A DNA stretch of 64,000 bases from Salinimicrobium profundisediminis (GTDB lineage: Bacteria > Bacteroidota > Bacteroidia > Flavobacteriales > Flavobacteriaceae): positions 1 to 64,000 of the forward strand of contig NZ_JAPJDA010000011.1 in NCBI RefSeq assembly GCF_026241755.1, given 5' to 3'. A program made the position numbers and the translations under genes. Each line of letters begins with the position of its first letter. Position 1 is the stretch's first letter. Positions 1-64,000 of this stretch are shown here, piece after piece. The notes under the pieces were generated by a model. The model did no database searches. It saw nothing but the letters and a program-made list of their open reading frames with translations, and was not told where the DNA came from.

Positions 1-12
1 TCAAAGCGGCTG

Positions 13-42
13 CAAATATACAACTGAATTCTAATCCCACAA
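13..42 (-). promoter_or_regulatory. Bacteroidota-type promoter reading off the left edge
   Basis: Read on the minus strand this is TTG (42-40), 19 nt, then TATATTTG (20-13), an exact fit to the Bacteroidota consensus TTG-N17-23-TAnnTTTG. It implies a leftward gene that starts just outside the window. No coding sequence is visible on this side. Confidence 0.55.
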
Positions 43-206
43 GCCTCCAACAAAAATATTTTAAGGTTTTTTTGACATTTTTCTAAATCCTAAAACTAAG
101 GTGCTGAAAATGAAATTTTTGAAGAGAGATTTTTTCTACACTTTTTTATCCTGAAATTGAAAGTAGAGGATGTATGGTTACAAGGATGGGCATTTTTCGA
201 TGGTGC

Positions 207-318
207 GACCCCTTCGGGGTCGGGATCATCATGGTATCCAGGTTAAAAACATGTGACCCCGTCGGGGTCGTGTGGTTGACGGCTTCAGGTGTTATATACA
301 TGAGACCCCTTCAGGGTC
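207..318. repeat. GACCCC/GGGGTC palindrome cluster A
   Basis: Three imperfect 15-bp palindromes of the form GACCCCTTCGGGGTC lie at 207-221, 255-269 and 304-318, spaced 48 and 49 bp. The sequence between them is not random: each unit ends in a similar A-rich stretch containing ACAT. Cluster B at 535-646 repeats this block with the same spacing, so the whole block of about 120 bp has been duplicated. The sequence has no convincing coding content. It resembles extragenic palindromic repeats rather than CRISPR, because the spacers repeat too. Confidence 0.8.
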
Positions 319-493
319 ATGGCTTTCCTCCACTCCTGTTATAATTATGCAATTTCTCCGCGATTGTAGGTTCGTGATATATTCTTATATATAATATGTG
401 GTGTGAATCACACCATGAGGAGGTACAATTTTATGAAAGCACTATATATACCCTCTTCAGACGCTAAAGACATACCTTATGAGATAAGAGGTC

Positions 494-513
494 CTAAAAA
501 TGGCATTTTTGAG
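494..513. repeat. Short AAAATGNCATTTTT palindrome, intergenic copy
   Basis: The sequence CTAAAAATGGCATTTTTGAG is an exact match to the core palindrome that recurs across the window, for example at 15304, 22241, 26763, 36632, 52460, 52799 and 60208. Here it sits in gene-free DNA just before palindrome cluster B. A degenerate counterpart stands at the equivalent place before cluster A, near 187-199. Confidence 0.7.
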
Positions 514-534
514 AGGTGGCGTTTCGTAAGGTGC

Positions 535-646
535 GACCCCTTCGGGGTCGGGATCATCACGGCATCCAGGTTAAAAACATATGACCCCGTTGGGGTCGTG
601 GGGTTGACAGCATAAGTTGTTATAAGCAGGAGATCCCTTCAGGGTC
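535..646. repeat. GACCCC/GGGGTC palindrome cluster B
   Basis: Palindromes lie at 535-549, 583-597 and 632-646, offset by exactly 328 bp from cluster A, with closely similar intervening sequence. More decayed relatives follow at about 690-708, 729-742 and 795-809; the last reads GACCCCGAAGCGGTC. Several distances are close to 48 bp or its double, so the region looks like a partly decayed array of a unit of about 48 bp. A 70-codon open frame runs through it, but it is made of repeat sequence and I do not call it a gene. Confidence 0.8.
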
Positions 647-948
647 TGGTTCGTGAAGTGTTCCTGTTATTGAAAGAAGGAAACACATTGGGGTCTTGAA
701 GTCATGACCTGCTACGTTACAAACATAAGACCCGATAAGGTCTAACCATCCGGATCCAAAGGATCCGGTATTTGTATTATTCTTCGGCAGGGATGACCCC
801 GAAGCGGTCAAATGTTTATAGCTGATAAACGAAATATCCATCGAATTACATTAATAGGAATCAAAAACATACAATCAAATCCGATTATTTTAATGTCAAT
901 TGAAAACGAAAAACCCCAATCCCATAACATTATTATGAATCGAAGATG

Positions 949-1060
949 TTTGTCCGCGTTAGGGAGAGCAGCGGAAATCCTTTTTGCAAGGCACGAGCAA
1001 AAAGATTGAAGCGGATAGCCCGACCCGCATGAGCGGTAGCGAAGGCGGGGAACGCCCAAA
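949..1060. ncRNA. Structured intergenic stem-loop element downstream of the porin gene
   Basis: Nested complementary segments are visible. An outer arm TCCGCGTT (about 951-958) can pair with GAAGCGGA (about 1009-1016) with one bulge. An inner arm AATCCTTTTTGC (about 976-987) can pair with GCAAAAAGATT (about 998-1008) with one bulged C. A GC-rich tail with GCCCGACC and GAACGCCC follows. From memory, similar blocks recur between genes in many Flavobacteriaceae, but I cannot confirm that here. It lies directly after the porin stop codon, so it could be a 3' untranslated structure, a terminator-like element or a mobile repeat. Transcription is not shown by sequence alone. Confidence 0.45.
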
Positions 1061-1063
1061 TAA

Positions 1064-3010
1064 TTACATAAAGAAATTCCAGACCAATCCAAACCTTATT
1101 CCAAAATCGCGTGAGGGATAGAGTGGTGCCGAGAAATTGTTATTTGCTTCAATTAGATAATTCAGGTTTTCCAGTTTGAAGAAGATCCGGGCCTGTCGTA
1201 TTTTACCATTGAAGAAAAAATCTACAGTTGGAAAGCCTTCGACTTGTTGCGAATTCTGAACATAAAATTCTGCAAGAACAGGATCATACCCATTCATCTC
1301 GTAGTTTGTAAAGTAATTTAGCGTAAAACCGGTCTGAAGATAAAGTGCCCGCTGGAACCAGTAGTCTTTATAGTAAAAGGTGTTCCTGGTGACCAAATCG
1401 GGTACATTTAGTACCTGCCCCCCATCTAAAACAGTCTGGTAAAGCAAGGTGTTATTAAGCGCAAATTTGCCCAGGCTAAATTCCCTGCTCCCCTTCACCT
1501 TTACATAACTCACCTGATCGTTGTGCTGAAATGGCCTTACAAATCCTGCTTCCCCTACAGCGAAGTAAGCCATATCATTAATTGTAGAGAATTCTACGTT
1601 GGCATTCAACCATTGAGGTGCCCAGAGGTCAAAACCCAGAGACTGCCGACTTTCATTTGAAAAAGAGGTTTGCCAGTTGTAGTTTGTATAGTCACTCTGG
1701 TAGAGTAGAAAATTATAATTGGGGGCATGATCATTAATATTGGCCGTGGCTGCGACCACAAAATCTGAGGACAGCGCATATGAAAGTCGGGCGCCGAGGT
1801 CATATCCTTTAAAATCTCCTGTTAAGTTGATCATTCCGCTCGCTTTGAACTGAAAGTCACCCAGAGTACCCAGATAATCTCCCCCTGCTGAAAGTATATC
1901 TCCCTGAAGCCTGTTCACTATATACCCTCCTTCAAGATCTAGCACGGTATTATAGCCATAGTTATAGTGGGTGTGCTTTCCGCGGGCAATAATTCTTGCA
2001 AGATTCCCGGCTGTAAAACCTACATAGACCTCGTTGGATGTAGTAGTGAGCCGTGTTACATCTTTTAAACCCACCTCTTCAAAAGAGGGCCCAAAGAGTT
2101 CACTGGCCGAAGACTGCTGAAACTGATACTTTTTATAGGTATGATTTAAACGATGACCAATTCTAAAATCCCGCTGTACAAGCGAATCAGCTCTTTTGTA
2201 AAGGGCGTAAGAATGATCGAGAAAAAATCGTTTCCCGAACAAAGTAGATTGGGCATCTTCAAAGTTCACGTCAAGACGGGAGCGATCTTCGAATTCGGGA
2301 TTTTCTGCAATGTATTGATCAAGGGAGGTGGCTGTAAGTCCGCCGTTTTCTTCATTGAGAAGGTCCTGTGAAACAAAATGTGTTTGCATTTTGTACCTGC
2401 CGTTTGGGGAACTATAACTGAGTGTAGTTCTAAAATTTCCGGTACTTGTGAGCATATGCCGATATCGACCTAACGACCGAAGTCCTTTATATCCTATTGA
2501 AATATTGAGATTAGGAGAGGTGTTTACAGTAAAAAGAGCATCAGCTGCCTGACCTTGTTCGAATACTGTCTTAAAAAAAAGTTCGGTAAACGGGGTAGGA
2601 ACGTTATAGTAGAAGATGTCTTCTACTTCCATAAAATTATAATGTCTCGCTCTTGCGCCAAATTGAGGAAGTACCTCCCGCTCTTCAATAAAATTATACG
2701 TTAGCCGATTATAAGAACGACCGACATTTGAAAATGGCAGTAATCCAAAATTGTCTTTTCTAAGATAGTTAAACCGGTAATCCTTGTATATATGAAGCGT
2801 TGTATCTACTGTTGTGGTATCGTTTTCTACAGAAATAATCTTGTAGAGATCAATTGGGGCTTTTTCAACAGCAGATTCATTTTTTGAGTCACGGGCAGTT
2901 TGATCCTGCCCCTGAATATTATTCCCACCACGATTAAGCCTTCTTTCCTGGGCCAGTAAACCAAAGGGGATTAAGAATATAAAAAGGAGTAAGATGTTCT
3001 TTTTGTCCAT
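1064..3010 (-). CDS. Putative outer-membrane porin (Porin_10-like)
   Basis: This encodes 648 residues with an N-terminal signal peptide (MDKKNILLLFIFLIPF, then ending LLAQ). The mature part has short charged linkers, then many amphipathic aromatic-rich strands, and ends in an aromatic residue pattern (LVWNFFM) typical of outer-membrane beta barrels. Length and pattern match the Bacteroidota 'putative porin' family (PF14121, from memory). The substrate is unknown. A TACTTTTG box at 3028-3035 lies close upstream of the ATG, so it is probably transcribed separately from the SusCD operon, whose terminator lies at 3111-3140. Confidence 0.75.
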   Translation of the reverse strand: MDKKNILLLFIFLIPFGLLAQERRLNRGGNNIQGQDQTARDSKNESAVEKAPIDLYKIISVENDTTTVDTTLHIYKDYRFNYLRKDNFGLLPFSNVGRSYNRLTYNFIEEREVLPQFGARARHYNFMEVEDIFYYNVPTPFTELFFKTVFEQGQAADALFTVNTSPNLNISIGYKGLRSLGRYRHMLTSTGNFRTTLSYSSPNGRYKMQTHFVSQDLLNEENGGLTATSLDQYIAENPEFEDRSRLDVNFEDAQSTLFGKRFFLDHSYALYKRADSLVQRDFRIGHRLNHTYKKYQFQQSSASELFGPSFEEVGLKDVTRLTTTSNEVYVGFTAGNLARIIARGKHTHYNYGYNTVLDLEGGYIVNRLQGDILSAGGDYLGTLGDFQFKASGMINLTGDFKGYDLGARLSYALSSDFVVAATANINDHAPNYNFLLYQSDYTNYNWQTSFSNESRQSLGFDLWAPQWLNANVEFSTINDMAYFAVGEAGFVRPFQHNDQVSYVKVKGSREFSLGKFALNNTLLYQTVLDGGQVLNVPDLVTRNTFYYKDYWFQRALYLQTGFTLNYFTNYEMNGYDPVLAEFYVQNSQQVEGFPTVDFFFNGKIRQARIFFKLENLNYLIEANNNFSAPLYPSRDFGIRFGLVWNFFM

Positions 3011-3027
3011 AAAATTCTTGAATGGAA

Positions 3028-3035
3028 CAAAAGTA
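3028..3035 (-). promoter_or_regulatory. -7 box (TACTTTTG) of the porin gene
   Basis: On the minus strand this reads TACTTTTG, matching TAnnTTTG, 17 nt before the porin start codon. I see no clear TTG element at the expected upstream spacing, so support is partial. Confidence 0.4.
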
Positions 3036-3110
3036 TGATAATTAGAAGAAATACCACTTTTCCTGAAGTGAAAAACCTAATGATTGATAAGCTACCTTAA
3101 AAATAAGATA

Positions 3111-3140
3111 AAAAAAAGCTGCCCGATATCAGGCAGCTTT
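3111..3140 (-). terminator. Rho-independent terminator of the SusCD-lipoprotein operon
   Basis: Read leftward, the arms AAAGCTGCC and GGCAGCTTT (3115-3123 and 3132-3140) enclose an 8-nt loop, followed by a run of T on the minus strand (3117-3111). It lies 20 bp after the stop codon of the repeat-tailed lipoprotein. Confidence 0.8.
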
Positions 3141-3161
3141 GAAATAAAGATTTATAACAGA

Positions 3162-3995
3162 CTATGCGTCTCCACCATCAGTGTCTCCACCATCAGTGTC
3201 TCCACCATCAGTGTCTCCACCATCAGTGTCTCCACCATCAGTGTCTCCAGCATCTACTGTTGCTCCATCGGCTGCTAATGTAAAATTGACAGTTTCAGAT
3301 GATCCAAAATCTCCGGAAAGTACAACAAACTCTTCTCCAGCATAGCTTAAGGTAACCGACCCAACATTAGGATAGGTTAAACCGTCACCATATGAATCAT
3401 TTACAGTCATAGTATAAGATCCAAGATCAAGACAAAGTGATCTTGAGGCACTCTCAACACCATCTTCATATCCTCCACCAGTTACTAACACTTCACCATC
3501 TGCATTTTCTAATGACCAACTAAATTCACTGGCGTAGCCATCAAATTCGAAATCAGCAACGAACTCTGTTCCTTCACATGTACGGGTAACGGTAATAGTA
3601 TAAGGTTTTCCAACATAAAGACCATCTTCTCCTGCAATACCAAATACTAAATTTTTACCAGTCAAGCCCAAATTCATGTCTGATACCTCCACTGTCAAGG
3701 TACCTTCATTAGTACCTCCAGGCACAGTTACTGTAGCAGGAATTGTATATCCAGCTGCATCAATTGTGGTTCCACCAGCGACAACCAAATCAAAGGTTCT
3801 ATCATTACTAGTCACATTCGCTGTATATACAGTTACTTCATGACTTGATGTTCCACCTATTTCAACACCAACTCCAACCGGATTATCCGCTTCAAATGTA
3901 ACATAATTTGGAGGGGTGAAATCATCATCGCTGCTACACCCTACGAAAAAGGACGCTGAAATAGCAGCTATAAATAATATTAAATGTTTTCTCAT
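3162..3995 (-). CDS. SusD-adjacent lipoprotein with DTDGG repeat tail
   Basis: This encodes 277 residues with a lipoprotein signal (lipobox FVGC, Cys20), so it is probably anchored at the cell surface or outer membrane. Residues of about 30-140 look like a Calx-beta/Ig-like beta fold. Residues of about 145-240 contain a DSYGDG motif of the kind seen in secreted flavobacterial proteins. The C-terminus is five DTDGG pentapeptides encoded by a perfect 15-bp tandem repeat, an acidic Gly/Asp tail that could bind calcium. It starts 12 bp after the SusD stop, so it is the third gene of the SusC-SusD operon and probably a surface glycan- or substrate-binding partner. I do not recognise a precise family. 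Confidence 0.75.
   Translation of the reverse strand: MRKHLILFIAAISASFFVGCSSDDDFTPPNYVTFEADNPVGVGVEIGGTSSHEVTVYTANVTSNDRTFDLVVAGGTTIDAAGYTIPATVTVPGGTNEGTLTVEVSDMNLGLTGKNLVFGIAGEDGLYVGKPYTITVTRTCEGTEFVADFEFDGYASEFSWSLENADGEVLVTGGGYEDGVESASRSLCLDLGSYTMTVNDSYGDGLTYPNVGSVTLSYAGEEFVVLSGDFGSSETVNFTLAADGATVDAGDTDGGDTDGGDTDGGDTDGGDTDGGDA
3168..3242. repeat. 15-bp tandem repeat, five perfect copies, coding
   Basis: The unit GTCTCCACCATCAGT is repeated five times without a mismatch, then decays (GTCTCCAGCATCTAC). The period is a multiple of three, so copy-number change would lengthen or shorten the DTDGG tail of the lipoprotein without a frameshift. Confidence 0.95.
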
Positions 3996-4007
3996 ATCTT
4001 TTTTAAT

Positions 4008-5429
4008 TTATCTATTGGAATTTACAGACTCATCAACTGCATCGTTAGCGTCGATCTCACTCTGAGGAATTTTAAGGAAGAACCTCTTATCATCAGGAGC
4101 AAGATCTACAACAACGCGATGAGTAGCATCTCTAGAGATGCCTCTTCTTAGACGTTTAGCATCGAACCACTCTACTCCTATTTCACCGTAAAGTTCTTTT
4201 CTTCTTTCGACTAAGATCTCTTCTAAAACAGCCTGACCTGTTGCTCCAGATTTCACAGCCTGTGGATCACGGTTAACCTGTAACTTATAAAGAAGATCGT
4301 GAGCAGCATCAACTTGCTCTTGCCAGTAAAGTGCCTCAGCTTCAATAAGAATCATCTCTGCATATCTCATGATAGAAAAGTCAACACCAAAATCAACAAA
4401 ATTAAATTTTGTAGTGATGTAGTTCTGCCAGGAAACTGAAGGGTTGTAGGATACGAATAATTTTCGCACATCTGTATCACTGAATTCGTCTACAAAATTA
4501 CTATTTATATAAGCATTATTGTAAGATGGATTATTAAAATCTGCCTGGGCATGTGGCGCACTAAAATAGTACATGGTTTGATCGGCATATTGAGGCATTG
4601 CCCACAACCACTCAGGGTTTGACATTTCATTGAAGCCATCATCATAGGTAGAGGCGTCTAAAACAGCCTCAACATTACCACCATAGGCAGCATGTGCCAT
4701 TTCTTCGGCACCTTCCCAATTCTCGGTAACCTGATAAACTCTCGCCAGGATACCCTGAGCGACCGCTTTGTTAATATAAGATTTGTTTAATCTTGAATCA
4801 TTAAGTCCAGCAACAGCAGTAGTAAGATCTGAAATAATTAGGTCATACATTTCCTGTAGCGTAGTTAAAGGCTTTCCTTCCAAAGATAACTCCAAATAAA
4901 TAGGAGGCGCAGGTAAGGTGGCATCATAAGTGTAAGTGTGCTGGTATTCCATAGCTAACTGGAAGTAATAGAAAGCACGTAAAGCTAGCCCTTGCCCCTT
5001 TAATTCGGTTTTCTCTTCTTCTGAAAGTGTTTCAGAAGCCTCAATACCGTTGATCAAAGTATTAGCCTGATTGATCATAAAATAAGGGAACTCCCAGGTG
5101 AAACTAGTTCTCCTGTAGGTAGGCTCCCTATTAGCCTGCTCATAATCGAAACGAAACCAACTTGTACCAATGATTACATCATTACCTTTTGCTACACGTG
5201 CAAAGTAAACTGAATTAATACCCCCGGCATCATGACCCGTTGTCCATTGACCTCTGGCTCTTCTGTGGATACCTGAAATATAGGCTTCCACCCCAGCACG
5301 AGAATTGAAAACAACATCCTCAGAAACCTGACCCGCCGGCTTTGGATCCTCCAAATATTCCTCCGAACATCCTACTATTGAAAGTAGAATACCCAAAAGA
5401 AAAATTGATTTAAAAAAATTTTTTCTCAT
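4008..5429 (-). CDS. SusD/RagB family nutrient-binding lipoprotein
   Basis: This encodes 473 residues with a lipoprotein signal (lipobox SIVGC). It has the SusD N-terminal start (SEEYLEDPKP), the helical TPR-like region (ALRAFYYFQLAMEY, YINKAVAQGILARVYQ) and the C-terminal signature VERRKELYGEIGVEWFDAKR, which is diagnostic of the SusD/RagB fold. SusD proteins sit on the outer surface as the lid of the SusC channel and capture oligosaccharides or peptides. It lies 11 bp after the SusC stop. No glycoside hydrolase, sulfatase or regulator is encoded nearby, so the ligand cannot be inferred. At 473 residues it is shorter than many SusD proteins. Confidence 0.93.
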   Translation of the reverse strand: MRKNFFKSIFLLGILLSIVGCSEEYLEDPKPAGQVSEDVVFNSRAGVEAYISGIHRRARGQWTTGHDAGGINSVYFARVAKGNDVIIGTSWFRFDYEQANREPTYRRTSFTWEFPYFMINQANTLINGIEASETLSEEEKTELKGQGLALRAFYYFQLAMEYQHTYTYDATLPAPPIYLELSLEGKPLTTLQEMYDLIISDLTTAVAGLNDSRLNKSYINKAVAQGILARVYQVTENWEGAEEMAHAAYGGNVEAVLDASTYDDGFNEMSNPEWLWAMPQYADQTMYYFSAPHAQADFNNPSYNNAYINSNFVDEFSDTDVRKLFVSYNPSVSWQNYITTKFNFVDFGVDFSIMRYAEMILIEAEALYWQEQVDAAHDLLYKLQVNRDPQAVKSGATGQAVLEEILVERRKELYGEIGVEWFDAKRLRRGISRDATHRVVVDLAPDDKRFFLKIPQSEIDANDAVDESVNSNR

Positions 5430-5440
5430 TTTTATTTTTT

Positions 5441-8400
5441 TTAAAATTTAACGTTTAATCCTAATGACACAGTCTTTAAGATATAGGATCTACTATTTGT
5501 AGTACCCGAAATACTTTGCTCTGGATCAACTCCGTCATGTGTTTGCCATGTCCAAAGATTATCTCCTCTAAGGTATAGACGCAAAGAAGACAGATCCAGG
5601 CTCTCAACAGTACTCTGAGGAAGATTGTATCCTAGAGTTACCGCTTTTAACCTTACATAATCATTATCAAATAAAAATCTTGTAGATGTAGAACCAAAAT
5701 CCTGGTTTGCATTCAAAAGCTTAGGAACTTTCGTAATATCTCCGGGCTCTTGCCATCTTGCAGCAAGATCAGGAGATTGCTGATAACCTAATGTGCCGAA
5801 TCCATCCATTAAACCTGCATAGTCATAGTCATACAACTGAGCACCAAAGCTAAAGTTAAACAGCGCATTTAGGTCGAAGTTCTTGTACTTGAAATCTGTA
5901 GAGAAACCACCAATAATATCTGGTAAAGATTCCCCAACGTAGTATCTGTCAGCTTGTGAATAGTCACTGGTAAGAGTTCTTTCTCCAGTTTGCTCACCTG
6001 CTGAATTTTCAACATCCATATACCATAGAGCCATTCCTGTTGCAGGATCAACTCCAGCATATTCCTGGATCCAGAATTCATAAAGAGATCTTCCTTCTTC
6101 CCACCTTTTTGTTCCGCTAATGAAAGAATCCTGAGTAAGCTCAGTAATTTCATTGTTATCTACAGAGAAGTTCAAACTAGTTGACCATGTAAAATCATCA
6201 GTAATAATGTTTCTCGTTCTCAACATGAACTCCAAACCATAGTTTCTGATACTTCCAACATTCGTAGTAATATCGGTATTACCTGTAGAAGGTGCCAGTG
6301 GCTGGGAATAAATCAAATCGACTGACTCCTTGTTGTAATATTCAACACTACCTTCAACTCTGTTATTCAACAAAGTAAAGTCAAGTCCTACGTTAAGCAT
6401 AGCAGTAGTCTCCCATGTCAACAATGGATCAACAACCCCGCCAAGAAGAACTCCTGTATTTTCCCCCTGGTTCCATCCTGTTTCAAAAGCCTGAATATAA
6501 GGGAAATACAAGGTATTTCCATCTGAATCGAGGATGTTATTATTTCCTAGCTCTCCATATGAACCTTTTAACTTAAGATAGTTAAGAACTGTACTGTCAT
6601 TCAAGAAGTTCTCATCAGAAATAACCCATGAACCACCAACGGAGTAAAAATCACCCCAACGTGTATCAGCTGAAAACCTTGATGATCCATCTCTACGGTA
6701 AGAACCTTCAATAAAATATTTGTCGGCATAGTTATACCCTAAACGCCCAAGATAACCAACAAGCCTCTCAGAATTAATTGAACCAGAAGCACTAGTTGGA
6801 GTTGTTCTACCACTCAAAGAATAAACATTTGGAAGAAATCCTTCTCCTGCTGCAGAAAATGCATCAAACTCAACTTCGTAAGCCTCCATAATTGCATCTG
6901 CATTTATAGTATGATTACCAAACGTCTTATTGAAATTTAAGGAGTTAATGAAGTTAGTTGTAGTAGTAACATTTCTATTCTGGGTAATTCTACCTCCCAC
7001 GTTAGAAGCATAACCTACTTCAGTGTCAGCATAGTTATAGCTGTCAAAAACATACTGCTCATAAGAAAGGTTTGATCTAAAAGACAGATAATCTGTGAAA
7101 GTTAATTCAGCAAAACCATTTGCGTTAAAATTGTGTCTTTTATTTAAGATTCTATACTTGTATAAAGAGCCAACAGCATTTTCATTATTAAATACTGGTC
7201 TAGAAGCGTTAACCAAACCTTCATTCTGACCATAATCATAAATTGGATCTCCAAAACCGTCCAATATAAGTCCTCCTTGCTCATCTCTCCTGTACAATGG
7301 ATAAAGTGAAGCTACACTATAAATCCACTGGATAGAACTCTGATATGAGCTTCCTGACTGAGTTGGATAATTTTGGCTTGAGGTAGAATAAGCCGTATTA
7401 AGACCAACCTTTAACCAATCTCTTACATCGCTTTCAAGATTCAAACGGGTAGTAACTCTCTCAAAGTTAGACTCCTTCACAGAACCTTCCTGCTCAAGAT
7501 AATTTGCCGAAAGAAAGTATCTTGTTTTTTCACCACCACCGTTTAAACCAACGGTATATTCCTGACGAAGAGCGGCACTGCGTAAAATTTCATCCTCCCA
7601 ATCTGTTTCCCAAAGTAGATTAGCACCAGGAACAAGATTCCCATTAGCATCAACGGGCTGTGCAACATCATAAGGATTGTATCCAAGTTGACTAATTAGG
7701 TTATTCGAAGCTAATTGTCCTGCAGCTGCAGGAGCATTACCTGCTGCAACGTAAGCATTTCTTGACGCCTCCCAGGCATAGGTCATGTATTGGTTAGTTC
7801 CCAATACATCATGCAACTCAACAGCTGGTGTAGAAACACCACCTATAGCTGTCACTGTTAGTCCAGGCTCAGAATTAAAAGCTCCCTTTTTAGTTGTAAT
7901 AACAATCACCCCGTTAGAACCACGAGATCCATAAAGAGCAGTTGAAGAAGCATCTTTAAGCACGTTCATAGACTCAATCTGGTCTGCACTAATAGAGTTG
8001 ATGTTTCCATTAAAAGGAGCACCATCAACAATGATCAAAGGCTCTGCACTTGCATTAATAGAACCAATACCACGAATCCTTATTGTTGGATTCTCTCCGG
8101 GCTGCCCACCTGAGGTCAACATATTCACCCCTGGCACATTTCCCTGTAGGGCACTGGTAACCGTAGTTAACTGCTGCTCTTCAAGAACTTCTTCTCCAAG
8201 AGAAACAACAGATCCTACGATAGATCTTTTACTTTGAGTACCATATGCAACAACCACTACTTCTTCAAGCTGTGCCGCATCTTCCTCTAAAGTAAGGTTC
8301 ACTCTGGTAGTTGACTCATCGATAACATATTCTGCAGCCTTGAAGCCTACATAGGAAAAAACAAGAACTTCGCCTTCGCTTGCTCTAATAGCATAATTTC

Positions 8401-8575
8401 CATCAAAATCAGTCTGAGTCCCCCGTGAGGTATTCTTCACCAGAACGTTCACACCAGGCAGAGGCATCCCCTGTCCGTTGGTCACCGTCCCGGTAATCAA
8501 ATTGTCTTGTGCAAAGGCAATTTGCACAACTAACACCAGTAAAAGTGTTAGAATTCCACTTAATTTTCTTTTCAT
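5441..8575 (-). CDS. SusC/RagA family TonB-dependent outer-membrane transporter
   Basis: This encodes 1044 residues. A signal peptide ends near AFAQ, followed by a carboxypeptidase-regulatory-like domain (about 27-105, GTVTNGQGMPLPGVNVLVKN). A TonB-box-like region and plug follow (EEVVVVAYGTQ at about 105; SINASAEPLIIVDG; VLKDASSTALYGSRGSNGV), then the large beta barrel ending LKTVSLGLNVKF. These are the hallmarks of SusC/RagA transporters, which import large ligands using TonB energy. It is the first gene of the operon with SusD and the DTDGG lipoprotein. The upstream region (8576-8910) has palindromes but no clear TAnnTTTG box on this strand. No ECF sigma/anti-sigma pair is visible in the window. 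Confidence 0.95.
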   Translation of the reverse strand: MKRKLSGILTLLLVLVVQIAFAQDNLITGTVTNGQGMPLPGVNVLVKNTSRGTQTDFDGNYAIRASEGEVLVFSYVGFKAAEYVIDESTTRVNLTLEEDAAQLEEVVVVAYGTQSKRSIVGSVVSLGEEVLEEQQLTTVTSALQGNVPGVNMLTSGGQPGENPTIRIRGIGSINASAEPLIIVDGAPFNGNINSISADQIESMNVLKDASSTALYGSRGSNGVIVITTKKGAFNSEPGLTVTAIGGVSTPAVELHDVLGTNQYMTYAWEASRNAYVAAGNAPAAAGQLASNNLISQLGYNPYDVAQPVDANGNLVPGANLLWETDWEDEILRSAALRQEYTVGLNGGGEKTRYFLSANYLEQEGSVKESNFERVTTRLNLESDVRDWLKVGLNTAYSTSSQNYPTQSGSSYQSSIQWIYSVASLYPLYRRDEQGGLILDGFGDPIYDYGQNEGLVNASRPVFNNENAVGSLYKYRILNKRHNFNANGFAELTFTDYLSFRSNLSYEQYVFDSYNYADTEVGYASNVGGRITQNRNVTTTTNFINSLNFNKTFGNHTINADAIMEAYEVEFDAFSAAGEGFLPNVYSLSGRTTPTSASGSINSERLVGYLGRLGYNYADKYFIEGSYRRDGSSRFSADTRWGDFYSVGGSWVISDENFLNDSTVLNYLKLKGSYGELGNNNILDSDGNTLYFPYIQAFETGWNQGENTGVLLGGVVDPLLTWETTAMLNVGLDFTLLNNRVEGSVEYYNKESVDLIYSQPLAPSTGNTDITTNVGSIRNYGLEFMLRTRNIITDDFTWSTSLNFSVDNNEITELTQDSFISGTKRWEEGRSLYEFWIQEYAGVDPATGMALWYMDVENSAGEQTGERTLTSDYSQADRYYVGESLPDIIGGFSTDFKYKNFDLNALFNFSFGAQLYDYDYAGLMDGFGTLGYQQSPDLAARWQEPGDITKVPKLLNANQDFGSTSTRFLFDNDYVRLKAVTLGYNLPQSTVESLDLSSLRLYLRGDNLWTWQTHDGVDPEQSISGTTNSRSYILKTVSLGLNVKF

Positions 8576-8910
8576 TTTATAAATTATTTGAATTAGCCAA
8601 CGCCAAAAATGGTAATAAAATCTTAATAAAACAACGTTGGCTTATAAACTAAGCTGTTAATTATTTAAGAAGTTGATGAAACTCCACATCTATAACCTTA
8701 TAGTTGATAAAATTAATTTCTCGATTTTGCCGTTATAGCCGAAAAAAAGAGATTTCTTTAATAATAAAACACAAACATCTAAGTTGTTCTATATTGAACA
8801 AATTGAACACAGCTTTTCAACATAAGACTTTCCCGCTGTTTTGAAATTTCTACTTTTGCAGTTACCTTAATATTTATGGTCATTACATTTCTTCTTAATT
8901 CAGCTTTCCC
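8576..8910. promoter_or_regulatory. Divergent control region between susC-like gene and rnhB
   Basis: This is 335 bp of AT-rich DNA without a gene. It contains a perfect 14-bp palindrome CTATAACCTTATAG (8690-8703), an inverted repeat TTGTTC-N6-GAACAA (8784-8801), and an 8-bp inverted pair AGCCAACG/CGTTGGCT (8595-8602 and 8635-8642) that could fold in the SusC leader RNA. The first two could be operators for the divergent genes. No regulator is encoded next to them. Confidence 0.45.
8851..8858 (+). promoter_or_regulatory. -7 box (TACTTTTG) upstream of rnhB
   Basis: TACTTTTG followed by C matches TAnnTTTG(C), 52 bp before the rnhB ATG. No TTG is present at the ideal upstream distance. Confidence 0.4.
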
Positions 8911-9510
8911 ATGTTAGCAAAGAGCTTTTCTAAACTTCCACTAGAATGCGGCACAGATGAAGCCGGCAGGGGTTGCCTTGCAGGGCCGGTAACTGCGGCT
9001 GCCGTTATCCTGCCTAAAAATTTCCGGAATAAGATCATCAATGACTCAAAGCAGCTCAACGCACTTTCCAGAAACAAATTGCAGAAAATCATCAGGGAAA
9101 AGGCAGTCTGTTATTCGGTGCAACATATTTATATGGAAGAAATTGACGAGATCAATATTTTAAACGCTTCTATCAGGGCAATGCACAAATGCATAGAAAA
9201 CCTGAACCCGGTACCCGAATTCATTATCGTAGACGGCAACAGGTTCAAGAACTATAAAGAAGTTCCGCACGAGTGTATTATAAAAGGAGACGGCAAATTT
9301 CTAAGTATTGCAGCAGCGTCAATTTTAGCCAAGACTTACAGAGACGAATTCATGACCAGGATTCACGAAGAATATCCCATATACAACTGGAAACAAAATA
9401 AAGGCTACCCCACAATTGAACATCGCGAAGCCATCAAAAAATACGGAGTCACAAAATACCACCGCAAAAGCTTTAAGCTCCTGCCCGAGCAACTGGAACT
9501 TTCTCTTTAA
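8911..9510 (+). CDS. rnhB: Ribonuclease HII
   Basis: This encodes 199 residues, normal for RNase HII, a cytosolic endonuclease that cuts the RNA strand of RNA-DNA hybrids and single ribonucleotides in DNA. The catalytic start is clear: [20 protein letters not shown] (about 13-32, with the DEAGRG motif), then the conserved VDGNRFK (about 109) and [15 protein letters not shown] (about 134-148). The ATG at 8911 sits directly before the first conserved motif. The next gene begins 22 bp after the stop in the same direction, so the two are probably co-transcribed. Confidence 0.96.
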
Positions 9511-9532
9511 AATTTACTACATTCAACTTTCC

Positions 9533-11956
9533 ATGAAGAAGATCCTGTCATTTTTCACCAGCCTGTTATTCTTTTCCTGCGCCAACGAAGCCTCGGTTTC
9601 GGGAGAACTTACCGATTTTTTGCCCCAAGATCCGGCGGTAATAGTGCAGATGAAAAACCCCGATCTCTTCTTCAGCAATATTCAAAACAATGATTTTCTC
9701 AAGCTCAATTCCGAAAATGAACTTTACATTAAAATTAAAGAAGGACTCGAGATCCTGAAATATTTCCCTCATCAAAAAGAGGCATTACTCGTCCTTGATC
9801 CTAAAGCCGAAAAATCCCTGGACTTTCTATTTATTAGTCGCGATAACCTCAAACCTAAAAACCTTGATTCAATCCCCAACCGGCAGGTAGAAACAATGAA
9901 CTTTGATGATCTCGAGGTGCAAAAATATGTTTTGGAAGGTAAAACGGCTTTTTCAACACATATAGATAGCATCAGTTTGTTAAGTAACTCCCTTCCCTTA
10001 TTAAAAGAAACCGCCAGGGGCAATTCAGCCTTGAGTAAAGATCTACAGGTGGCTTTCAAAGCAGCCTCTCCCAAAAAAACTTCTGTATTTCTGAATTCCG
10101 ATAAAGCAGCTCCTTTCCTGAAAAAGCTCTTTTTGACACCTTTTTCAAACTTTACTAAATGGACTGTCGTTGATACCGACATTTCCCAGAACGACATCAG
10201 GCTTAACGGTATCACCATTGCTTCCGATTTTCTTCCACGCCTCATCAATGTCTTCAAGGGAGTAGGTGTTTCAAAAAATACCCTGGCCAATATCACTCCC
10301 GTGACCAGCTCCGGATTCAATTCCGTAAGCTTTCAGGATTTTAAAAAATTGAATGAGAATTTGCTCTTTTTGAGAGGTAATGAAACAGAAACTACCTTTA
10401 CTGAAGAAATTTCCCTCCTCACAGCAGCCAGCGAAGCGGGAAGTATTCATCTTGCTGAAGGTTTAGTGTTCGCTATACGCTCTGCGGAAGCTGAAAATGG
10501 CCTGCAGACATTAAATTATGAGGCGGAACAAACTGAAGAATTCCGTGGGCTACCCATCTACAAATTCCCCCACTCCAATTCTTTTTCCGAAATACTTCAG
10601 CCGTTACTGGATCCAGAAGACCTCCATTTTTTGACATTTTTGGAAAGTTATATACTCTTTTCTGAAACTTCCGAAGCATTAAAAGCTGTCATTGCTGCCT
10701 TTCAGGATGATCTTGTGCTGTCAAATACTGAAGCTTACAAAACTTCTTCAGAAAATTTAAGTTCTGAAGCTTCACTTTTAATCGTGAGGAACAACCAGGC
10801 AGAAGGAGCAAATAAAACAGAGCAACCTGACTACACTAATTATCCCATTACGGCGATTCAATACATTTACCAGGACAATTTTGCCCACCTGCACAGTGTA
10901 GTGGCGAAGAGCGCTGCTCTAAAAACCGACAAACCTACTTCGCAGGCCGCGAATGTTACCCTGGCAGCACCCCTGAACTCTCCGCCGGTCTTCTTCAAAA
11001 ACCATCGCTCAAACGGAATGGATATTGTAGCGCAGGATGTTCAAAATACGCTGTACCTCATCTCGCCCGAAGGAAAGATTCACTGGAAAAAAGATCTTGG
11101 ATCTCCCATTTTAGGGGAAGTACAAACGGTAGATATTTTAAAAAATGGCAGATATCAACTTGCCTTTGCGACTCAAAATGAAGTTCATGTCATAGATCGT
11201 GATGGGAACCCGGTTAAGCCCTTCCCGCTTAAGTTTAGAGATAAGATCACCCAGCCTTTGTCTGTTTTTGATTACGATAAGAAACGTGATTATCGCTTTA
11301 TGGTCACGCAGGGCCGGGAAGTTTACATGTACGATCGCAAGGGAAAAGGTGTAAAGGGGTTCAATTTCTCTAAAGCAACTTCGGAAATTATACAGCCTCC
11401 AAAACACATTAGGATAGGCCGAAAAGATTACATCGTAATTCCTGAAACTTCCGAAAAACTGAATATTCTTAGCCGCAGCGGAAAAATTCGCGTTCCTGTG
11501 AAGCAAGATCTAAATTTCTCTGAAAATGCATGGTACGAGTACAACGGGAATTTTGTTTCTACAAACACTTCAGGCCAGATCTTAAAGATCAGCGAAAAGG
11601 GAAATGTGAAAAAGGAGGATCTTGGCCTTGCTGAAAATACCCGCATCACAGCCACCGAAAAAACGCTGGTCACGCTTTCAGAAAATGAGCTCAGTATCAA
11701 AGGAAATTCCGTCACCCTGGATTTTGGGCTCTACGCCCATCCGCAGATCTTCTTCCTCAACAACAAGATCTACGTCTCAGTAACCGATCTTCAAGCTAAA
11801 AAAGTATATCTGTTTGACAGCAATGCCAGTTTAATAGACGGGTTCCCTGTTTACGGAAATTCTTTAATAGACCTCTCCAATGCCGACGCAGATGCAGCTT
11901 TGGAATTAGTGGTGCAGGGCGAAGAGAATGGGATTTTGGTTTATGAGGTGAATTGA
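9533..11956 (+). CDS. Large lipoprotein with C-terminal beta-propeller-like region
   Basis: This encodes 807 residues. I place the start at 9533 because it gives a clean lipoprotein signal (MKKILSFFTSLLFFSC, lipobox FFSC); a longer frame upstream lies inside rnhB. The N-terminal part (about 20-490) has alternating alpha/beta character with no motif I recognise. The C-terminal part (about 500-800) has repeated blades of the type YLISPEGKIHWKKDLG, VHVIDRDGN, VYMYDRKGK and LNILSRSGK, each ending in a sugar-binding-like turn, as in PQQ/WD-like propellers. The function is unknown. It follows rnhB by 22 bp, an arrangement that may be conserved in flavobacteria. A palindromic repeat begins four bases after the stop codon. 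Confidence 0.75.
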   Translation: MKKILSFFTSLLFFSCANEASVSGELTDFLPQDPAVIVQMKNPDLFFSNIQNNDFLKLNSENELYIKIKEGLEILKYFPHQKEALLVLDPKAEKSLDFLFISRDNLKPKNLDSIPNRQVETMNFDDLEVQKYVLEGKTAFSTHIDSISLLSNSLPLLKETARGNSALSKDLQVAFKAASPKKTSVFLNSDKAAPFLKKLFLTPFSNFTKWTVVDTDISQNDIRLNGITIASDFLPRLINVFKGVGVSKNTLANITPVTSSGFNSVSFQDFKKLNENLLFLRGNETETTFTEEISLLTAASEAGSIHLAEGLVFAIRSAEAENGLQTLNYEAEQTEEFRGLPIYKFPHSNSFSEILQPLLDPEDLHFLTFLESYILFSETSEALKAVIAAFQDDLVLSNTEAYKTSSENLSSEASLLIVRNNQAEGANKTEQPDYTNYPITAIQYIYQDNFAHLHSVVAKSAALKTDKPTSQAANVTLAAPLNSPPVFFKNHRSNGMDIVAQDVQNTLYLISPEGKIHWKKDLGSPILGEVQTVDILKNGRYQLAFATQNEVHVIDRDGNPVKPFPLKFRDKITQPLSVFDYDKKRDYRFMVTQGREVYMYDRKGKGVKGFNFSKATSEIIQPPKHIRIGRKDYIVIPETSEKLNILSRSGKIRVPVKQDLNFSENAWYEYNGNFVSTNTSGQILKISEKGNVKKEDLGLAENTRITATEKTLVTLSENELSIKGNSVTLDFGLYAHPQIFFLNNKIYVSVTDLQAKKVYLFDSNASLIDGFPVYGNSLIDLSNADADAALELVVQGEENGILVYEVN

Positions 11957-11959
11957 TCT

Positions 11960-11990
11960 TAACCCCTAAATCCCCTAAAGGGGACTTTAA
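11960..11990 (+). repeat. CCCCTAAAGGGG palindromic repeat, left flank of the DUF559 gene
   Basis: The sequence TAACCCCTAAATCCCCTAAAGGGGACTTTAAA contains the palindrome CCCCTAAAGGGG. A same-direction copy lies at 12556-12583 and an opposite-direction copy at 12595-12622, so the DUF559 gene is bracketed. A further relative forms the end of cusA at 30678-30717. Confidence 0.8.
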
Positions 11991-12134
11991 ATTTCTGTTT
12001 ATTTTTATTTTACTTCCAAAATAAAGCGCCTTCTGAAAGGTGGGAGCAAAACTGAAATATATTGCACTTTTCATCTCTAGGTTCCTTGTGGGAGATTTTT
12101 CAAATTTTCATATTTTTCAAGTAAATAAAGAATT

Positions 12135-12515
12135 ATGGAGAGCAATATTTATGATATGTTCTATGGAGCATCTCCCATTATTCATAAGCAGGCGAGAGAA
12201 TTACGTGGAAAGGAAACAAAGGCAGAAAAGCTACTTTGGAGTTTTCTATGCAACCGCCAACTACAGGTGAAATTCCGAAGACAACATCCAATAAATCAAT
12301 ATATTGTTGACTTCTATTGCCATGAGCTAAAATTAGTGATAGAAGCAGATGGAGGGATTCATGATCGGAAAGAACAAAAAGAATACGATCATATGCGGAA
12401 TGAACATCTTCAGAAATTTGGGATTACTCTAATGAGATTTAGGAATTCAGAAATCTTCAATACAACTGAGCATGTGGTAAGATTAATAAAAAATCAGGTT
12501 GATAACCTTAGGTAA
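12135..12515 (+). CDS. DUF559 (Vsr-like PD-(D/E)XK) endonuclease-domain protein
   Basis: This encodes 126 residues and is essentially only the DUF559 domain. Visible signatures are RELRGKETKAEKLLWSFL (about 21-38), FRRQHPINQYIVDFYC (about 47-62, catalytic Asp in VDF), KLVIEADGGIHD (about 66-77, catalytic Glu) and GITLMRFRNSEIF (about 94-106). The fold is related to very-short-patch-repair nucleases, but no partner methylase or helicase is present, so the target is unknown. The gene stands alone between CCCCTAAAGGGG-type repeats (11960-11990, 12556-12583, 12595-12622), which suggests that gene and repeats form a unit. The start at 12135 gives the usual family length. Confidence 0.88.
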   Translation: MESNIYDMFYGASPIIHKQARELRGKETKAEKLLWSFLCNRQLQVKFRRQHPINQYIVDFYCHELKLVIEADGGIHDRKEQKEYDHMRNEHLQKFGITLMRFRNSEIFNTTEHVVRLIKNQVDNLR

Positions 12516-12555
12516 AGCCACTTCAGGTGAGTAATAGCAGCATCTCCTTAACTTC

Positions 12556-12583
12556 AAACCCATATCCTCTAAAGGGGACTTTT
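12556..12583 (+). repeat. CCCCTAAAGGGG-type repeat, right flank copy 1
   Basis: This sequence (AAACCCATATCCTCTAAAGGGGACTTTT) is in the same orientation as the left-flank copy at 11960-11990 and shares the block CTAAAGGGGACTTT. The palindrome is degenerate (CCTCTAAAGGGG). Confidence 0.75.
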
Positions 12584-12594
12584 CAGAAACAGCT

Positions 12595-12622
12595 AAAGCC
12601 CCCTTTAGGGGGTTGGGGGTAC
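12595..12622 (-). repeat. CCCCTAAAGGGG-type repeat, right flank copy 2, overlapping the lipB end
   Basis: On the minus strand this reads GTACCCCCAACCCCCTAAAG followed by GGGGCTTT. The TAA of the palindrome is the lipB stop codon, and the last five lipB residues (VPPTP) are encoded by the repeat. The GC-rich hairpin could also help to end lipB transcription. Confidence 0.8.
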
Positions 12623-13315
12623 TAATTCAGCCTCAAAAAGGGCAGAAAAATGCTTCTTTATTTTTTGCTTCACCTCCTCTACAGGAACTTCCTTTACGCC
12701 CAGCTCTACATTGAGTGAAGTTACTGCTTTTCCTTTAATTCCACAGGGAATGATGTTATCAAAATATCCCAGGTCGGTATTCACATTAAAGGCAAAACCG
12801 TGCATGGTAACCCAGCGGCTGGCACGCACCCCCATTGCACAAATTTTTCGCGCAAAAGGCGTATCACTATCCAGCCACACTCCTGTTTCCCCTTTACTAC
12901 GGCCTGCTATGATCCCGTACTCTTCAAGAGTGAGAATAATAGTTTCCTCAAGAAGCCTTAAGTATTTATGGATGTCTGAAAAGAAATTTTCAAGATCGAG
13001 TATAGGATACCCCACAATTTGTCCGGGTCCGTGATAAGTAATATCACCACCCCTGTTGATCTTGTAAAAGGTGGCATTTTTTAGCCCCAGTTGTTCCTCA
13101 TTGATGAGGAGATGCGACATATCTCCGCTCTTTCCGAGGGTATAGACATGGGGATGCTCTACAAAAAGCAGGTGATTTTTGGTGGCCTTTGAAGTTCCTT
13201 CTCTGCGGTTGGCAATCTTTTGATCGAGTATTCCCTGAAACAATTTCTCCTGGTACTCCCAAATCTCCTTATAATCCCGCTGCCCTAACTCCACAAATTC
13301 AATGTTCCTGTTCAA
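12605..13315 (-). CDS. lipB: Octanoyl-[acyl-carrier-protein]:protein octanoyltransferase
   Basis: This encodes 236 residues. LipB moves octanoyl groups from acyl carrier protein to lipoyl domains of 2-oxoacid dehydrogenases, the first step of lipoate synthesis. Signatures are FVEHPHVYTLGKSGDMSHLL (about 50-69), GGDITYHGPGQIVGYPILDL (about 88-107), KICAMGVRASRWVTMHGFAF and the catalytic cysteine in IIPCGIKGKAVTSL. The apparent start is TTG at 13315; no in-frame ATG gives the conserved N-terminus. The C-terminal VPPTP comes from a palindromic repeat. The YqaE-like gene ends 11 bp upstream, so the two are probably co-transcribed. LipA is not in the window. Confidence 0.94.
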   Translation of the reverse strand: MNRNIEFVELGQRDYKEIWEYQEKLFQGILDQKIANRREGTSKATKNHLLFVEHPHVYTLGKSGDMSHLLINEEQLGLKNATFYKINRGGDITYHGPGQIVGYPILDLENFFSDIHKYLRLLEETIILTLEEYGIIAGRSKGETGVWLDSDTPFARKICAMGVRASRWVTMHGFAFNVNTDLGYFDNIIPCGIKGKAVTSLNVELGVKEVPVEEVKQKIKKHFSALFEAELVPPTP

Positions 13316-13326
13316 ATCTTTTCTTT

Positions 13327-13488
13327 TTACCTGCCTTTGTTATTATTCAGGATGATTAGTGCGGCAATTACTCCCGGCACCCAACCTAAAAGTGTAAGTA
13401 TAAGCACGATAAGAATAGAACCACAACCTCTGTCTATCACAGCAAGGGGTGGAAAAAGGATCGACAATATTACTCTCCAAACACTCAT
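13327..13488 (-). CDS. YqaE/Pmp3 family small membrane protein
   Basis: This encodes a 53-residue protein that I translated directly: it starts MSVWRVILSILFPPLAVIDR and continues GCGSILIVLILTLLGWVPGV and IAALIILNNNKGR. This is the Pmp3/YqaE pattern: two hydrophobic helices, the FPP-LAV motif, a polar GCG turn, then a GW-PG-IHA-like motif (here GWVPGVIAAL). Family members sit in the cytoplasmic membrane and are linked to salt or membrane stress in other organisms. A good promoter (13498-13525) lies 10 bp upstream of the ATG. lipB follows by 11 bp. Confidence 0.88.
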   Translation of the reverse strand: MSVWRVILSILFPPLAVIDRGCGSILIVLILTLLGWVPGVIAALIILNNNKGR

Positions 13489-13497
13489 AGGCAGCTA

Positions 13498-13525
13498 CAA
13501 ATATATTAAAATCTACACCAACCAA
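13498..13525 (-). promoter_or_regulatory. Promoter of the yqaE-like gene and lipB
   Basis: The minus strand reads TTG (13525-13523), 17 nt, TATATTTG (13505-13498), matching the Bacteroidota consensus. The -7 box ends only 9 nt before the ATG at 13488, so the leader would be very short. Confidence 0.6.
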
Positions 13526-13552
13526 ATTAGCGCTTTGCCCGTTAAAAAACAA

Positions 13553-13583
13553 TTGATTGGTTGCGGTATAGTCTGTATCTTTG
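13553..13583 (+). promoter_or_regulatory. lysS promoter
   Basis: TTG (13553-13555), 20 nt, TATCTTTG (13576-13583) followed by C fits the Bacteroidota consensus well. The lysS ATG is 26 bp downstream. It is arranged back to back with the yqaE/lipB promoter. Confidence 0.7.
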
Positions 13584-13608
13584 CAAGTCGAATCTTGAAC
13601 TAAAGAAA

Positions 13609-15306
13609 ATGCATTTATCTGAACAGGAACTCATTCGCCGGGAGAAACTCGATTCCCTGCGAAAACTGAATATTGACCCTTATCCCGCGGCACTTTATCC
13701 CGTAGATCATACTACTTCGGAAATAAAGTCTGAATTTGAAGAAAATAAAAAGGTCGTCATCGCCGGGAGACTTATGTCCCGAAGAATACAGGGAAAGGCT
13801 TCTTTTGCTGAAATTCAGGATTCCACCGGAAGAATTCAGGTGTATTTCAACCGTGACGAGATTTGCAAGGGAGATGATAAAAGCAAATACAACGACGTCT
13901 ATAAAAAACTTCTTGATATAGGAGATTTTATCGGGATTGAAGGTAAGCTCTTCAACACGCAGGTGGGTGAGAAAACAGTAATGGTTGAGAATTTCACACT
14001 TCTTAGCAAATCATTAAAACCGCTTCCACTTCCAAAGACCGATAAAGAAGGTAAAACCTTCGACGAATTTAACGATCCCGAGTTGCGTTACCGCCAGCGT
14101 TATGCCGATTTGGTGGTGAACCCAAAAGTGAAAGAGATCTTTGTAAAAAGAACAAAGCTATTCACCGCAATGAGGAACTTCTTTAACGACAAAGGTTATT
14201 TTGAAGTTGAAACCCCCATTTTACAATCCATTCCGGGAGGAGCTGCTGCGCGGCCTTTCATCACGCATCACAATGCGCTCGACATCCCTCTTTACCTGCG
14301 GATTGCCAACGAGCTTTACCTTAAAAGGCTTATTGTAGGTGGTTTTGACGGAGTTTATGAGTTTTCGAAAAACTTCAGAAATGAAGGAATGGATCGCACG
14401 CACAACCCCGAATTCACGGCGATGGAGATCTATGTAGCTTATAAGGACTACAACTGGATGATGGAATTTACCGAAAATCTCCTGGAACACTGCGCTGTTG
14501 CCGTAAACGGAACTACAGAAGCCACTTTTGGAAAACATCAGGTAGATTTTAAAGCGCCTTATGCCAGAGTGACAATGACCGATGCCATCAAACAATTCAC
14601 CGGATTTGACATTACAGGCAAGTCTGAAAAAGAACTTTTTGAGGCCGCAAAAGGCATGGGCATCGAAGTTGATGACACTATGGGTAAAGGAAAACTTATT
14701 GACGAGATCTTCGGTGAGAAATGTGAAGGCAACTTCATACAGCCCACATTCATCACAGATTATCCAAAAGAAATGAGTCCGCTTTGTAAGGAGCACCGTG
14801 AAAATCCGGAGCTTACAGAGAGGTTTGAGCTTATGGTCTGCGGAAAAGAGATTGCCAATGCTTATTCTGAGTTAAATGATCCTATAGACCAAAGAAACCG
14901 TTTTGAAGAGCAGCTACAATTATCTGAAAAAGGCGATGATGAGGCTATGTTTATAGACAATGATTTCTTACGAGCACTGGAATACGGAATGCCCCCAACA
15001 TCGGGCCTTGGTATTGGAATGGATCGTTTGATCATGTTCCTTACCAACAAACAATCTATACAGGAAGTATTGTTCTTCCCACAGATGAAGCCCGAAAAGA
15101 AAGCAGCCACACCAAAACCTGAGGATTTCATAAAAATCGGAGTTCCGCAGGAATGGGTAGATACAGTGATGCACGAATTTGGTACTGTTGCCAAACTTCA
15201 GGAAAACAAACCTACCCAGGTTCATCAAAAGCTCAACGGACTAAGAAAGAAAAATAAATTACCCATTGCTGCACTGCAGCTGGAAGAGGTAGAAAAGTGG
15301 TTCTAA
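13609..15306 (+). CDS. lysS: Lysyl-tRNA synthetase (class II)
   Basis: This encodes 565 residues. LysRS charges tRNA-Lys with lysine. It has the OB-fold anticodon-binding domain (about 55-150, VVIAGRLMSRRIQGKASFAE), motif 1 (FEVETPILQSIPGGAAARPF), motif 2 (FRNEGMDRTHNPEFTAMEIY) and motif 3 (GLGIGMDRLIMFLTN, about 478-492). Conserved core sequence ends near FFPQMKPE. About 60 further residues form a charged C-terminal tail (VPQEWVDTVMHEFG ... LEEVEKWF) that bacterial LysRS of about 500 residues lack. The start at 13609 is chosen over an in-frame upstream ATG that would precede the promoter-to-gene spacing. A terminator follows at 15329-15355. Confidence 0.97.
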   Translation: MHLSEQELIRREKLDSLRKLNIDPYPAALYPVDHTTSEIKSEFEENKKVVIAGRLMSRRIQGKASFAEIQDSTGRIQVYFNRDEICKGDDKSKYNDVYKKLLDIGDFIGIEGKLFNTQVGEKTVMVENFTLLSKSLKPLPLPKTDKEGKTFDEFNDPELRYRQRYADLVVNPKVKEIFVKRTKLFTAMRNFFNDKGYFEVETPILQSIPGGAAARPFITHHNALDIPLYLRIANELYLKRLIVGGFDGVYEFSKNFRNEGMDRTHNPEFTAMEIYVAYKDYNWMMEFTENLLEHCAVAVNGTTEATFGKHQVDFKAPYARVTMTDAIKQFTGFDITGKSEKELFEAAKGMGIEVDDTMGKGKLIDEIFGEKCEGNFIQPTFITDYPKEMSPLCKEHRENPELTERFELMVCGKEIANAYSELNDPIDQRNRFEEQLQLSEKGDDEAMFIDNDFLRALEYGMPPTSGLGIGMDRLIMFLTNKQSIQEVLFFPQMKPEKKAATPKPEDFIKIGVPQEWVDTVMHEFGTVAKLQENKPTQVHQKLNGLRKKNKLPIAALQLEEVEKWF

Positions 15307-15323
15307 AATGCCATTTTTGACAG
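15304..15323. repeat. Short AAAATGNCATTTTT palindrome at the lysS stop codon
   Basis: TAAAATGCCATTTTTGACAG is an exact core match. Its first three bases are the lysS stop codon TAA, so the palindrome starts exactly at the end of the gene, just before the terminator hairpin. Confidence 0.75.
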
Positions 15324-15328
15324 TTTAT

Positions 15329-15355
15329 AAAGAGGAGCCTTCGGGTTCCTCTTTT
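15329..15355. terminator. Bidirectional terminator between lysS and the porP/sprF-like gene
   Basis: The hairpin AGAGGAGCC-TTCG-GGTTCCTCT (one G-T pair) is followed by TTTT on the plus strand. It overlaps the TAA stop of the convergent PorP/SprF gene by two bases, so it serves both directions. Confidence 0.75.
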
Positions 15356-16358
15356 AGTTTATGGCCGGGCACCCACAGTGATATCGGGTTCTTGGTGCAC
15401 CAAAATTATATCCAAGGGTAATTTGATGAAAACCACTGTTACTAAGCACCACTTCATTAAACTGCCGGGAAAACGTGTAACCCACCAAAAATTTCCTGTA
15501 TTCCACACCGGCAAAAGGAGTGAGATATCTCAGGTTTTCTGTATCACCTTCCATTTTATCCAGCCCCTGCCGGTAAGACAATCCGGCCCATATTTGCCCG
15601 AACTCAAAATTCCGGTAGGCCTTAAGGTTAACATCTGCAAGTTTTTCCGAAGTATCTTCCACAAGTTGCAGCATGGCCGAAGGCTCCAGGTACCAGTCAT
15701 AAGCCGGTGAAATAATGTAACCGGCAGTTAAAAAATACCGTCTTTGATTAGTAGCGATGTTATGACTATTAAACAATTCCCTCGTAACTGGTAAAAGATT
15801 TTTTGCAGTGGCATGTATATAAAGATCTTTATTGAAGTACGACATTCCCACATCCATATTCGCGTAACTTACCGAAGCCTTCTCCTGCCCCAGCAGCGGA
15901 TCGGGTTGGGTAAAGCCGCTTTGGTCAAGCCGATGCTGAATAACCCCTGCACTAATTCCAAAACTCAGCCTATGCAATTGAAGGTCTCCTGCAGGTAACC
16001 TCAAATGGTAGGCGAATGCCCCATACGCCCCAGATTTAGAGAAATTTCCATTCCTGTCGTTAAATAGAATGGCACCTATCCCCTCTTTGTTGCCCAATCT
16101 GCCATTAATGGTAAGCGTCTGCAATCCCGGTGCATCATCTATATCAAACCACTGCTGCCGGGCCGTTAACCGCAGTTGATTGTTAACTGCCGCCCCTGCA
16201 AGAGAGGGGTGCAGCAGGAAAAGATTATCTGTAAGATAGTCTGAATATGTCGGAATGATCTCCTGCCCTCTACTCTCCCCAATATTGAAAAAAGTACAGA
16301 GAATAAGGATCCAAAAATGGGATTTTAAGAGGCTGTTATTTTGCTTCTGTTCAACCAT
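15354..16358 (-). CDS. PorP/SprF family type IX secretion membrane protein
   Basis: This encodes 334 residues. After a hydrophobic signal region comes the family signature (PTYSDYLTDNLFLLHPSLAGA; typical members read YM-N--F-NPA-AG), then barrel strands ending ITLGYNFG. PorP/SprF proteins are outer-membrane barrels attached to the T9SS and help secrete or anchor particular cargo. The gene lies 1 bp after a gene for a T9SS type B sorted protein, the usual pairing (as for SprF and SprB). It is therefore probably the dedicated partner of that cargo rather than the core PorP. Confidence 0.9.
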   Translation of the reverse strand: MVEQKQNNSLLKSHFWILILCTFFNIGESRGQEIIPTYSDYLTDNLFLLHPSLAGAAVNNQLRLTARQQWFDIDDAPGLQTLTINGRLGNKEGIGAILFNDRNGNFSKSGAYGAFAYHLRLPAGDLQLHRLSFGISAGVIQHRLDQSGFTQPDPLLGQEKASVSYANMDVGMSYFNKDLYIHATAKNLLPVTRELFNSHNIATNQRRYFLTAGYIISPAYDWYLEPSAMLQLVEDTSEKLADVNLKAYRNFEFGQIWAGLSYRQGLDKMEGDTENLRYLTPFAGVEYRKFLVGYTFSRQFNEVVLSNSGFHQITLGYNFGAPRTRYHCGCPAIN

Positions 16359-16359
16359 G

Positions 16360-18219
16360 TTAACGCTTTAATGAAAAGTGGCCTTTTTGAGGCTCAAAAC
16401 CATCTATAAATATTTGATACCAGTAATCTTCTGAAGGCAGTTCCTTTCCATTGTAAGTGCCATTCCAGGAAAATCCGGCGCCACTTCCGGCAGCCAGTAA
16501 CTTCCCGTACCTGTCAAAAATCCTGATTTCAGAATTGCTGAAATATTCAACTCCTTTAAGTTCAAAGTTGTCATTAAAGCCATCACTGTTAGGGGTGATG
16601 AATTGGGGAATGACAATATGCGGAAATTCTTCGGAAACAGTTTTACAACCTTCTAGATCGCGTATATAAGCAGTATATATTCCGCCGGAAATATTCTGAA
16701 AAACATTTGACTGCTGAAAGTGAATCCCATCCAGAGAAAATTCGAATTCCCCTGAATTTGCTGCTTCTATGATCACCCTGTTTGCTTCCGAAGTAATTTT
16801 GGCAATTTCGGCAACCGCTACAGCTGCTACTTCAAATGTTCTCAAAGCACTGCAGCCGTTGGAATTTGTCACTATTACTGAATAGTTTCCGGGATTAGTC
16901 ACAGAGATCGTCCTGCCCGAAGCTCCGGTGCTCCAGTTGTAGCTGAAATTTCCAGGCCCGGCATCAAGCTCGACCGTATTGCCGGCGCACAATTGCAACT
17001 CCTCATCCATTGTTTGAGGTACAGTAAAAATTTTCAAAGTAACCGGAGTGCGGGGCCCGGGTTCACAATTAAAACCCGATTTCACAGCTTCGGCATAATA
17101 AGTTCCGGCAGCTGTAGGCACAAAAGAATTTCCTGTTCCAACCTCAACGCCTCCTGTAACTTTATCAAACCAGGTTACAGATTCATCTGGCTCCACATTT
17201 ACCTTAAGTGCAGGAAATGGGTCTCCCTCACATATATTTTCATCTCCGCTACTTACCGGCGCCAAAGGAGTTTCCACAAAGTACACAGCAAAAGATTCGG
17301 AAACCGAGCTACAGAGATTATCGTCAAGATTTACCGAATTTTCGGCTACTTTAACCCTGTAATACCGGGTAGAGTTAATAGCCGGAGAAGAGTACACTGT
17401 GCCTGTTGCCCCCAAAATATCCTGCCAGTTATTGGCATCTGTACTTTCCTGCCATTGAAAAGCATGACTTTTATACACCGTATGGTCTGGGGTAGCGGTT
17501 AATGCCACACTCACGGGAGCATCGGGTTCACAAACTTCAAGAGAACTTCCTGCCGTTGTACCAGATGTGATTTCTGTGAGGTCTCCACAAGACCTGAAAA
17601 TAATATCGTCAATAGCGAGATCGTTTCCGCAGCCACCAATCCCATTGTTGAACATTTTAAGGATCACCAGGTCCTGTCCCGGCTGAGACTGGAAGGTCAA
17701 AGCAAACTGTTCCCAGTAGGGGGTAGATGAAGAATGGATATCTCCCGTATCACCCTCGGCAAGTAACTGAGTGTCGGTTTTATCCCAAATTTGAAACCTC
17801 ACATTTATTGGAATGCCTCCATTTGCACAACCAGTACGAATAGGACTTAGAATATTCATAAGGTAAGCCGAAAACTCATAAGTGGTGGCTTCACACAATC
17901 CCGAGATTTCTCTTTTGAAGAACAATCCGGCATTTTTATCGTCGGCATTGACTATTAATGCGTTTCCATTAGATAAAGTGGTGTTGGGCAGAGAAGAATG
18001 CCAGTCTTGAATTCCCTGGCCAATTGTACTTGAAATAGTATAATAACCGTCCTGAGGATCTCCCGAAACACGCGGATAACTTGTAGTCCCGGCTGGTAAA
18101 GTACCAGACGAAAAATCTTCATGGAAAATAGCGTCTCCCTTACTGCCGGGACAAAATCCCAGCTGGGAAAAGACATTTCCAGATAAAAGGAAGAAAATAA
18201 GAAAGCAGGAAACCCTCAT
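16360..18219 (-). CDS. T9SS type B (gliding-motility C-terminal domain) secreted protein
   Basis: This encodes 619 residues with a signal peptide ending near NVFSQ. The N-terminal half (about 30-210) is jelly-roll-like, with [10 protein letters not shown] after the repeat of acidic turns. Two or three Ig-like/PKD-like modules follow (about 230-480). The C-terminal 90 residues carry the type B sorting signature: [17 protein letters not shown], then [30 protein letters not shown] and HFSLKR. Such proteins are exported by the T9SS and attached to the cell surface. The PorP/SprF-like gene follows 1 bp after the stop. It may be an adhesin, but its ligand is unknown. Confidence 0.9.
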
Positions 18220-18226
18220 CTTCTTT

Positions 18227-18234
18227 CAAAGGTA
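18227..18234 (-). promoter_or_regulatory. -7 box (TACCTTTG) of the T9SS cargo gene
   Basis: The minus-strand box TACCTTTG ends 7 nt before the ATG at 18219, which would give an almost leaderless transcript. No upstream TTG at the right spacing was found. Confidence 0.35.
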
Positions 18235-18437
18235 CAGGAAACCCTCAAATTTTAAGAAATTTTTAGCATCTTATTTAAAAGCAAATGCTACCAGTTATAA
18301 TTTCATTTTAAACCTTTTACTGCTACTACTGTCCAACTATAAGCAAAGTGCTTCTCTTTTTATTTAACAGCCATGGATTAGGCAACCGGGATCTGTTTCT
18401 TTAAATTGAGCCATTCTTAACTTAAATTTTACAATTA

Positions 18438-20930
18438 ATGAACAACCGACTCTTGTTCCGGCTGGTTATTGTTTTTTTCTCTTTTTCAATAACGAGTTGT
18501 GCCGTCTTTCAACCTGAAAAAGATAAAAAGTCAGCAACAGCAGCCAAATCTTCTGAAAAAGACAAAAACGGGATCAAACCTTATGACAAGGTGATCACCA
18601 AAAAAGCAAAATCTGATACCGGCTTATTTACTGTACACCAGGTAGATGATGATTACTACTACGAAATCCCCGATAGCCTCTTTAACCGTGAAATGCTTAT
18701 GGTTACCAGGATTGCCCAGACTGCTTCGGGTATTGGTTTTGGTGGCGGCAAACAAAACGAGCAGGTGCTGCGTTGGGAAAAGAAAAATAAGAACGTTCTT
18801 CTTCGCGTAGTTTCTCACGACGTTTTTGCTGCCGATTCGCTTCCGGTGCACGAAGCTGTGGTGAACTCTAACTTTGAGCCCATTCTTTTTTCTTTTGACA
18901 TTGAAGCTTTCCACAAGGATTCGGTGAACAATGCAACAGTGATCAAGGTAACCGACCTTTTCAAAAATGACGTGCAGGCGCTTGGTTTTCCTGAAAGGAA
19001 CCGAAAAGAATACAAGATCAGCCGTTTGGATGACAGCAGATCGTACATAGACACCATCCGGAGTTATCCTGAAAACATTGAAGTACGTCACGTGAAAACT
19101 TATAATGCTGGCGAACCACCTTCAAATTCAAGTACAGGATCTATTTCAGTAAAAATGAGCAACTCCATGATCCTCCTACCAAAGGTGCCTATGGAAAGAA
19201 GATACTATGACGAGCGCGTTGGCTGGTTCACCACCGGGCAAACCGATTACGGCCTTGATGCTCAAAAAAGTGAAACCGTACGCTACCTTGACCGCTGGAG
19301 ACTTGAGGTGAAGGAAGAAGATATGGAAAAATTCAAGGGTGGGGAACTGGTTGAACCTAAAGAACAGATCGTTTATTACGTAGACCGTGCGACTCCAAAG
19401 AAATGGATCCCTTACATCAAACAGGGAATTGAAGACTGGCAGGTGGCTTTTGAAGCTGCAGGTTTCAAAAATGCCATTATTGCAAAAGATCCTCCATCTA
19501 AAGAGGAAGATCCCGACTGGAGCCCTGAAGATGTTCGCTATTCTGTAGTGCGTTATTTAGCTTCTCCAATACCAAACGCAAACGGGCCGCACGTAAGTGA
19601 CCCGCGTTCGGGAGAGATTTTGGAATCGGACATAAACTGGTACCACAACGTAATGACCCTGTTGAGAAACTGGTTCTTTGTACAGACTGCAGCCATCAAT
19701 GAAGATGCCCGTGGTGTGGAATTTAAAGATGAGATCATGGGTCGTTTGATAAGGTTCGTATCTTCTCACGAAGTAGGCCACACACTTGGTTTACCTCATA
19801 ACATGGGAAGCAGTGCAGCCTATGCTGTAGAATCTTTGAGAGATGCTGAATTCACACAAAAATATGGAACTGCTCCTTCAATAATGGATTATGCACGTTT
19901 CAACTATATCGCACAGCCCGAAGATGGTGATGTGGCGCTAATGCCAAACATTGGGCCTTATGACAAGTATTCGGTGATGTGGGGCTACAAGCCAATTCCG
20001 GGGAAAACAGGAAAAGAGGAAAAAGAAGTCCTCGACTCCTGGATCCTTGAAAAAGCAGGAGATCCTGTTTATAGATTTGGTGCCCAGCAAAGCGGGGTGA
20101 TCGATCCTACTTCCCAGACCGAAGATCTTGGTGATGACTCTGTGCTTGCCAGCCAGTACGGAATCAAAAACCTGAAAAGGATAATTCCAAACCTCATCGA
20201 ATGGACTGCCGAAAAAGGTAAAGACTACGATGATCTTGAAACTATGTATGAGCAGGTACTTAGTCAGTACAACCGTTACATGGGGCACGTTGCTGCCAAC
20301 GTGGGTGGTGTTATTAAAGAAACAAAGACTTACGACCAGGAAGGTGCAGTATACTTTCATGTGACTCCCGAAAAGCAGAAAAATGCAATGAATTTCCTTC
20401 AGGATGAATTGTTTTCTACTCCCGAATGGCTTCTTGAGCAGGAGATCTTCAACAGGATCGAATTTGACGGAAGTGTGGAAAGGATCAGAAATACCCAAGA
20501 GCGCACTTTGAATAACCTGCTTGACTTCGGAAGAATGGCAAGATTGATCGAGAATCGTGAAATGAACGGCAATAGTGCTTACGGACTTCTCGATATGATG
20601 CAGGACCTAAGAACCGGAATCTGGAGTGAACTTAGAAGAGGCCAGGACATTGACACCTACCGTAGAAATCTTCAGCGTGCATACATCGACAGAATGGAAT
20701 ATCTAATGAACGAAGAACAGGAAGCTATCCCTGCACGTTACCGTTCCTGGATAACCCGCTCAAACATTGATGTGGCACAAAGTGATATTCGCCCGGTAGT
20801 GAGAGGCGAGCTTAAAAAGCTGCAGCGTGATCTTCGCAACAGCATTGGTCGCAGCAGAGACACATTGACCCGCTACCATTTGAAAGATGCTTTAGAAAGA
20901 GTAAATCTTATTCTCGATCCTAACAGCTAA
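18438..20930 (+). CDS. Zinc-dependent metalloprotease lipoprotein (DUF5117/DUF5118 type)
   Basis: This encodes 830 residues with a lipoprotein signal (lipobox ITSC, Cys near 21). An N-terminal region (about 45-300) matches the pattern of large Bacteroidota proteins with DUF5118 and DUF5117. The catalytic motif SSHEVGHTLGLPHNMGSS (about 437-454) is an HExxHxxGxxH metzincin-type zinc site. A downstream Met-turn-like IMDYARFNYI supports this. The protein probably acts outside the cytoplasm. The C-terminal part is helical and charged. It is divergent from the T9SS cargo gene and ends in a strong terminator (20953-20981). The substrate is unknown. Confidence 0.88.
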   Translation: MNNRLLFRLVIVFFSFSITSCAVFQPEKDKKSATAAKSSEKDKNGIKPYDKVITKKAKSDTGLFTVHQVDDDYYYEIPDSLFNREMLMVTRIAQTASGIGFGGGKQNEQVLRWEKKNKNVLLRVVSHDVFAADSLPVHEAVVNSNFEPILFSFDIEAFHKDSVNNATVIKVTDLFKNDVQALGFPERNRKEYKISRLDDSRSYIDTIRSYPENIEVRHVKTYNAGEPPSNSSTGSISVKMSNSMILLPKVPMERRYYDERVGWFTTGQTDYGLDAQKSETVRYLDRWRLEVKEEDMEKFKGGELVEPKEQIVYYVDRATPKKWIPYIKQGIEDWQVAFEAAGFKNAIIAKDPPSKEEDPDWSPEDVRYSVVRYLASPIPNANGPHVSDPRSGEILESDINWYHNVMTLLRNWFFVQTAAINEDARGVEFKDEIMGRLIRFVSSHEVGHTLGLPHNMGSSAAYAVESLRDAEFTQKYGTAPSIMDYARFNYIAQPEDGDVALMPNIGPYDKYSVMWGYKPIPGKTGKEEKEVLDSWILEKAGDPVYRFGAQQSGVIDPTSQTEDLGDDSVLASQYGIKNLKRIIPNLIEWTAEKGKDYDDLETMYEQVLSQYNRYMGHVAANVGGVIKETKTYDQEGAVYFHVTPEKQKNAMNFLQDELFSTPEWLLEQEIFNRIEFDGSVERIRNTQERTLNNLLDFGRMARLIENREMNGNSAYGLLDMMQDLRTGIWSELRRGQDIDTYRRNLQRAYIDRMEYLMNEEQEAIPARYRSWITRSNIDVAQSDIRPVVRGELKKLQRDLRNSIGRSRDTLTRYHLKDALERVNLILDPNS

Positions 20931-20952
20931 ACCTCATTTTTGCATATATGAA

Positions 20953-20981
20953 AGAGCCGGATTAACGTCCGGCTTTTTTTA
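20953..20981 (+). terminator. Terminator of the metalloprotease gene
   Basis: The perfect 7-bp stem AGCCGGA/TCCGGCT (20955-20961 and 20968-20974) has a 6-nt loop and is followed by TTTTTT. It overlaps the stop codon of the convergent permease gene. Confidence 0.85.
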
Positions 20982-22202
20982 TACCACCCAAATTCTTACG
21001 ATCCAGCCGCCTATTAACCACGCATAAGCAATAAAGGCAAGATACTTCATAATGTTTTCCATCACCTGGCTCTTTGGTGCCATTTCTTTCATGTGCTTTA
21101 CATCGTTCCTTTTAAAAAAGCCAATGTAAAGAAGAATTCCGGAGATAATGAGAAAAGCGAGGTTGAGAAAGAAAGTATAGTCTATCTGGAAATGTTCAGA
21201 TTCAAGGATCTTCACGTTGTTTGGATCGGGCAGCAGGCTTAACAGGTCAAAAGAATAGTGCAGGGCCAGGGAGGTTCCAATAAGTGCAGTAAACAATAAA
21301 AAGAGTATGAAAAGTGACATTTTCCAGCCGTAATATTTCGCATTGATCCGCAACACCGGAAATACAACCAGGTCACTGAATATAAACGCCATTACTCCGG
21401 CGAAGCTGACGCCTTTTCCGAAGAGCAGCGCTGCCAGCGGAATATTCCCCATAGAACCAATAAAGGTTAAAAATGCAGCAACGGGCCCCACAATAATATG
21501 CTCTAAAATGGTAAAAAAGCTATGGCTTTCAACCTCAGGCCCGCTGTTGATAAACAGGGTTCTGAAAAAAGAATCGGGTACAAAAGCAGCTACAATTCCG
21601 GCGATGGTGAAACCAATGGTCACATCCTTCCACACCATCTTCCATTCCATCGCGTACTGCTTTGCCACCTTGGCCCAGGCAGTTTCAGATTTCATTTTCT
21701 CCTTCCAGTCTTTGTCAGATCCTTTATCGTCATCCTCTTCTCCTTTTAGCCGCTCGCGTGCATTTTTGATCAGTTTCTTCGGATTGATAAGCCTTACGAT
21801 AAGCCAGCTGATGAGAATAAGCAGGATTCCTCCCACATATTCCCCTACTACGAACTGCCAGCCCAGGAAAATAGCAATAATGATTCCCAGCTCGATCACA
21901 AGGTTTGTCGAAGCCAAAAGGAAAGCAATAGACGGAATAAAACCTGCTCCTTTCTTAAAAAGGCTTTTGGTAGAAGCGAGAGCTGCAAAACTACAGGAGC
22001 TGCTTATAAACCCAAAAAATGTGCCCAGGAGAACACCTTTTGAGTTTTTACCACCCATGGTCTCCTGCATTTTCTTTTCGGTTACGAATATTTGGATCCC
22101 GCTGCTAATTAAGTAGCCGAGAATAAAGGCCCATAAGGCCATCCAAAAAAAACTTGTACTTGTGTAAGCTGCTTCTGCCCAGCTCTTCCAGAAATCCTGC
22201 AT
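20979..22202 (-). CDS. Permease of the ArsP/DUF318 family
   Basis: This encodes 407 residues with about nine to ten membrane segments. Signatures are GFISSSCSFAALA (about 61-73, with the conserved SSCS), FIPSIAFLLASTNLVIELG and a second-half repeat (IGSMGNIPLAALLFGKGVSFAGVMAFIFSDL). A charged cytoplasmic linker lies near 150-180. ArsP_1/DUF318 permeases include organoarsenical exporters, but most are uncharacterised. It is the last gene of the minus-strand metal operon, 53 bp after the P-type ATPase, so export of a metal or metal complex is likely. The exact substrate is not shown. Confidence 0.82.
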   Translation of the reverse strand: MQDFWKSWAEAAYTSTSFFWMALWAFILGYLISSGIQIFVTEKKMQETMGGKNSKGVLLGTFFGFISSSCSFAALASTKSLFKKGAGFIPSIAFLLASTNLVIELGIIIAIFLGWQFVVGEYVGGILLILISWLIVRLINPKKLIKNARERLKGEEDDDKGSDKDWKEKMKSETAWAKVAKQYAMEWKMVWKDVTIGFTIAGIVAAFVPDSFFRTLFINSGPEVESHSFFTILEHIIVGPVAAFLTFIGSMGNIPLAALLFGKGVSFAGVMAFIFSDLVVFPVLRINAKYYGWKMSLFILFLLFTALIGTSLALHYSFDLLSLLPDPNNVKILESEHFQIDYTFFLNLAFLIISGILLYIGFFKRNDVKHMKEMAPKSQVMENIMKYLAFIAYAWLIGGWIVRIWVV

Positions 22203-22240
22203 AAATTTTTCTTCACAAATTAGTAATTATAGAAGACTCT

Positions 22241-22258
22241 TCAAAAATGCCATTTTTA
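22241..22258. repeat. Short AAAATGNCATTTTT palindrome between ATPase and permease genes
   Basis: TCAAAAATGCCATTTTTA is an exact core match in the 53-bp gap just upstream of the permease gene. The core ends within a few bases of the ATPase stop codon (22256-22258). Confidence 0.7.
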
Positions 22259-25200
22259 ATGGTCAAGTTTTACGCCCCTTAACCTCAGCGCATTGGCAAT
22301 TACAGATACCGAGCTAAAACTCATTGCCAAAGCCGCGATCATGGGTGAAAGTAAAATTCCGAAGAACGGGAACAGCACTCCGGCCGCAATTGGCACACCA
22401 AGCGTGTTGTAAATGAGGGCGAAGAACAGGTTCTGCTTAATATTCTTCATCACCTTTTTGCTCAGGTTTTTCGCCTTTACCACCCCGTGCAAATCCCCTT
22501 TTACAAGGGTAATTTCTGCACTTTCTATTGCCACATCGGTTCCGGTGCCCATAGCGATCCCAATATCGGCTTTTGCAAGTGCGGGTGCATCATTAATCCC
22601 GTCACCGGCCATGGCCACTTTTTTGCCTTGCTGTTGTAATTTCTCTACTTCCTCAAGTTTATTCTGTGGCAACATCCCGGCTTTGAAACTGGTTAGGTGC
22701 AGCTCTTTCGCCACCGCCGAGGCTGTTATCTCGTTATCTCCCGTCAACATGATCACTTCCACGCCGGCATCAATAAGTTCGGAAATCGCCTGCCGACTCG
22801 TTTTTTTAATAGGATCTGTTATAGTGACGTATCCCGAAACTTTGCCGTCTACCGCCACGTAAGAAACTGTTTTCCCCTGTTGCTGCTCTTCCCTGACTTG
22901 CTGCTGAAGCTTATTATTAACCTCTGTACTTATTTCCTGCATCAACTTTTCGTTACCTATCGCAATCTTTTTTTCTTCGGAAATTCCCGTAACTCCCTTT
23001 CCGGTTACTGCATCAAAGTCGGTGGTCTCTGTAAACTTCAGGTTTTTGGCTTTCGCATAACGCACCGTGGCTTCTGCTAACGGATGTTCACTTTGAGCAT
23101 TAACTGAAGCTATTGTTCGAATTAGTTCTTCTTCCGAAGTATCTCCTGTAGCCACCACTTTTTCCACCGATGGTTTTCCTTCAGTAATGGTACCGGTCTT
23201 ATCTATGATAAGCACATCAATCTTGTCCATTTGCTCCAAAGACTGGGCGTTCTTGATAAGCACGCCGTTCTGGGCTCCTTTCCCCACACCAACCATTACC
23301 GATATTGGCGTTGCCAACCCCAAAGCACAGGGACAGGCGATGATCAAAACGGCTATAGCATTGATCAAAGCGTAAACATAACTGGGTTCAGGCCCGAAAG
23401 CAGCCCAGACGATGAAAGTAATTACCGAAATCATCACAACCACGGGAACAAAATAAGCGGAGATCCTGTCGGCCAACTTCTGAATTGGCGCCTGCGACCT
23501 GCTCGCATCGTTAACCATTTTAATGATCTGGGCAAGCAGGGTCTCATCCCCCACTTTTTCGGCCTTCATAGTAAAACTCCTGTTGCCGTTTATTGTTCCT
23601 GAAGTTACCTTGTCCCCTTCAGCTTTCTCTACAGGCACAGGTTCGCCGGTGATCATGGATTCGTCAATGTTAGTCTGTCCCTTCTGAATACTTCCATCCA
23701 CAGGAATTTTATCTCCCGGCTTTACCCGAAGAATATCGCCTACATTAATTTCATCTGCATGAATTTCTTTTTCCTCTCCATTCACCACCAAAGTGGCTTT
23801 ATTGGGCGCCAGCTTCAGCAGTTCCTTGATAGCCGAATTTGTACGGCTGTGGGCTCTCGCTTCCAATAATTGCCCCAGCAAGACCAGGGTAAGAATTACT
23901 GTAGCGGCCTCGAAATAGACATGTACAGTGCCGTGGTGCGTGAGGAATTGCTCCGGAAAAAGTCCCGGAAACAGCATCCCAAATACACTGAAAGTCCACG
24001 CTACTCCCGCACCAATGCCTATTAAGGTGAACATATTCAAATTCCAGGTCACTATAGATCTCCAGGCTCTTTCAAAGAACATCCAGGTCGCGAAAAAAAC
24101 CACCGGAATTGACAAAACCAGCTGCACCCAGTTCCAGGACTCCATGCTCATCCAGTCATACATGGGATTGCCCGGAATCATTTCGGTCATTGCGATAAGA
24201 AAGATGGGCAGCGTGAAAGCCACAGCGATTTTGAACTTTTTCAGCAGCTTTTGATAGGATTTCTGCTCGGCAGAAGCTTCGGGTTCCATGCGTACCAGCT
24301 CCATTCCGCAGATGGGGCAGCTATCCGGTTCATCCTCCACAATCTCCGGGTGCATGGGGCAGGTGTACTGTGGCTGATCGGCTTTTAAACTGACTTCCTC
24401 CACCAGGTCCATTCCGCAGACGGGGCAATCTCCCGGCTTATCGTAAGTCTTGTCGCCTTCACAGTGCATTGGGCAGTAAAAAGTTCCTGTGCCTTTGCCT
24501 TTGGGCTTTTCGGGTTTTGGTGGGGCGGTAATATCCTGCCCGGGAAGGTAAATATTATAGGTGCTGCCATCCTTTCTCAAAACTTCCTGAAAAACTGTAA
24601 CAGGAATTGCCCTTTTTGAAGAGATAACCGCCTCAGCCTTTTCGAGGTCTACAGCAACATCCAGCACACCATCAACCTGCCGCAAAGTCTCTTCTACATG
24701 AGCCTTACACCCGCTGCAGGTCATTCCCGTCACCTCATATTTCTCCTCTGAACCGGCCGAATGTATATGATATCTTTCCCCATCCTTTTGTAAAGCATCC
24801 TCAAAAACACCAATGGGAATATGATGCTCCATTTCGATCTCCGCTGCTGCTTTATCCAGGTCAACCGAAGCATTTTTCACTCCGTCGACCTTCTGTAAGG
24901 TTTCCTCTACATGAGAACGGCAGCCATTACAGGTCATTCCGGAGATTTTATAGGTGTGGGTCATGGCCTTTTCCCCTTCAACTTTACCGGAGCTATGCTC
25001 TGCAGACGAACCTGCTCCTGAATTTGTCTTTGCAATTTCTGAAACTTCAGAAATACCTGCACCGGCTGCTCCTTTCCTCTCTAAAATGCCATATTTAGCC
25101 CCGGCTTTTTTTACTTCAACATCAAGAACATCTGTAGGGATATGTTTTTTCATTTCTATGACAGCTTCAGCTTTTCCGAGATCAACAGCTGCCTTCACCA

Positions 25201-25867
25201 CCCCCGGAATATTATTCAGGCTTTCCTCCACATGTTTTCTGCAACCATTGCAGGTCATCCCGGTAACTTTGTAGGTATGTGTCATCACAGATTCATCTGC
25301 TCCAGAATCTGCTTCAGAAATGCCATTTTTGACACCTTTGTCTGCTGATATTTCTTCAGAAGTTCCCGGCGCCAAAATGTGATAATTTCCACCACTTTTC
25401 TGAAGGGCAGTTTCAAAAATACCCCAGGGAATATGCTGCTGCATTTTGATCACAGCTTCAGCTTTTTCGAGATTAACAGCGGTATTTACAACCCCCGGAA
25501 TATTATTCAGGCTTTCTTCCACGTGTTTCCTGCAGCCATTACAGGTCATCCCAGTAACTTTGTAGGTGTGCGTCATCAAAGATTCATCTGCTCCAAAATC
25601 TGCTTCAGAAATGCCATTTTTGACACCTTTGTCTGCTGATATTTCTTCGGAAGTTCCCGGCGCCAGAACATGATAGTTCCCACCGGCTTTTTGAACCGCT
25701 GTTTCAAAAATATCCCAGGGAATATGCTGCTGCATTTTGATCACAGCCTCTCCTCTTTCAAGATCTACGGAAGCTTTCTCCACTCCATTAACCTGTTGAA
25801 GGGCTTCTTCCACGTGTTTTCTGCAACCATTACAGGTCATTCCTGTGATTTTATAGGTGTGTTTCAT
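22256..25867 (-). CDS. copA: Copper-translocating P-type ATPase with five HMA domains
   Basis: This encodes about 1203 residues from the ATG at 25867; seven more codons lie upstream in frame, but the later ATG matches the start of each internal repeat. It is a P1B ATPase exporting copper or a similar soft metal. Five HMA domains carry GMTCNGC or GMTCSGC (near residues 10, 107, 204, 310 and 380). Two CPMH...CP-CGM heavy-metal-binding domains lie at about 460-535. The ATPase core has [32 protein letters not shown] and [20 protein letters not shown]. The usual CopA has one or two HMA domains. The first units are tandem duplications of 291 bp. Confidence 0.95.
25286..25867. repeat. Two tandem 291-bp units encoding HMA domains of CopA
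   Basis: Units 25577-25867 and 25286-25576 are exactly 291 bp (97 codons) each and highly similar. A third related unit follows but is longer (24965-25285, 321 bp). Each begins with an ATG-(K/T)HTYK start and ends in a linker containing [17 protein letters not shown]. The two linkers both carry the short palindrome (25606-25627 and 25315-25336). Confidence 0.9.
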
Positions 25868-25949
25868 CTCTCTAACTTTACCTCCCAAAGTTCGCAGGAT
25901 TTAAAGCCGAATCTGTTATACAATTCGGGAAATTTATGGTAAGATTCTC

Positions 25950-26444
25950 CTATTCCTCCTTATTCTCCAGGCGTTTGATTATCTTCTTCATTTCAGCAAT
26001 TTCCTTGACCTGAGCCTCAATAATTTCTTCAGCTAATTTTTTAGCTTCAGGATCACTTATATCTGCCCGCTTACTGGTCAATATTGCAATTGAATGGTGA
26101 GGGATCATGGCCTTCATCCACAAAACATCTCCAATAATAGGCTGCTGAGCTCTCACCAAACCTAATGCTGACACGAATAAAATTAAGCTGCCGACGTATA
26201 TTGCAATATTTTTCTTCTTATTCTTATACATTTTCAACATGAGGGAGAGCATAATAACCGCCATGGCCGAAATTCCAAGGCAAGCCATATAAAAGCGGGT
26301 CAAACTAAAATAAATATGATCCCATTCATAGGTGTTCATGTACATAGTGATATACATAGCTACAAAGGACAAGCCCAGCATTAAAAAGAAATTACGGTAA
26401 TTACTCTTGCCCATTTTGTTCTGTTTTTTATCTTCTGAAATCAT
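25950..26444 (-). CDS. DUF305 membrane protein
   Basis: This encodes 164 residues (154 if the second ATG at 26414 is used). There are three hydrophobic segments (about 20-36, 50-70 and 80-98). A C-terminal helical domain follows with the family signature MKAMIPHHSIAILTSKRA (about 109-126) and a charged helix ending the protein. DUF305 proteins are ferritin-like four-helix or helical domains often found beside copper and heavy-metal genes; the HH pair may bind metal. It lies between the regulator (35 bp upstream) and the ATPase (82 bp downstream) in the same operon. Confidence 0.88.
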   Translation of the reverse strand: MISEDKKQNKMGKSNYRNFFLMLGLSFVAMYITMYMNTYEWDHIYFSLTRFYMACLGISAMAVIMLSLMLKMYKNKKKNIAIYVGSLILFVSALGLVRAQQPIIGDVLWMKAMIPHHSIAILTSKRADISDPEAKKLAEEIIEAQVKEIAEMKKIIKRLENKEE

Positions 26445-26479
26445 CTTACTTTGATTTTGTTGTTGGTTAATTCGTTTAC

Positions 26480-27040
26480 TTAAAGTTCGTCGAGCGGTGT
26501 ACGTTTGTTTTCCTTAACCTGCTTAAAATGGGTGGGCGTTAAACCTGTTACTTTTTTGAACTGCTTGCTTAAGTGGGAGACACTCGAATAGTTCAATTGA
26601 TGTGCGATCTCGCTTAGGGAAAGCTCATCGTACACCAGCAGTTCCTTCACTTTTTCGATCTTTTGATTGATCACGTACTGCTCAATCGTTACGCCCTGTA
26701 CTTCAGAAAAAAGTTTGCTGAGGGCAGAATAATCCTGGTGGAACTTCCCGGAAAGATGTTCCGAAAATGTCATTTTTGGAAGGTGTGCAGGATTTTGTAT
26801 GATTTCAACAATCGTGGTTTTTATGCTCTCAATGAGCCGGGTCTTTTTGTCGTCAATAAGTTCGAAACCGAGTTTTTCCAGGCGCTGATTCAGCAGCTTT
26901 TTTTCTTCCGAAGAAAGTTCGCGCTCTACTTCGGCCATCCCGAGTTCTACTGTAAGAGGATGAAGCCCGAACTGTTCAAGTTCAGACTTCACCATCATAT
27001 TACAGCGGTTACAAACCATATTTTTGATGAACAATTTCAC
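26480..27040 (-). CDS. AraC-type regulator with N-terminal metal-binding motif
   Basis: This encodes 186 residues from a GTG start that lies 2 bp after the DUF3347 stop. Residues 1-65 look like a short HMA-like domain (MKLFIKNMVCNRCNMMV, with a CNRC pair). Residues of about 95-180 are an AraC helix-turn-helix pair (IEKVKELLVYDELSLSEIAH, then SHLSKQFKKVTGLTPTHFK). The natural reading is a transcription factor that senses copper or a related metal through the Cys pair and controls this operon. The usual sensors CueR, CsoR and CopRS are not encoded here. I infer the ligand from context only. Confidence 0.88.
   Translation of the reverse strand: MKLFIKNMVCNRCNMMVKSELEQFGLHPLTVELGMAEVERELSSEEKKLLNQRLEKLGFELIDDKKTRLIESIKTTIVEIIQNPAHLPKMTFSEHLSGKFHQDYSALSKLFSEVQGVTIEQYVINQKIEKVKELLVYDELSLSEIAHQLNYSSVSHLSKQFKKVTGLTPTHFKQVKENKRTPLDEL
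26763..26779. repeat. Short palindrome inside the AraC-type regulator gene
   Basis: GAAAATGTCATTTTTGG is an exact core match in coding sequence; read on the coding strand it specifies PKMTFS. It lies in the linker between the metal-binding and DNA-binding parts. Confidence 0.6.
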
Positions 27041-27042
27041 CC

Positions 27043-27642
27043 TTAGCTTCCGCTAATAGTTTCTTCAACCCTTCCACACTTCAGCATCTTGTCGCCGTAG
27101 TACGGGTTTCTAATTTCTTCTGAAGAAGACAGCCAGAAAGCCCCTTTTCCGTCGAAAGCCATAGGACAGTACTGCTTATAAACTTCGCCCGATTTCACTG
27201 CACCTTTTAACATTCCTTCCATCGCCATAGAAAGATCTTCAAAAGCGGTTCTTTGCGCATTAATTTCGGCAGAATTGGCAATGGTTTGTGCCGCTTCAAG
27301 AGCCTGGGCATTGTTCTCTACGTTAGCTAATGCTTCAACAAGCATTTTCCCACCGCTCATAGCTTCTTCAGCATTAGTATTCACCAATGCCGTTTTTACG
27401 TGCATGTAGTGTTGATAGACGGTGCCCACCTGTTCATTATTGAATTCAACGGCAACAGACTGGCCGTCATCAAGGTTCCCGCTCATGTTATCCATATCGT
27501 GATCCCCGGTCTCCTCCATATGCATCTCGTTTTGCATTGGCATTGCAACCTCTTCCACTTCGTTCTCTTTTTTAGTCTCTCCGCATGAAGCCATTATAAA
27601 AGCTCCTGCCAAAGCCATAATTGTCATTTTTGTTCTTTTCAT
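27043..27642 (-). CDS. DUF3347 lipoprotein
   Basis: This encodes 199 residues with a lipoprotein signal (lipobox IMASC, Cys20). A His/Met-rich stretch (about 35-60, MPMQNEMHMEETGDHDMDNM) is followed by a helical DUF3347 domain. The domain ends in the signature YCPMAFDGKGAFWLSS, then IRNPYYGDKMLKCG. This C-terminal motif is nearly repeated at the end of the CusB-like protein (27667-29427), so the two share a domain. The Met/His-rich region suggests periplasmic copper binding, a role like CusF. It is 24 bp after CusB and 2 bp before the regulator. Confidence 0.88.
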   Translation of the reverse strand: MKRTKMTIMALAGAFIMASCGETKKENEVEEVAMPMQNEMHMEETGDHDMDNMSGNLDDGQSVAVEFNNEQVGTVYQHYMHVKTALVNTNAEEAMSGGKMLVEALANVENNAQALEAAQTIANSAEINAQRTAFEDLSMAMEGMLKGAVKSGEVYKQYCPMAFDGKGAFWLSSSEEIRNPYYGDKMLKCGRVEETISGS

Positions 27643-27666
27643 TTTTCTCGATTTTATGATTAGTTA

Positions 27667-29427
27667 CTATTTAATTTGTTCAACAATTTCGCCACAGGTG
27701 AGCATGGCATCACCATAATATGGGTTCTTGATTTCGGCCACATCGCTTAGCCAGTACGCACCTTTGTCTGAATTTGCCATAGGGCAATAATCTACGTAAA
27801 CGGTTTTATCTCCTGTTCCAAAAGCAGCTACGGTTTTGATAATTGCTTCAGAAAGATAAACAAAATTCTCCCTTTGCTTTTGCAAGTCGGTCGTATTCAA
27901 ACCTTCTTCGGAATGTTGCAACAGGAACTTCTTCTTTTCCTTCCAAAAAGCCTCTGCTTCTCCCGCCATTCCTGTTTCGGTGATTTGCTGAAGCGTATTT
28001 ACAAACTGCTTTGTAAAATTAAGACTTTCTTCTGCCTGCCCCTCTACAAGGGCATCTTTTAGCTGAAGATAATCTCTAACGAGCAGATCCAGTTGCTGCT
28101 GAAATTCTTTGGAAGCCTGCGCCCTGTAGTCATAACCGCTATCCTGCAGATACTGCCTTACATCAACCTGTGCTGCGGCTGAAGTTGCCGTTACCGGGTT
28201 CATCATACTCGGTTTTCCTGCAAGCTGGGCGGCAGCATCTACGGTGAAAGTTCCGTTTACCACGATCTCTTCTCCTGCGGCCAGTCCTTCCTGAATTACG
28301 TACGATGATCCCAGGAGTTGCCCCAACACTAATTCCCTCATCACGAAGAGAGGATTATTTGCACTGCCTTCGTTCACATACACGATGCTGCGCTTCCCGG
28401 TCCACAGTACTGCCGACCGCGGAATAGTTAATCCTGAAGCAACTTTTTCATCGCCCCCTCCCGTCACAACCCCCGAGACAAACATCTCCGGTTTCAGCCT
28501 TTGATCAATATTAGAAACCTCTACCCTTGCAGTGGCTACCCTGGTTTGACGGTCAATAATGGGATCTATGAAGTTGATAGTCCCGGTAAAAGTTTCACCC
28601 GGAATGGAAGCTACAGTAAATTCTACTTTGTCTCCCACATCTACCATATTTAAGGTCCGCTCATAAAGGTCAAAAAGGACCCACATTTTTGAAAGGTCGG
28701 CGATCTGGTATAGCGGCATTCCTCGTTCCACATAATCTCCTACCTCCACTAATTTTTCGGTCACCACGCCGTTTACATCGGCGGTGATGGTAAAACGGTC
28801 TGTGGCCTTTCCACTCTCGAGGATCCGGTTGATCTGGTTTTCACCAATCCGCCAGTTTCTCAGCTTTTGTTTAGCGGCCTCAAAAAGTTCAGGTTGAGAC
28901 TCACGAATGGCATAGGCCTGTAAAAGTTCTTCCTGTGCTGTAACAAGTTCGGGAGAATAGACCACTGCGAGCGCCTGTCCCCTGCGGACTTCCTCTCCCG
29001 TAAAATTAACCAGCAGCCTTTCAATCCTTCCCGGCACGTGGGTACTTTGGGTATAGGAGATCCTTTCATCGACCACCACTTTTCCATTAAGCTCTATCTC
29101 CCTTTCTGCGGAAGTATTCCCTACTTCCTGCGTCTGTATATTTGCCAGTTTCATAGCGTATTCGGTCATTTGAACTGCATCGGGATTTTCCATGGCATCT
29201 GAGCTTTCCAACGGAATAAGATCCATTCCGCAGATAGGACATTTCCCCGGTTCAGTTGCCCGAATCTGTGGATGCATGGAACAGGTCCAAATGGTTTCCT
29301 GCGCGACTTCTGAGCTGTGGTCATGAATTTCTGTATCATCGCTGCCACCAAAAAAGAGCCAGCCAAGCAGGATCCCTGCCACCAGTGTACCGGCTATGAT
29401 GAGTATATTTTTATTTCTGCCTGTCAT
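27667..29427 (-). CDS. cusB: RND efflux periplasmic adaptor (CusB-like) with metal-binding and DUF3347 domains
   Basis: This encodes 586 residues. An N-terminal membrane anchor (about 7-27) is followed by a heavy-metal-binding domain (about 48-74, CSMHPQIRATEPGKCPICGM). The adaptor core follows: a barrel-sandwich start (VDERISYTQSTHVPGRIERL), a helical hairpin, and the distal half (DLSKMWVLFDLYERTLNMVDVGD, FIDPIIDRQTRVATARVEV). The C-terminal 140 residues are a DUF3347 domain (YCPMANSDKGAYWLSD ... NPYYGDAMLTCG). It links CusA and CusC across the periplasm. It overlaps the cusC gene by 17 bp, so the two are translationally coupled. Confidence 0.93.
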   Translation of the reverse strand: MTGRNKNILIIAGTLVAGILLGWLFFGGSDDTEIHDHSSEVAQETIWTCSMHPQIRATEPGKCPICGMDLIPLESSDAMENPDAVQMTEYAMKLANIQTQEVGNTSAEREIELNGKVVVDERISYTQSTHVPGRIERLLVNFTGEEVRRGQALAVVYSPELVTAQEELLQAYAIRESQPELFEAAKQKLRNWRIGENQINRILESGKATDRFTITADVNGVVTEKLVEVGDYVERGMPLYQIADLSKMWVLFDLYERTLNMVDVGDKVEFTVASIPGETFTGTINFIDPIIDRQTRVATARVEVSNIDQRLKPEMFVSGVVTGGGDEKVASGLTIPRSAVLWTGKRSIVYVNEGSANNPLFVMRELVLGQLLGSSYVIQEGLAAGEEIVVNGTFTVDAAAQLAGKPSMMNPVTATSAAAQVDVRQYLQDSGYDYRAQASKEFQQQLDLLVRDYLQLKDALVEGQAEESLNFTKQFVNTLQQITETGMAGEAEAFWKEKKKFLLQHSEEGLNTTDLQKQRENFVYLSEAIIKTVAAFGTGDKTVYVDYCPMANSDKGAYWLSDVAEIKNPYYGDAMLTCGEIVEQIK

Positions 29428-30664
29428 AATCTAAAGTTTTACCCGATAAATAATCGATTCTTGCCAGTGCGGTGAGATAATTGGCTTCTGCCCCTGCCAC
29501 CGCCAGCTGATATTTTAAAAGTTCCTGCCTCACCCGCAACACCTCTTCAAAATCTGAAGCTGCATTTCGGTAAGAGGAAAGCAATAAGTTGAGTACCTGT
29601 TCTGAACTTTCTACCTGTCGCCTGTAAAGTTGCAGCATAGCCTGCGCCTCCCGGACTTCAAAAAAAGCCGCCTCCAGTTCTGCTGAAAGTTGATTTTTCA
29701 AACCTTCTTTTCGCTGCTCATAACTCTCTGCCAAAAAAGCCGCCTGTTTACGCTCGGCTTTATACTTTCCGCGGAAGATGGGCAGGCTCACAGTGAGCAT
29801 AGGCATAATGGCATCGCGGCCATTGTCTTCAACTGCCATATCCCTTCTTTCCCCAACAATTACATAATCCAGTCCCAGCCCCACATTCGGCATTCCTTCC
29901 TTTTTCGCCAGTTCTTCGCGTGCCCGGGCCGATGCCGCCATATTCTCCAGTTCCTCCAGCTGAGGGTTGTTATCAACAAGAGTGTCAAAAATGGCGTTTT
30001 CAGGAAGTGTTTCTACCTCATTTGGCACTACTACTGCTTCAGATCTTTCGCGGTCCAGCAAAGCATTGAACTGCGCGAGCAGCACATCCTTTCTGAGCCT
30101 GATCACGTCCAAGCCTGTAATAGATTCATTCCGCATAATGTCTGCCTGTAAAACATCAGACAATGCTCCGCTGCCGGCACTTACCCGTGAAAGCGCAAGG
30201 TCTTTATAGTTCTGAAGTATGTCGAGATTCTCCTGTTGATACTGCAGCTGTTGCCCGAGCTCGTAAAGTTCATAGTATTTACTGCTCACCTGCAACAGGA
30301 TCTCATTGCGGGTTTCCAGGAAAGCCTTGAATTTAGCTTCGGCCATTAAAGTTGCCACATTCTCCCGTGCCTCAAGTGTTCCAAACCAGGGGAACATCTG
30401 CATGATAGAAAAACGGGCTTCCTGTGGCCCCAGCCGTGTCTCCACCATCTGGCCAAAGGCCGAAACGGTGAGGGTGGGATCGGGCAGGCTCTTCACCTGC
30501 GGCGCTTCCTGCAGGGCCGCCTCAAATTCGGAATATGCAGCTTTGACCTGCGGATTATTTTCCACAGCGATCAACAGGTAATCCTCCAGCGTCTGAGCCT
30601 CTATGCTTCCGAAGTACAGGAAAAACAGACCTGTCAAAAATGATATTTTATAATCCATTTTCAT
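29411..30664 (-). CDS. cusC: TolC-family outer-membrane efflux protein (CusC-like)
   Basis: This encodes 417 residues with a signal peptide (ending about SIEAQ). Two outer-membrane efflux repeats are visible: LEDYLLIAVENNPQVKAAYSE near 26-46, and a second near 200-240 with DTLVDNNPQLEELENMAASA. Long coiled-coil helices dominate. It forms the outer-membrane channel of the tripartite metal efflux pump. It sits 3 bp after cusA and overlaps cusB by 17 bp. It includes a near match to the short palindrome, coding for NAIFDT (29982-30000). Confidence 0.9.
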   Translation of the reverse strand: MKMDYKISFLTGLFFLYFGSIEAQTLEDYLLIAVENNPQVKAAYSEFEAALQEAPQVKSLPDPTLTVSAFGQMVETRLGPQEARFSIMQMFPWFGTLEARENVATLMAEAKFKAFLETRNEILLQVSSKYYELYELGQQLQYQQENLDILQNYKDLALSRVSAGSGALSDVLQADIMRNESITGLDVIRLRKDVLLAQFNALLDRERSEAVVVPNEVETLPENAIFDTLVDNNPQLEELENMAASARAREELAKKEGMPNVGLGLDYVIVGERRDMAVEDNGRDAIMPMLTVSLPIFRGKYKAERKQAAFLAESYEQRKEGLKNQLSAELEAAFFEVREAQAMLQLYRRQVESSEQVLNLLLSSYRNAASDFEEVLRVRQELLKYQLAVAGAEANYLTALARIDYLSGKTLDYDRQK

Positions 30665-30667
30665 AGT

Positions 30668-33600
30668 TTAACTATTTAAGTTCCCTTCCCTTTGGGGAGG
30701 GTTAGGGAGGGGCTTTTGATTTTTTGTCACCACCGTCTCACGCCATATTGCCTGCAGTACCGGAACTACAAAGATGGTCATGATCTGAATGACCATTCCG
30801 CCAACAATAGGTATTGCCATAGGCACCATGATATCTGCACCTTTCCCAGTGGAAGTAAGAACCGGGAAAAGGGCAATAATGGTCACTGCGGTGGTCATCA
30901 TGGCAGGCCTTACCCGTTTTTTACCTGCTTCAAGAACGGCTGCCCTTACTTCGGGCACTGTTTGCGGATCACGTTTCTCAAAAACCTGGTGGATGTATGT
31001 TCCCATAAGCACCCCGTCATCTGTTGCGATCCCAAAAAGGGCAATAAACCCGACCCATACAGCCACACTCAGGTTGATCGTGCCCATTTGGAACAGGTCG
31101 CGCATATTCACTCCGGAAATACTGAAGTCCATAAACCACGGTTGCCCGTAAAGCCAGATCATGATGAATCCGCCGGCAAAAGCCACAAATACTCCCGAAA
31201 AATGGATCGTAGAGGCAATCACGGTTTTAAACTGGAAGTAAAGAAGCAGGAAGATGATGATCAAAGAGATTGGAATGACAATAGCGAGCCTCTTAACAGC
31301 CCTTACCTGGTTCTCATAATTCCCTGAAAATTCAAAGCTCACCCCGGGCGGGACTATCAGTTCTCCTGTAGCGATTTTTTCAGCAATGAGATCCTGCGCA
31401 TCATTCACCACGTTAACTTCGGCAAAATCCTTTTTTTTGTCAAAAAGCACATAACCCACTAAAAAGGTATCCTCACTCTTGATCATTTGCGGACCTTTTA
31501 CGTACCGCACCTCTACCAGCTGCCCCAAAGGAATTTGCGCTCCCGTAGGTGTCGGTACCAGGATCTGCTCGATCTCTTCAGGCGAATTCCTAAGTTCTCT
31601 TGGATATCGTACCCTCACCGGATATCGCTCCCTGCCTTCCACTGTGGTGGTGATCTCCATCCCGCCAATGGCAGTTTCGATGGTTTGCTGTACTTTTTCT
31701 ATGCTAAGGCCGTAACGGGCGATATTCTGCCTATTAATATCAAGTTCCAGATATGGTTTACCAACAATTCGATCGGCAAAAACGGCTTCTTCCTTGACAG
31801 AAGGCACCTGCTTTAGGATCTCTTCCAGTTTAAATCCAAAATTTTGAATAGTCTCCAGGTCGGGCCCGTAAACTTTGATTCCCATTGGCGCACGCATGCC
31901 GGTTTGCAGCATTACCAGCCTGGTTTCAATGGGCTGCAGTTTGGGAGCCGAAGTAATTCCGGGTAACCTGGTTGCGCTCACGATCTCGTCCCAGATATCA
32001 TCGGGGCTATTGATGTGGTCTCTCCAGTTTCTGAAGTATTCCCCGTCTTCATCAGGTATCAGGTCTTTAGCTGTGATATTCTGAAGGACCACTTCTTCAT
32101 GAGGAAAGGCTTCCCCTGATTTCAGAATAAAATTACCGTTATCATCTACCCTGAAGCGCTGCATTTCACCTTCCTCGTTCAGCATGTACTCCGATTTATA
32201 ATTGATGACATTCTCGTACATCGAAATTGGCGCCGGATCTATCGCAGTCTCGGCCCTTCCAAGTTTCCCTACAGAAACCTCAACTTCCGGAATATTGGTA
32301 ACGGCCATATCCAGCTTTTGAAGCACTTCTTTACTGCCTTCAATCCCCAGGTGCGGCATTGCAGTCGGCATTAAAAGGAAGCTACCTTCATTCAGTGTTG
32401 GCATAAATTCTTTACCTACCCCGGGAAAGGCTTCCGAAGCACCTTCCCAGGCCGCAGTTTCTCTAATCTCCCAGCCAACTTTCTCTGCGCCGTCACCAAT
32501 GAATCCGAAGAGCTTGGGGAAACCCTGCCAGATCAACAATCCGATAAGAATAGTGATCACCGGGAGCATCAAAAATGACCTTTTGTTCTCCAGGCACCAG
32601 TTAAGAATAGGCTCATAAAACCTTACCACAGCCAGCAACGCTGCCAGGGTGATTACCAGCAGAACAATAACAAACAGGTAATTTTCAATGATCGAATTCC
32701 TTACTCCCAGCGGCATCCAATGCGTAGTGAGGAAGAAAATGGTTACCGCCAGGATAATGAAAAGTGAGATCTCCCGGGTATATTTTCCGAGGAAACCACG
32801 GTTCCTGGGTTCCAGTAACCTTAAAATTCCGATAACCGATAAAGCTAAAGGCAACCACATGCTGAAAATTATTGCCAGTAGAATTCCGCCAACAATAAGA
32901 CTGTAGTTCCAGATGCGGTTGACCCTCTCCTTTTGCAATCTAAAAGAGAAGAAATAGTAAGACAGCATTGGCAGCACTATGATGCCCAGTATAAAAGCTG
33001 CTACCAAGGCAAAAGTTTTGGTAAAAGCTAAGGGTATAAAAAGCTTTCCTTCGGCATGTTCCATAAAGAATACCGGCAGGAAACTTACCACTGTTGTTGC
33101 AAGTGCCGTTGTAACCGCAGGACCAACTTCTATAGTTGCGTTCCTTATTACCTCAAGAAGTTTTGAACCCCGGGCGTCCCGATTCTCAGGAAATTCGAGA
33201 TGCCGCAGCGTATTTTCCACAAAAACGATCCCCACATCTACCATGACCCCAATCGCAATAGCAATTCCGGAAAGAGCAACGACATTGGCATCTATCCCAA
33301 AGTAGCGCATAGCGATAAAGGTCATGAGCACCGCAATAGGCAGCAAACTGGAAATAAGAATTGACGCACGTAAATTGAGCACCAGGATGATGACAACGAT
33401 AATACTAATAAGGATCTCGTCCGAAAGAGCATTTTCAAGAGTTCCCAGCGTCTCCTGGATCAACTGGGTGCGGTCATAGAAAGGAACTACGGTCAACTTG
33501 CTAACCGTTCCATCCTGTAAAACCTTTGTTGGCATTCCGGGAGCGATCTCCTCTATTTTTTCTTTGACATTGTTGATCACCGCCAGCGGATTTGATCCGT

Positions 33601-34525
33601 AACGGGCAACTACAACTCCGCCGGCGACTTCAGCACCAGCCTTATCTAAAATTCCGCGTCTTTCGGCAGGCCCCAGGGTGACCACGCCAATATCGGAAAT
33701 CAGGATAGGTTTGTTCTCATTCACTGCGACCACAGTGTTCTCAATATCTTCAAGGGATTCTATATATCCCAGCCCCCGAACCAAATATTCTACCTTATTG
33801 ACTTCAATAGTCTTGGCACCAATATCGCGGTTTGAGTTCTGCACTGCCATCATTACTTCGTCAATGCCCACATTAAATGCCTTTAAAGCATCTGGATCAA
33901 CATCTACCTGGTATTCACGCACAAATCCACCAACAGAAGCAACTTCTGAAACTCCATCTACTCCGCTTAAACCGAGCTTCACGTAGTAATCCTGCACCGA
34001 TCTTATCTCGTGCAGGTCCCAGCCACCGGTGACATTACCTGCTGTATCCCTTCCTTCGAGCGTATACCAGAAAACCTGCCCCAGGGCAGTTGCATCTGGT
34101 CCTAATGTTGGTTGTGCATCTTCGGGTAATAATCCAGGAGACAGAGAATTTATCTTCTCAAGGATCCGGGTACGGGACCAGTAGAACTCCACATCTTCAC
34201 TAAAAATGATGTTGATGCTGGAAAACCCAAACATAGACGTGCTACGAATAGATTCCACACCGGGAATCCCGAGTAAAGCAGTGGTTAACGGATAGGTGAT
34301 CTGGTCTTCAATATCCTGTGGCGAACGGCCGGGCCATTCGGTGAAGACGATCTGCTGATTCTCTCCCAGATCAGGAATGGCATCTACCGGGACAGGATCG
34401 CGAGGCAGAAGATCAAAATCCCAATCGAAAGGAGAAGTGACCACTCCCCAGCCAATCATAAAGATTAGCAGCAAAGTCGTAACCAGCCGATTATAAAGGA
34501 AGTAACTTATTATTTTAGAAAGCAT
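30668..34525 (-). CDS. cusA: CusA/CzcA-type heavy-metal RND efflux pump
   Basis: This encodes 1285 residues, longer than the usual length of about 1040. Core signatures are present: WPGRSPQDIEDQITYPLTTAL (about 59-79), GIAIAIGVMVDVGIVFVENT (about 419-438, with the charged D-E pair in the membrane) and DDGVLMGTYIHQVFE (about 1190). Two lobes of periplasmic porter domains are visible. The extra length comes mainly from added membrane segments near 530-660. The last residues (KPLPNPPQREGNLNS) are encoded by a palindromic repeat at 30678-30717. The protein exports monovalent or divalent metal using the proton gradient. Context with CopA and DUF3347 favours copper or silver. Confidence 0.94.
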   Translation of the reverse strand: MLSKIISYFLYNRLVTTLLLIFMIGWGVVTSPFDWDFDLLPRDPVPVDAIPDLGENQQIVFTEWPGRSPQDIEDQITYPLTTALLGIPGVESIRSTSMFGFSSINIIFSEDVEFYWSRTRILEKINSLSPGLLPEDAQPTLGPDATALGQVFWYTLEGRDTAGNVTGGWDLHEIRSVQDYYVKLGLSGVDGVSEVASVGGFVREYQVDVDPDALKAFNVGIDEVMMAVQNSNRDIGAKTIEVNKVEYLVRGLGYIESLEDIENTVVAVNENKPILISDIGVVTLGPAERRGILDKAGAEVAGGVVVARYGSNPLAVINNVKEKIEEIAPGMPTKVLQDGTVSKLTVVPFYDRTQLIQETLGTLENALSDEILISIIVVIILVLNLRASILISSLLPIAVLMTFIAMRYFGIDANVVALSGIAIAIGVMVDVGIVFVENTLRHLEFPENRDARGSKLLEVIRNATIEVGPAVTTALATTVVSFLPVFFMEHAEGKLFIPLAFTKTFALVAAFILGIIVLPMLSYYFFSFRLQKERVNRIWNYSLIVGGILLAIIFSMWLPLALSVIGILRLLEPRNRGFLGKYTREISLFIILAVTIFFLTTHWMPLGVRNSIIENYLFVIVLLVITLAALLAVVRFYEPILNWCLENKRSFLMLPVITILIGLLIWQGFPKLFGFIGDGAEKVGWEIRETAAWEGASEAFPGVGKEFMPTLNEGSFLLMPTAMPHLGIEGSKEVLQKLDMAVTNIPEVEVSVGKLGRAETAIDPAPISMYENVINYKSEYMLNEEGEMQRFRVDDNGNFILKSGEAFPHEEVVLQNITAKDLIPDEDGEYFRNWRDHINSPDDIWDEIVSATRLPGITSAPKLQPIETRLVMLQTGMRAPMGIKVYGPDLETIQNFGFKLEEILKQVPSVKEEAVFADRIVGKPYLELDINRQNIARYGLSIEKVQQTIETAIGGMEITTTVEGRERYPVRVRYPRELRNSPEEIEQILVPTPTGAQIPLGQLVEVRYVKGPQMIKSEDTFLVGYVLFDKKKDFAEVNVVNDAQDLIAEKIATGELIVPPGVSFEFSGNYENQVRAVKRLAIVIPISLIIIFLLLYFQFKTVIASTIHFSGVFVAFAGGFIMIWLYGQPWFMDFSISGVNMRDLFQMGTINLSVAVWVGFIALFGIATDDGVLMGTYIHQVFEKRDPQTVPEVRAAVLEAGKKRVRPAMMTTAVTIIALFPVLTSTGKGADIMVPMAIPIVGGMVIQIMTIFVVPVLQAIWRETVVTKNQKPLPNPPQREGNLNS
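30678..30717 (-). repeat. CCCCAAAGGG-type repeat forming the CusA C-terminal codons
   Basis: On the minus strand this reads AAAAGCCCCTCCCTAACCCT followed by CCCCAAAGGGAAGGGAACTT. It is a diverged member of the CCCCTAAAGGGGACTT family that flanks the DUF559 gene at 11960-12622. Translation passes through the repeat and stops 8 bp beyond it. Confidence 0.75.
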
Positions 34526-34565
34526 TCTTTGAAATTAAATTGATTAAATGTGAACAAACACAGCA

Positions 34566-34582
34566 ACCCCGGCGTGCGGGGT
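34566..34582. promoter_or_regulatory. GC-rich hairpin between the HYC_CC_PP gene and cusA
   Basis: ACCCCG-GCGTG-CGGGGT is a perfect 6-bp stem in the 76-bp leader between the HYC_CC_PP gene and cusA. No T-run follows on the minus strand, so it does not look like a full terminator. It may attenuate or stabilise the transcript. Confidence 0.4.
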
Positions 34583-34601
34583 CAAAAAATCAAATTAAAT
34601 A

Positions 34602-35000
34602 TCAAATAAGGAAAGTCTCGTCGAGCAAATTTATGTCGTAGACGAGTAAAGGCGGTTTGTAGTGAAAAAAAGGAGTTTCGGCCTGAGCTTCTCCTTCAAA
34701 AAGATTTGCATAAGACCAGGTGAAAGTAGCCAGAAAAACCTGTTGGTCCAGGTCAAGATCATCGAAAGAGATCTTCAGTTCCTTCTGTCCTTCAACTACG
34801 ACCTTCTGTTCATCGCAGCAATCATCTTCAGCAGAAGAAGGCATATCGCCATGCATTCCGCAGGTCTTTGCTTCAGAAAAAACAGCCTGATCTACCAGGA
34901 TTTCTCCACAAAAATGCTTGTCTACCGTAAAAGACACGGTAGAGAACAGCACTAAAAATGCCATTGCAAACGAGGCTATATTGTGGAAAATCTGCTTCAT
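34602..35000 (-). CDS. HYC_CC_PP family protein
   Basis: This encodes 132 residues from the ATG at 35000 (a TTG codon precedes it). A membrane signal (about 5-27) is followed by the three family marks: KHFCG (the HYC position, here HFC), DDCCDE and YKPPLLVYDINLLDETFLI at the C-terminus. The family name reflects these motifs. It is typically found next to CusA-type genes in Bacteroidota, and the Cys/His residues suggest a periplasmic metal-binding role. It is the first gene of the metal operon, 76 bp before cusA. A -7 box and a 14-bp palindrome lie directly upstream. Confidence 0.85.
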   Translation of the reverse strand: MKQIFHNIASFAMAFLVLFSTVSFTVDKHFCGEILVDQAVFSEAKTCGMHGDMPSSAEDDCCDEQKVVVEGQKELKISFDDLDLDQQVFLATFTWSYANLFEGEAQAETPFFHYKPPLLVYDINLLDETFLI

Positions 35001-35007
35001 CAAGATG

Positions 35008-35043
35008 CAAATTTAGTAAAAATTATATTATGAAAATTTTCAT
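35008..35043 (-). promoter_or_regulatory. Candidate promoter and operator of the metal operon
   Basis: The -7 box TAAATTTG (35015-35008) fits TAnnTTTG and ends 7 nt before the HYC_CC_PP start. A perfect 14-bp palindrome ATGAAAATTTTCAT (35030-35043) lies 14 bp upstream of the box, overlapping the first base of the previous gene's stop codon. Its place next to the box makes it a candidate operator for the AraC-type regulator. No consensus TTG element is present. Confidence 0.45.
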
Positions 35044-35480
35044 CAGTCTTCAATGTTCCTGCTCAATCTATAATAATAGAAAGCAGGCAGTAAAATGAGA
35101 ATGAGCAGCGGGTGGGCCAGGAATCTACGCACGTAAAAAGCAGCCAGGTATTGTCCGGGTTCCACGTTTTCCATGAGGTACATAAATACAGGGAAAAGCA
35201 CTGTTAAAAAAGCTGCATAAATAAGAGCTGAAAATTTTATGATCCCCCAACTCCTGAAGGCCACCCATAGAATTAACAACGAGACGAACGTATTAAGTAC
35301 AAAGCGCAAAAAGAGATTAGAAAACATCTCAAAAGTATAATTTACAGTCTCCCCGCTTTGGTAAGCCCTTTCAAAGAAATACATAAAAGGATCGTAAAAA
35401 AACCGGTACTCGTATATCCTTATCATCGCCAGCACTCCCACCAGCCCAAGAATTATTATGATCTTAAAGATTCCTTTCAT
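35043..35480 (-). CDS. Exosortase F system-associated membrane protein
   Basis: This encodes 145 residues from the ATG at 35480. An upstream in-frame ATG lies inside xrtF and would add 20 hydrophilic residues that spoil the N-terminal membrane helix. There are four hydrophobic segments with conserved-looking IRIYEYRFFYDPFMYFF (about 21-37) and YVRRFLAHPLLILI near the end. Pattern and position match the small protein that always follows exosortase F in flavobacteria. It overlaps xrtF by 17 bp. The molecular role is unknown. Confidence 0.85.
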   Translation of the reverse strand: MKGIFKIIIILGLVGVLAMIRIYEYRFFYDPFMYFFERAYQSGETVNYTFEMFSNLFLRFVLNTFVSLLILWVAFRSWGIIKFSALIYAAFLTVLFPVFMYLMENVEPGQYLAAFYVRRFLAHPLLILILLPAFYYYRLSRNIED

Positions 35481-36021
35481 GCTTAATTTCTTTAGTGTAA
35501 ATAATGATCCAAAGCACCCACAGGAGAAAAACCACTCCATAGATCACCAGCGGAAAAGCAACAGAATGCAGAAAACGGGCATGCCATGGATATTCATAGA
35601 TCCCCACAGCCATTAGAGCGATTCTCAGGATATTTGTTACATAAATAATTACGGCGCCCCCCAGGGTAAAGAAAAACGTAGTCTTTAATTTTCCCGAAAA
35701 TGCAAACATAAAGGAGACAAAAAGGATAATAATACTTGCGGCATTACAGCCTTCAATAATACGGGCCACAAACTTGCCATTTACAAAAAGATGCATGTTG
35801 GTTTCGGGATAACCCGGCGCCACCTGTGCGTGGTACCCCATGGCAGAGACCACGGCCTCGCTTTGCAGCGCCACCAGATGTGTAAGAAAATCGGGGTAAT
35901 AATCAGGGTAATAAAAATTTTGCAGGTAGAGGTTGTACAGCAGGGCCAACAGCAGGTAAACTCCTAAAAAGGTAAAAATGAAGCGGATTACCGGCGCGTA
36001 TCTTTGAAGGAGTTGTCGCAA
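35464..36021 (-). CDS. xrtF: Exosortase family protein XrtF
   Basis: This encodes 185 residues with about five membrane helices. Catalytic elements of the exosortase/archaeosortase superfamily are visible: Cys in RIIEGCNAASI (about 92), Arg in YVTNILRIALM (about 127) and His in RFLHSVAFPLV (about 150). These enzymes cleave C-terminal sorting signals of exported proteins in the cytoplasmic membrane. The start is TTG at 36021, because TAA lies two codons upstream and no ATG gives the first helix. The box TACTTTTG at 36049-36042 supports this. No protein in the window shows an obvious matching sorting tail. Confidence 0.9.
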   Translation of the reverse strand: MRQLLQRYAPVIRFIFTFLGVYLLLALLYNLYLQNFYYPDYYPDFLTHLVALQSEAVVSAMGYHAQVAPGYPETNMHLFVNGKFVARIIEGCNAASIIILFVSFMFAFSGKLKTTFFFTLGGAVIIYVTNILRIALMAVGIYEYPWHARFLHSVAFPLVIYGVVFLLWVLWIIIYTKEIKHERNL

Positions 36022-36041
36022 AATTTAGCCAATGGTTTCAT

Positions 36042-36049
36042 CAAAAGTA
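36042..36049 (-). promoter_or_regulatory. -7 box (TACTTTTG) of xrtF
   Basis: The minus-strand TACTTTTG lies 20 nt before the TTG start of xrtF. It is divergent from the similar box at 36086-36093. Confidence 0.45.
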
Positions 36050-36085
36050 TTTATTTATACCTATTTAAAAAGCTGTTTTTTTAAA

Positions 36086-36093
36086 TACTTTTG
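36086..36093 (+). promoter_or_regulatory. -7 box (TACTTTTG) of the GAF-domain gene
   Basis: TACTTTTG followed by C lies 15 nt before the ATG at 36109. No TTG is seen at the ideal spacing. Confidence 0.45.
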
Positions 36094-36108
36094 CTTAAAA
36101 AGTAAACA

Positions 36109-36564
36109 ATGGCATTAGAAAGATTAAAACAAGAGGTTACTGAAATCCTTGCGAATGATAAAGTTCAGGTTGAAGAGCGGCTCTCTAAAGTGTGCGAACT
36201 TTTAAAAGCTGAAGTAGATTATTACACCTGGGTAGGATTCTATTTCAAGAACGGGGACAAAAATGAATTAAAATTAGGGCCTTTTGCGGGAGAACCTACA
36301 GATCATACCATTATTCCCTTCGGAAAAGGCATCTGCGGACAGGTTGCTGTTTCCAATCAAAACTTTGTAGTTCCCGATGTTAGCGCTCAGGACAATTATA
36401 TTGCCTGCAGCATACATGTAAAAGCCGAAATAGTTGTGCCTTTGTTCAAGAATGGAGAAAACATTGGACAAATCGATATAGATTCCAATGTTCCCGATCC
36501 ATTTACTGAAGAAGATGAGCGATTCCTCGAGTTTGTGAACGAAAAGGTGGCCGAGATCATCTAG
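36109..36564 (+). CDS. GAF-domain protein, probable free methionine-(R)-sulfoxide reductase
   Basis: This encodes 151 residues and is a single GAF domain without a membrane segment. The pattern matches the fRMsr (YebR/MsrC) family: YYTWVGFYF near 39, FGKGICGQVA near 81 and NYIACSIHVKAEIVVPL near 105, then IGQIDIDSN and FTEEDERFLE. The two cysteines at GICG and IACS correspond to the catalytic and resolving positions of that family. The enzyme would reduce free methionine sulfoxide in the cytosol. A terminator (36621-36665) follows. A signalling role cannot be excluded, since the annotation 'GAF domain protein' is broad. Confidence 0.85.
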   Translation: MALERLKQEVTEILANDKVQVEERLSKVCELLKAEVDYYTWVGFYFKNGDKNELKLGPFAGEPTDHTIIPFGKGICGQVAVSNQNFVVPDVSAQDNYIACSIHVKAEIVVPLFKNGENIGQIDIDSNVPDPFTEEDERFLEFVNEKVAEII

Positions 36565-36620
36565 AATTCTGAATGTACTACAGACTGTTATCAATTCCCC
36601 GATGCCAGGCCAGACCATAC

Positions 36621-36665
36621 AAAAACGGGGTGCCAAAAATGTCATTTTTGGCACCCCGTTTTTGT
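36621..36665. terminator. Bidirectional terminator with the short palindrome as its tip
   Basis: An almost perfect stem begins at AAAAACGGGG and ends at CCCCGTTTTT (36621-36665), giving T-runs in both directions. The inner part, GCCAAAAATGTCATTTTTGG (36632-36651), is an exact core copy of the recurring palindrome. It lies between the convergent GAF and serine hydrolase genes. Confidence 0.88.
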
Positions 36666-36680
36666 TATCGCAATAGGTCT

Positions 36681-37997
36681 TTACTTTCGCGTTAGTTCGT
36701 AAGCTCCCCCTCCCTGAAGGAGTGTTAACTTATTGGCTTCAGGATTAAATTCCAGTTTGAGTCCGGCGCGGGTGAACTGAAACTTATTTTCCTCGTAAGC
36801 TTCAAGCGGAAAAGTAGGTTGCCCGGTAGCCTGCCCCATAAGCGTTTCATCTTCAATGAAGATCTTTACTTCCAGCGGAAAGGTTTCGCTTCCATAGGTG
36901 CCGGTGTATTGCTCAAGTTTTTCTTGCGAAACCTCGATGGCAGGTTCAAAAGAAGGTAAACTGTAATCAAGGTTCCAAAAAATACTGAGTGCTCCAATCA
37001 TTATATCGTTTGGAGACAGGACGGTTCCATTTGAAATATAAGAAACAGCGAGATCACCTTCAGGATAATACATACTCATAGAATTGAACCCATCTATGCC
37101 GCCGGTATGCCCATAAAAAGTCTTCTCATTAAAAGGAAAGCTAAAAAGGCCCATTCCGAAGCCATTTTTGAGTGTTTTCATCTTTTCAAAAGTGTCAGAT
37201 TTTAGAACTTTTCCGTCGAAGAGAGCAGTGAAGAACAAATTGAGATCTGTTGGAGTTGAAACTACGCCCCCGGCTCCCAGCGGGATACTTAGATCGGTTT
37301 CTGTAGCAGGTTGCCAGTCTTTCTTTTTCTGATAGGAATAAGCTTCAGCATTACCGGAATCAATTTTTCTTCCGTAGTAGGTATTTTCGAGGTTGAGCGG
37401 TTGGGCAATTCGATTTTTCAGGATCTCGGCGTAACTCTTTCCGTCTAAATCTTCAAGAATAAAAGAAAGCAACACGTAATTTGTATTGGAATAATCGTTT
37501 TTCTCGCCGGGCGCAAAAACCGGCTCCTGGGCTTTGAATATTGCGAGAAGTTCCTCTTTCGACTTTGGCTGCTCCATATAATTGAGATAAGCATCTTCAT
37601 TAGTGAAATTAAAAAGCCCGCTTTGGTGCCTTAAAAGGTCTTCTATACTGATGCTTTCGGAATTAGGAATTCCGGGATAAAATTTTGAGAGTTGGGTATC
37701 CAGTGAAAGTTTTCCTTCTTCAACCAGTTGCAGGATCATAGCTGCCGTAAAAGTCTTTGAAATTGATCCTATACGGTATTTTGTAAGTGCATTGGCTTTA
37801 GTTCCTTTTGATATATCGCTATAGCCAATAGTATTCGTGTAGACAGGCTCCCCCTGTTTGTGAATTGCAAAGCTGCCCATTCCCCTGTCGTTTTTTTCAA
37901 CAACGGTAAAAAGGCTGTCCATTTTTTGCCTGTCAAAATCCTGAGCTGCCGCAAAGAGGGAACAAACCAAAGCCAGTACTGTAAATAATTTTTTCAT
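36681..37997 (-). CDS. Serine hydrolase, beta-lactamase/class C family
   Basis: This encodes 438 residues from the ATG at 37997, which gives a clean signal peptide (MKKLFTVLALVCSLFAAAQ). An in-frame ATG 15 codons upstream adds a non-signal leader. Catalytic motifs of the class C beta-lactamase/esterase fold are visible: SISKTF (SxxK, about 79), the YSN triad at about 145 and HTGG (about 297). A C-terminal lipocalin-like part (about 350-438) follows. Such exported enzymes act as peptidases, esterases or D-aminopeptidases; true resistance is less likely. It is transcribed alone, with the ABC permease upstream. Confidence 0.88.
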   Translation of the reverse strand: MKKLFTVLALVCSLFAAAQDFDRQKMDSLFTVVEKNDRGMGSFAIHKQGEPVYTNTIGYSDISKGTKANALTKYRIGSISKTFTAAMILQLVEEGKLSLDTQLSKFYPGIPNSESISIEDLLRHQSGLFNFTNEDAYLNYMEQPKSKEELLAIFKAQEPVFAPGEKNDYSNTNYVLLSFILEDLDGKSYAEILKNRIAQPLNLENTYYGRKIDSGNAEAYSYQKKKDWQPATETDLSIPLGAGGVVSTPTDLNLFFTALFDGKVLKSDTFEKMKTLKNGFGMGLFSFPFNEKTFYGHTGGIDGFNSMSMYYPEGDLAVSYISNGTVLSPNDIMIGALSIFWNLDYSLPSFEPAIEVSQEKLEQYTGTYGSETFPLEVKIFIEDETLMGQATGQPTFPLEAYEENKFQFTRAGLKLEFNPEANKLTLLQGGGAYELTRK

Positions 37998-38077
37998 GTA
38001 AATGATTGTTTTAAATGATTGATTGACAAATAAAATATACATAAAAAAGCATTATGCTATACAAAGTACATTCGGAT

Positions 38078-39331
38078 TTACATTCCCGTTCTAATAGCTT
38101 CTACAGGGTCTAATTTTGAGGCTGAAATTGCAGGAACAATTCCCGAGATAAGCCCAATAACTGCCGATACCGCCGTACCTATAAACATATTCCAGGTAGA
38201 AAGGATGAATTCAAAGCTGCCGGTAAATTGCGAAACTATGAGAGATGCAAGCCACACGAGGAACAACCCAATAAGCCCACCAATTACCGCTAAAATTACC
38301 GCTTCAAACAAGAACTGAAAGAGGATGAATTTATTCTTGGCCCCCAACGACTTTTGGATCCCGATGAGGTTGGTGCGTTCTTTTACACTTACAAACATGA
38401 TGTTTGCAATACCAAAGCCCCCTACCAGAAGGGAGAAACCGCTAATGATGAGTCCGAAGAAATTGAGTTGCCCGGTCATATTATCAATGAGATCGGTAAA
38501 ACCCTCCAGCTGATTCACGAAGAAGTTGTTAATATCGTCGCGCCTCAAGCCTCTAAAGTTGCGGAGTTGTTGAGAAATGTATGCTATAAGTTCATTAGTG
38601 TCGGCATCGGGTTCGGGTTTAATCACAATTTGCGGAAAGGTACCGCGATTGCTTCCGCCGTAGATCCTTCTTACCACATTCACCGGCACAAAAACATTGG
38701 TGTCATGACTACCTCCAAACAGGCTTGCCCCCTTTTTTTCCAATACCCCTATCACCGAAAATTTTCTGCCATAAAGCCTCACCTGTTCGCCCAGGGCGTT
38801 TCGACTTCCGAAGAGATTTTCATACACATCGTGGCCCAGTACAACTACAGGAGTACCACTTACAGATTCGGCCATATTAAAGAAGCGGCCTTCTTCAATT
38901 TGCAGGGCTTCAATGTCGTAATATTCAGCAGAGACAGCAGCTATTCCCACATCTGAGGCAGTTTTGTCGCTGTACTTAATATTTTCGGGAGGAACGTTAA
39001 GCACGTAAGACATAGCAGAAACTTCGGGCACACTACGGCTCAAATATTCGTACTCTTCATAACTCACATCGGGAAACTGTTCCCTCTTCCACTGTGGCAC
39101 CTCATTAGAGCCAAAAGAAAACCGGGTAAGTATCATGGTGCGGTTATCTAACGCGCTAAGGCTACCCTTAATCTCCTTCTCCAGAGAATCTACTGCCGCA
39201 AGTACGGCTATGATAGAGAAAATTCCAATAGTTACCCCCAAAAGGGATAACATGGTTCGCAGCTTGTTGTTTTTAAGAGCGTTAATGGCGAAAAAAAAAC
39301 TCTCTTTAAGAACCCTTAGATATATTAACAT
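38078..39331 (-). CDS. ABC transporter permease of the MacB/FtsX type
   Basis: This encodes 417 residues. There is one N-terminal membrane helix (about 20-42), a large periplasmic MacB-PCD-like domain (about 45-250) and three C-terminal helices of the FtsX domain, with VGGFGIANIMFVSVKERTN (about 291) and a final DPVEAIRTGM. These permeases pair with an ATPase for lipoprotein release, peptide export or cell-wall signalling. No ATPase gene is next to it here. The gap to purH (39332-39478) is divergent. Confidence 0.9.
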   Translation of the reverse strand: MLIYLRVLKESFFFAINALKNNKLRTMLSLLGVTIGIFSIIAVLAAVDSLEKEIKGSLSALDNRTMILTRFSFGSNEVPQWKREQFPDVSYEEYEYLSRSVPEVSAMSYVLNVPPENIKYSDKTASDVGIAAVSAEYYDIEALQIEEGRFFNMAESVSGTPVVVLGHDVYENLFGSRNALGEQVRLYGRKFSVIGVLEKKGASLFGGSHDTNVFVPVNVVRRIYGGSNRGTFPQIVIKPEPDADTNELIAYISQQLRNFRGLRRDDINNFFVNQLEGFTDLIDNMTGQLNFFGLIISGFSLLVGGFGIANIMFVSVKERTNLIGIQKSLGAKNKFILFQFLFEAVILAVIGGLIGLFLVWLASLIVSQFTGSFEFILSTWNMFIGTAVSAVIGLISGIVPAISASKLDPVEAIRTGM

Positions 39332-39448
39332 GGTACTTTTCCTGTATTATTATAAACCTGCACATCATAAGACGCCGGGTTTAAATATTCGTTACAAAAT
39401 AATTATTTAAATAAGAGCGGCAGCCTCTTTATTTTATACTGAAATAAT

Positions 39449-39456
39449 TACTTTTG
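39449..39456 (+). promoter_or_regulatory. -7 box (TACTTTTG) of purH
   Basis: TACTTTTG followed by C lies 22 nt before the purH ATG. No TTG is evident at the consensus distance. Confidence 0.5.
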
Positions 39457-39478
39457 CAACCTCAACAAAACCAACACA

Positions 39479-41005
39479 ATGAGCGACCTAAAATCGGCTA
39501 AATCTGCACTTATTTCTGTCTTCAGCAAAGAAGGACTTGAACCTGTTGTTAAAAAGCTTAACGAGCTGGGTATCACTATTTACTCTACAGGAGGAACTGA
39601 AAAGTTTATTACAAACCTGGGAATAAATGTAGTACCGGTAGAGGATATAACATCCCATCCTTCCATTCTTGGAGGACGTGTAAAAACGTTGCACCCCAAG
39701 GTATTTGGCGGGATTCTTAACCGCAGTGAAAACGAGCAGGATAAAGCCGAACTGGAGCAGTATGAAATCCCACAGATCGATATTGTAATTGTTGATCTTT
39801 ACCCGTTTGAAAAAACGGTTGCTTCAAATGCTTCGGAAGAAGAGATCATTGAAAAAATTGATATTGGCGGCATTTCTTTAATCAGGGCAGCTGCCAAGAA
39901 TTATAAAGATGTGATTTGTGTACCTTCAGTAGACAATTACGCCGAATTTTTAGAAATTATTACTGAAGGAAAAGGCCAGACAAGCCTGAATGACCGCAAA
40001 AGATTTGCTGCAAAGGCATTTAACGTGTCTTCTCATTACGACACTGCGATCTTCAATTACCTTAATAACGAAGAACAATCTTATAAGGAAAGCTTCAACG
40101 GCGGGCTGGAATTAAGATACGGGGAGAATCCCCATCAAAAAGGGCATTTTTACGGTGACTTTTCGGCCATGTTTGATAAGCTGCACGGCAAGGAATTGTC
40201 GTACAACAATCTACTGGACGTAGATGCTGCTGTAAACCTGATGAATGAGTTTCAAAATGAAGCCCCAACTTTTGCCATTTTAAAGCACAATAACGCCTGC
40301 GGACTGGCGCAGCGGGAAACCCTGCTTCAGGCTTACAAAGATGCTTTGGCGGGAGATCCTGTTTCGGCTTTTGGAGGTATTCTTATTGCGAACAAAGAAA
40401 TAGACAAGGCTACTGCCGAAGAGATACATGAGCTATTTTGTGAAGTGGTCATTGCCCCTGGCTATTCCGAAGAAGCCCTGGAAGTTTTAAAAGGGAAGAA
40501 AAACAGGGTCTTGCTTGTACAGAAAGAAACCGAACTGCCGCAAAAGCAGGTACGCACCTGTTTGAACGGTATTCTTGTTCAGGATAAAGACTCCAAAACA
40601 GATACTACAGAAGATTTAACTTATGCTACCAACAATAAACCGTCACAGCAGGAGTTAAATGACCTGTTGTTTGCTTCCAAAATTTGCAAGCACACAAAAT
40701 CAAATACTATTGTTCTGGTAAAAAACAACCAGTTACTGGCCAGTGGTACGGGACAAACATCACGGGTAGATGCGTTGAGACAGAGTATTGAAAAAGCGAA
40801 TTCTTTTGAATTTGATTTAAATGGCGCAGTATTGGCCAGTGATGCTTTTTTCCCTTTCCCAGACTGTGTGGAAATTGCAGATAAAGCGGGAATCACTGCT
40901 GTTATCCAGCCCGGCGGATCCATTAAGGACCAGCTAAGTATAGATTATTGCAACGATAATAATCTCGCTATGGTAATGACCGGAACAAGACATTTTAAAC
41001 ATTAA
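39479..41005 (+). CDS. purH: Bifunctional AICAR formyltransferase/IMP cyclohydrolase
   Basis: This encodes 508 residues. PurH performs the last two steps of IMP synthesis. The IMP cyclohydrolase domain is N-terminal (about 1-195; SALISVFSKEGLE, YSTGGTEKFI, RVKTLHPKVFGGIL). The formyltransferase domain follows, with LRYGENPHQKGHFYG, LKHNNACGLA, DPVSAFGG and a C-terminal SDAFFPFPDCVEIADKAGIT. The length is typical. It precedes the rod-shape genes by 39 bp in the same direction, so some transcripts may read through into mreB. Confidence 0.97.
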   Translation: MSDLKSAKSALISVFSKEGLEPVVKKLNELGITIYSTGGTEKFITNLGINVVPVEDITSHPSILGGRVKTLHPKVFGGILNRSENEQDKAELEQYEIPQIDIVIVDLYPFEKTVASNASEEEIIEKIDIGGISLIRAAAKNYKDVICVPSVDNYAEFLEIITEGKGQTSLNDRKRFAAKAFNVSSHYDTAIFNYLNNEEQSYKESFNGGLELRYGENPHQKGHFYGDFSAMFDKLHGKELSYNNLLDVDAAVNLMNEFQNEAPTFAILKHNNACGLAQRETLLQAYKDALAGDPVSAFGGILIANKEIDKATAEEIHELFCEVVIAPGYSEEALEVLKGKKNRVLLVQKETELPQKQVRTCLNGILVQDKDSKTDTTEDLTYATNNKPSQQELNDLLFASKICKHTKSNTIVLVKNNQLLASGTGQTSRVDALRQSIEKANSFEFDLNGAVLASDAFFPFPDCVEIADKAGITAVIQPGGSIKDQLSIDYCNDNNLAMVMTGTRHFKH

Positions 41006-41044
41006 TTTTATTACATTTACCGAACCTCAACTAATTGACTTAAC

Positions 41045-42073
41045 ATGGGATTTTTCGATTTTCTCACTGAAGAAATTGCTATAGATTTAGGAACTGCAAA
41101 CACCCTTATTATACATAACGATAAGGTGGTGGTTGACAGTCCTTCTATCGTAGCCCGTCACCGCACTACCGGAAAGATCATAGCAGTAGGAAAGGAAGCT
41201 GCCATGATGCAGGGGAAAACGCATGAGAATATCAAAACAATTCGGCCTTTGAAAGATGGGGTAATTGCCGATTTTGATGCATCTGAAAAGATGCTTACCA
41301 TGTTTATAAAAGAAATTCCTGCGCTTAAAAAGAAAATGTTCACTCCTGCTCTAAGGATGGTGATTTGTATCCCTTCCGGTATTACCGAGGTGGAGATGCG
41401 GGCAGTTAAAGAGAGTGCAGAAAGAGTGAATGGAAAAGAGGTTTACCTGATACACGAACCTATGGCTGCAGCTATAGGTATTGGTGTTGACATCATGCAG
41501 CCAAAAGGAAATATGATCGTTGATATAGGTGGTGGTACTACCGAGATCGCGGTTATTGCCCTTGGGGGAATTGTGTGTGATAAATCGGTCAAGATCGCGG
41601 GAGATGTTTTCACAAATGACATTGTATACTATATGCGTACGCAGCACAACCTTTATGTGGGTGAGCGTACTGCTGAAAAAATAAAAATTCAGATTGGTGC
41701 CGCTACCGAAGATCTTGAGGTACCACCAGATGAAATGAATGTGCAGGGAAGGGATCTTTTAACAGGAAAACCAAAGCAGGTGAATATCTCCTATAGAGAA
41801 ATCGCCAAAGCCCTGGACAAGTCGATATTGAGAATTGAAGATGCCGTGATGGAGACGCTTTCACAAACTCCGCCGGAGCTCGCAGCCGACATCTACAACA
41901 CCGGGATCTATCTTGCCGGTGGGGGATCAATGCTGCGCGGACTGGACAAAAGGTTATCACAAAAGACCGATCTTCCGGTTTATATCGCCGAAGATCCTTT
42001 ACGGGCAGTTGTTCGAGGAACGGGTATTTGCCTGAAGACCCTTCATCGTTACAAGGGAATCCTGATAAAGTAG
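41045..42073 (+). CDS. mreB: Rod-shape-determining protein MreB
   Basis: This encodes 342 residues. MreB is the bacterial actin that positions lateral-wall synthesis. Phosphate and adenosine motifs are clear: EIAIDLGTANTLI (about 10-22), NMIVDIGGGTTEIAVIALGG (about 156-175) and GIYLAGGGSMLRGLDKRL (about 288-305). The length matches the family. It heads the mreBCD-mrdA-rodA cluster, which encodes the elongasome; mreC follows 9 bp later. Confidence 0.98.
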   Translation: MGFFDFLTEEIAIDLGTANTLIIHNDKVVVDSPSIVARHRTTGKIIAVGKEAAMMQGKTHENIKTIRPLKDGVIADFDASEKMLTMFIKEIPALKKKMFTPALRMVICIPSGITEVEMRAVKESAERVNGKEVYLIHEPMAAAIGIGVDIMQPKGNMIVDIGGGTTEIAVIALGGIVCDKSVKIAGDVFTNDIVYYMRTQHNLYVGERTAEKIKIQIGAATEDLEVPPDEMNVQGRDLLTGKPKQVNISYREIAKALDKSILRIEDAVMETLSQTPPELAADIYNTGIYLAGGGSMLRGLDKRLSQKTDLPVYIAEDPLRAVVRGTGICLKTLHRYKGILIK

Positions 42074-42082
42074 GAGTAATTT

Positions 42083-42910
42083 ATGCAGCAAATAATTAAT
42101 TTTCTTATTCGCAATAAGAACAATATCCTATTCTTATTGCTGCTCACCTTTTCCCTGTTTTTAACCATTCAGTCTCACTCCTACCAGAAGAGTAAATTTA
42201 TTAGTTCTGCTAATTTTTTAAGTGGTGGTATCTATAGCTGGACCAGCGACATCAACAGCTATTTTTACCTTGAAGAATACAATTTGCGTTTACTTGAGGA
42301 AAATGAGCGACTGCGCACGCGGCTGGCAACCTATGAAGACTCGTTAGAAATAAAGACCTACCGAGACACCAGTAGCTTTGACGCCGATTATATCTTTAGA
42401 GCTTCAGAAGTTATTAATAACAACTACGCTAAGGTAGATAACTATCTTACCATTAAAAGCGGAAGCCGGGATGGTATTGAGAGAGACATGGGGGTGGTAA
42501 CCAGTAAAGGGATTGTGGGAATAGTGGAGAATGTTTCCCCAAACTATTCCACAGTGATCTCCATACTCAATTCAAACTCCCGAATCAATGCCCAGCTCAA
42601 ACGCTCCAACCATTTTGGAACTTTAGTATGGAATGGGGATAATCCCAATATTGTACAGCTTATAGATGTGCCATCTGTAGCCCCAATAGCCGAAGGAGAT
42701 ACTATAATTACCGGAGGACGCTCCCTCATTTTCCCAAAAGGTTTACCTATTGGTGCAGTAAAAAACTTTTCCCTGGATCAAAGCGAGAGCTACTATAATA
42801 TAGATATTGAATTGTTTAATGACATGACCAACATTGGGTATGTTTATATTATTGAAAACACCAGCCAGACTGAAATAAGAGAATTACAAAATCTTTCTAA
42901 AGATGAATAG
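42083..42910 (+). CDS. mreC: Rod-shape-determining protein MreC
   Basis: This encodes 275 residues. One membrane helix (about 12-32) is followed by a coiled coil (about 70-95, EEYNLRLLEENERLRTRLA) and a periplasmic double beta-barrel with VVTSKGIVGIVENVSPNYSTV (about 134) and GDTIITGGRSLIFPKGLPIG. MreC links MreB and PBP2 on the periplasmic side. The gene is 9 bp after mreB and overlaps mreD by 8 bp. Confidence 0.96.
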   Translation: MQQIINFLIRNKNNILFLLLLTFSLFLTIQSHSYQKSKFISSANFLSGGIYSWTSDINSYFYLEEYNLRLLEENERLRTRLATYEDSLEIKTYRDTSSFDADYIFRASEVINNNYAKVDNYLTIKSGSRDGIERDMGVVTSKGIVGIVENVSPNYSTVISILNSNSRINAQLKRSNHFGTLVWNGDNPNIVQLIDVPSVAPIAEGDTIITGGRSLIFPKGLPIGAVKNFSLDQSESYYNIDIELFNDMTNIGYVYIIENTSQTEIRELQNLSKDE

Positions 42911-43409
42911 TGTGATATTCAATAACGCCCTTCGTTTTATAGTATTACTAATGCTACAGGTGTTGTTGTTGAACAATATCAATTTTCTGGGTTATATCAA
43001 CCCATACCTTTATGTGGTATTCATCCTGCTGTACCCTTTTAATGCAAATCAAACCCTCTTCATCTTTCTGAGTTTTTTACTGGGTTGGGGAATTGACATT
43101 TTTGAAGATAGCGGTGGTATAAATGCTGCGGCATGTGTAGTAGCTGCATACATTCGTCCGGCAGTTCTTCGTTTCTCTTTTGGGGTGAGTTATGATTATC
43201 AAACTATCAAGTTCTCAAGTACGCAGCCCGGTTCAAGAATAAGTTATGTCTTAATTATTGTACTTGTACATCACCTGGTATTGTTTTTATTAGAATTTTT
43301 CAATTTTGCACACTTATTGTTACTTCTTAAAAAAACATTTTTTTCGGCAGCGTTTACAATAATTTTGGTGTTTATAACGCTTGCCTTATTTAACAAAAGG
43401 TCAAGATGA
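42903..43409 (+). CDS. mreD: Rod-shape-determining protein MreD
   Basis: This encodes 168 residues with about five membrane helices and the MreD-like NPYLYVVFILLYPF (about 33) and LLGWGIDIFEDSGGINAAACV. It is an inner-membrane component of the elongasome. It overlaps both neighbours (8 bp with mreC; 4 bp ATGA with mrdA), so the three are translationally coupled. Confidence 0.93.
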   Translation: MNSVIFNNALRFIVLLMLQVLLLNNINFLGYINPYLYVVFILLYPFNANQTLFIFLSFLLGWGIDIFEDSGGINAAACVVAAYIRPAVLRFSFGVSYDYQTIKFSSTQPGSRISYVLIIVLVHHLVLFLLEFFNFAHLLLLLKKTFFSAAFTIILVFITLALFNKRSR

Positions 43410-45274
43410 GAAAAATTTTACTCTACATAATAGTCATTACCTCCGGTCTTATCTTTCTGGCCCGGCTTTTCTACCTACAGGTAATGGATGACTCTTTTGT
43501 AGGGCTTTCAGAGAATAATGCTATAAAGGTAGTCTACGATTACCCGCAACGCGGTTTTATCTTTGACCGAAATGGAGAGCTGCTGGTCTCCAACCAACCG
43601 TCTTATGACGTTATGGTGATACCGCGCAACCTCAAGCCTTTTGACACCACCGAATTGTGCAATATTCTAAGTATTACTACAGAACAGCTGGTAGAGAGAC
43701 TTGACAAAGCCAAGATCTACTCCCCCCGCCTGCCATCGGTAGTAATCCCACAGCTTACCAAAAGTGAATACGCCTATCTTGCTGAAAAGATGCGTAAATA
43801 CGAAGGCTTCTACATCCAGAAACGTTCCCTGCGTGATTATTATACCGAACATGGCGCAAATGTGTTGGGATACATAACCGAAGTTAACCAGCGTATAGTA
43901 AATGAGAATCCTTATTACCTCTCTGGAGACCTTATTGGCCGCCAGGGAGTGGAAGGCTATTACGAAGAACTCCTGCGCGGTGTAAAAGGAGTAAAATATA
44001 TTCAGAAGGACAGGTTTAACCGTGATATAGGGCCTTATAAAGAAGGAATCTACGACACCCTTCCAAAAAAGGGAAAAGATATTACCATTACCATTGATGC
44101 CGAACTGCAAAAATACGGAGAGCTCCTCATGAAGAATAAGAGAGGCGGTATTGTAGCTATTGAACCGGCAACCGGCGAGATCCTGGCATTGGTAACAGCT
44201 CCAAATTATGATCCTGCCGATTTGGTGGGGCGAAAGAGATCAGAAAACTTTACCAAGCTTTGGCTTGATTCCATTTCAAAACCTTTATTTGACAGAGGAC
44301 TACTGGCCGAGTATCCTCCCGGATCACCTTTTAAGACCATTAATGCTTTAATTGCCTTACAGGAAGGCGTTGTAACTACCCAGGAAAGTTTCTCATGCCA
44401 TGGAGGATATTTCTATGGTAGAGGCCGAAAAATGGGTTGTCACGCCCATTCCAGCCCCTTGAACATGATTCCCGGGATTGCCCAGTCCTGTAATGCATAT
44501 TTTGCAAATGTTTACCGAAGGATCGTTGAAAAATACCCCACTCCGCAAGAGGGCGTAGATGTATGGGCCAATCATCTAAAAAGTTTTGGTTTGGGTGATT
44601 ATCTTGGATCTGACCTTTCTACCGGAAGGCCAGGTAAGATCCCAACTTCAAAATATTACAACAAGATCTATGATTACCCCACCTATAAATGGTTTTCTAC
44701 AGCTACACTTTCTAACGCCATAGGGCAGGGCGAGGTTCTTATGACCCCCATTCAGCTGGCAAATATGACAGCTGCAATCGCAAATCGCGGATGGTTCTAT
44801 ACTCCTCATGTTTTAAAGGAAATTGAAGGAAATCCCATTAAGGAAAAGGAGTTTACCGAAAAGAAAATCACCACTGTAGAGCCCCGCCATTTTGAACCTG
44901 TGGTAGAAGGAATGCACCAGGTATATAAGTCGGGAACCGCATCTGCGCTTCAAATCCCCGGGATAGAGATTGCAGGGAAAACCGGAACTGCCGAGAATTT
45001 TACCAGGATCGACGGAAAAAGGGTACAACTTACAGACCATTCCATTTTCGTAGCCTTTGCTCCTGTAGATAACCCTAAGATAGCTTTGGCAATCTTTGTG
45101 GAAAATGGATATTGGGGAGGCCGTTACGCAGGTCGTATTGCAGGCTTAATGATTGAAAAATACATAAAGGGAGAGATTACCCGAAAGGATATGGAAGAAT
45201 GGATACTTACCCACAGCCTGGAAGAAGAATATGCAAAACCATTAAGCGGGGAACCTTTTAGAATTAACCAGTAA
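43406..45274 (+). CDS. mrdA: Penicillin-binding protein 2 (transpeptidase)
   Basis: This encodes 622 residues. It has one N-terminal membrane helix, the pedestal domain (about 50-230, YPQRGFIFDRNGELLVSNQPSY) and the transpeptidase domain. The three active-site motifs are visible: SPFK (PPGSPFKTINALIAL, about 309), SCN (AQSCNAYFANV, about 363) and KTG (GKTGTAENF, about 526). PBP2 crosslinks lateral-wall peptidoglycan with RodA. It overlaps mreD by 4 bp and is 2 bp before rodA. Confidence 0.97.
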   Translation: MRKILLYIIVITSGLIFLARLFYLQVMDDSFVGLSENNAIKVVYDYPQRGFIFDRNGELLVSNQPSYDVMVIPRNLKPFDTTELCNILSITTEQLVERLDKAKIYSPRLPSVVIPQLTKSEYAYLAEKMRKYEGFYIQKRSLRDYYTEHGANVLGYITEVNQRIVNENPYYLSGDLIGRQGVEGYYEELLRGVKGVKYIQKDRFNRDIGPYKEGIYDTLPKKGKDITITIDAELQKYGELLMKNKRGGIVAIEPATGEILALVTAPNYDPADLVGRKRSENFTKLWLDSISKPLFDRGLLAEYPPGSPFKTINALIALQEGVVTTQESFSCHGGYFYGRGRKMGCHAHSSPLNMIPGIAQSCNAYFANVYRRIVEKYPTPQEGVDVWANHLKSFGLGDYLGSDLSTGRPGKIPTSKYYNKIYDYPTYKWFSTATLSNAIGQGEVLMTPIQLANMTAAIANRGWFYTPHVLKEIEGNPIKEKEFTEKKITTVEPRHFEPVVEGMHQVYKSGTASALQIPGIEIAGKTGTAENFTRIDGKRVQLTDHSIFVAFAPVDNPKIALAIFVENGYWGGRYAGRIAGLMIEKYIKGEITRKDMEEWILTHSLEEEYAKPLSGEPFRINQ

Positions 45275-45276
45275 CT

Positions 45277-46527
45277 ATGCCTAAAACTATTTCCCAGTTT
45301 GACTGGCTTTCTATACTTGTTTATTTTTTACTGGTAATCATTGGCTGGGTAAATATCTACTCGGCATCTCTCGATGACACCGCAAGATCATTCTTTGACC
45401 TTGATCAAATCTACGGTAAGCAAATGTTGTTTATCATTTTAAGTGTCTTTCTTATAGTTATTCTTCTTTCCCTGGAAGCTAAGTTTTATGAACGCTTTTC
45501 CAGTATATTCTATATCATCTCCCTGATTTCTATTACAGGTTTATTTTTCTTCGGAAAAACAATTAATGGCGCCACTTCCTGGTATGCCATAGGAAGTTTT
45601 ACCTTTCAGCCTGCTGAATTTGCAAAGGTGGGCACAGCCCTGGCGCTTTCCAAGTTCATAAGCGACATTCAAACGAACATCCATAGTCTTTCCCATCAAT
45701 TCCAGGCCTTTATTATTATAGCCTTACCGGCTGTGATCATTTTAATGCAGCCCGATGCAGGAAGTGCAATGGTGTATGCTGCTTTCTTCTTTCCGCTGTA
45801 CAGAGAAGGACTCTCAGGAGGATATCTAATAGTTGTGGTCATTGGCGTGCTGGTTTTCGTTTTCACCCTATTATTTGGCCCTATTTGGGTTTCTGTTGGG
45901 GCAACGATCCTGGTGGCGCTACTGTTCTTCTTAAAGAAAAAGAGGATAGCAGGTCTAATGGCCTCTCTCAGCTTACTTATTGTAGCTATTGCGCTATCTT
46001 TTTCTGTAGATTATATTTTTGAAAACATATTTGAACAACGTCATCGCGACCGTTTCAACATCGTTCTTGGAAAAGAAGTAGATAACCGCGGAATAGGCTA
46101 CAACACCAATCAAAGTGAAATAGCTATTGGCAGTGGCAGCTGGTTTGGAAAAGGATGGACTGAAGGCACCCAGACCAAAGGAAATTTTGTTCCCGAACAA
46201 CATACAGATTACATCTTTAGTACAGTGGGTGAAGAATGGGGCTTTGTTGGAAGTGCTGTGGTTATTTTTCTCTTTATCTTTTTGATCCTCCGGATAATTC
46301 ACCTGGCCGAAAGACAAAAATCCCAGTTTAACAGGGTTTACGGCTACAGTGTGGCCGGGATCCTCTTTTTACACTTTTTTGTCAATATCGGGATGGTAAT
46401 TGGCATCTTCCCTACCGTGGGGATTCCCTTGCCGTTCTTTAGTTACGGCGGCTCCGGATTGTGGGGCTTTACCATACTCCTGTTCATATTCCTGAAACTA
46501 GATTCTGACCGAATGTCTTTCTGGTAG
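45277..46527 (+). CDS. rodA: Peptidoglycan glycosyltransferase RodA
   Basis: This encodes 416 residues with about ten membrane helices of the SEDS family. Signatures are WVNIYSAS, QPAEFAKVGTALALSKF (about 112-128), MQPDAGSAMVYAA, PEQHTDYIFSTVGEEWGFVG (about 309) and the C-terminal GIPLPFFSYGGSGLW. RodA polymerises glycan strands for elongation with PBP2. It closes the mre-mrd cluster. The tandem repeat block begins 7 bp after the stop codon. Confidence 0.97.
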   Translation: MPKTISQFDWLSILVYFLLVIIGWVNIYSASLDDTARSFFDLDQIYGKQMLFIILSVFLIVILLSLEAKFYERFSSIFYIISLISITGLFFFGKTINGATSWYAIGSFTFQPAEFAKVGTALALSKFISDIQTNIHSLSHQFQAFIIIALPAVIILMQPDAGSAMVYAAFFFPLYREGLSGGYLIVVVIGVLVFVFTLLFGPIWVSVGATILVALLFFLKKKRIAGLMASLSLLIVAIALSFSVDYIFENIFEQRHRDRFNIVLGKEVDNRGIGYNTNQSEIAIGSGSWFGKGWTEGTQTKGNFVPEQHTDYIFSTVGEEWGFVGSAVVIFLFIFLILRIIHLAERQKSQFNRVYGYSVAGILFLHFFVNIGMVIGIFPTVGIPLPFFSYGGSGLWGFTILLFIFLKLDSDRMSFW

Positions 46528-46534
46528 ATTGGTT

Positions 46535-47162
46535 GATAGTCAGTAGTCGGTAGTCGATAGTCGGTAGTTGAGTATCATGATCATGGTTACAGCCGGGAAT
46601 AAATATCTAATCTATACCTCTCAAAAAAGGTGTTTTACGACTGCATTATTCCGAAGAATTAGGCACAAGAAACCTGTGCTTTCGATGGATTCATTTGATA
46701 GTCAGTAGTCGGTAGTCGATAATTTAGAGTCACGACCATTGTTACAGCCGGGAATAAGTATCTGATCTATACCTCTCAAAAAAGGTGTTTTACGACTGCA
46801 TTTTTCCGAAGAAATTAGACACAAAAACCTGTGCTTTCGATGGATTCATTTGATAGTCAGTAGTCAGTAGTCGGTAGTCGATAGTTTAGAGTCATGATCA
46901 TGGTTACAAGCCGGGAAAAAATATCTAATCTATACCTCTCAAAAAAGGCGTTTTACGACTGAATTTTTCCGAAGAAATTAGACACAAAAACCTGTGCTTT
47001 CGATGGATTCATTTGATAGTCAGTAGTCGGTAGTCGGTAGTCGATAGTTTAGAGTCACGATCATGGTTACAGCCGGGAATAAATATCTAATCTACACCTC
47101 AAAAAAGGTGTTTTACGACTGAATTATTCCGAAGAAATTAGACACAAGAAACCTGTGCTTTG
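46535..47162. repeat. Four tandem copies of a repeat of about 160 bp
   Basis: Copies run 46535-46696 (162 bp), 46697-46851 (155 bp), 46852-47014 (163 bp) and 47015 to about 47162. Each starts with a short microsatellite built on GTAGTCG/AGTAGTC in different copy number (for example GATAGTCAGTAGTCGGTAGT). Each continues with a conserved stretch containing GGTTACA, GCCGGGAA, CTCAAAAAAGG-TGTTTTACG and CCTGTGCTTTCGATGGATTC. Copies differ by scattered substitutions and small indels. No open frame is conserved among them. The block fills most of the 817-bp gap between rodA and the convergent prc gene, and no coding sequence is visible in the gap. Confidence 0.95.
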
Positions 47163-47296
47163 GTTAAATCGGGATAAGGCTTTTTCTTCACAATCTAAAC
47201 CCGAAAACTGTTATTAACGCAACACACATTCCACCAAGAAACTCCTCATTAGCTTCCTCTTTTTAGTCATCACTATGAACGCTGAAATAAGCCATA

Positions 47297-47324
47297 AAAA
47301 AAGGGCTTAAAAAAGCCCTTTTTG
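47297..47324 (-). terminator. Terminator of the processing protease gene
   Basis: AAAAAGGGCTT and AAGCCCTTTTT form a stem with a short A-rich loop. On the minus strand, after the prc stop (47345), it is followed by a T-run. It is also T-rich in the other direction, so it may work for both. Confidence 0.8.
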
Positions 47325-47344
47325 AATACTATGTTTCTCTACTT

Positions 47345-49498
47345 TTATTTTTTGACATCGGCCAAACCAGACTTCTTGATGTTATTCATCTTCATGTCTT
47401 CCAGTACATGCACCGCCTCTTCCATGTAGATATCACTCTTAAGATTCTCGTGCCATCTTTCTCTTTTCTCAGAAAGTACAGTATCTACTTCAAATAATTT
47501 AATCTCGTAAGGAAGTGATTCAAAACTGAGGTCTGACTGGTATTCTGAGAGCCTGTCAAATTTCTTTGCCTGCTCTTCATTCAGTTCCATTTCCCTGCTG
47601 TATTCAGCATAATTAAGTGGAAAAGTAGTACTGTTACGCTGATCTCTAATCCATTCGGCATTCTCCCTGATTAAGTCGATATGTTCATTTTCAGCCATTC
47701 TCTTCTGGCTGTTGGAAAGGGTTTCTTCAAAATCTATATAGCCGTTCCATTCTTCAAAAGAAGCTGCTTCAATTTGATCCCATGGCAGGGGATTCTTTTG
47801 ATCTTTCTCACCTATATCAATAAAGGAATAACGATCGGGCACCACAACGTCACTTTTCACACCTTCAAGCTGGGTAGAACCTCCATTTACTCTATAGAAT
47901 TTTTGAGTGGTGATCTTTAAGGCTCCAAGGTCACCAAGGTCGTTGTTCTTGATCCATCGGTTAAGGTCAAGTACGTTTTGCACGGTTCCCTTTCCGTAGG
48001 TTTGTTTACTTCCAATAATAACTGCTCTTTTATAATCCTGCATTGCAGCGGCAAGAATCTCGGAAGCCGAGGCAGAAAGCTCATTTACAAGGATCACCAA
48101 AGGACCATCCCATAAAATTGAGGAATCTGTATCTTCAAGAACCTGTTGGCCTTCAAGTTTAGACTTCACCTGTACTATAGGCCCTTCCTTGATAAACAAT
48201 CCGGCGATATCAACAACCGTCTTTAAAGATCCCCCTCCATTGTTTCGCAGGTCAAGTACCAACCCATCCATTCCTTCTTTCTTTAGCCTTACAATTTCCT
48301 CTTTCACATCAGAAGCTGCATTTCTTTCAGAATAATCTTCCATATCAAAATAGAACTTGGGCAGGTTGATCACTCCGTAAACACGGCCATTCTTCTCTAC
48401 TTTAGCCGCTTTTGCATAAGTCTCCTCTATCTCTACAACATCTCTAATAATGTCTACTTCTTCAATGGTACCGTCAACTTTTTTAAGAGTAAGGGTAACT
48501 TTAGAACCTTTAGGGCCTTTTATAAGGTTTACAGCATCGTCAAGCCTCATTCCAACCACACTTACCGGTTCTTTCTCGTCTTCCTGTTTTACTTTTATGA
48601 TCTCGTCACCAACTTCTACTTCTTCTCCTCTCCAGGCTGGCCCTCCCGAGATTACTTCAACAATCTTCACATTGTCGTTTTTCTTTTGCAGGCGTGCACC
48701 AATCCCTTCAAGTTTACCACTCATGGCCATATCAAAACGATCTTTGTCTTGTGGTGCAAAATAAAATGTATGGGGGTCAAATTCTTCAACAATTGCATTT
48801 ACATATACTGAAAACCAATCTTTTCTTTCAAGGTCATCACTGAAATCGAAGTACTCATCGAGAGAATTTAGGGTTAACTCCCGTGCTTCTTTTTCCAGCT
48901 CGGCGTCAGATTTTGCAACATAATCGGCATCATCCTCCAGCTTTCTTTCCTGTTCTTTCTTTATATCGTAATAATTGGAAATAGCCGAAAACTTAAGCTG
49001 CTTTCTCCATCTTTCCTTCATCTCTTTCTTTGAGCTTACATAATCGCGTTTGCTGTAATCGGTATCTAGAACTTCATCTTTGTCAAAGTTGAAAGGCTTA
49101 TCAAGAACTTCCTTATAGATTCCTTCAGCTTCAGCCATACGCTCTAAAAGTCGGGTATGGGTAAGATCAAAGAATGTGATCTCGCTGTTCTTTATCTGAT
49201 CATCAAGAAGGGTTTCATATTGCTGAAATTCCTCTATATCACTTGCGTAAAAATACCTTTTTAGAGGGTCAAGCGCCTCGAGGTAATCTTTATAAACTTC
49301 AGAAGAAAAGGAATCGTCTACCTCCTTGGCATCATAATGTCCGTTTTTAAGAACATAAGAAATCAGTTCAATTAGGGTTTTATCTTTATTGGGGTCATTG
49401 AATGTCTTGGTGGTAAAGCTGCAAGAAGCCGCGGCAAACAGCAAGACCAGCACCAGTAGCTTATAGTTCCTTTTCATTATGGTTTTTATTTTCATCAT
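47345..49498 (-). CDS. prc: C-terminal processing protease (Prc/Tsp family, S41) lipoprotein
   Basis: This encodes 717 residues (710 if the ATG at 49477 is used). It has a lipoprotein-type signal (lipobox AAASC), an N-terminal helical domain (about 30-230) and a PDZ domain (about 245-330, GIGARLQKKNDNVKIVEVISGG). The S41 catalytic core has GLVLDLRNNGGGSLKTVVDIAG, the nucleophile region NELSASASEILAAAMQDY and the Lys in KQTYGKGTVQ. A C-terminal DUF3340-like extension follows. It trims or degrades periplasmic proteins, acting also on wall hydrolases in other bacteria. It is transcribed toward the tandem repeat. Confidence 0.95.
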   Translation of the reverse strand: MMKIKTIMKRNYKLLVLVLLFAAASCSFTTKTFNDPNKDKTLIELISYVLKNGHYDAKEVDDSFSSEVYKDYLEALDPLKRYFYASDIEEFQQYETLLDDQIKNSEITFFDLTHTRLLERMAEAEGIYKEVLDKPFNFDKDEVLDTDYSKRDYVSSKKEMKERWRKQLKFSAISNYYDIKKEQERKLEDDADYVAKSDAELEKEARELTLNSLDEYFDFSDDLERKDWFSVYVNAIVEEFDPHTFYFAPQDKDRFDMAMSGKLEGIGARLQKKNDNVKIVEVISGGPAWRGEEVEVGDEIIKVKQEDEKEPVSVVGMRLDDAVNLIKGPKGSKVTLTLKKVDGTIEEVDIIRDVVEIEETYAKAAKVEKNGRVYGVINLPKFYFDMEDYSERNAASDVKEEIVRLKKEGMDGLVLDLRNNGGGSLKTVVDIAGLFIKEGPIVQVKSKLEGQQVLEDTDSSILWDGPLVILVNELSASASEILAAAMQDYKRAVIIGSKQTYGKGTVQNVLDLNRWIKNNDLGDLGALKITTQKFYRVNGGSTQLEGVKSDVVVPDRYSFIDIGEKDQKNPLPWDQIEAASFEEWNGYIDFEETLSNSQKRMAENEHIDLIRENAEWIRDQRNSTTFPLNYAEYSREMELNEEQAKKFDRLSEYQSDLSFESLPYEIKLFEVDTVLSEKRERWHENLKSDIYMEEAVHVLEDMKMNNIKKSGLADVKK

Positions 49499-49622
49499 TA
49501 GTATACCTGTACTACAGTAAAAACTATGCCAACTTATATAGTTTTCTCCTTTTTTGTTAATTTACGAATATAAGCCTTTCCTCAGGAAATTAATTTAATT
49601 TAGCAGCCATAAATTTTTCATA

Positions 49623-50405
49623 ATGTCTCAGGAAAAACCGCTCATTTTAGTCACCAATGACGACGGAATTACGGCTCCCGGAATTCGAGCCCTTATTGAG
49701 GTCATGAAGCAATTGGGAGACGTGATCGTGGTCGCCCCAGACAGTCCCCAAAGCGGGATGGGACACGCCATCACCATTAGCGACACCCTCTTTTGTGATC
49801 AAATTACAGTCAAAGAAACCTACAAGCATAAAGAATACAGTTGCTCGGGCACACCGGCCGATTGTGTAAAAATCGCAACCCAGGAGATCCTTCACCGCAA
49901 GCCAGATCTTTGTGTAAGTGGTATTAACCACGGTTCTAATTCTTCTATCAATGTGATCTATTCGGGTACCATGAGTGCCGCAGTAGAAGCCGGTATTGAA
50001 GGCATCCCGGCCATTGGTTTTTCTTTACTTGATTATTCACTGAACGCCGATTTTGAACCCTGCAAGAAATTTGTAAAACGCATTACCAGGCAGGTGCTAA
50101 AACACGGCCTTCCAAAAGGAGTGGTTTTAAATGTAAACCTTCCAAAGCTAAGTGAGGCCGAGATAAAAGGGATTAAAGTTTGCAGGCAGGCCAAGGCCCG
50201 CTGGGAAGAAGAATTTGACAAGAGAACCAATCCGCAGGGTCGCGACTACTACTGGTTATCGGGAAAATTTATAAATGAAGACGAAGGAGAAGACAGTGAT
50301 GAACATGCCCTTTCTCAGGGATATGTATCGGTGGTGCCGGTTCAGTTTGACCTTACGGCACATCAATTTCTAAGCGATCTAAATTCGTGGGAACTCAATG
50401 ATTAA
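49623..50405 (+). CDS. surE: 5'/3'-nucleotidase SurE
   Basis: This encodes 260 residues. SurE is a metal-dependent phosphatase of nucleoside monophosphates and is linked to stress survival. The N-terminal signature ILVTNDDGITAPGIRAL (about 8-24, Asp pair) is followed by VAPDSPQSGMGHAITI, the metal-binding SGINHGSNSSINVIYSGTMSAA (Asn/Ser-rich, about 99) and GIPAIGFSL. The stop overlaps the next gene by 8 bp. The surE-to-C40 genes look like one operon. Confidence 0.97.
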   Translation: MSQEKPLILVTNDDGITAPGIRALIEVMKQLGDVIVVAPDSPQSGMGHAITISDTLFCDQITVKETYKHKEYSCSGTPADCVKIATQEILHRKPDLCVSGINHGSNSSINVIYSGTMSAAVEAGIEGIPAIGFSLLDYSLNADFEPCKKFVKRITRQVLKHGLPKGVVLNVNLPKLSEAEIKGIKVCRQAKARWEEEFDKRTNPQGRDYYWLSGKFINEDEGEDSDEHALSQGYVSVVPVQFDLTAHQFLSDLNSWELND

Positions 50406-50679
50406 GAAAGAGATCTTTTTAGGTTTTGTAACAGGGATTGCAGCCAATCTGGTTGGAATGCTCATTTATATCCTCATTTTTTCTGATCTACCCATTTGGG
50501 AAACCCTACAGGAATCTATGCGCGGCGGCTTTATTGGTACCCTTATCACCGCAGGCGCAATTTTAAATTTCCTGCCTTTCTTTTATTTTATAAAAAAAGA
50601 ATACACCTATAGAGCAAGAGGAGTCTTAATGGCCTCTATACTTGCTGCACTTGTGATTGCGGTAATAAAGCTTAGTTAA
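50398..50679 (+). CDS. Small integral membrane protein of unknown function
   Basis: This encodes 93 residues. Three hydrophobic stretches (about 7-28, 44-64 and 74-92) with a short basic loop (KKEYTYRARG) suggest two or three membrane helices. I recognise no family motif. The gene overlaps surE by 8 bp and ends 1 bp before lpxB, so it is translated as part of that operon. The position next to lpxB hints at an envelope role, but this is only inference. Confidence 0.8.
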   Translation: MIKKEIFLGFVTGIAANLVGMLIYILIFSDLPIWETLQESMRGGFIGTLITAGAILNFLPFFYFIKKEYTYRARGVLMASILAALVIAVIKLS

Positions 50680-50680
50680 T

Positions 50681-51799
50681 ATGAAATACTACATTATTGC
50701 AGGAGAAGCTTCGGGAGACTTACATGCGGCAAACCTCATGAAAGGCCTTAAGAAGACCGATCCCCAGGCTGAGTTCAGGTTTTGGGGAGGAGATCTCATG
50801 CAACAGGAAGGCGGCACCCCGGTGAAGCACTACCGCGACCTCGCATTTATGGGGTTTGCTGAAGTGCTTATGAACCTGCGTACCATTCTTCGCAATATTT
50901 CATTTTGTAAGGAAGACATTAAAAAATGGGAACCTCATGTCATCATTTTTGTTGACTATCCCGGGTTTAACCTGCGTATTGCAAAATGGGCCCGCAAAGA
51001 AGGTTATAAAACCCATTTCTACATTTCTCCACAAATCTGGGCATGGAAAGAAAACAGGATCAAAGACATTCAGCGCGATATTGATGAAATGTACGTGATC
51101 CTGCCGTTCGAGAAAGATTTCTACGAAAAGAAACACAACTATAAAGTCAATTTTGTAGGCCACCCGCTTATTGATGCGATTGCAGGAAGACCTCCCGTAC
51201 AGGCTGAAAAGATCAAAACCGAGCACAATCTTGATAATCGCCCAATAATCGCTCTCCTGCCGGGAAGCAGAAAACAGGAAATATCCAAAATGCTGGAAGT
51301 TATGCTTAGCGTGACCGATGATTTTAAAGAGTACCAGTTTGTTATCGCAGGTGCACCCAGCCAGGAAGAGAGCTTCTACCGGCCGTATATCAAAAAGAAA
51401 AACGTGCACCTCGTCATGAACCGCACCTATGATATTCTTGAAATATCCACGGCTGCACTGGTAACCTCGGGTACCGCAACGCTGGAAACTGCTTTGCTCA
51501 AAGTGCCCGAAGTAGTTTGCTACAAAGGCAACTTCATTTCTTATCAAATTGCCAAACGCATCATAAATCTCGACTATATTTCTCTGGTGAACCTCATTAT
51601 GGATCGCGAAGTAGTAAAAGAGCTCATCCAAAACGAGTTCAACCGCAAAAATCTAAAAACCGAACTCACCAAAATTCTCGATAAAGAAAACAGGAAAAGG
51701 ATCTTTAGCGATTACCACGAACTGGAACAAAAACTCGGCGGTAAAGGAGCAAGTGAAAAGACAGCCGAATTAATCTTTAAAAAGATCTCTGCTCAATGA
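50681..51799 (+). CDS. lpxB: Lipid-A-disaccharide synthase
   Basis: This encodes 372 residues. LpxB joins UDP-diacylglucosamine to lipid X in lipid A synthesis, at the inner face of the cytoplasmic membrane. Signatures are YIIAGEASGDLHAANLM (about 4-20), VDYPGFNLRIAKWARKEG, FYISPQIWAWKENRIKDI (about 112-129), LLPGSRKQEI (about 192) and SGTATLETALLKVPEVVCYKG (about 267). The normal length confirms a complete gene. The stop overlaps the start of the next gene by 4 bp (ATGA). Confidence 0.97.
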   Translation: MKYYIIAGEASGDLHAANLMKGLKKTDPQAEFRFWGGDLMQQEGGTPVKHYRDLAFMGFAEVLMNLRTILRNISFCKEDIKKWEPHVIIFVDYPGFNLRIAKWARKEGYKTHFYISPQIWAWKENRIKDIQRDIDEMYVILPFEKDFYEKKHNYKVNFVGHPLIDAIAGRPPVQAEKIKTEHNLDNRPIIALLPGSRKQEISKMLEVMLSVTDDFKEYQFVIAGAPSQEESFYRPYIKKKNVHLVMNRTYDILEISTAALVTSGTATLETALLKVPEVVCYKGNFISYQIAKRIINLDYISLVNLIMDREVVKELIQNEFNRKNLKTELTKILDKENRKRIFSDYHELEQKLGGKGASEKTAELIFKKISAQ

Positions 51800-52347
51800 T
51801 GTTCCTGAGGTTCATGCTGCTGGCCCTCATCTTTACCCTCACTTCCTGCGGGGCACGCAAATCTGCAGTGGGGAATCAGGCTACAGTTGTAGACAGACAG
51901 GATGACTATGCCCAACTTCCCGATTTCTACAACGATGCCGAAGACATTATTGAAGAGGTGGGTGAAGAGACCTTCAGCATCATAGATTACGCCCTTCAGT
52001 TTCTTGGTACAAAGTACAAATACGGCGGCACCACCCCGCAGGGCATGGATTGCTCGGGTCTGGTCTATACCTGCTTCCTCGAAAATAATATCGAATTACC
52101 GCGTTCTTCCAGAGACATGGCTCTTTTGGGTGACGAGCTCGAACTTAAGCAGCTAAAATTGGGCGATCTCCTGTTTTTTAAGACCGACAGGCGCAAAAAG
52201 AACATCAATCATGTAGGTTTGGTGGTAGAGCTTGATGAAGACAATATCTTTTTTATTCACTCCAGCACTTCCCGCGGCGTCATTATTTCGGCACTCAATG
52301 AAAATTACTGGAAAGAGCATTTTGTGATGGCCCGCCGCATCCTGTAA
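51796..52347 (+). CDS. NlpC/P60 (C40) family lipoprotein peptidase
   Basis: This encodes 183 residues with a lipoprotein signal (lipobox TLTSC, Cys18). The C-terminal NlpC/P60 domain shows the catalytic Cys in GMDCSGLVYTCF (about 93) and His in NHVGLVVELDEDN (about 137), then a further polar residue in FIHSSTSRGVI. Such enzymes cut peptidoglycan stem peptides between D-Glu and the diamino acid. The gene overlaps lpxB by 4 bp. Together with lpxB it points to an envelope-maintenance operon. Confidence 0.93.
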   Translation: MMFLRFMLLALIFTLTSCGARKSAVGNQATVVDRQDDYAQLPDFYNDAEDIIEEVGEETFSIIDYALQFLGTKYKYGGTTPQGMDCSGLVYTCFLENNIELPRSSRDMALLGDELELKQLKLGDLLFFKTDRRKKNINHVGLVVELDEDNIFFIHSSTSRGVIISALNENYWKEHFVMARRIL

Positions 52348-52384
52348 ATTATTATCTTAGGCTAAACACCTGGTAGATAATAAT

Positions 52385-54400
52385 TTGAACACTGCAATCA
52401 TTCGGCTTACCATTTTGCTGCTGCTGGGAACATGCATCGGCTTTTATTTGGAGCTCTCGCTAAAAATGGCATTTTTGGCACTGCTGCCGGGAATCCTATT
52501 ATTTCTCCTGACTTTTATTAGAGCCCGAAAATTGCTTTTCCCAGATCTTTTCTTCGGAAGCAGTGTCGCCCTCCTCTTTTTTCTCTTCGGAATTTTTTCT
52601 GCAAGCCTTCACCTTCCCAAAAACCAGCCACAGCACTACATTAACAAGATTTCTTCGGAAGAAATACCACTTCTGAAGCTAAATATCCTGGAAACACTAA
52701 AACCCGATCGCTACAGCGATAAATATTTTGCTGAAGTGAACGCGGTCAACGGAAAATCTGCGCACGGAAAGCTTCTGCTATTGATTCCAAAAGACAGTCT
52801 TAAAATGCCATTTTTGGAAGGTGAGCATCTACTTATTTCTTCCACTTTAGCCCCCATCCCCGCGCCCCTCAATCCACACCAGTTCGATTATGCTGCTTTT
52901 ATGAACAGAAAAGGAATTTGGCGACAGGCCAATCTCCGCCATGGAGTTTCAAAAACCCTGCATAAAAAAGAATCCGGAATAAAAGTAGCAGCGGCAAACT
53001 TAAGGCGTGAAATCACTTTAGCACTTAAAAAGAATAATTTTAAGCAGGAGGAACTTTCTTTGGTACAGGCACTGCTGCTGGGTCAAAAACAGGATATTTC
53101 AGCGCAGACCTACAACAATTTTGCAGCTGCAGGAGCCATACACATCCTCGCGGTATCGGGCCTGCATGTGGGAATCATTTTATTGATGTTACACTGGCTT
53201 TTTAAACCTCTTACAAGTCTCAAAAATGGCAAATTCTTAAAGACTTTCCTGGTCATTTTATGCCTCTGGGGCTTTGCTGTTCTGGCAGGACTTTCGCCCT
53301 CGGTGGTGCGGGCAGTGACCATGTTCAGCTTTATTGCCGTGGGCCTGGAAATTAAACGACGTACCGGAACCCTCAATTCCATCTTCCTTTCGCTGCTCCT
53401 ACTGCTACTCATAAAGCCGGGATGGATCTTTGAAGTCGGTTTTCAACTGAGCTATCTGGCGGTGCTTTCTATTGTGCTTTTTCAGCCTTTGTTTAACAGG
53501 CTATACGCTCCTACAAACCGCATTGTAAAATATCTTTGGGATTTACTCAGCGTTACGCTTGCTGCGCAAATAGGAGTATTGCCCCTAAGCCTCTATTATT
53601 TCCACCAGTTTCCCGGCCTCTTCTTTCTCACAAACCTGCTCATCCTTCCGTTCCTGGGTCTCATTCTTATTGTGGGCGTGCTGGTCATCTTTTTGGCTGT
53701 TGTAGATGTACTGCCCTCTTTTATTGCTGAAACCTACGGAATCATCATCAAAATCCTGATTAAAACCGTGGACTGGATTGCCGGGCACGAACAATTCCTC
53801 TTTAAAGACATTGCCTTCAGTTTACCGGAAGTATGGAGCTGGTATTTCTTTCTTTTCGCTGCATTTCTGCTATGGAAAAACTTCAGCTATAAAAGCCTCA
53901 TCCCTGTACTTATTTCAGTAATAATCCTGCAATTGGTTTATATTTCTTCCGAAGTAAATAGGGAGAATCGGCTTATTGTTTTTCACAAAAGCCGAAGCAG
54001 CCTGATAGCACAACAAAATAGTGAACGATTAAAGCTTTACCACAACCTCACAACACCTGCGAAAGACCTGAAGCTAATTCAAAATTTCATGGTGGGAGAA
54101 GATCTTCAACAAATCAGGGAAGTGCCACTTCAAAATATATACCTTCAAAAAAGGCATTTTTTAGTGGTGACTGACAGTAGCGGAATCTTTCCGAAGCAAA
54201 CGCCTTTGAACACTCACCTGCTACTTTCGGGCACTCCCAGGATCAACCTGGAGCGGGTATTAATGAATTTTAAACCTGAAGTGATCATTGCCGATGGCAG
54301 TAATTATCCTGCGGTTATAAAAAGGTGGGAGAAAACTGCAAGCGCGAACCACATTACATTTTTCTACACCGGTGAAGACGGGGCTTATATCCTGGAATAA
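52385..54400 (+). CDS. comEC: ComEC/Rec2 family DNA-uptake channel
   Basis: This encodes 671 residues from a TTG start at 52385. The N-terminus has two helices, then a soluble OB-like domain (about 60-160). The competence membrane domain follows (about 200-500), with the signature AAGAIHILAVSGLHVGIILL near 246-265 and LLLIKPGWIFEVGFQLSYLA near 338-357. The last 130 residues are a small domain, not the metallo-beta-lactamase domain of longer ComEC proteins. ComEC forms the channel for single-stranded DNA during transformation. The gene holds two exact copies (52460, 52799) and two near copies of the short palindrome. Confidence 0.92.
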   Translation: MNTAIIRLTILLLLGTCIGFYLELSLKMAFLALLPGILLFLLTFIRARKLLFPDLFFGSSVALLFFLFGIFSASLHLPKNQPQHYINKISSEEIPLLKLNILETLKPDRYSDKYFAEVNAVNGKSAHGKLLLLIPKDSLKMPFLEGEHLLISSTLAPIPAPLNPHQFDYAAFMNRKGIWRQANLRHGVSKTLHKKESGIKVAAANLRREITLALKKNNFKQEELSLVQALLLGQKQDISAQTYNNFAAAGAIHILAVSGLHVGIILLMLHWLFKPLTSLKNGKFLKTFLVILCLWGFAVLAGLSPSVVRAVTMFSFIAVGLEIKRRTGTLNSIFLSLLLLLLIKPGWIFEVGFQLSYLAVLSIVLFQPLFNRLYAPTNRIVKYLWDLLSVTLAAQIGVLPLSLYYFHQFPGLFFLTNLLILPFLGLILIVGVLVIFLAVVDVLPSFIAETYGIIIKILIKTVDWIAGHEQFLFKDIAFSLPEVWSWYFFLFAAFLLWKNFSYKSLIPVLISVIILQLVYISSEVNRENRLIVFHKSRSSLIAQQNSERLKLYHNLTTPAKDLKLIQNFMVGEDLQQIREVPLQNIYLQKRHFLVVTDSSGIFPKQTPLNTHLLLSGTPRINLERVLMNFKPEVIIADGSNYPAVIKRWEKTASANHITFFYTGEDGAYILE

Positions 54401-54458
54401 AAAAAGGCCTCACCAGTTTTAAAAACCCGGGAGACCAGAAATTTCATGTTCAAAAAAG

Positions 54459-55010
54459 CTATTTTGAATCTGTAAATTCATTTTCGAAAGCCGCGGAATA
54501 TTCCTGGAAAGCTTCGGGACTGGTTATTTTCTTGTAATCTTCATCTACGAACATCTTTAAAAACAGCTCGAGCTGCTGCGGGGTGCGGTACCCGGGAATT
54601 GGCCCTATGAGGTTAGCCTCTTCATCAAAAAAGACCAGACTTGGGTAGCCGGTGATCTTCATGGCCCTTGCAAAATCATGTTGACTATTTCGACCTCTTC
54701 TCTTAGGATCGTAATTAGGGTTTTTAAAGGACATATCCTGGTAATTGATCTCCTCGGTACCTTCAGCATTGAATTTTACTGGATAATAATGCCGGTTGAT
54801 GTATTTAATGACATCTTTATTTGAAAAAGTGTTCTTATCGAGCATCTTGCACGGGCCACACCAGGTGGTATAGGCATCCATGAATATTTTTTTAGGCGCT
54901 TTCTTTTGAGCTTCAAGGGCCTCATTCATGGTCATCCACTTGATCTCCTGCCCCAGCATGGCAGAAGCCGAAAACAGCAAAACAGCAAGGCTAAGAATAA
55001 TTTTCTTCAT
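54459..55010 (-). CDS. Exported thioredoxin-fold protein
   Basis: This encodes 183 residues from the ATG at 55010, which gives a signal peptide ending MLGQ; a longer frame upstream adds 28 unlikely residues. The thioredoxin active site is in FMDAYTTWCGPCKMLDKNTF (CGPC, about 43). A conserved cis-Pro region (GYPSLVFFDEEANLIG) lies further on. It probably acts in the periplasm as a reductase or isomerase, related to DUF255/thioredoxin-like proteins of Bacteroidota. It is separated from the peptide-transport operon by a terminator (55053-55084). Confidence 0.88.
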   Translation of the reverse strand: MKKIILSLAVLLFSASAMLGQEIKWMTMNEALEAQKKAPKKIFMDAYTTWCGPCKMLDKNTFSNKDVIKYINRHYYPVKFNAEGTEEINYQDMSFKNPNYDPKRRGRNSQHDFARAMKITGYPSLVFFDEEANLIGPIPGYRTPQQLELFLKMFVDEDYKKITSPEAFQEYSAAFENEFTDSK

Positions 55011-55052
55011 ACTTTTTCTTTGTCTTTTAGCAATAGTCATTCCGAAATTTTC

Positions 55053-55084
55053 AAAAAAACTACGCCCTCGGGAATGAGGGCGTA
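55053..55084 (-). terminator. Terminator of the peptidase-transporter operon
   Basis: TACGCCCTC (55061-55069) and GAGGGCGTA (55076-55084) form a 9-bp stem with a 6-nt loop. On the minus strand it is followed by GTTTTTTTG. The last stem bases begin a near copy of the short palindrome (55082-55099). Confidence 0.85.
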
Positions 55085-55107
55085 AAAATAGCATTTTAGG
55101 GAGGAAA

Positions 55108-56895
55108 TTATTTAACCCCGTGCATCAATTTCTTTAGTAAAGGATTCAATACTGCCACTAAAACCCCGGCGCTGATAGGAACAACAGTAAAAATAAGAAA
55201 GAAAGTAGAGAGGCTGTATTGTTGTGTAATCTCATCGATCATACCCCCAAAAGAACCGGCCAGTTTGTTCCCAATCGCAATAGCCAGGTACCACATCCCA
55301 AACATAAAGGCAATCATCCTTGCCGGCACAAGCTTACTTACATAAGAAAGACCAAGTGGAGAAAGACAAAGTTCGCCCAGTGTGTGGAAAAGATATGCGA
55401 GAATAAGCCAGATCATACTTACTTTGGCTCCTTCGGCTACACCACTTGACCCAAAGGCCAGCAATCCGAAGCCAATCCCGAGCAGGATCAAACCAAAGCT
55501 GTACTTCCATGCTGCGGAAGGATTGTACTTGCTTTCCCACCATTTTGAGAAGAAAGAGGCAAATACGATAATAAAGAATGAGTTGAGAATACTGAACCAT
55601 GAAACAGTGATTTCAGTCGCGTCTCCCTGGAATTCTCTTACAAGCATCCAGATCACGATAGCCCAAATTATTCCGAAGCAAATTACCAGGACAACATTAG
55701 ATCCCAGCACTCGCTTATGAGTCTGCTTCCATAACAAATACAAAACCCAGGTGATGATCATGAGCGGCACCACCGTAAGGAGCGTATTAAAAACATTGAA
55801 AACAGTGGCGCCTGCGCCCACTAAAACCCTGTCTACAGAGTCTCGTGCAAAGATGATGAGGGAAGTAGCTCCCTGCTCAAAAGACATCCAGAAGAAAACC
55901 GTGAAAAATGCGAAGATAATTACAGCGATCATCCGGTCGCGTACCACTTTAGCATATCGTGAGATACGGGAAATGACCAGGACCAGAAACAGCCCGAGGC
56001 CAATTAATGCCAACCCTAGTGGTCCCGAAAAAGGCTCCCCCTGAAAGTCGAAAGGCATAACAGCCGGAAGTAAATTTAGATTAGCGATTCTGGAAACCGG
56101 ATCGTTGATCAAATACAACAACCCTATAACTGAAGTAGCAACCACCAGAATCTTGTCTAAAAGCGTGAATGGGTTGTGAGAATGATCTTTTACTCCAGAT
56201 GCTTCTTCTTTAGCCTTTTCTTCGGCAAGTTTAGCTTTATCGGGCACCCCACCTATGTTACCAAAGAGAGGTTTTGCCAGCCAGAACTGCAGGGTTCCAA
56301 GGAACATAAAGATACCAGCAAGACCAAAGCCCCAGCTCCATCCTACTCTTTCGGCCAGGTAGCCGCATAACATCATTCCGAAGAAAGCCCCGGCATTTAC
56401 GCCCATGTAGAATATGGTGTAAGCCCCATCTTTCTTATCGGGCTTACCATCATACATTTCAGAAATAATCGAGGTAATATTGGGCTTAAAGAAACCTGTT
56501 CCTATAACCAGCAACGCAAGCCCAAAGTACAGGGAGAATTCGGTTTCTAACGCCATAGAAGCATGCCCCAGGGTCATAATTGCAGCACCAATAACCACCG
56601 CCCAGCGATAGCCGGTAATTTTATCGGCAATGATACCACCTGCAATAGGGGTAAGGTAAAGTAAACCTGCATAGGTCCCAAAAAGGGCACCTGCGTTCTC
56701 TGCACTCCAACCCCATCCGGGATTATCAACACCCACAATTGCCATTGTAAGGAAGTTGATGAGGAGCACCCGCATCCCGTAGAACGAGAAGCGCTCCCAC
56801 ATCTCTGTAAAGAAAAGAACAAATAGGCCGGCGGGATGGCCCAAAACTTTTGATTTAAAGAAATCGTTCTCTGCCGCTGGAACCGTAGCTGCCAT
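55108..56895 (-). CDS. Peptide MFS transporter (POT/PTR family), copy 1
   Basis: This encodes 595 residues with about fourteen membrane helices. The N-terminal ETMWERFSFYGMR-type motif (FFTEMWERFSFYGMRVLL, about 31-48) is the ExxER-F signature of proton-coupled di-/tripeptide transporters. The PTR2 pattern (FYMGVNAGAFFGMMLCGYLAE) follows. A cytoplasmic linker lies near 220-245. It is an inner-membrane importer of small peptides. Start and stop with the upstream POT gene share one base (TAATG). The extra length over copy 2 (531 residues) is mainly in internal loops. Confidence 0.93.
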   Translation of the reverse strand: MAATVPAAENDFFKSKVLGHPAGLFVLFFTEMWERFSFYGMRVLLINFLTMAIVGVDNPGWGWSAENAGALFGTYAGLLYLTPIAGGIIADKITGYRWAVVIGAAIMTLGHASMALETEFSLYFGLALLVIGTGFFKPNITSIISEMYDGKPDKKDGAYTIFYMGVNAGAFFGMMLCGYLAERVGWSWGFGLAGIFMFLGTLQFWLAKPLFGNIGGVPDKAKLAEEKAKEEASGVKDHSHNPFTLLDKILVVATSVIGLLYLINDPVSRIANLNLLPAVMPFDFQGEPFSGPLGLALIGLGLFLVLVISRISRYAKVVRDRMIAVIIFAFFTVFFWMSFEQGATSLIIFARDSVDRVLVGAGATVFNVFNTLLTVVPLMIITWVLYLLWKQTHKRVLGSNVVLVICFGIIWAIVIWMLVREFQGDATEITVSWFSILNSFFIIVFASFFSKWWESKYNPSAAWKYSFGLILLGIGFGLLAFGSSGVAEGAKVSMIWLILAYLFHTLGELCLSPLGLSYVSKLVPARMIAFMFGMWYLAIAIGNKLAGSFGGMIDEITQQYSLSTFFLIFTVVPISAGVLVAVLNPLLKKLMHGVK

Positions 56896-58490
56896 TATCT
56901 TCTTCTTTTATTTGCTTCTTTTTCTACAAGATCATCGTCACCGAGTTCAAATTTTTCCTGCTGTGGTAACTCGCGCTCTTCATCTTCTACTCCGTGAGTA
57001 AGACGTTTAAGAGGCTTAAGCATTAACAGGACAAGAATAGCAAAGGCAACGGTGAAGATGGTAATACCCATAAAGATGGTTCCATCACCAGCTTCAGAAG
57101 AATATTCTCCCACAATTCCCGCAACCTTGTTTCCAAGACCTGTCGCTGCAAAATAAACTCCCATCATTAAAGACGCGTATTTTACCGGTGCAAGCTTGGT
57201 AATGAATGAAAGTGCCACCGGCGACGAACTCAATTCTCCTATAGTGTGGAATAGATAAGCCAATACCAGCCAGTACATAGCCGAAGCTCCATTGTTCTGA
57301 AATTCCATAGAGGCAAATACCATGAAAACAAATCCAAGCCCCATGATGATAACCCCAATTGCCATTTTAAAGATAGAAGAAGCTTCTTTACTCTTCAATT
57401 TTCTCTTAGCCCAGAAGTTGGCGACGATCACTCCGAAAATAATAATGAAAAGTGCATTTAAAGACTGAAACCAGGAAGCAGGCACTTCGCTGCCTATCAA
57501 TGGCAAGCTAAAAGGCAATGACCTGTCGGTTTTCTCTAGAGCATAGATATTCATAAGCCCACCGGCCTGTTCAAAAGCCCCCCAGAATACAATTACCAGG
57601 ATAAACGAAAGCAGCATTACAACATACCTGTCTTTCATCACCTGCGTAGTAAGATCTTTATAAACCATGAGCATCATAGCCGTAACGAAGGTTAGGAATA
57701 TGAATAGGAAACCGTAAGCTATGTCTATGGCAAGAAGATAATAAATTGAACCTGCCAGTAGCACAGCAGTGATTGTTAACTGTAGCGGAGATTTGAAAAG
57801 ATCTTTGAACATCCCGCCAAAAGAAGCACCTGAATCTCTTTCAGCTTTTGAAAGTAAATTCCCTACTTCTGTAAGGTATTTTTGCCCCCACAGGTACACT
57901 AGAAGCCCAAGTGCCATGGCTATTCCTGCAAGACCGAAGCCCCAGTGCCATCCAATATTCTCACCTACATAACCTACAATTAAACTTGAAAGGAAAGCTC
58001 CCAGGTTGATCCCAATATAAAATATGGTAAATCCTTTATCACGGCGAATGTCCCCTTCTTTGTAGAGACCTCCCACCATGGTAGAAATATTAGGTTTAAG
58101 CATTCCCACGCCGGCAATAATTAACCCAAGCCCGGTGTAGAATGCCCACATTTCTTCAACTGCGAGTATCCCGTGTCCTGCCACTAAAATTATTCCTCCC
58201 CACAGCACAGTTTTTTTCTGCCCCAGAAGTTTATCGGCTATTATCCCTCCCGGAATGGAAGCCACATATACCAGCATTGTGTACCATCCGTAAAGCGCCA
58301 AAGCTTCGGCATTGGTCCAGCCGAGACCGGCATTTCCGCCCTGGGTAGCGCTAACAAGATAGAGTACGAGAATGGCGCGCATTCCGTAATAGGAAAAGCG
58401 CTCCCACATTTCAGTAAAAAATAAAATGTATAGACCTACCGGGTGACCAAATAATTCACTCTTTTGAGGTGCTGTTGTTGCCTGTGCCAT
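56895..58490 (-). CDS. Peptide MFS transporter (POT/PTR family), copy 2
   Basis: This encodes 531 residues with about fourteen helices. It has FFTEMWERFSYYGMRAILVL (about 29-48), FTIFYIGINLGAFLSSLIVGY (about 152-172) and a charged C-terminal tail of about 30 residues. It is the same family as the downstream copy (55108-56895) but clearly diverged, so the two may differ in peptide preference. It overlaps the S9 peptidase stop by one base (TAATG) and copy 1 by one base, so all three genes are translationally coupled. Confidence 0.94.
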   Translation of the reverse strand: MAQATTAPQKSELFGHPVGLYILFFTEMWERFSYYGMRAILVLYLVSATQGGNAGLGWTNAEALALYGWYTMLVYVASIPGGIIADKLLGQKKTVLWGGIILVAGHGILAVEEMWAFYTGLGLIIAGVGMLKPNISTMVGGLYKEGDIRRDKGFTIFYIGINLGAFLSSLIVGYVGENIGWHWGFGLAGIAMALGLLVYLWGQKYLTEVGNLLSKAERDSGASFGGMFKDLFKSPLQLTITAVLLAGSIYYLLAIDIAYGFLFIFLTFVTAMMLMVYKDLTTQVMKDRYVVMLLSFILVIVFWGAFEQAGGLMNIYALEKTDRSLPFSLPLIGSEVPASWFQSLNALFIIIFGVIVANFWAKRKLKSKEASSIFKMAIGVIIMGLGFVFMVFASMEFQNNGASAMYWLVLAYLFHTIGELSSSPVALSFITKLAPVKYASLMMGVYFAATGLGNKVAGIVGEYSSEAGDGTIFMGITIFTVAFAILVLLMLKPLKRLTHGVEDEERELPQQEKFELGDDDLVEKEANKRRR

Positions 58491-60691
58491 TATAGGGATG
58501 ATTTGATATTAGAATTAACTTTTAGATTTTCTTCGATAAAGTTCGTCATGAGCGTATAAAGGTGCATACGGGTGTTACCACCGTAAATACCGTGATTCTT
58601 ATCGGGATATATTGCCCAGTCAAACTGTTTGTTCGCCTGCACGAGGGCTTCTATCATTCTCATGGTATTTTGAACATGAACATTGTCATCTCCTGTACCA
58701 TGAATAAGCAGGTAATCTCCTTTTAGCTTCTCCACATGATTGATGGGCGAATTCTCATCATATCCCGAAGGGTTCTCCTGCGGGGTAGTCATATACCTTT
58801 CGGTATAGATGCTGTCGTAAAATCTCCAGCTGGTAACCGGTGCCACTGCTATAGCCATTTTATAGACGTCATTACCTTTAAGAATGGCATTAGATGACAT
58901 AAAACCTCCATAGCTCCAGCCCCAAATACCCATGTTGTCTTCGTCTATGTAGTCTCTTGATCCAAGGATTCGTGCGGCTTCAATAATATCTTCCACTTCA
59001 TATTTTCCAAGTTCCTTTTGGGTCACTTTTTTAAAGGCAGCACCTTGAAACCCGGTACCGCGAGGATCAATTCCCACTACAATATATCCTTTGCTGGCAA
59101 GCATTTGATACCAGTAGTCATTCGTGCTGTGAAAGCGGTTGCCTACTTCCTGAGAACCAGGTCCCGAATACTGCGAGACAAAAAGCGGATACTCTTTTGC
59201 AGGATCAAAACCAGCAGGCTTGATCATCCACATATTGAGATCGGCGCCATTTACCGCAAGAGTTGAGAATTCCTTAGGCACAATCTCATACTCTGCCATT
59301 TGCTCCAAAAGCTCCTCGTTATTGACAATCTCCCTTACAAGTTTCCCATTCTTTGCGAGGTGTAGGGTAAACTCATAAGGCGTAGTCGCGCTGTTGTAGC
59401 TGTTGATGAAGTAAGTAAAATCGGCACTAAAGTCGGCACTGTTTTGCCCCACCTTATCTGTAAGTTGTTTTTTATTCTTTCCGTTGGTCCTTACTGAAAA
59501 CACATCACGATTGATGCTTCCGTTCTCGGTACTTTGGTAGAAAATAGTTTTGGTTTTAGGATCAAGACCGTAGTAATTGGTCACCTCCCAGTTACCTCTG
59601 GTCACCTGATTTTTCAGTTTACCGTTCTTGTCGTAGAGATAAATGTGGTTCCAGCCATCCTTTTCACTGGTCCAGATGAAGCTGTTATCTTCCAAAAATG
59701 TCAAATTATCGGTCACATCTACGTAAGCTTCATCGGTTTCTGTGAGCACTACTCCAGCTTTATTTGCTTCAGCATCAACAAATATTAGATCGAGCACATT
59801 TTGATGACGGTTAAGAACCTGTGCACTTAACACATTGGCATCATTGGTCCATTTTATCCGCGGAATATAAAAATCTTCGTAATCACCCAAATTCACGTCT
59901 GAAACTTCTTCCTGCTGAAGATCATAAATATGAAGGCTTATTTCTGAATTTTTTTCTCCTGCTTTAGGGTATTTAAAGACTGTTTGGGTTTGGTAAAGAT
60001 CCTGCCCGTAAACATCCATAGAGAATTCGGGGACTTCAGTTTCGTCGAACTTCAAAAAAGCGATTTTATCACCAGATTTATTCCACTGAAAAGCGCGCAC
60101 AAAAGAAAATTCTTCTTCATACACCCAATCGGCCACCCCGTTGATGATCTTGTTCATCTCCCCGTCGGTAGTCACCTGCGCCACTTTTCCGGAGGAAAGA
60201 TCTTTCACGAAAATGTCATTTTTGAATACATAAGCAACCTTCTCCCCATTTGGCGACAGGGTAGGTTCCTTGATTTTTTCTTCTGAAATCTTTTTCAGTT
60301 CATTCGTTTGCAGGTCGTACACGTAAAAGATCCCGCGGGTAGAGTGCCTGTAGATAGATTCAATCTCTGTGCCCAGCACCAGTTTAGATTCATTTTCACT
60401 GAATTCATATTCCGAAAAATATTGAATTTCCTCAAGATCTTTACTGTTAAGAATAGTTCTTGTCTTTTCACCGGTCTTGTAAGAATAAGCATCTATGGCT
60501 GATGTGCCTGCACTACGATCAAAATTAAGCACCACATACTCTTCTCCATTATTGAGAGATTGCAGGGCTTCCATTCTTTCCTGCCGGAATGTTCCTCCCC
60601 AAATGTCTTCAAGTGTAATTGCTTTTTTCTGCGCAGTGAGAACCGTTGTAGCCAAAAGAAAAAGGGCCAAAAACCCGTAGGTCAACTTCAT
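58490..60691 (-). CDS. S9 family peptidase, dipeptidyl peptidase IV-like
   Basis: This encodes 733 residues with a signal peptide (about 1-20, ending LTAQ). The N-terminal region (about 40-480) is an eight-bladed propeller of the DPP IV type (AYVFKNDIFVKDL, VADWVYEEEFSFVRAF). The C-terminal alpha/beta-hydrolase carries Ser in MGIWGWSYGGFMSSN (about 600), an Asp in HGTGDDNVH (about 680) and the His in DKNHGIYGGN (about 710). Such periplasmic enzymes remove N-terminal dipeptides, often after proline. The next two genes import small peptides, which fits a dipeptide-harvesting pathway. Confidence 0.94.
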   Translation of the reverse strand: MKLTYGFLALFLLATTVLTAQKKAITLEDIWGGTFRQERMEALQSLNNGEEYVVLNFDRSAGTSAIDAYSYKTGEKTRTILNSKDLEEIQYFSEYEFSENESKLVLGTEIESIYRHSTRGIFYVYDLQTNELKKISEEKIKEPTLSPNGEKVAYVFKNDIFVKDLSSGKVAQVTTDGEMNKIINGVADWVYEEEFSFVRAFQWNKSGDKIAFLKFDETEVPEFSMDVYGQDLYQTQTVFKYPKAGEKNSEISLHIYDLQQEEVSDVNLGDYEDFYIPRIKWTNDANVLSAQVLNRHQNVLDLIFVDAEANKAGVVLTETDEAYVDVTDNLTFLEDNSFIWTSEKDGWNHIYLYDKNGKLKNQVTRGNWEVTNYYGLDPKTKTIFYQSTENGSINRDVFSVRTNGKNKKQLTDKVGQNSADFSADFTYFINSYNSATTPYEFTLHLAKNGKLVREIVNNEELLEQMAEYEIVPKEFSTLAVNGADLNMWMIKPAGFDPAKEYPLFVSQYSGPGSQEVGNRFHSTNDYWYQMLASKGYIVVGIDPRGTGFQGAAFKKVTQKELGKYEVEDIIEAARILGSRDYIDEDNMGIWGWSYGGFMSSNAILKGNDVYKMAIAVAPVTSWRFYDSIYTERYMTTPQENPSGYDENSPINHVEKLKGDYLLIHGTGDDNVHVQNTMRMIEALVQANKQFDWAIYPDKNHGIYGGNTRMHLYTLMTNFIEENLKVNSNIKSSL

Positions 60692-60872
60692 TTTTTGCGT
60701 TTAAAAAATTTGCTTGCCAAGTTTAGTAAAAATTCGGCTAAAAAACAGGCTTTCTGCTGTTAAATCATAAGAAGATGTTAATGAACCGAATGAGTGTAGA
60801 TGTGCAAATCTGTAAGTTTTGCTCCCTCTGCTCCAGAAATTCTAACAGCTGCCATGTTTCTTACAGTAATTG

Positions 60873-60880
60873 TATCTTTG
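60873..60880 (+). promoter_or_regulatory. -7 box (TATCTTTG) of the HMG-CoA reductase gene
   Basis: TATCTTTG lies 19 nt before the ATG at 60900 and matches TAnnTTTG. There is no TTG at the expected distance. It argues for the ATG at 60900, because the in-frame ATG at 60870 would precede the box. Confidence 0.5.
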
Positions 60881-60899
60881 TGCTCTCAAATTTCACATA

Positions 60900-62213
60900 A
60901 TGATCACACCTATTTCGGGCTTTTCCAAACTGTCAAAAGAGGAGAAAATTGACTGGCTTAGCCAAACATACCTGGCTCACAATACAAACGCCAGGAAGAT
61001 CTTAACCCAGTACTGGAACCCCGACTCCGGCCTGCAACAGCTCCACGAAGAGTTTACAGAGAACACCCTGTCAAATTACTACCTGCCTTTTGGGCTTGCC
61101 CCCAATTTTCTTATCAATGACCGGCTTTATGCGGTACCCATGGCTATAGAAGAAAGCTCGGTAATTGCTGCGGCGAGCAAAGCAGCCAAATTCTGGAGTG
61201 ACAGGGGCGGTTTTAAAGCTGAAGTTTTGGGAACAGAAAAGATAGGGCAGGTACATTTCATGTACTCTGGAGACGGGAAAAAGCTGGAGCATTTTTTCAA
61301 TAGCATCAAATCAACATTACTTGAAGCAGTAGCTCCCCTCACCAAAAACATGGAGAAGCGCGGCGGCGGAGTAATGAATATGGAGCTGCGTGACAAAACA
61401 AAGCTACTCGACAATTACTACCAACTGCACTGCACTTTTGAGACTAAAGACTCTATGGGTGCAAATTTCATCAACTCCTGCCTGGAGCGTTTTGCTGAAA
61501 CTTTTCGTGAAGCAGCTAAGAGCCATGAGGCTTTTAACGCTACCGAAAAGGAGATAGAGATCGTGATGAGCATTCTTTCTAATTACGTACCCGGTTGTAT
61601 CGTAAAAGCTGAAGTTTCCTGCCCGGTAACAGCGTTGGCCGATCAGGGCATGAGCGGGGAAGATTTCGCTGCAAAATTTGTTAGGGCCCTCAAGATCGCT
61701 GAAGTTGAGCCCTACAGGGCGGTGACCCACAACAAAGGCATCATGAACGGAATTGACGCGGTAGTACTGGCCACAGGAAACGATTTTAGAGCGGTAGAAG
61801 CAGGTATTCATGCTTATGCCTCAAAAGATGGGAAATACAGCAGCCTTACCCACGCCGAAGTACACGATGGACAATTCAGGTTTTGGATGGAGATTCCGTT
61901 GGCCCTGGGAACGGTAGGTGGTCTCACGGCATTACATCCGCTTTCAAAGATCGCTTTGGAAATTCTGCAAAAACCTTCAGCCGAAGAACTTATGAAAATA
62001 GTGGCAGTAGCCGGCCTGGCACAAAATTTTGCCGCCGTAAAGTCACTTATCACCACAGGAATTCAGCAGGGACATATGAAAATGCACCTTATGAATATCC
62101 TCAACCAATTCCAGGCAACAACACAGGAAAAAGAAGTGCTAACAAGCTATTTTAAGAACCACAATGTTTCGCACAGCGCAGTGGAGCAGCAACTTGAAAA
62201 ACTGAGAAGCTAA
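60900..62213 (+). CDS. mvaA: Hydroxymethylglutaryl-CoA reductase, class II
   Basis: This encodes 437 residues from the ATG at 60900. HMG-CoA reductase makes mevalonate, here for isoprenoid synthesis. The class II (bacterial, degradative-type) pattern is visible: FGLAPNFLINDRLYAVPMAIEESSVIAAAS (a run of conserved catalytic Glu region, about 66), MGANFINSC (about 190), HNKGIMNGIDAVVLATGNDFRAVEAG (about 270) and LALGTVGGLTALHPLSKIAL. The stop overlaps the next gene start as TAATG. Flavobacteriia use the mevalonate route, consistent with a following GHMP kinase. Confidence 0.93.
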   Translation: MITPISGFSKLSKEEKIDWLSQTYLAHNTNARKILTQYWNPDSGLQQLHEEFTENTLSNYYLPFGLAPNFLINDRLYAVPMAIEESSVIAAASKAAKFWSDRGGFKAEVLGTEKIGQVHFMYSGDGKKLEHFFNSIKSTLLEAVAPLTKNMEKRGGGVMNMELRDKTKLLDNYYQLHCTFETKDSMGANFINSCLERFAETFREAAKSHEAFNATEKEIEIVMSILSNYVPGCIVKAEVSCPVTALADQGMSGEDFAAKFVRALKIAEVEPYRAVTHNKGIMNGIDAVVLATGNDFRAVEAGIHAYASKDGKYSSLTHAEVHDGQFRFWMEIPLALGTVGGLTALHPLSKIALEILQKPSAEELMKIVAVAGLAQNFAAVKSLITTGIQQGHMKMHLMNILNQFQATTQEKEVLTSYFKNHNVSHSAVEQQLEKLRS

Positions 62214-63130
62214 TGGAGGTATTCCACAGTCACGGAAAATTACTGATAAGCGGGGAATATGTTATTCTTGATGGCGCCACCGGTTTTGCCTTACCCACAA
62301 AGTTTGGACAAAGCCTGGAAGTCACAAACATTGAAGAGCCTTTAATAAAGTGGAAAAGTTATGATGAGAAACAGGAAATATGGTTTAAAGACAACTTTGA
62401 AATTTCAGCTTTAACCTCTTCGGAAGCACCACGGAAGCATGAAAAAAATGAGGTGTCAAAAATGCTATTTTTGACACTCTTTTTTGCCAGGAAAATGGCT
62501 CCGCAGAAATTTTCTGAAGGCGGATTTGAAATCACCACAAAATCGGACTTCCCAAGAAACTGGGGCCTCGGAACATCATCGACCCTTGTTGCAAACCTTG
62601 CCAAATGGCTGAAAATTGACCCTTACGAGCTCCTGCAGCACACTTTTGGGGGCAGCGGCTATGATGTGGCAGTAGCCATGCACGAAACCGCGATCACCTT
62701 TGAAAAACATCCCTTTGAAAATAGCATTTTAAAGACCTCATTTGACCCTGCTTTTAAAGACCAGATCTTTTTTGTGCACCTAAATCAAAAACAGAACAGC
62801 CGCGAAGCCATACAGCACTACAGGCAGCAGGACAAAACAGCCTTAAACACGGGCATTGATAAAATTTCGGCACTCACCCATAGTTTAATTAGCAGTAAAG
62901 ATCTTTTGGAGTTTAAAATGCTCCTGGAAGTACATGAGAATATTATCTCACAGCTGGTGGGGCTGCAAAAGGTCAAATCCCGCCTGTTCCCAGATTACCC
63001 GGGGGCAATAAAAAGCCTTGGCGGCTGGGGCGGTGATTTTATACTGGTCACCGGCACAGCCGAGGATATGGAATACTTCAGAAGGAAAGGCTACAACACC
63101 ATCCTCTCCTATTCTGACATGATCTTATAA
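62213..63130 (+). CDS. GYDIA-family GHMP kinase, probably of the mevalonate pathway
   Basis: This encodes 305 residues. GHMP signatures are HGKLLISGEYVILDGATGFALP (about 5-26), the phosphate loop NWGLGTSSTLVANLA (about 115-129) and the family-naming motif GGSGYDVAVAMHET (about 145). The C-terminal GGWGGDFILVTG closes the fold. The translationally coupled HMG-CoA reductase suggests it phosphorylates mevalonate or phosphomevalonate, but the exact step is unproven. It contains the palindrome copy at 62453-62477, which encodes SKMLFLT. Confidence 0.88.
   Translation: MEVFHSHGKLLISGEYVILDGATGFALPTKFGQSLEVTNIEEPLIKWKSYDEKQEIWFKDNFEISALTSSEAPRKHEKNEVSKMLFLTLFFARKMAPQKFSEGGFEITTKSDFPRNWGLGTSSTLVANLAKWLKIDPYELLQHTFGGSGYDVAVAMHETAITFEKHPFENSILKTSFDPAFKDQIFFVHLNQKQNSREAIQHYRQQDKTALNTGIDKISALTHSLISSKDLLEFKMLLEVHENIISQLVGLQKVKSRLFPDYPGAIKSLGGWGGDFILVTGTAEDMEYFRRKGYNTILSYSDMIL
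62453..62477. repeat. Extended copy of the short palindrome in the GHMP kinase gene
   Basis: This is the longest inverted repeat of the family: arms GTGTCAAAAAT and ATTTTTGACAC face each other with only a few central bases. It departs from the core at one central position (CTATTTTT). It lies inside coding sequence. Confidence 0.75.
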
Positions 63131-63191
63131 AGGCTTTACCTCCCCCAAAGTATTATTTAAATAAAACCTTTTTACATCACCACATAAAATG

Positions 63192-63220
63192 AAAAAAGCC
63201 CTTCAAATGAAGGGCTTTTC
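63192..63220. terminator. Bidirectional terminator between GHMP kinase and the ppiD-like gene
   Basis: AAAAGCCCTT and AAGGGCTTTT form a long stem with a short CAAATG-type loop. T-runs flank both sides. Confidence 0.82.
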
Positions 63221-63243
63221 TTATATATTTTTCTAACAGGATC

Positions 63244-64000
63244 CTAGTAGAACCTTGCGCGGTTATCTTCAATTTCTGCAGATTCTTTAAGCGCCTGGAA
63301 AACCTCAGTGTTCACAGTTATGCGTCGGGCAGAAGCCTCTCTTGCAGCATAAGGACGATAAGATTCCATTTGAGGAGCGTCATTTTTTTGAAGTACTTTC
63401 ACTACAAAAACTCCTTTTTCACCCTCTAGAGGACTGCTGGTTTCACCACTTTCAAGTCCGAAAGCTGCTCCCACAACTTTTGGCTCACTTCCAACACCTG
63501 GAAGGGTTGGGCTATTGCGGTTCACTGCGTTTGCAGTATTTACCTGCACTCCCTGCTTTTGGGCGATGGCCTGAAGATCGCTTCCGCTGATCTCAGATTT
63601 TATAATCTCAGCTTTCTTTTGCTTCTGAAGAATTGGAATAACGGTTGCAGACGCAGCTTCAGCCGATTTAAGGCCACCTTTATTCAATCCGGTAACCTGC
63701 GCCACCACATATCCTGAAGGAACTTCAAATCTTCTAATATCTCCAACTTCAACTTCTTCTTCAAATGCCCACTGCACAATTCTTCTCTGCGCCCCAATAC
63801 CTGGGATATTTTCTTCGAGTTGTTTAATTTCTTTTACCGGTCTCACTTCTTTTCCTCCCTCTTTTGCAAGATCAGCAAAGTTGCCATCTTTTGCACCGAG
63901 TTCAAATTTTGTCACTTCAGCAAAAAGCTCGTTTGATGTTTTTTCTGAAGGCTGGATAGCCCTTGAAACAGTTGCCAGTTTAACAGCTTTTTCTTTTTCA
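63244..64000 (-). CDS. Peptidyl-prolyl isomerase/foldase, PpiD-SurA type (partial)
   Basis: Only the C-terminal 250 or so residues lie in the window; the frame stays open to the right edge. Visible parts are parvulin-like sequence (NFADLAKEGGKEVRPVKEIK, then VQWAFEEEVEVGDIRRFEVP and GYVVAQVTGLNKGG), a second parvulin-like repeat and the tail EDNRARFY. Read beyond the last GTG codon, the frame continues in the same way (EKTSNELFAEVTKFELG), so that GTG is not the start. It is a membrane-anchored periplasmic chaperone aiding outer-membrane protein folding, expected to total about 700 residues. Confidence 0.88.
   Translation of the reverse strand, partial: EKEKAVKLATVSRAIQPSEKTSNELFAEVTKFELGAKDGNFADLAKEGGKEVRPVKEIKQLEENIPGIGAQRRIVQWAFEEEVEVGDIRRFEVPSGYVVAQVTGLNKGGLKSAEAASATVIPILQKQKKAEIIKSEISGSDLQAIAQKQGVQVNTANAVNRNSPTLPGVGSEPKVVGAAFGLESGETSSPLEGEKGVFVVKVLQKNDAPQMESYRPYAAREASARRITVNTEVFQALKESAEIEDNRARFY

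Follow-up and report, generated by a model that had tools for sequence, protein, structure and literature searches.

A conserved, dispersed palindrome in Salinimicrobium as a candidate DNA-uptake sequence

What maintains a short palindrome that recurs within and between genes of one bacterial genus? The question is raised by a window of 64,000 nucleotides from a Salinimicrobium genome (Flavobacteriaceae), in which the core AAAATGNCATTTTT is present at eight places, as the original prediction had claimed, with the real positions 1–4 bases downstream of those first given (a search returns 12 rows for the eight places, four of which match on both strands). This is far above chance, with 100 dinucleotide shuffles giving a mean of 0.05 and a maximum of 2. 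The eleven near copies named at the time are all there, with 1–3 mismatches and offset by a few bases, and so are the copies that had been placed at a stop codon and in a terminator stem (Table 1). With up to two mismatches allowed, AAAAATGNCATTTTT has 26 matches in the window, against 1.84 expected.

Table 1. Copies of the palindrome and the comEC-like gene in the 64,000-nucleotide window (G numbers designate compared genomes)
Feature	Position	Strand	Remarks
Near copy, 2 mismatches	106..120		Intergenic; 1 mismatch at the same place in G009, G005, G006
Exact 15-base palindrome	496..510		Intergenic
Near copy, 2 mismatches	13067..13081		Coding
Copy, 1 mismatch	15304..15318		Spans the lysS stop codon; same in G009
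Near copy, 2 mismatches	16313..16327		Coding
Near copy, 2 mismatches	16374..16388		Coding
Copy, 1 mismatch	19467..19481		Coding
Near copy, 2 mismatches	21310..21324		Coding
Exact palindrome	22243..22257		Overlaps the 3' end of the Cu P-type ATPase gene; exact in G009
Near copy, 2 mismatches	25082..25096		Coding
Copy, 1 mismatch	25316..25330		Coding
Copy, 1 mismatch	25607..25621		Coding; shares a 23-base context with 25316
Copy, 1 mismatch	26763..26777		Coding; core same in G009, G005, G007, G010, G011
Near copy, 2 mismatches	27617..27631		Coding
Near copy, 2 mismatches	29987..30001		Coding; exact in G010
Near copy, 2 mismatches	30636..30650		Coding
Near copy, 2 mismatches	32571..32585		Coding
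Exact palindrome	36635..36649		Intergenic; lies centrally in a longer perfect palindrome that forms a terminator-like stem
Copy, 1 mismatch	40137..40151		In purH
Near copy, 2 mismatches	47309..47323		Intergenic
comEC-like gene	52385..54400	+	Competence domain PF03772, E 1e-58; ComEC_N-term above, ComEC_Rec2 below cut-off
Exact palindrome	52462..52476		Within comEC
Copy, 1 mismatch	52801..52815		Within comEC; exact in G006
Copy, 1 mismatch	54147..54161		Within comEC
Near copy, 2 mismatches	55084..55098		Start of a thioredoxin-like gene
Copy, 1 mismatch	60209..60223		Coding; exact in G009, G007
Copy, 1 mismatch	62458..62472		Coding

The abundance is confirmed genome-wide: a 4.04-Mb genome has 296 exact copies of AAAAATGNCATTTTT, against a single one for the same pattern read backwards, and G009 carries about one copy with at most one mismatch per 6 kb. 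Most close relatives of this marine bacterium likewise have copies numbering in the hundreds. Since iterating a weight matrix drifts toward looser sites, copies were counted by mismatches instead. The motif is double-stranded and symmetric and measures ~35 bp, with the core AAAAATGNCATTTTT, an odd-length palindrome of 15 bases with a free centre base, adjoined by a conserved TC/GA and followed, about one helical turn outward, by a further A-run and T-run; its A-runs are in helical phase.

Among the 286 placed copies with at most one mismatch, 148 are coding and 48% intergenic. The coding copies were originally ascribed to two reading frames in unrelated genes; all three frames are used (72, 54 and 22 sites), so that a peptide motif was rejected. 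Shuffling synonymous codons, the comparison on which the original prediction was to stand or fall, leaves a 12–17-fold coding excess: in G000 (387 kb) there are 21 exact coding copies where the shuffles average 1.7, and in G009 (1.09 Mb) there are 25 where they average 1.45 (20 shuffles each).

The intergenic copies are biased toward convergent gene ends, with only 11 of 138 lying between divergent genes. Many form terminator-like stems and, as a group, many show the intrinsic-terminator pattern at gene ends (a stem, then a T-run), which the coding copies do not. The intergenic excess, the convergent bias and the complementary arms of the non-coding copies at ±10 to ±15 would fit a conserved transcription-terminator stem. 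However, this leaves the 148 coding copies, whose arms are not complementary beyond composition and which nevertheless carry the same extended ~35-bp pattern and conservation, and RNA of the bare core shows no fold. For the coding copies a terminator-only reading is largely refuted, and as an account of the motif it is very improbable.

In a comparison of two species with 85% identity, identity within the core reaches 95% (0.954), as compared with 86% (0.858) for shuffled patterns, and the centre base is free while the rest of the core is conserved. Alignment to G009 is gap-free at each of the 20 exact sites and at 36 of the 37 that have at most one mismatch, and relatives have partial matches at the same positions. 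Because the sites thus change by substitution in place, they do not behave as a mobile element. Dispersed copies of a small MITE- or REP-like element might have been suspected from the high copy number, the palindromy and the copies inside attC-like repeats of cassette arrays, but no insertion, present in one genome and absent in the other, was seen; this reading is largely refuted and hardly credible. Conservation, codon shuffles, chromosomal spread and the extended motif together support a dispersed motif maintained at the DNA level, as had been proposed.

Of the functions first listed for such a site, a chromosome-organising one of the matS, Noc or parS type is not supported, as the expected enrichment or exclusion along the origin–terminus axis was not found: a 1.27-Mb sample of a 3.51-Mb chromosome, taking windows of GC 0.41 or more, showed neither an origin–terminus trend (Spearman 0.02, p 0.74) nor a replichore difference. 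The same absence weighs against a dimeric nucleoid-associated or regulatory protein, specific to the genus, that would bend DNA at many dispersed sites kept by selection, for which the symmetry, the phased A-runs and the conserved core with its free centre base would be suitable. Promoter control is also a poor fit, considering that about half of the copies with at most one mismatch are coding and that so few of the intergenic ones separate divergent genes. Such a protein, which we consider unlikely, would furthermore leave unexplained the failure of transformation genes in the near-motifless species described below; our own search for a reader protein covered the transformation genes.

The distribution instead has the marks of an uptake sequence, which is the option we favour from that first list: over-representation restricted to a lineage, in coding and non-coding DNA alike, spread over the whole chromosome, and scarcity in recently acquired DNA, with low GC as proxy (the motif is scarce in AT-rich islands although it is AT-rich itself). 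As for the lineage, the motif is limited to the genus, with 0–3 copies in each of the remaining genomes when 395 from the phylum were sampled, which answers the earlier suggestion to look in related genera. No description of it was found in literature titles and abstract openings.

The reason for favouring uptake is that motif and transformation genes appear to be lost together. Ten of 12 genomes have a strong motif (match-to-control ratio 4.9–9.2) along with ComEC, DprA, a double-HHH protein and a DUF5689 lipoprotein; the product of the comEC-like gene in the window is a predicted inner-membrane DNA channel of transformation. In the other two, G003 (ratio 1.65) and the 74% complete G001 (ratio 1.39), there is almost no motif and the four genes are broken or not found. 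Motif strength and transformation genes thus agree in 12 of 12 genomes, although the two genomes without are sister species on an unrooted tree, so that the link amounts to one or two events in one clade, where the motif may never have been strong rather than been lost. Since DUF5689 occurs in 24 of 25 further genera from the family, its absence from this clade looks like loss. These 24 genera have DUF5689 without the Salinimicrobium motif, and for two of them no comparable palindrome appeared in the 60 kb taken from each. G002 has all four genes yet only 14 exact copies, eight of them on two cassette contigs; in 165 kb no clear shifted consensus emerged, the mismatches being spread and weak flanks remaining. 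The comEC of G009 has a stop near the N-terminus, at about residue 23, which may precede the true start and was not used for the uptake reading.

The four proteins are homologues of known flavobacterial transformation proteins. Transformation of Riemerella anatipestifer requires their genes, and the import proteins of Riemerella are without similarity to known machinery (PMC8459023). For R. columbina, a preference for its own DNA is reported with no proven motif (PMC7965970). A type IV pilus as the general machinery was rejected in our genomes, as the type II/IV secretion ATPase PF00437 was above cut-off in 1 of 12. The DUF5689 gene directly follows a gene for a probable outer-membrane barrel.

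The near absence of the word from two relatives with broken or unfound import genes suggests a tag for importing self-DNA, and on balance we regard the motif as probably a palindromic DNA-uptake sequence for natural transformation in Salinimicrobium, judging from genome comparison. Motif-bearing DNA would be preferred by some component of the flavobacterial transformation apparatus at the surface or in the periplasm, with the DUF5689 lipoprotein as candidate reader; the DNA would go on via the HHH protein and ComEC to DprA, all without type IV pili. Recombination after biased uptake would make the motif more frequent over time (molecular drive), and loss of transformation would let it decay; intergenic copies could serve as terminator stems as well. 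More tentatively, and with some doubt, the reader may be the DUF5689 surface lipoprotein together with the barrel, similar to the nutrient-importing SusC/SusD pairs, its specificity having left an imprint on the DNA of a single genus, both coding and intergenic, and tagged the integron-like cassettes. To our knowledge, the motif would be the first palindromic uptake sequence and the first in Bacteroidota; that it is unlike the uptake sequences we know of, being a palindrome, counts against the uptake reading.

A second palindrome has also to be considered. In G000 and G009, YTTCNGAAR has a density of 0.86–0.97 per kb (0.17–0.23 for permuted controls), and its conservation is 0.933 as compared with 0.869 and 0.871 for permuted patterns. 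Since it persists at full density in G003 (0.905 per kb), an iterated, conserved palindrome need not depend on transformation. This would agree with a palindrome spread by methylation, repair or mutation bias without any link to uptake, in the manner of HIP1 (highly iterated palindrome 1), GCGATCGC in cyanobacteria. The motif is not HIP1 itself, differing from it in sequence and phylum, and its 14-base core and 35-bp context are far longer; such an origin would also leave unexplained the apparent motif loss in the clade with broken or unfound transformation genes, and we judge it quite improbable.

With its 15-base core in a 35-bp context, the motif makes self-preference in transformation directly testable, and it could serve as bait for the receptor and reveal from genomes which lineages exchange DNA. 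Should uptake be excluded, a conserved palindrome shaping hundreds of sites in one genus would still need explaining.

Several known systems resemble the motif in part. The sites of parS, matS, Noc and SlmA are likewise dispersed palindromes, of ~13–16 bp, but the Salinimicrobium motif has many more copies and no chromosomal domain. Cassette arrays of G002, S. nanhaiense and S. xinjiangense contain attC-like repeats that enclose the palindrome, whereas the majority of copies in the genus sit at ordinary places in the chromosome with no repeats of this kind; we call the arrays attC-like only, because the integron integrase TIGR02249 was above cut-off in 0 of 12 genomes, and a literature search found no paper joining Salinimicrobium with an integron. 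HIP1 is similarly an iterated, conserved palindrome inside genes, from which our motif departs by its much longer, odd-length core with a free centre and its lower copy number. Two proteobacterial families are well known for recognising self-DNA in transformation, Pasteurellaceae through the USS and Neisseriaceae through the DUS. The latter is read in Neisseria by the type IV pilus component ComP, a mode of reading that the PF00437 result does not support for Salinimicrobium but that an uptake sequence need not have by definition. In contrast to USS and DUS, the present motif is palindromic and so without orientation, belongs to Bacteroidota, is less dense and has a putative uptake role. It shares with them, however, a short word in high copy in one lineage, coding and intergenic placement, scarcity in foreign-looking DNA, apparent use in terminator stems and change by point mutation, and with the Haemophilus USS it shares AT-runs roughly one helical turn away from the core.

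The eight exact cores that the original prediction placed in the window are all present, within 1–4 bases of the positions it gave, where 0.05 would be expected, and with up to two mismatches AAAAATGNCATTTTT has 26 matches against 1.84 expected. The excess holds genome-wide: in the window's own whole assembly (G000; 101 contigs, 4.04 Mb) the 15-base form, with 14 fixed positions and a free centre, occurs 296 times and the pattern read backwards (the reversed control) once. AAAATG is the top arm among 6-N-6 palindromes in 451 kb of G000, with 69 copies against 13 for the runner-up arm. For the relative G009, whose 3.51-Mb chromosome is complete, a sample of 1.27 Mb taken along its length holds 84 exact copies and no reversed ones. 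Coding copies also exceed synonymous-codon shuffles, with 21 against 1.7 in G000 and 25 against 1.45 in G009.

These sites are conserved beyond their surroundings. Across 162 kb of alignment G000 and G009 share 85.2% identity; at 20 exact sites identity is 0.954 for the 14 fixed positions, 0.80 for the centre and 0.83–0.84 for the flanks, nine of the sites being exact in G009, nine carrying one change and two carrying two. With up to two mismatches, identity is 0.937 for the real motif (61 sites) and 0.858 for shuffled patterns under the same selection (300 patterns, 431 sites). Core and flank identities are 0.956 and 0.831 at coding sites (n=29), and 0.938 and 0.804 at non-coding ones (n=8). 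Gain and loss of the motif occur by substitution at orthologous positions, as seen in at most 9/10 relatives examined.

Scanning named genomes for TCAAAAATGNCATTTTTGA gave at least 80 loci; among those listed, 60 are in Salinimicrobium, a genus of the Flavobacteriaceae, and other taxa contribute 20 single loci. A search that covered G001 to G011 of the 12 Salinimicrobium genomes compared, together with 48 genomes of other genera, found 0–2 exact copies in each of those 48, and a phylum-wide sample of 395 genomes gave 0–3 per genome, the window's own genome excepted. The palindrome is real, maintained and genus-specific. Motif strength was taken as the ratio of matches with up to two mismatches to reversed-control matches; in eight genomes hand-picked from 25 others of the family it is 0.87–1.46 (pooled 1.065).

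Exact copies and motif strength in the Salinimicrobium genomes
Genome	Exact copies	Strength ratio
G000		7.9
G001	0	1.39
G002	14	4.9
G003	4	1.65
G004	108	6.0
G005	104	6.2
G006	49	7.9
G007	108	6.8
G008	93	8.4
G009	246	9.2
G010	113	6.1
G011	60	6.7

The G001 ratio is not above this comparison pool (p 0.14). That of G003 is (p 3e-6), but the genomes of the pool differ among themselves (p 0.004), so a decayed remnant of the motif in G003 is only suggested; the flanks there carry no trace.

Our own ORF-based gene calls cover 1.72 Mb of the genomes G000 and G009, in which 290 copies have at most one mismatch. Four at stretch ends were dropped; of the 286 placed, 148 are coding and 138 intergenic, an intergenic share of 48% against 10% expected by length. 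The prediction of copies in unrelated genes and two reading frames holds for coding placement and fails for the frames, of which three are used (72, 54 and 22 copies). Of the intergenic copies, 84 lie between tandem genes, 43 between convergent genes (31% vs 18% of intergenic length) and 11 between divergent genes (8% vs 23%). In non-coding copies the arm bases at ±10 to ±15 are complementary more often than column composition predicts (z 3.1–5.0), in coding copies they are not, and copies with long complementary arms fold as RNA, while the bare core does not. Aligned exact copies share a symmetric context, with C at −8 (0.71), a pyrimidine at −9 and −10, T at −11 (0.55), either G or C at −12 and −13, and A from −16 to −20, peaking at −17 (0.70). 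Coding copies alone have the same context (for example, A 0.56 at −17 and C 0.65 at −8), so it is not merely a by-product of terminator stems.

Along G009, with the origin placed by GC skew, copies with up to two mismatches in 5-kb windows of GC ≥0.41 show no trend with origin distance (Spearman 0.02, p 0.74; 1.27 Mb sampled) and no replichore bias (1.75 vs 1.71 per window). When one mismatch at most is allowed, copies rise from none in nine windows of GC <0.36 to 1.04 per window at GC ≥0.45 (52 windows), and over the same gradient the reversed control drops from 0.67 to 0.15. Low GC may mark recent acquisition.

In G002, 8/14 exact copies lie on two small contigs (L078 and L079; 33% GC), where small ORFs are spaced by repeats of ~110–130 bp whose ends pair as a long imperfect hairpin. 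The 13-base core falls inside such repeats in 12/14 copies on these two contigs, and on contig pieces in 4/4 of S. nanhaiense (L144) and 5/5 of S. xinjiangense (L147). In one folded repeat the palindrome forms a second stem, the energy not being unusual (z −1.8 and −1.1). These arrays with attC-like repeats resemble integron cassettes; no integron integrase (TIGR02249) scored above the family cut-off in the 12 Salinimicrobium genomes. Uptake-tagged cassettes would suit an uptake sequence without proving one. The two G002 contigs also share an identical ORF, close to one end of each, that resembles an IS110-family transposase.

The window has a comEC-like gene with three motif copies inside. 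A published transposon screen in Riemerella anatipestifer lists as needed for transformation ComEC, DprA, ComF, RecA, an HHH protein, a DUF1343 protein, and a DUF5689 protein with the outer-membrane protein adjoining it, four of the screen proteins lacking similarity to known transformation machinery (PMC8459023). Another report describes two tonB mutants with reduced transformation, one perhaps via iron (PMC8383284). We have looked for four of these, ComEC, DprA, DUF5689 and HHH, in the 12 genomes. ComEC matches in 10/12 (stop-free in nine; G009 has one TAA near the N-terminus), DprA in 11/12 (the G008 copy is cut by a contig end), and DUF5689 in 10/12 and in 24/25 other genera of the family. 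The HHH protein (292–308 aa), open in 10/12, resembles ComEA with scores below family cut-offs. The start of the DUF5689 protein is lipoprotein-like, and the protein matches the M949_1556 lipoprotein family below cut-off. At 10/10 loci its ORF is directly preceded on the same strand by an ORF that is 447 codons or longer, extends beyond the locus and has YxRF-type residues at its end; for the available part, Pfam and NCBIfam give no match. This ending resembles outer-membrane barrel C-termini and, together with the Riemerella description, suggests that the ORF may encode such a barrel.

Features noted in the window and elsewhere in G000
Feature	Position	Detail
Flavo-1 RNA	window 948-1029	49.2 bits, gathering score 42
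Metal-efflux block	window 20979-34525	Cu P-type ATPase and CusB-, CusA- and TolC-like proteins
Two motif copies	window 25316 and 25607	identical context, 291 bases apart
Two oligopeptide:H+ symporter genes	window 55108-58490	adjoining
Type II/IV secretion ATPase (L234)	G000:C21:22380-23510	PF00437, 3e-124; G000 only of 12 Salinimicrobium genomes

The paired copies are probably carried by duplicated metal-binding repeats of the Cu ATPase gene, whose product (1210 aa) has five chaperone-like stretches. The PF00437 ATPase is either an acquired gene or on a contaminant contig.

Motif strength and transformation-gene state agree in 12/12 genomes. In G003, the syntenic position of comEC holds a ~0.9-kb remnant broken over several frames, dprA is split over frames, the HHH gene has four stops and DUF5689 was not found; a search of G001 (assembly 74% complete) found none of the four. 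An unrooted tree of four proteins makes G001 and G003 sisters (support 97), so the agreement represents one event or two. A partial exception is G002, with intact genes yet few exact copies and a lower ratio. A HIP1-like iterated palindrome is kept alive as a rival by a second palindrome, YTTCNGAAR, likewise iterated and conserved across the genus (353 observed, codon shuffles 116.5; identity of the core 0.933, permuted patterns 0.869–0.871). Its sampled density is 0.82–0.97 per kb in G000, G009, G006/11, G010, G008, G002 and G003, 0.63 in G005/7/4, 0.39 in G001 (13 kb) and 0.20–0.22 in two other genera. It is undiminished in G003, which shows that in this genus an iterated palindrome can be kept in the absence of transformation genes. 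In window positions 1–60000, TCTTCGGAA or its complement is found 19 times.

Taken together, an uptake sequence is the best reading of the palindrome, held with slightly better than even confidence. In R. columbina, an equal mass of own competing DNA was reported to cut transformation and foreign DNA did not, the candidate k-mers being A-rich words and not the Salinimicrobium palindrome (PMC7965970). With no membership claimed, and judged by sequence distribution alone, the Salinimicrobium palindrome is distributed like the DUS/USS.
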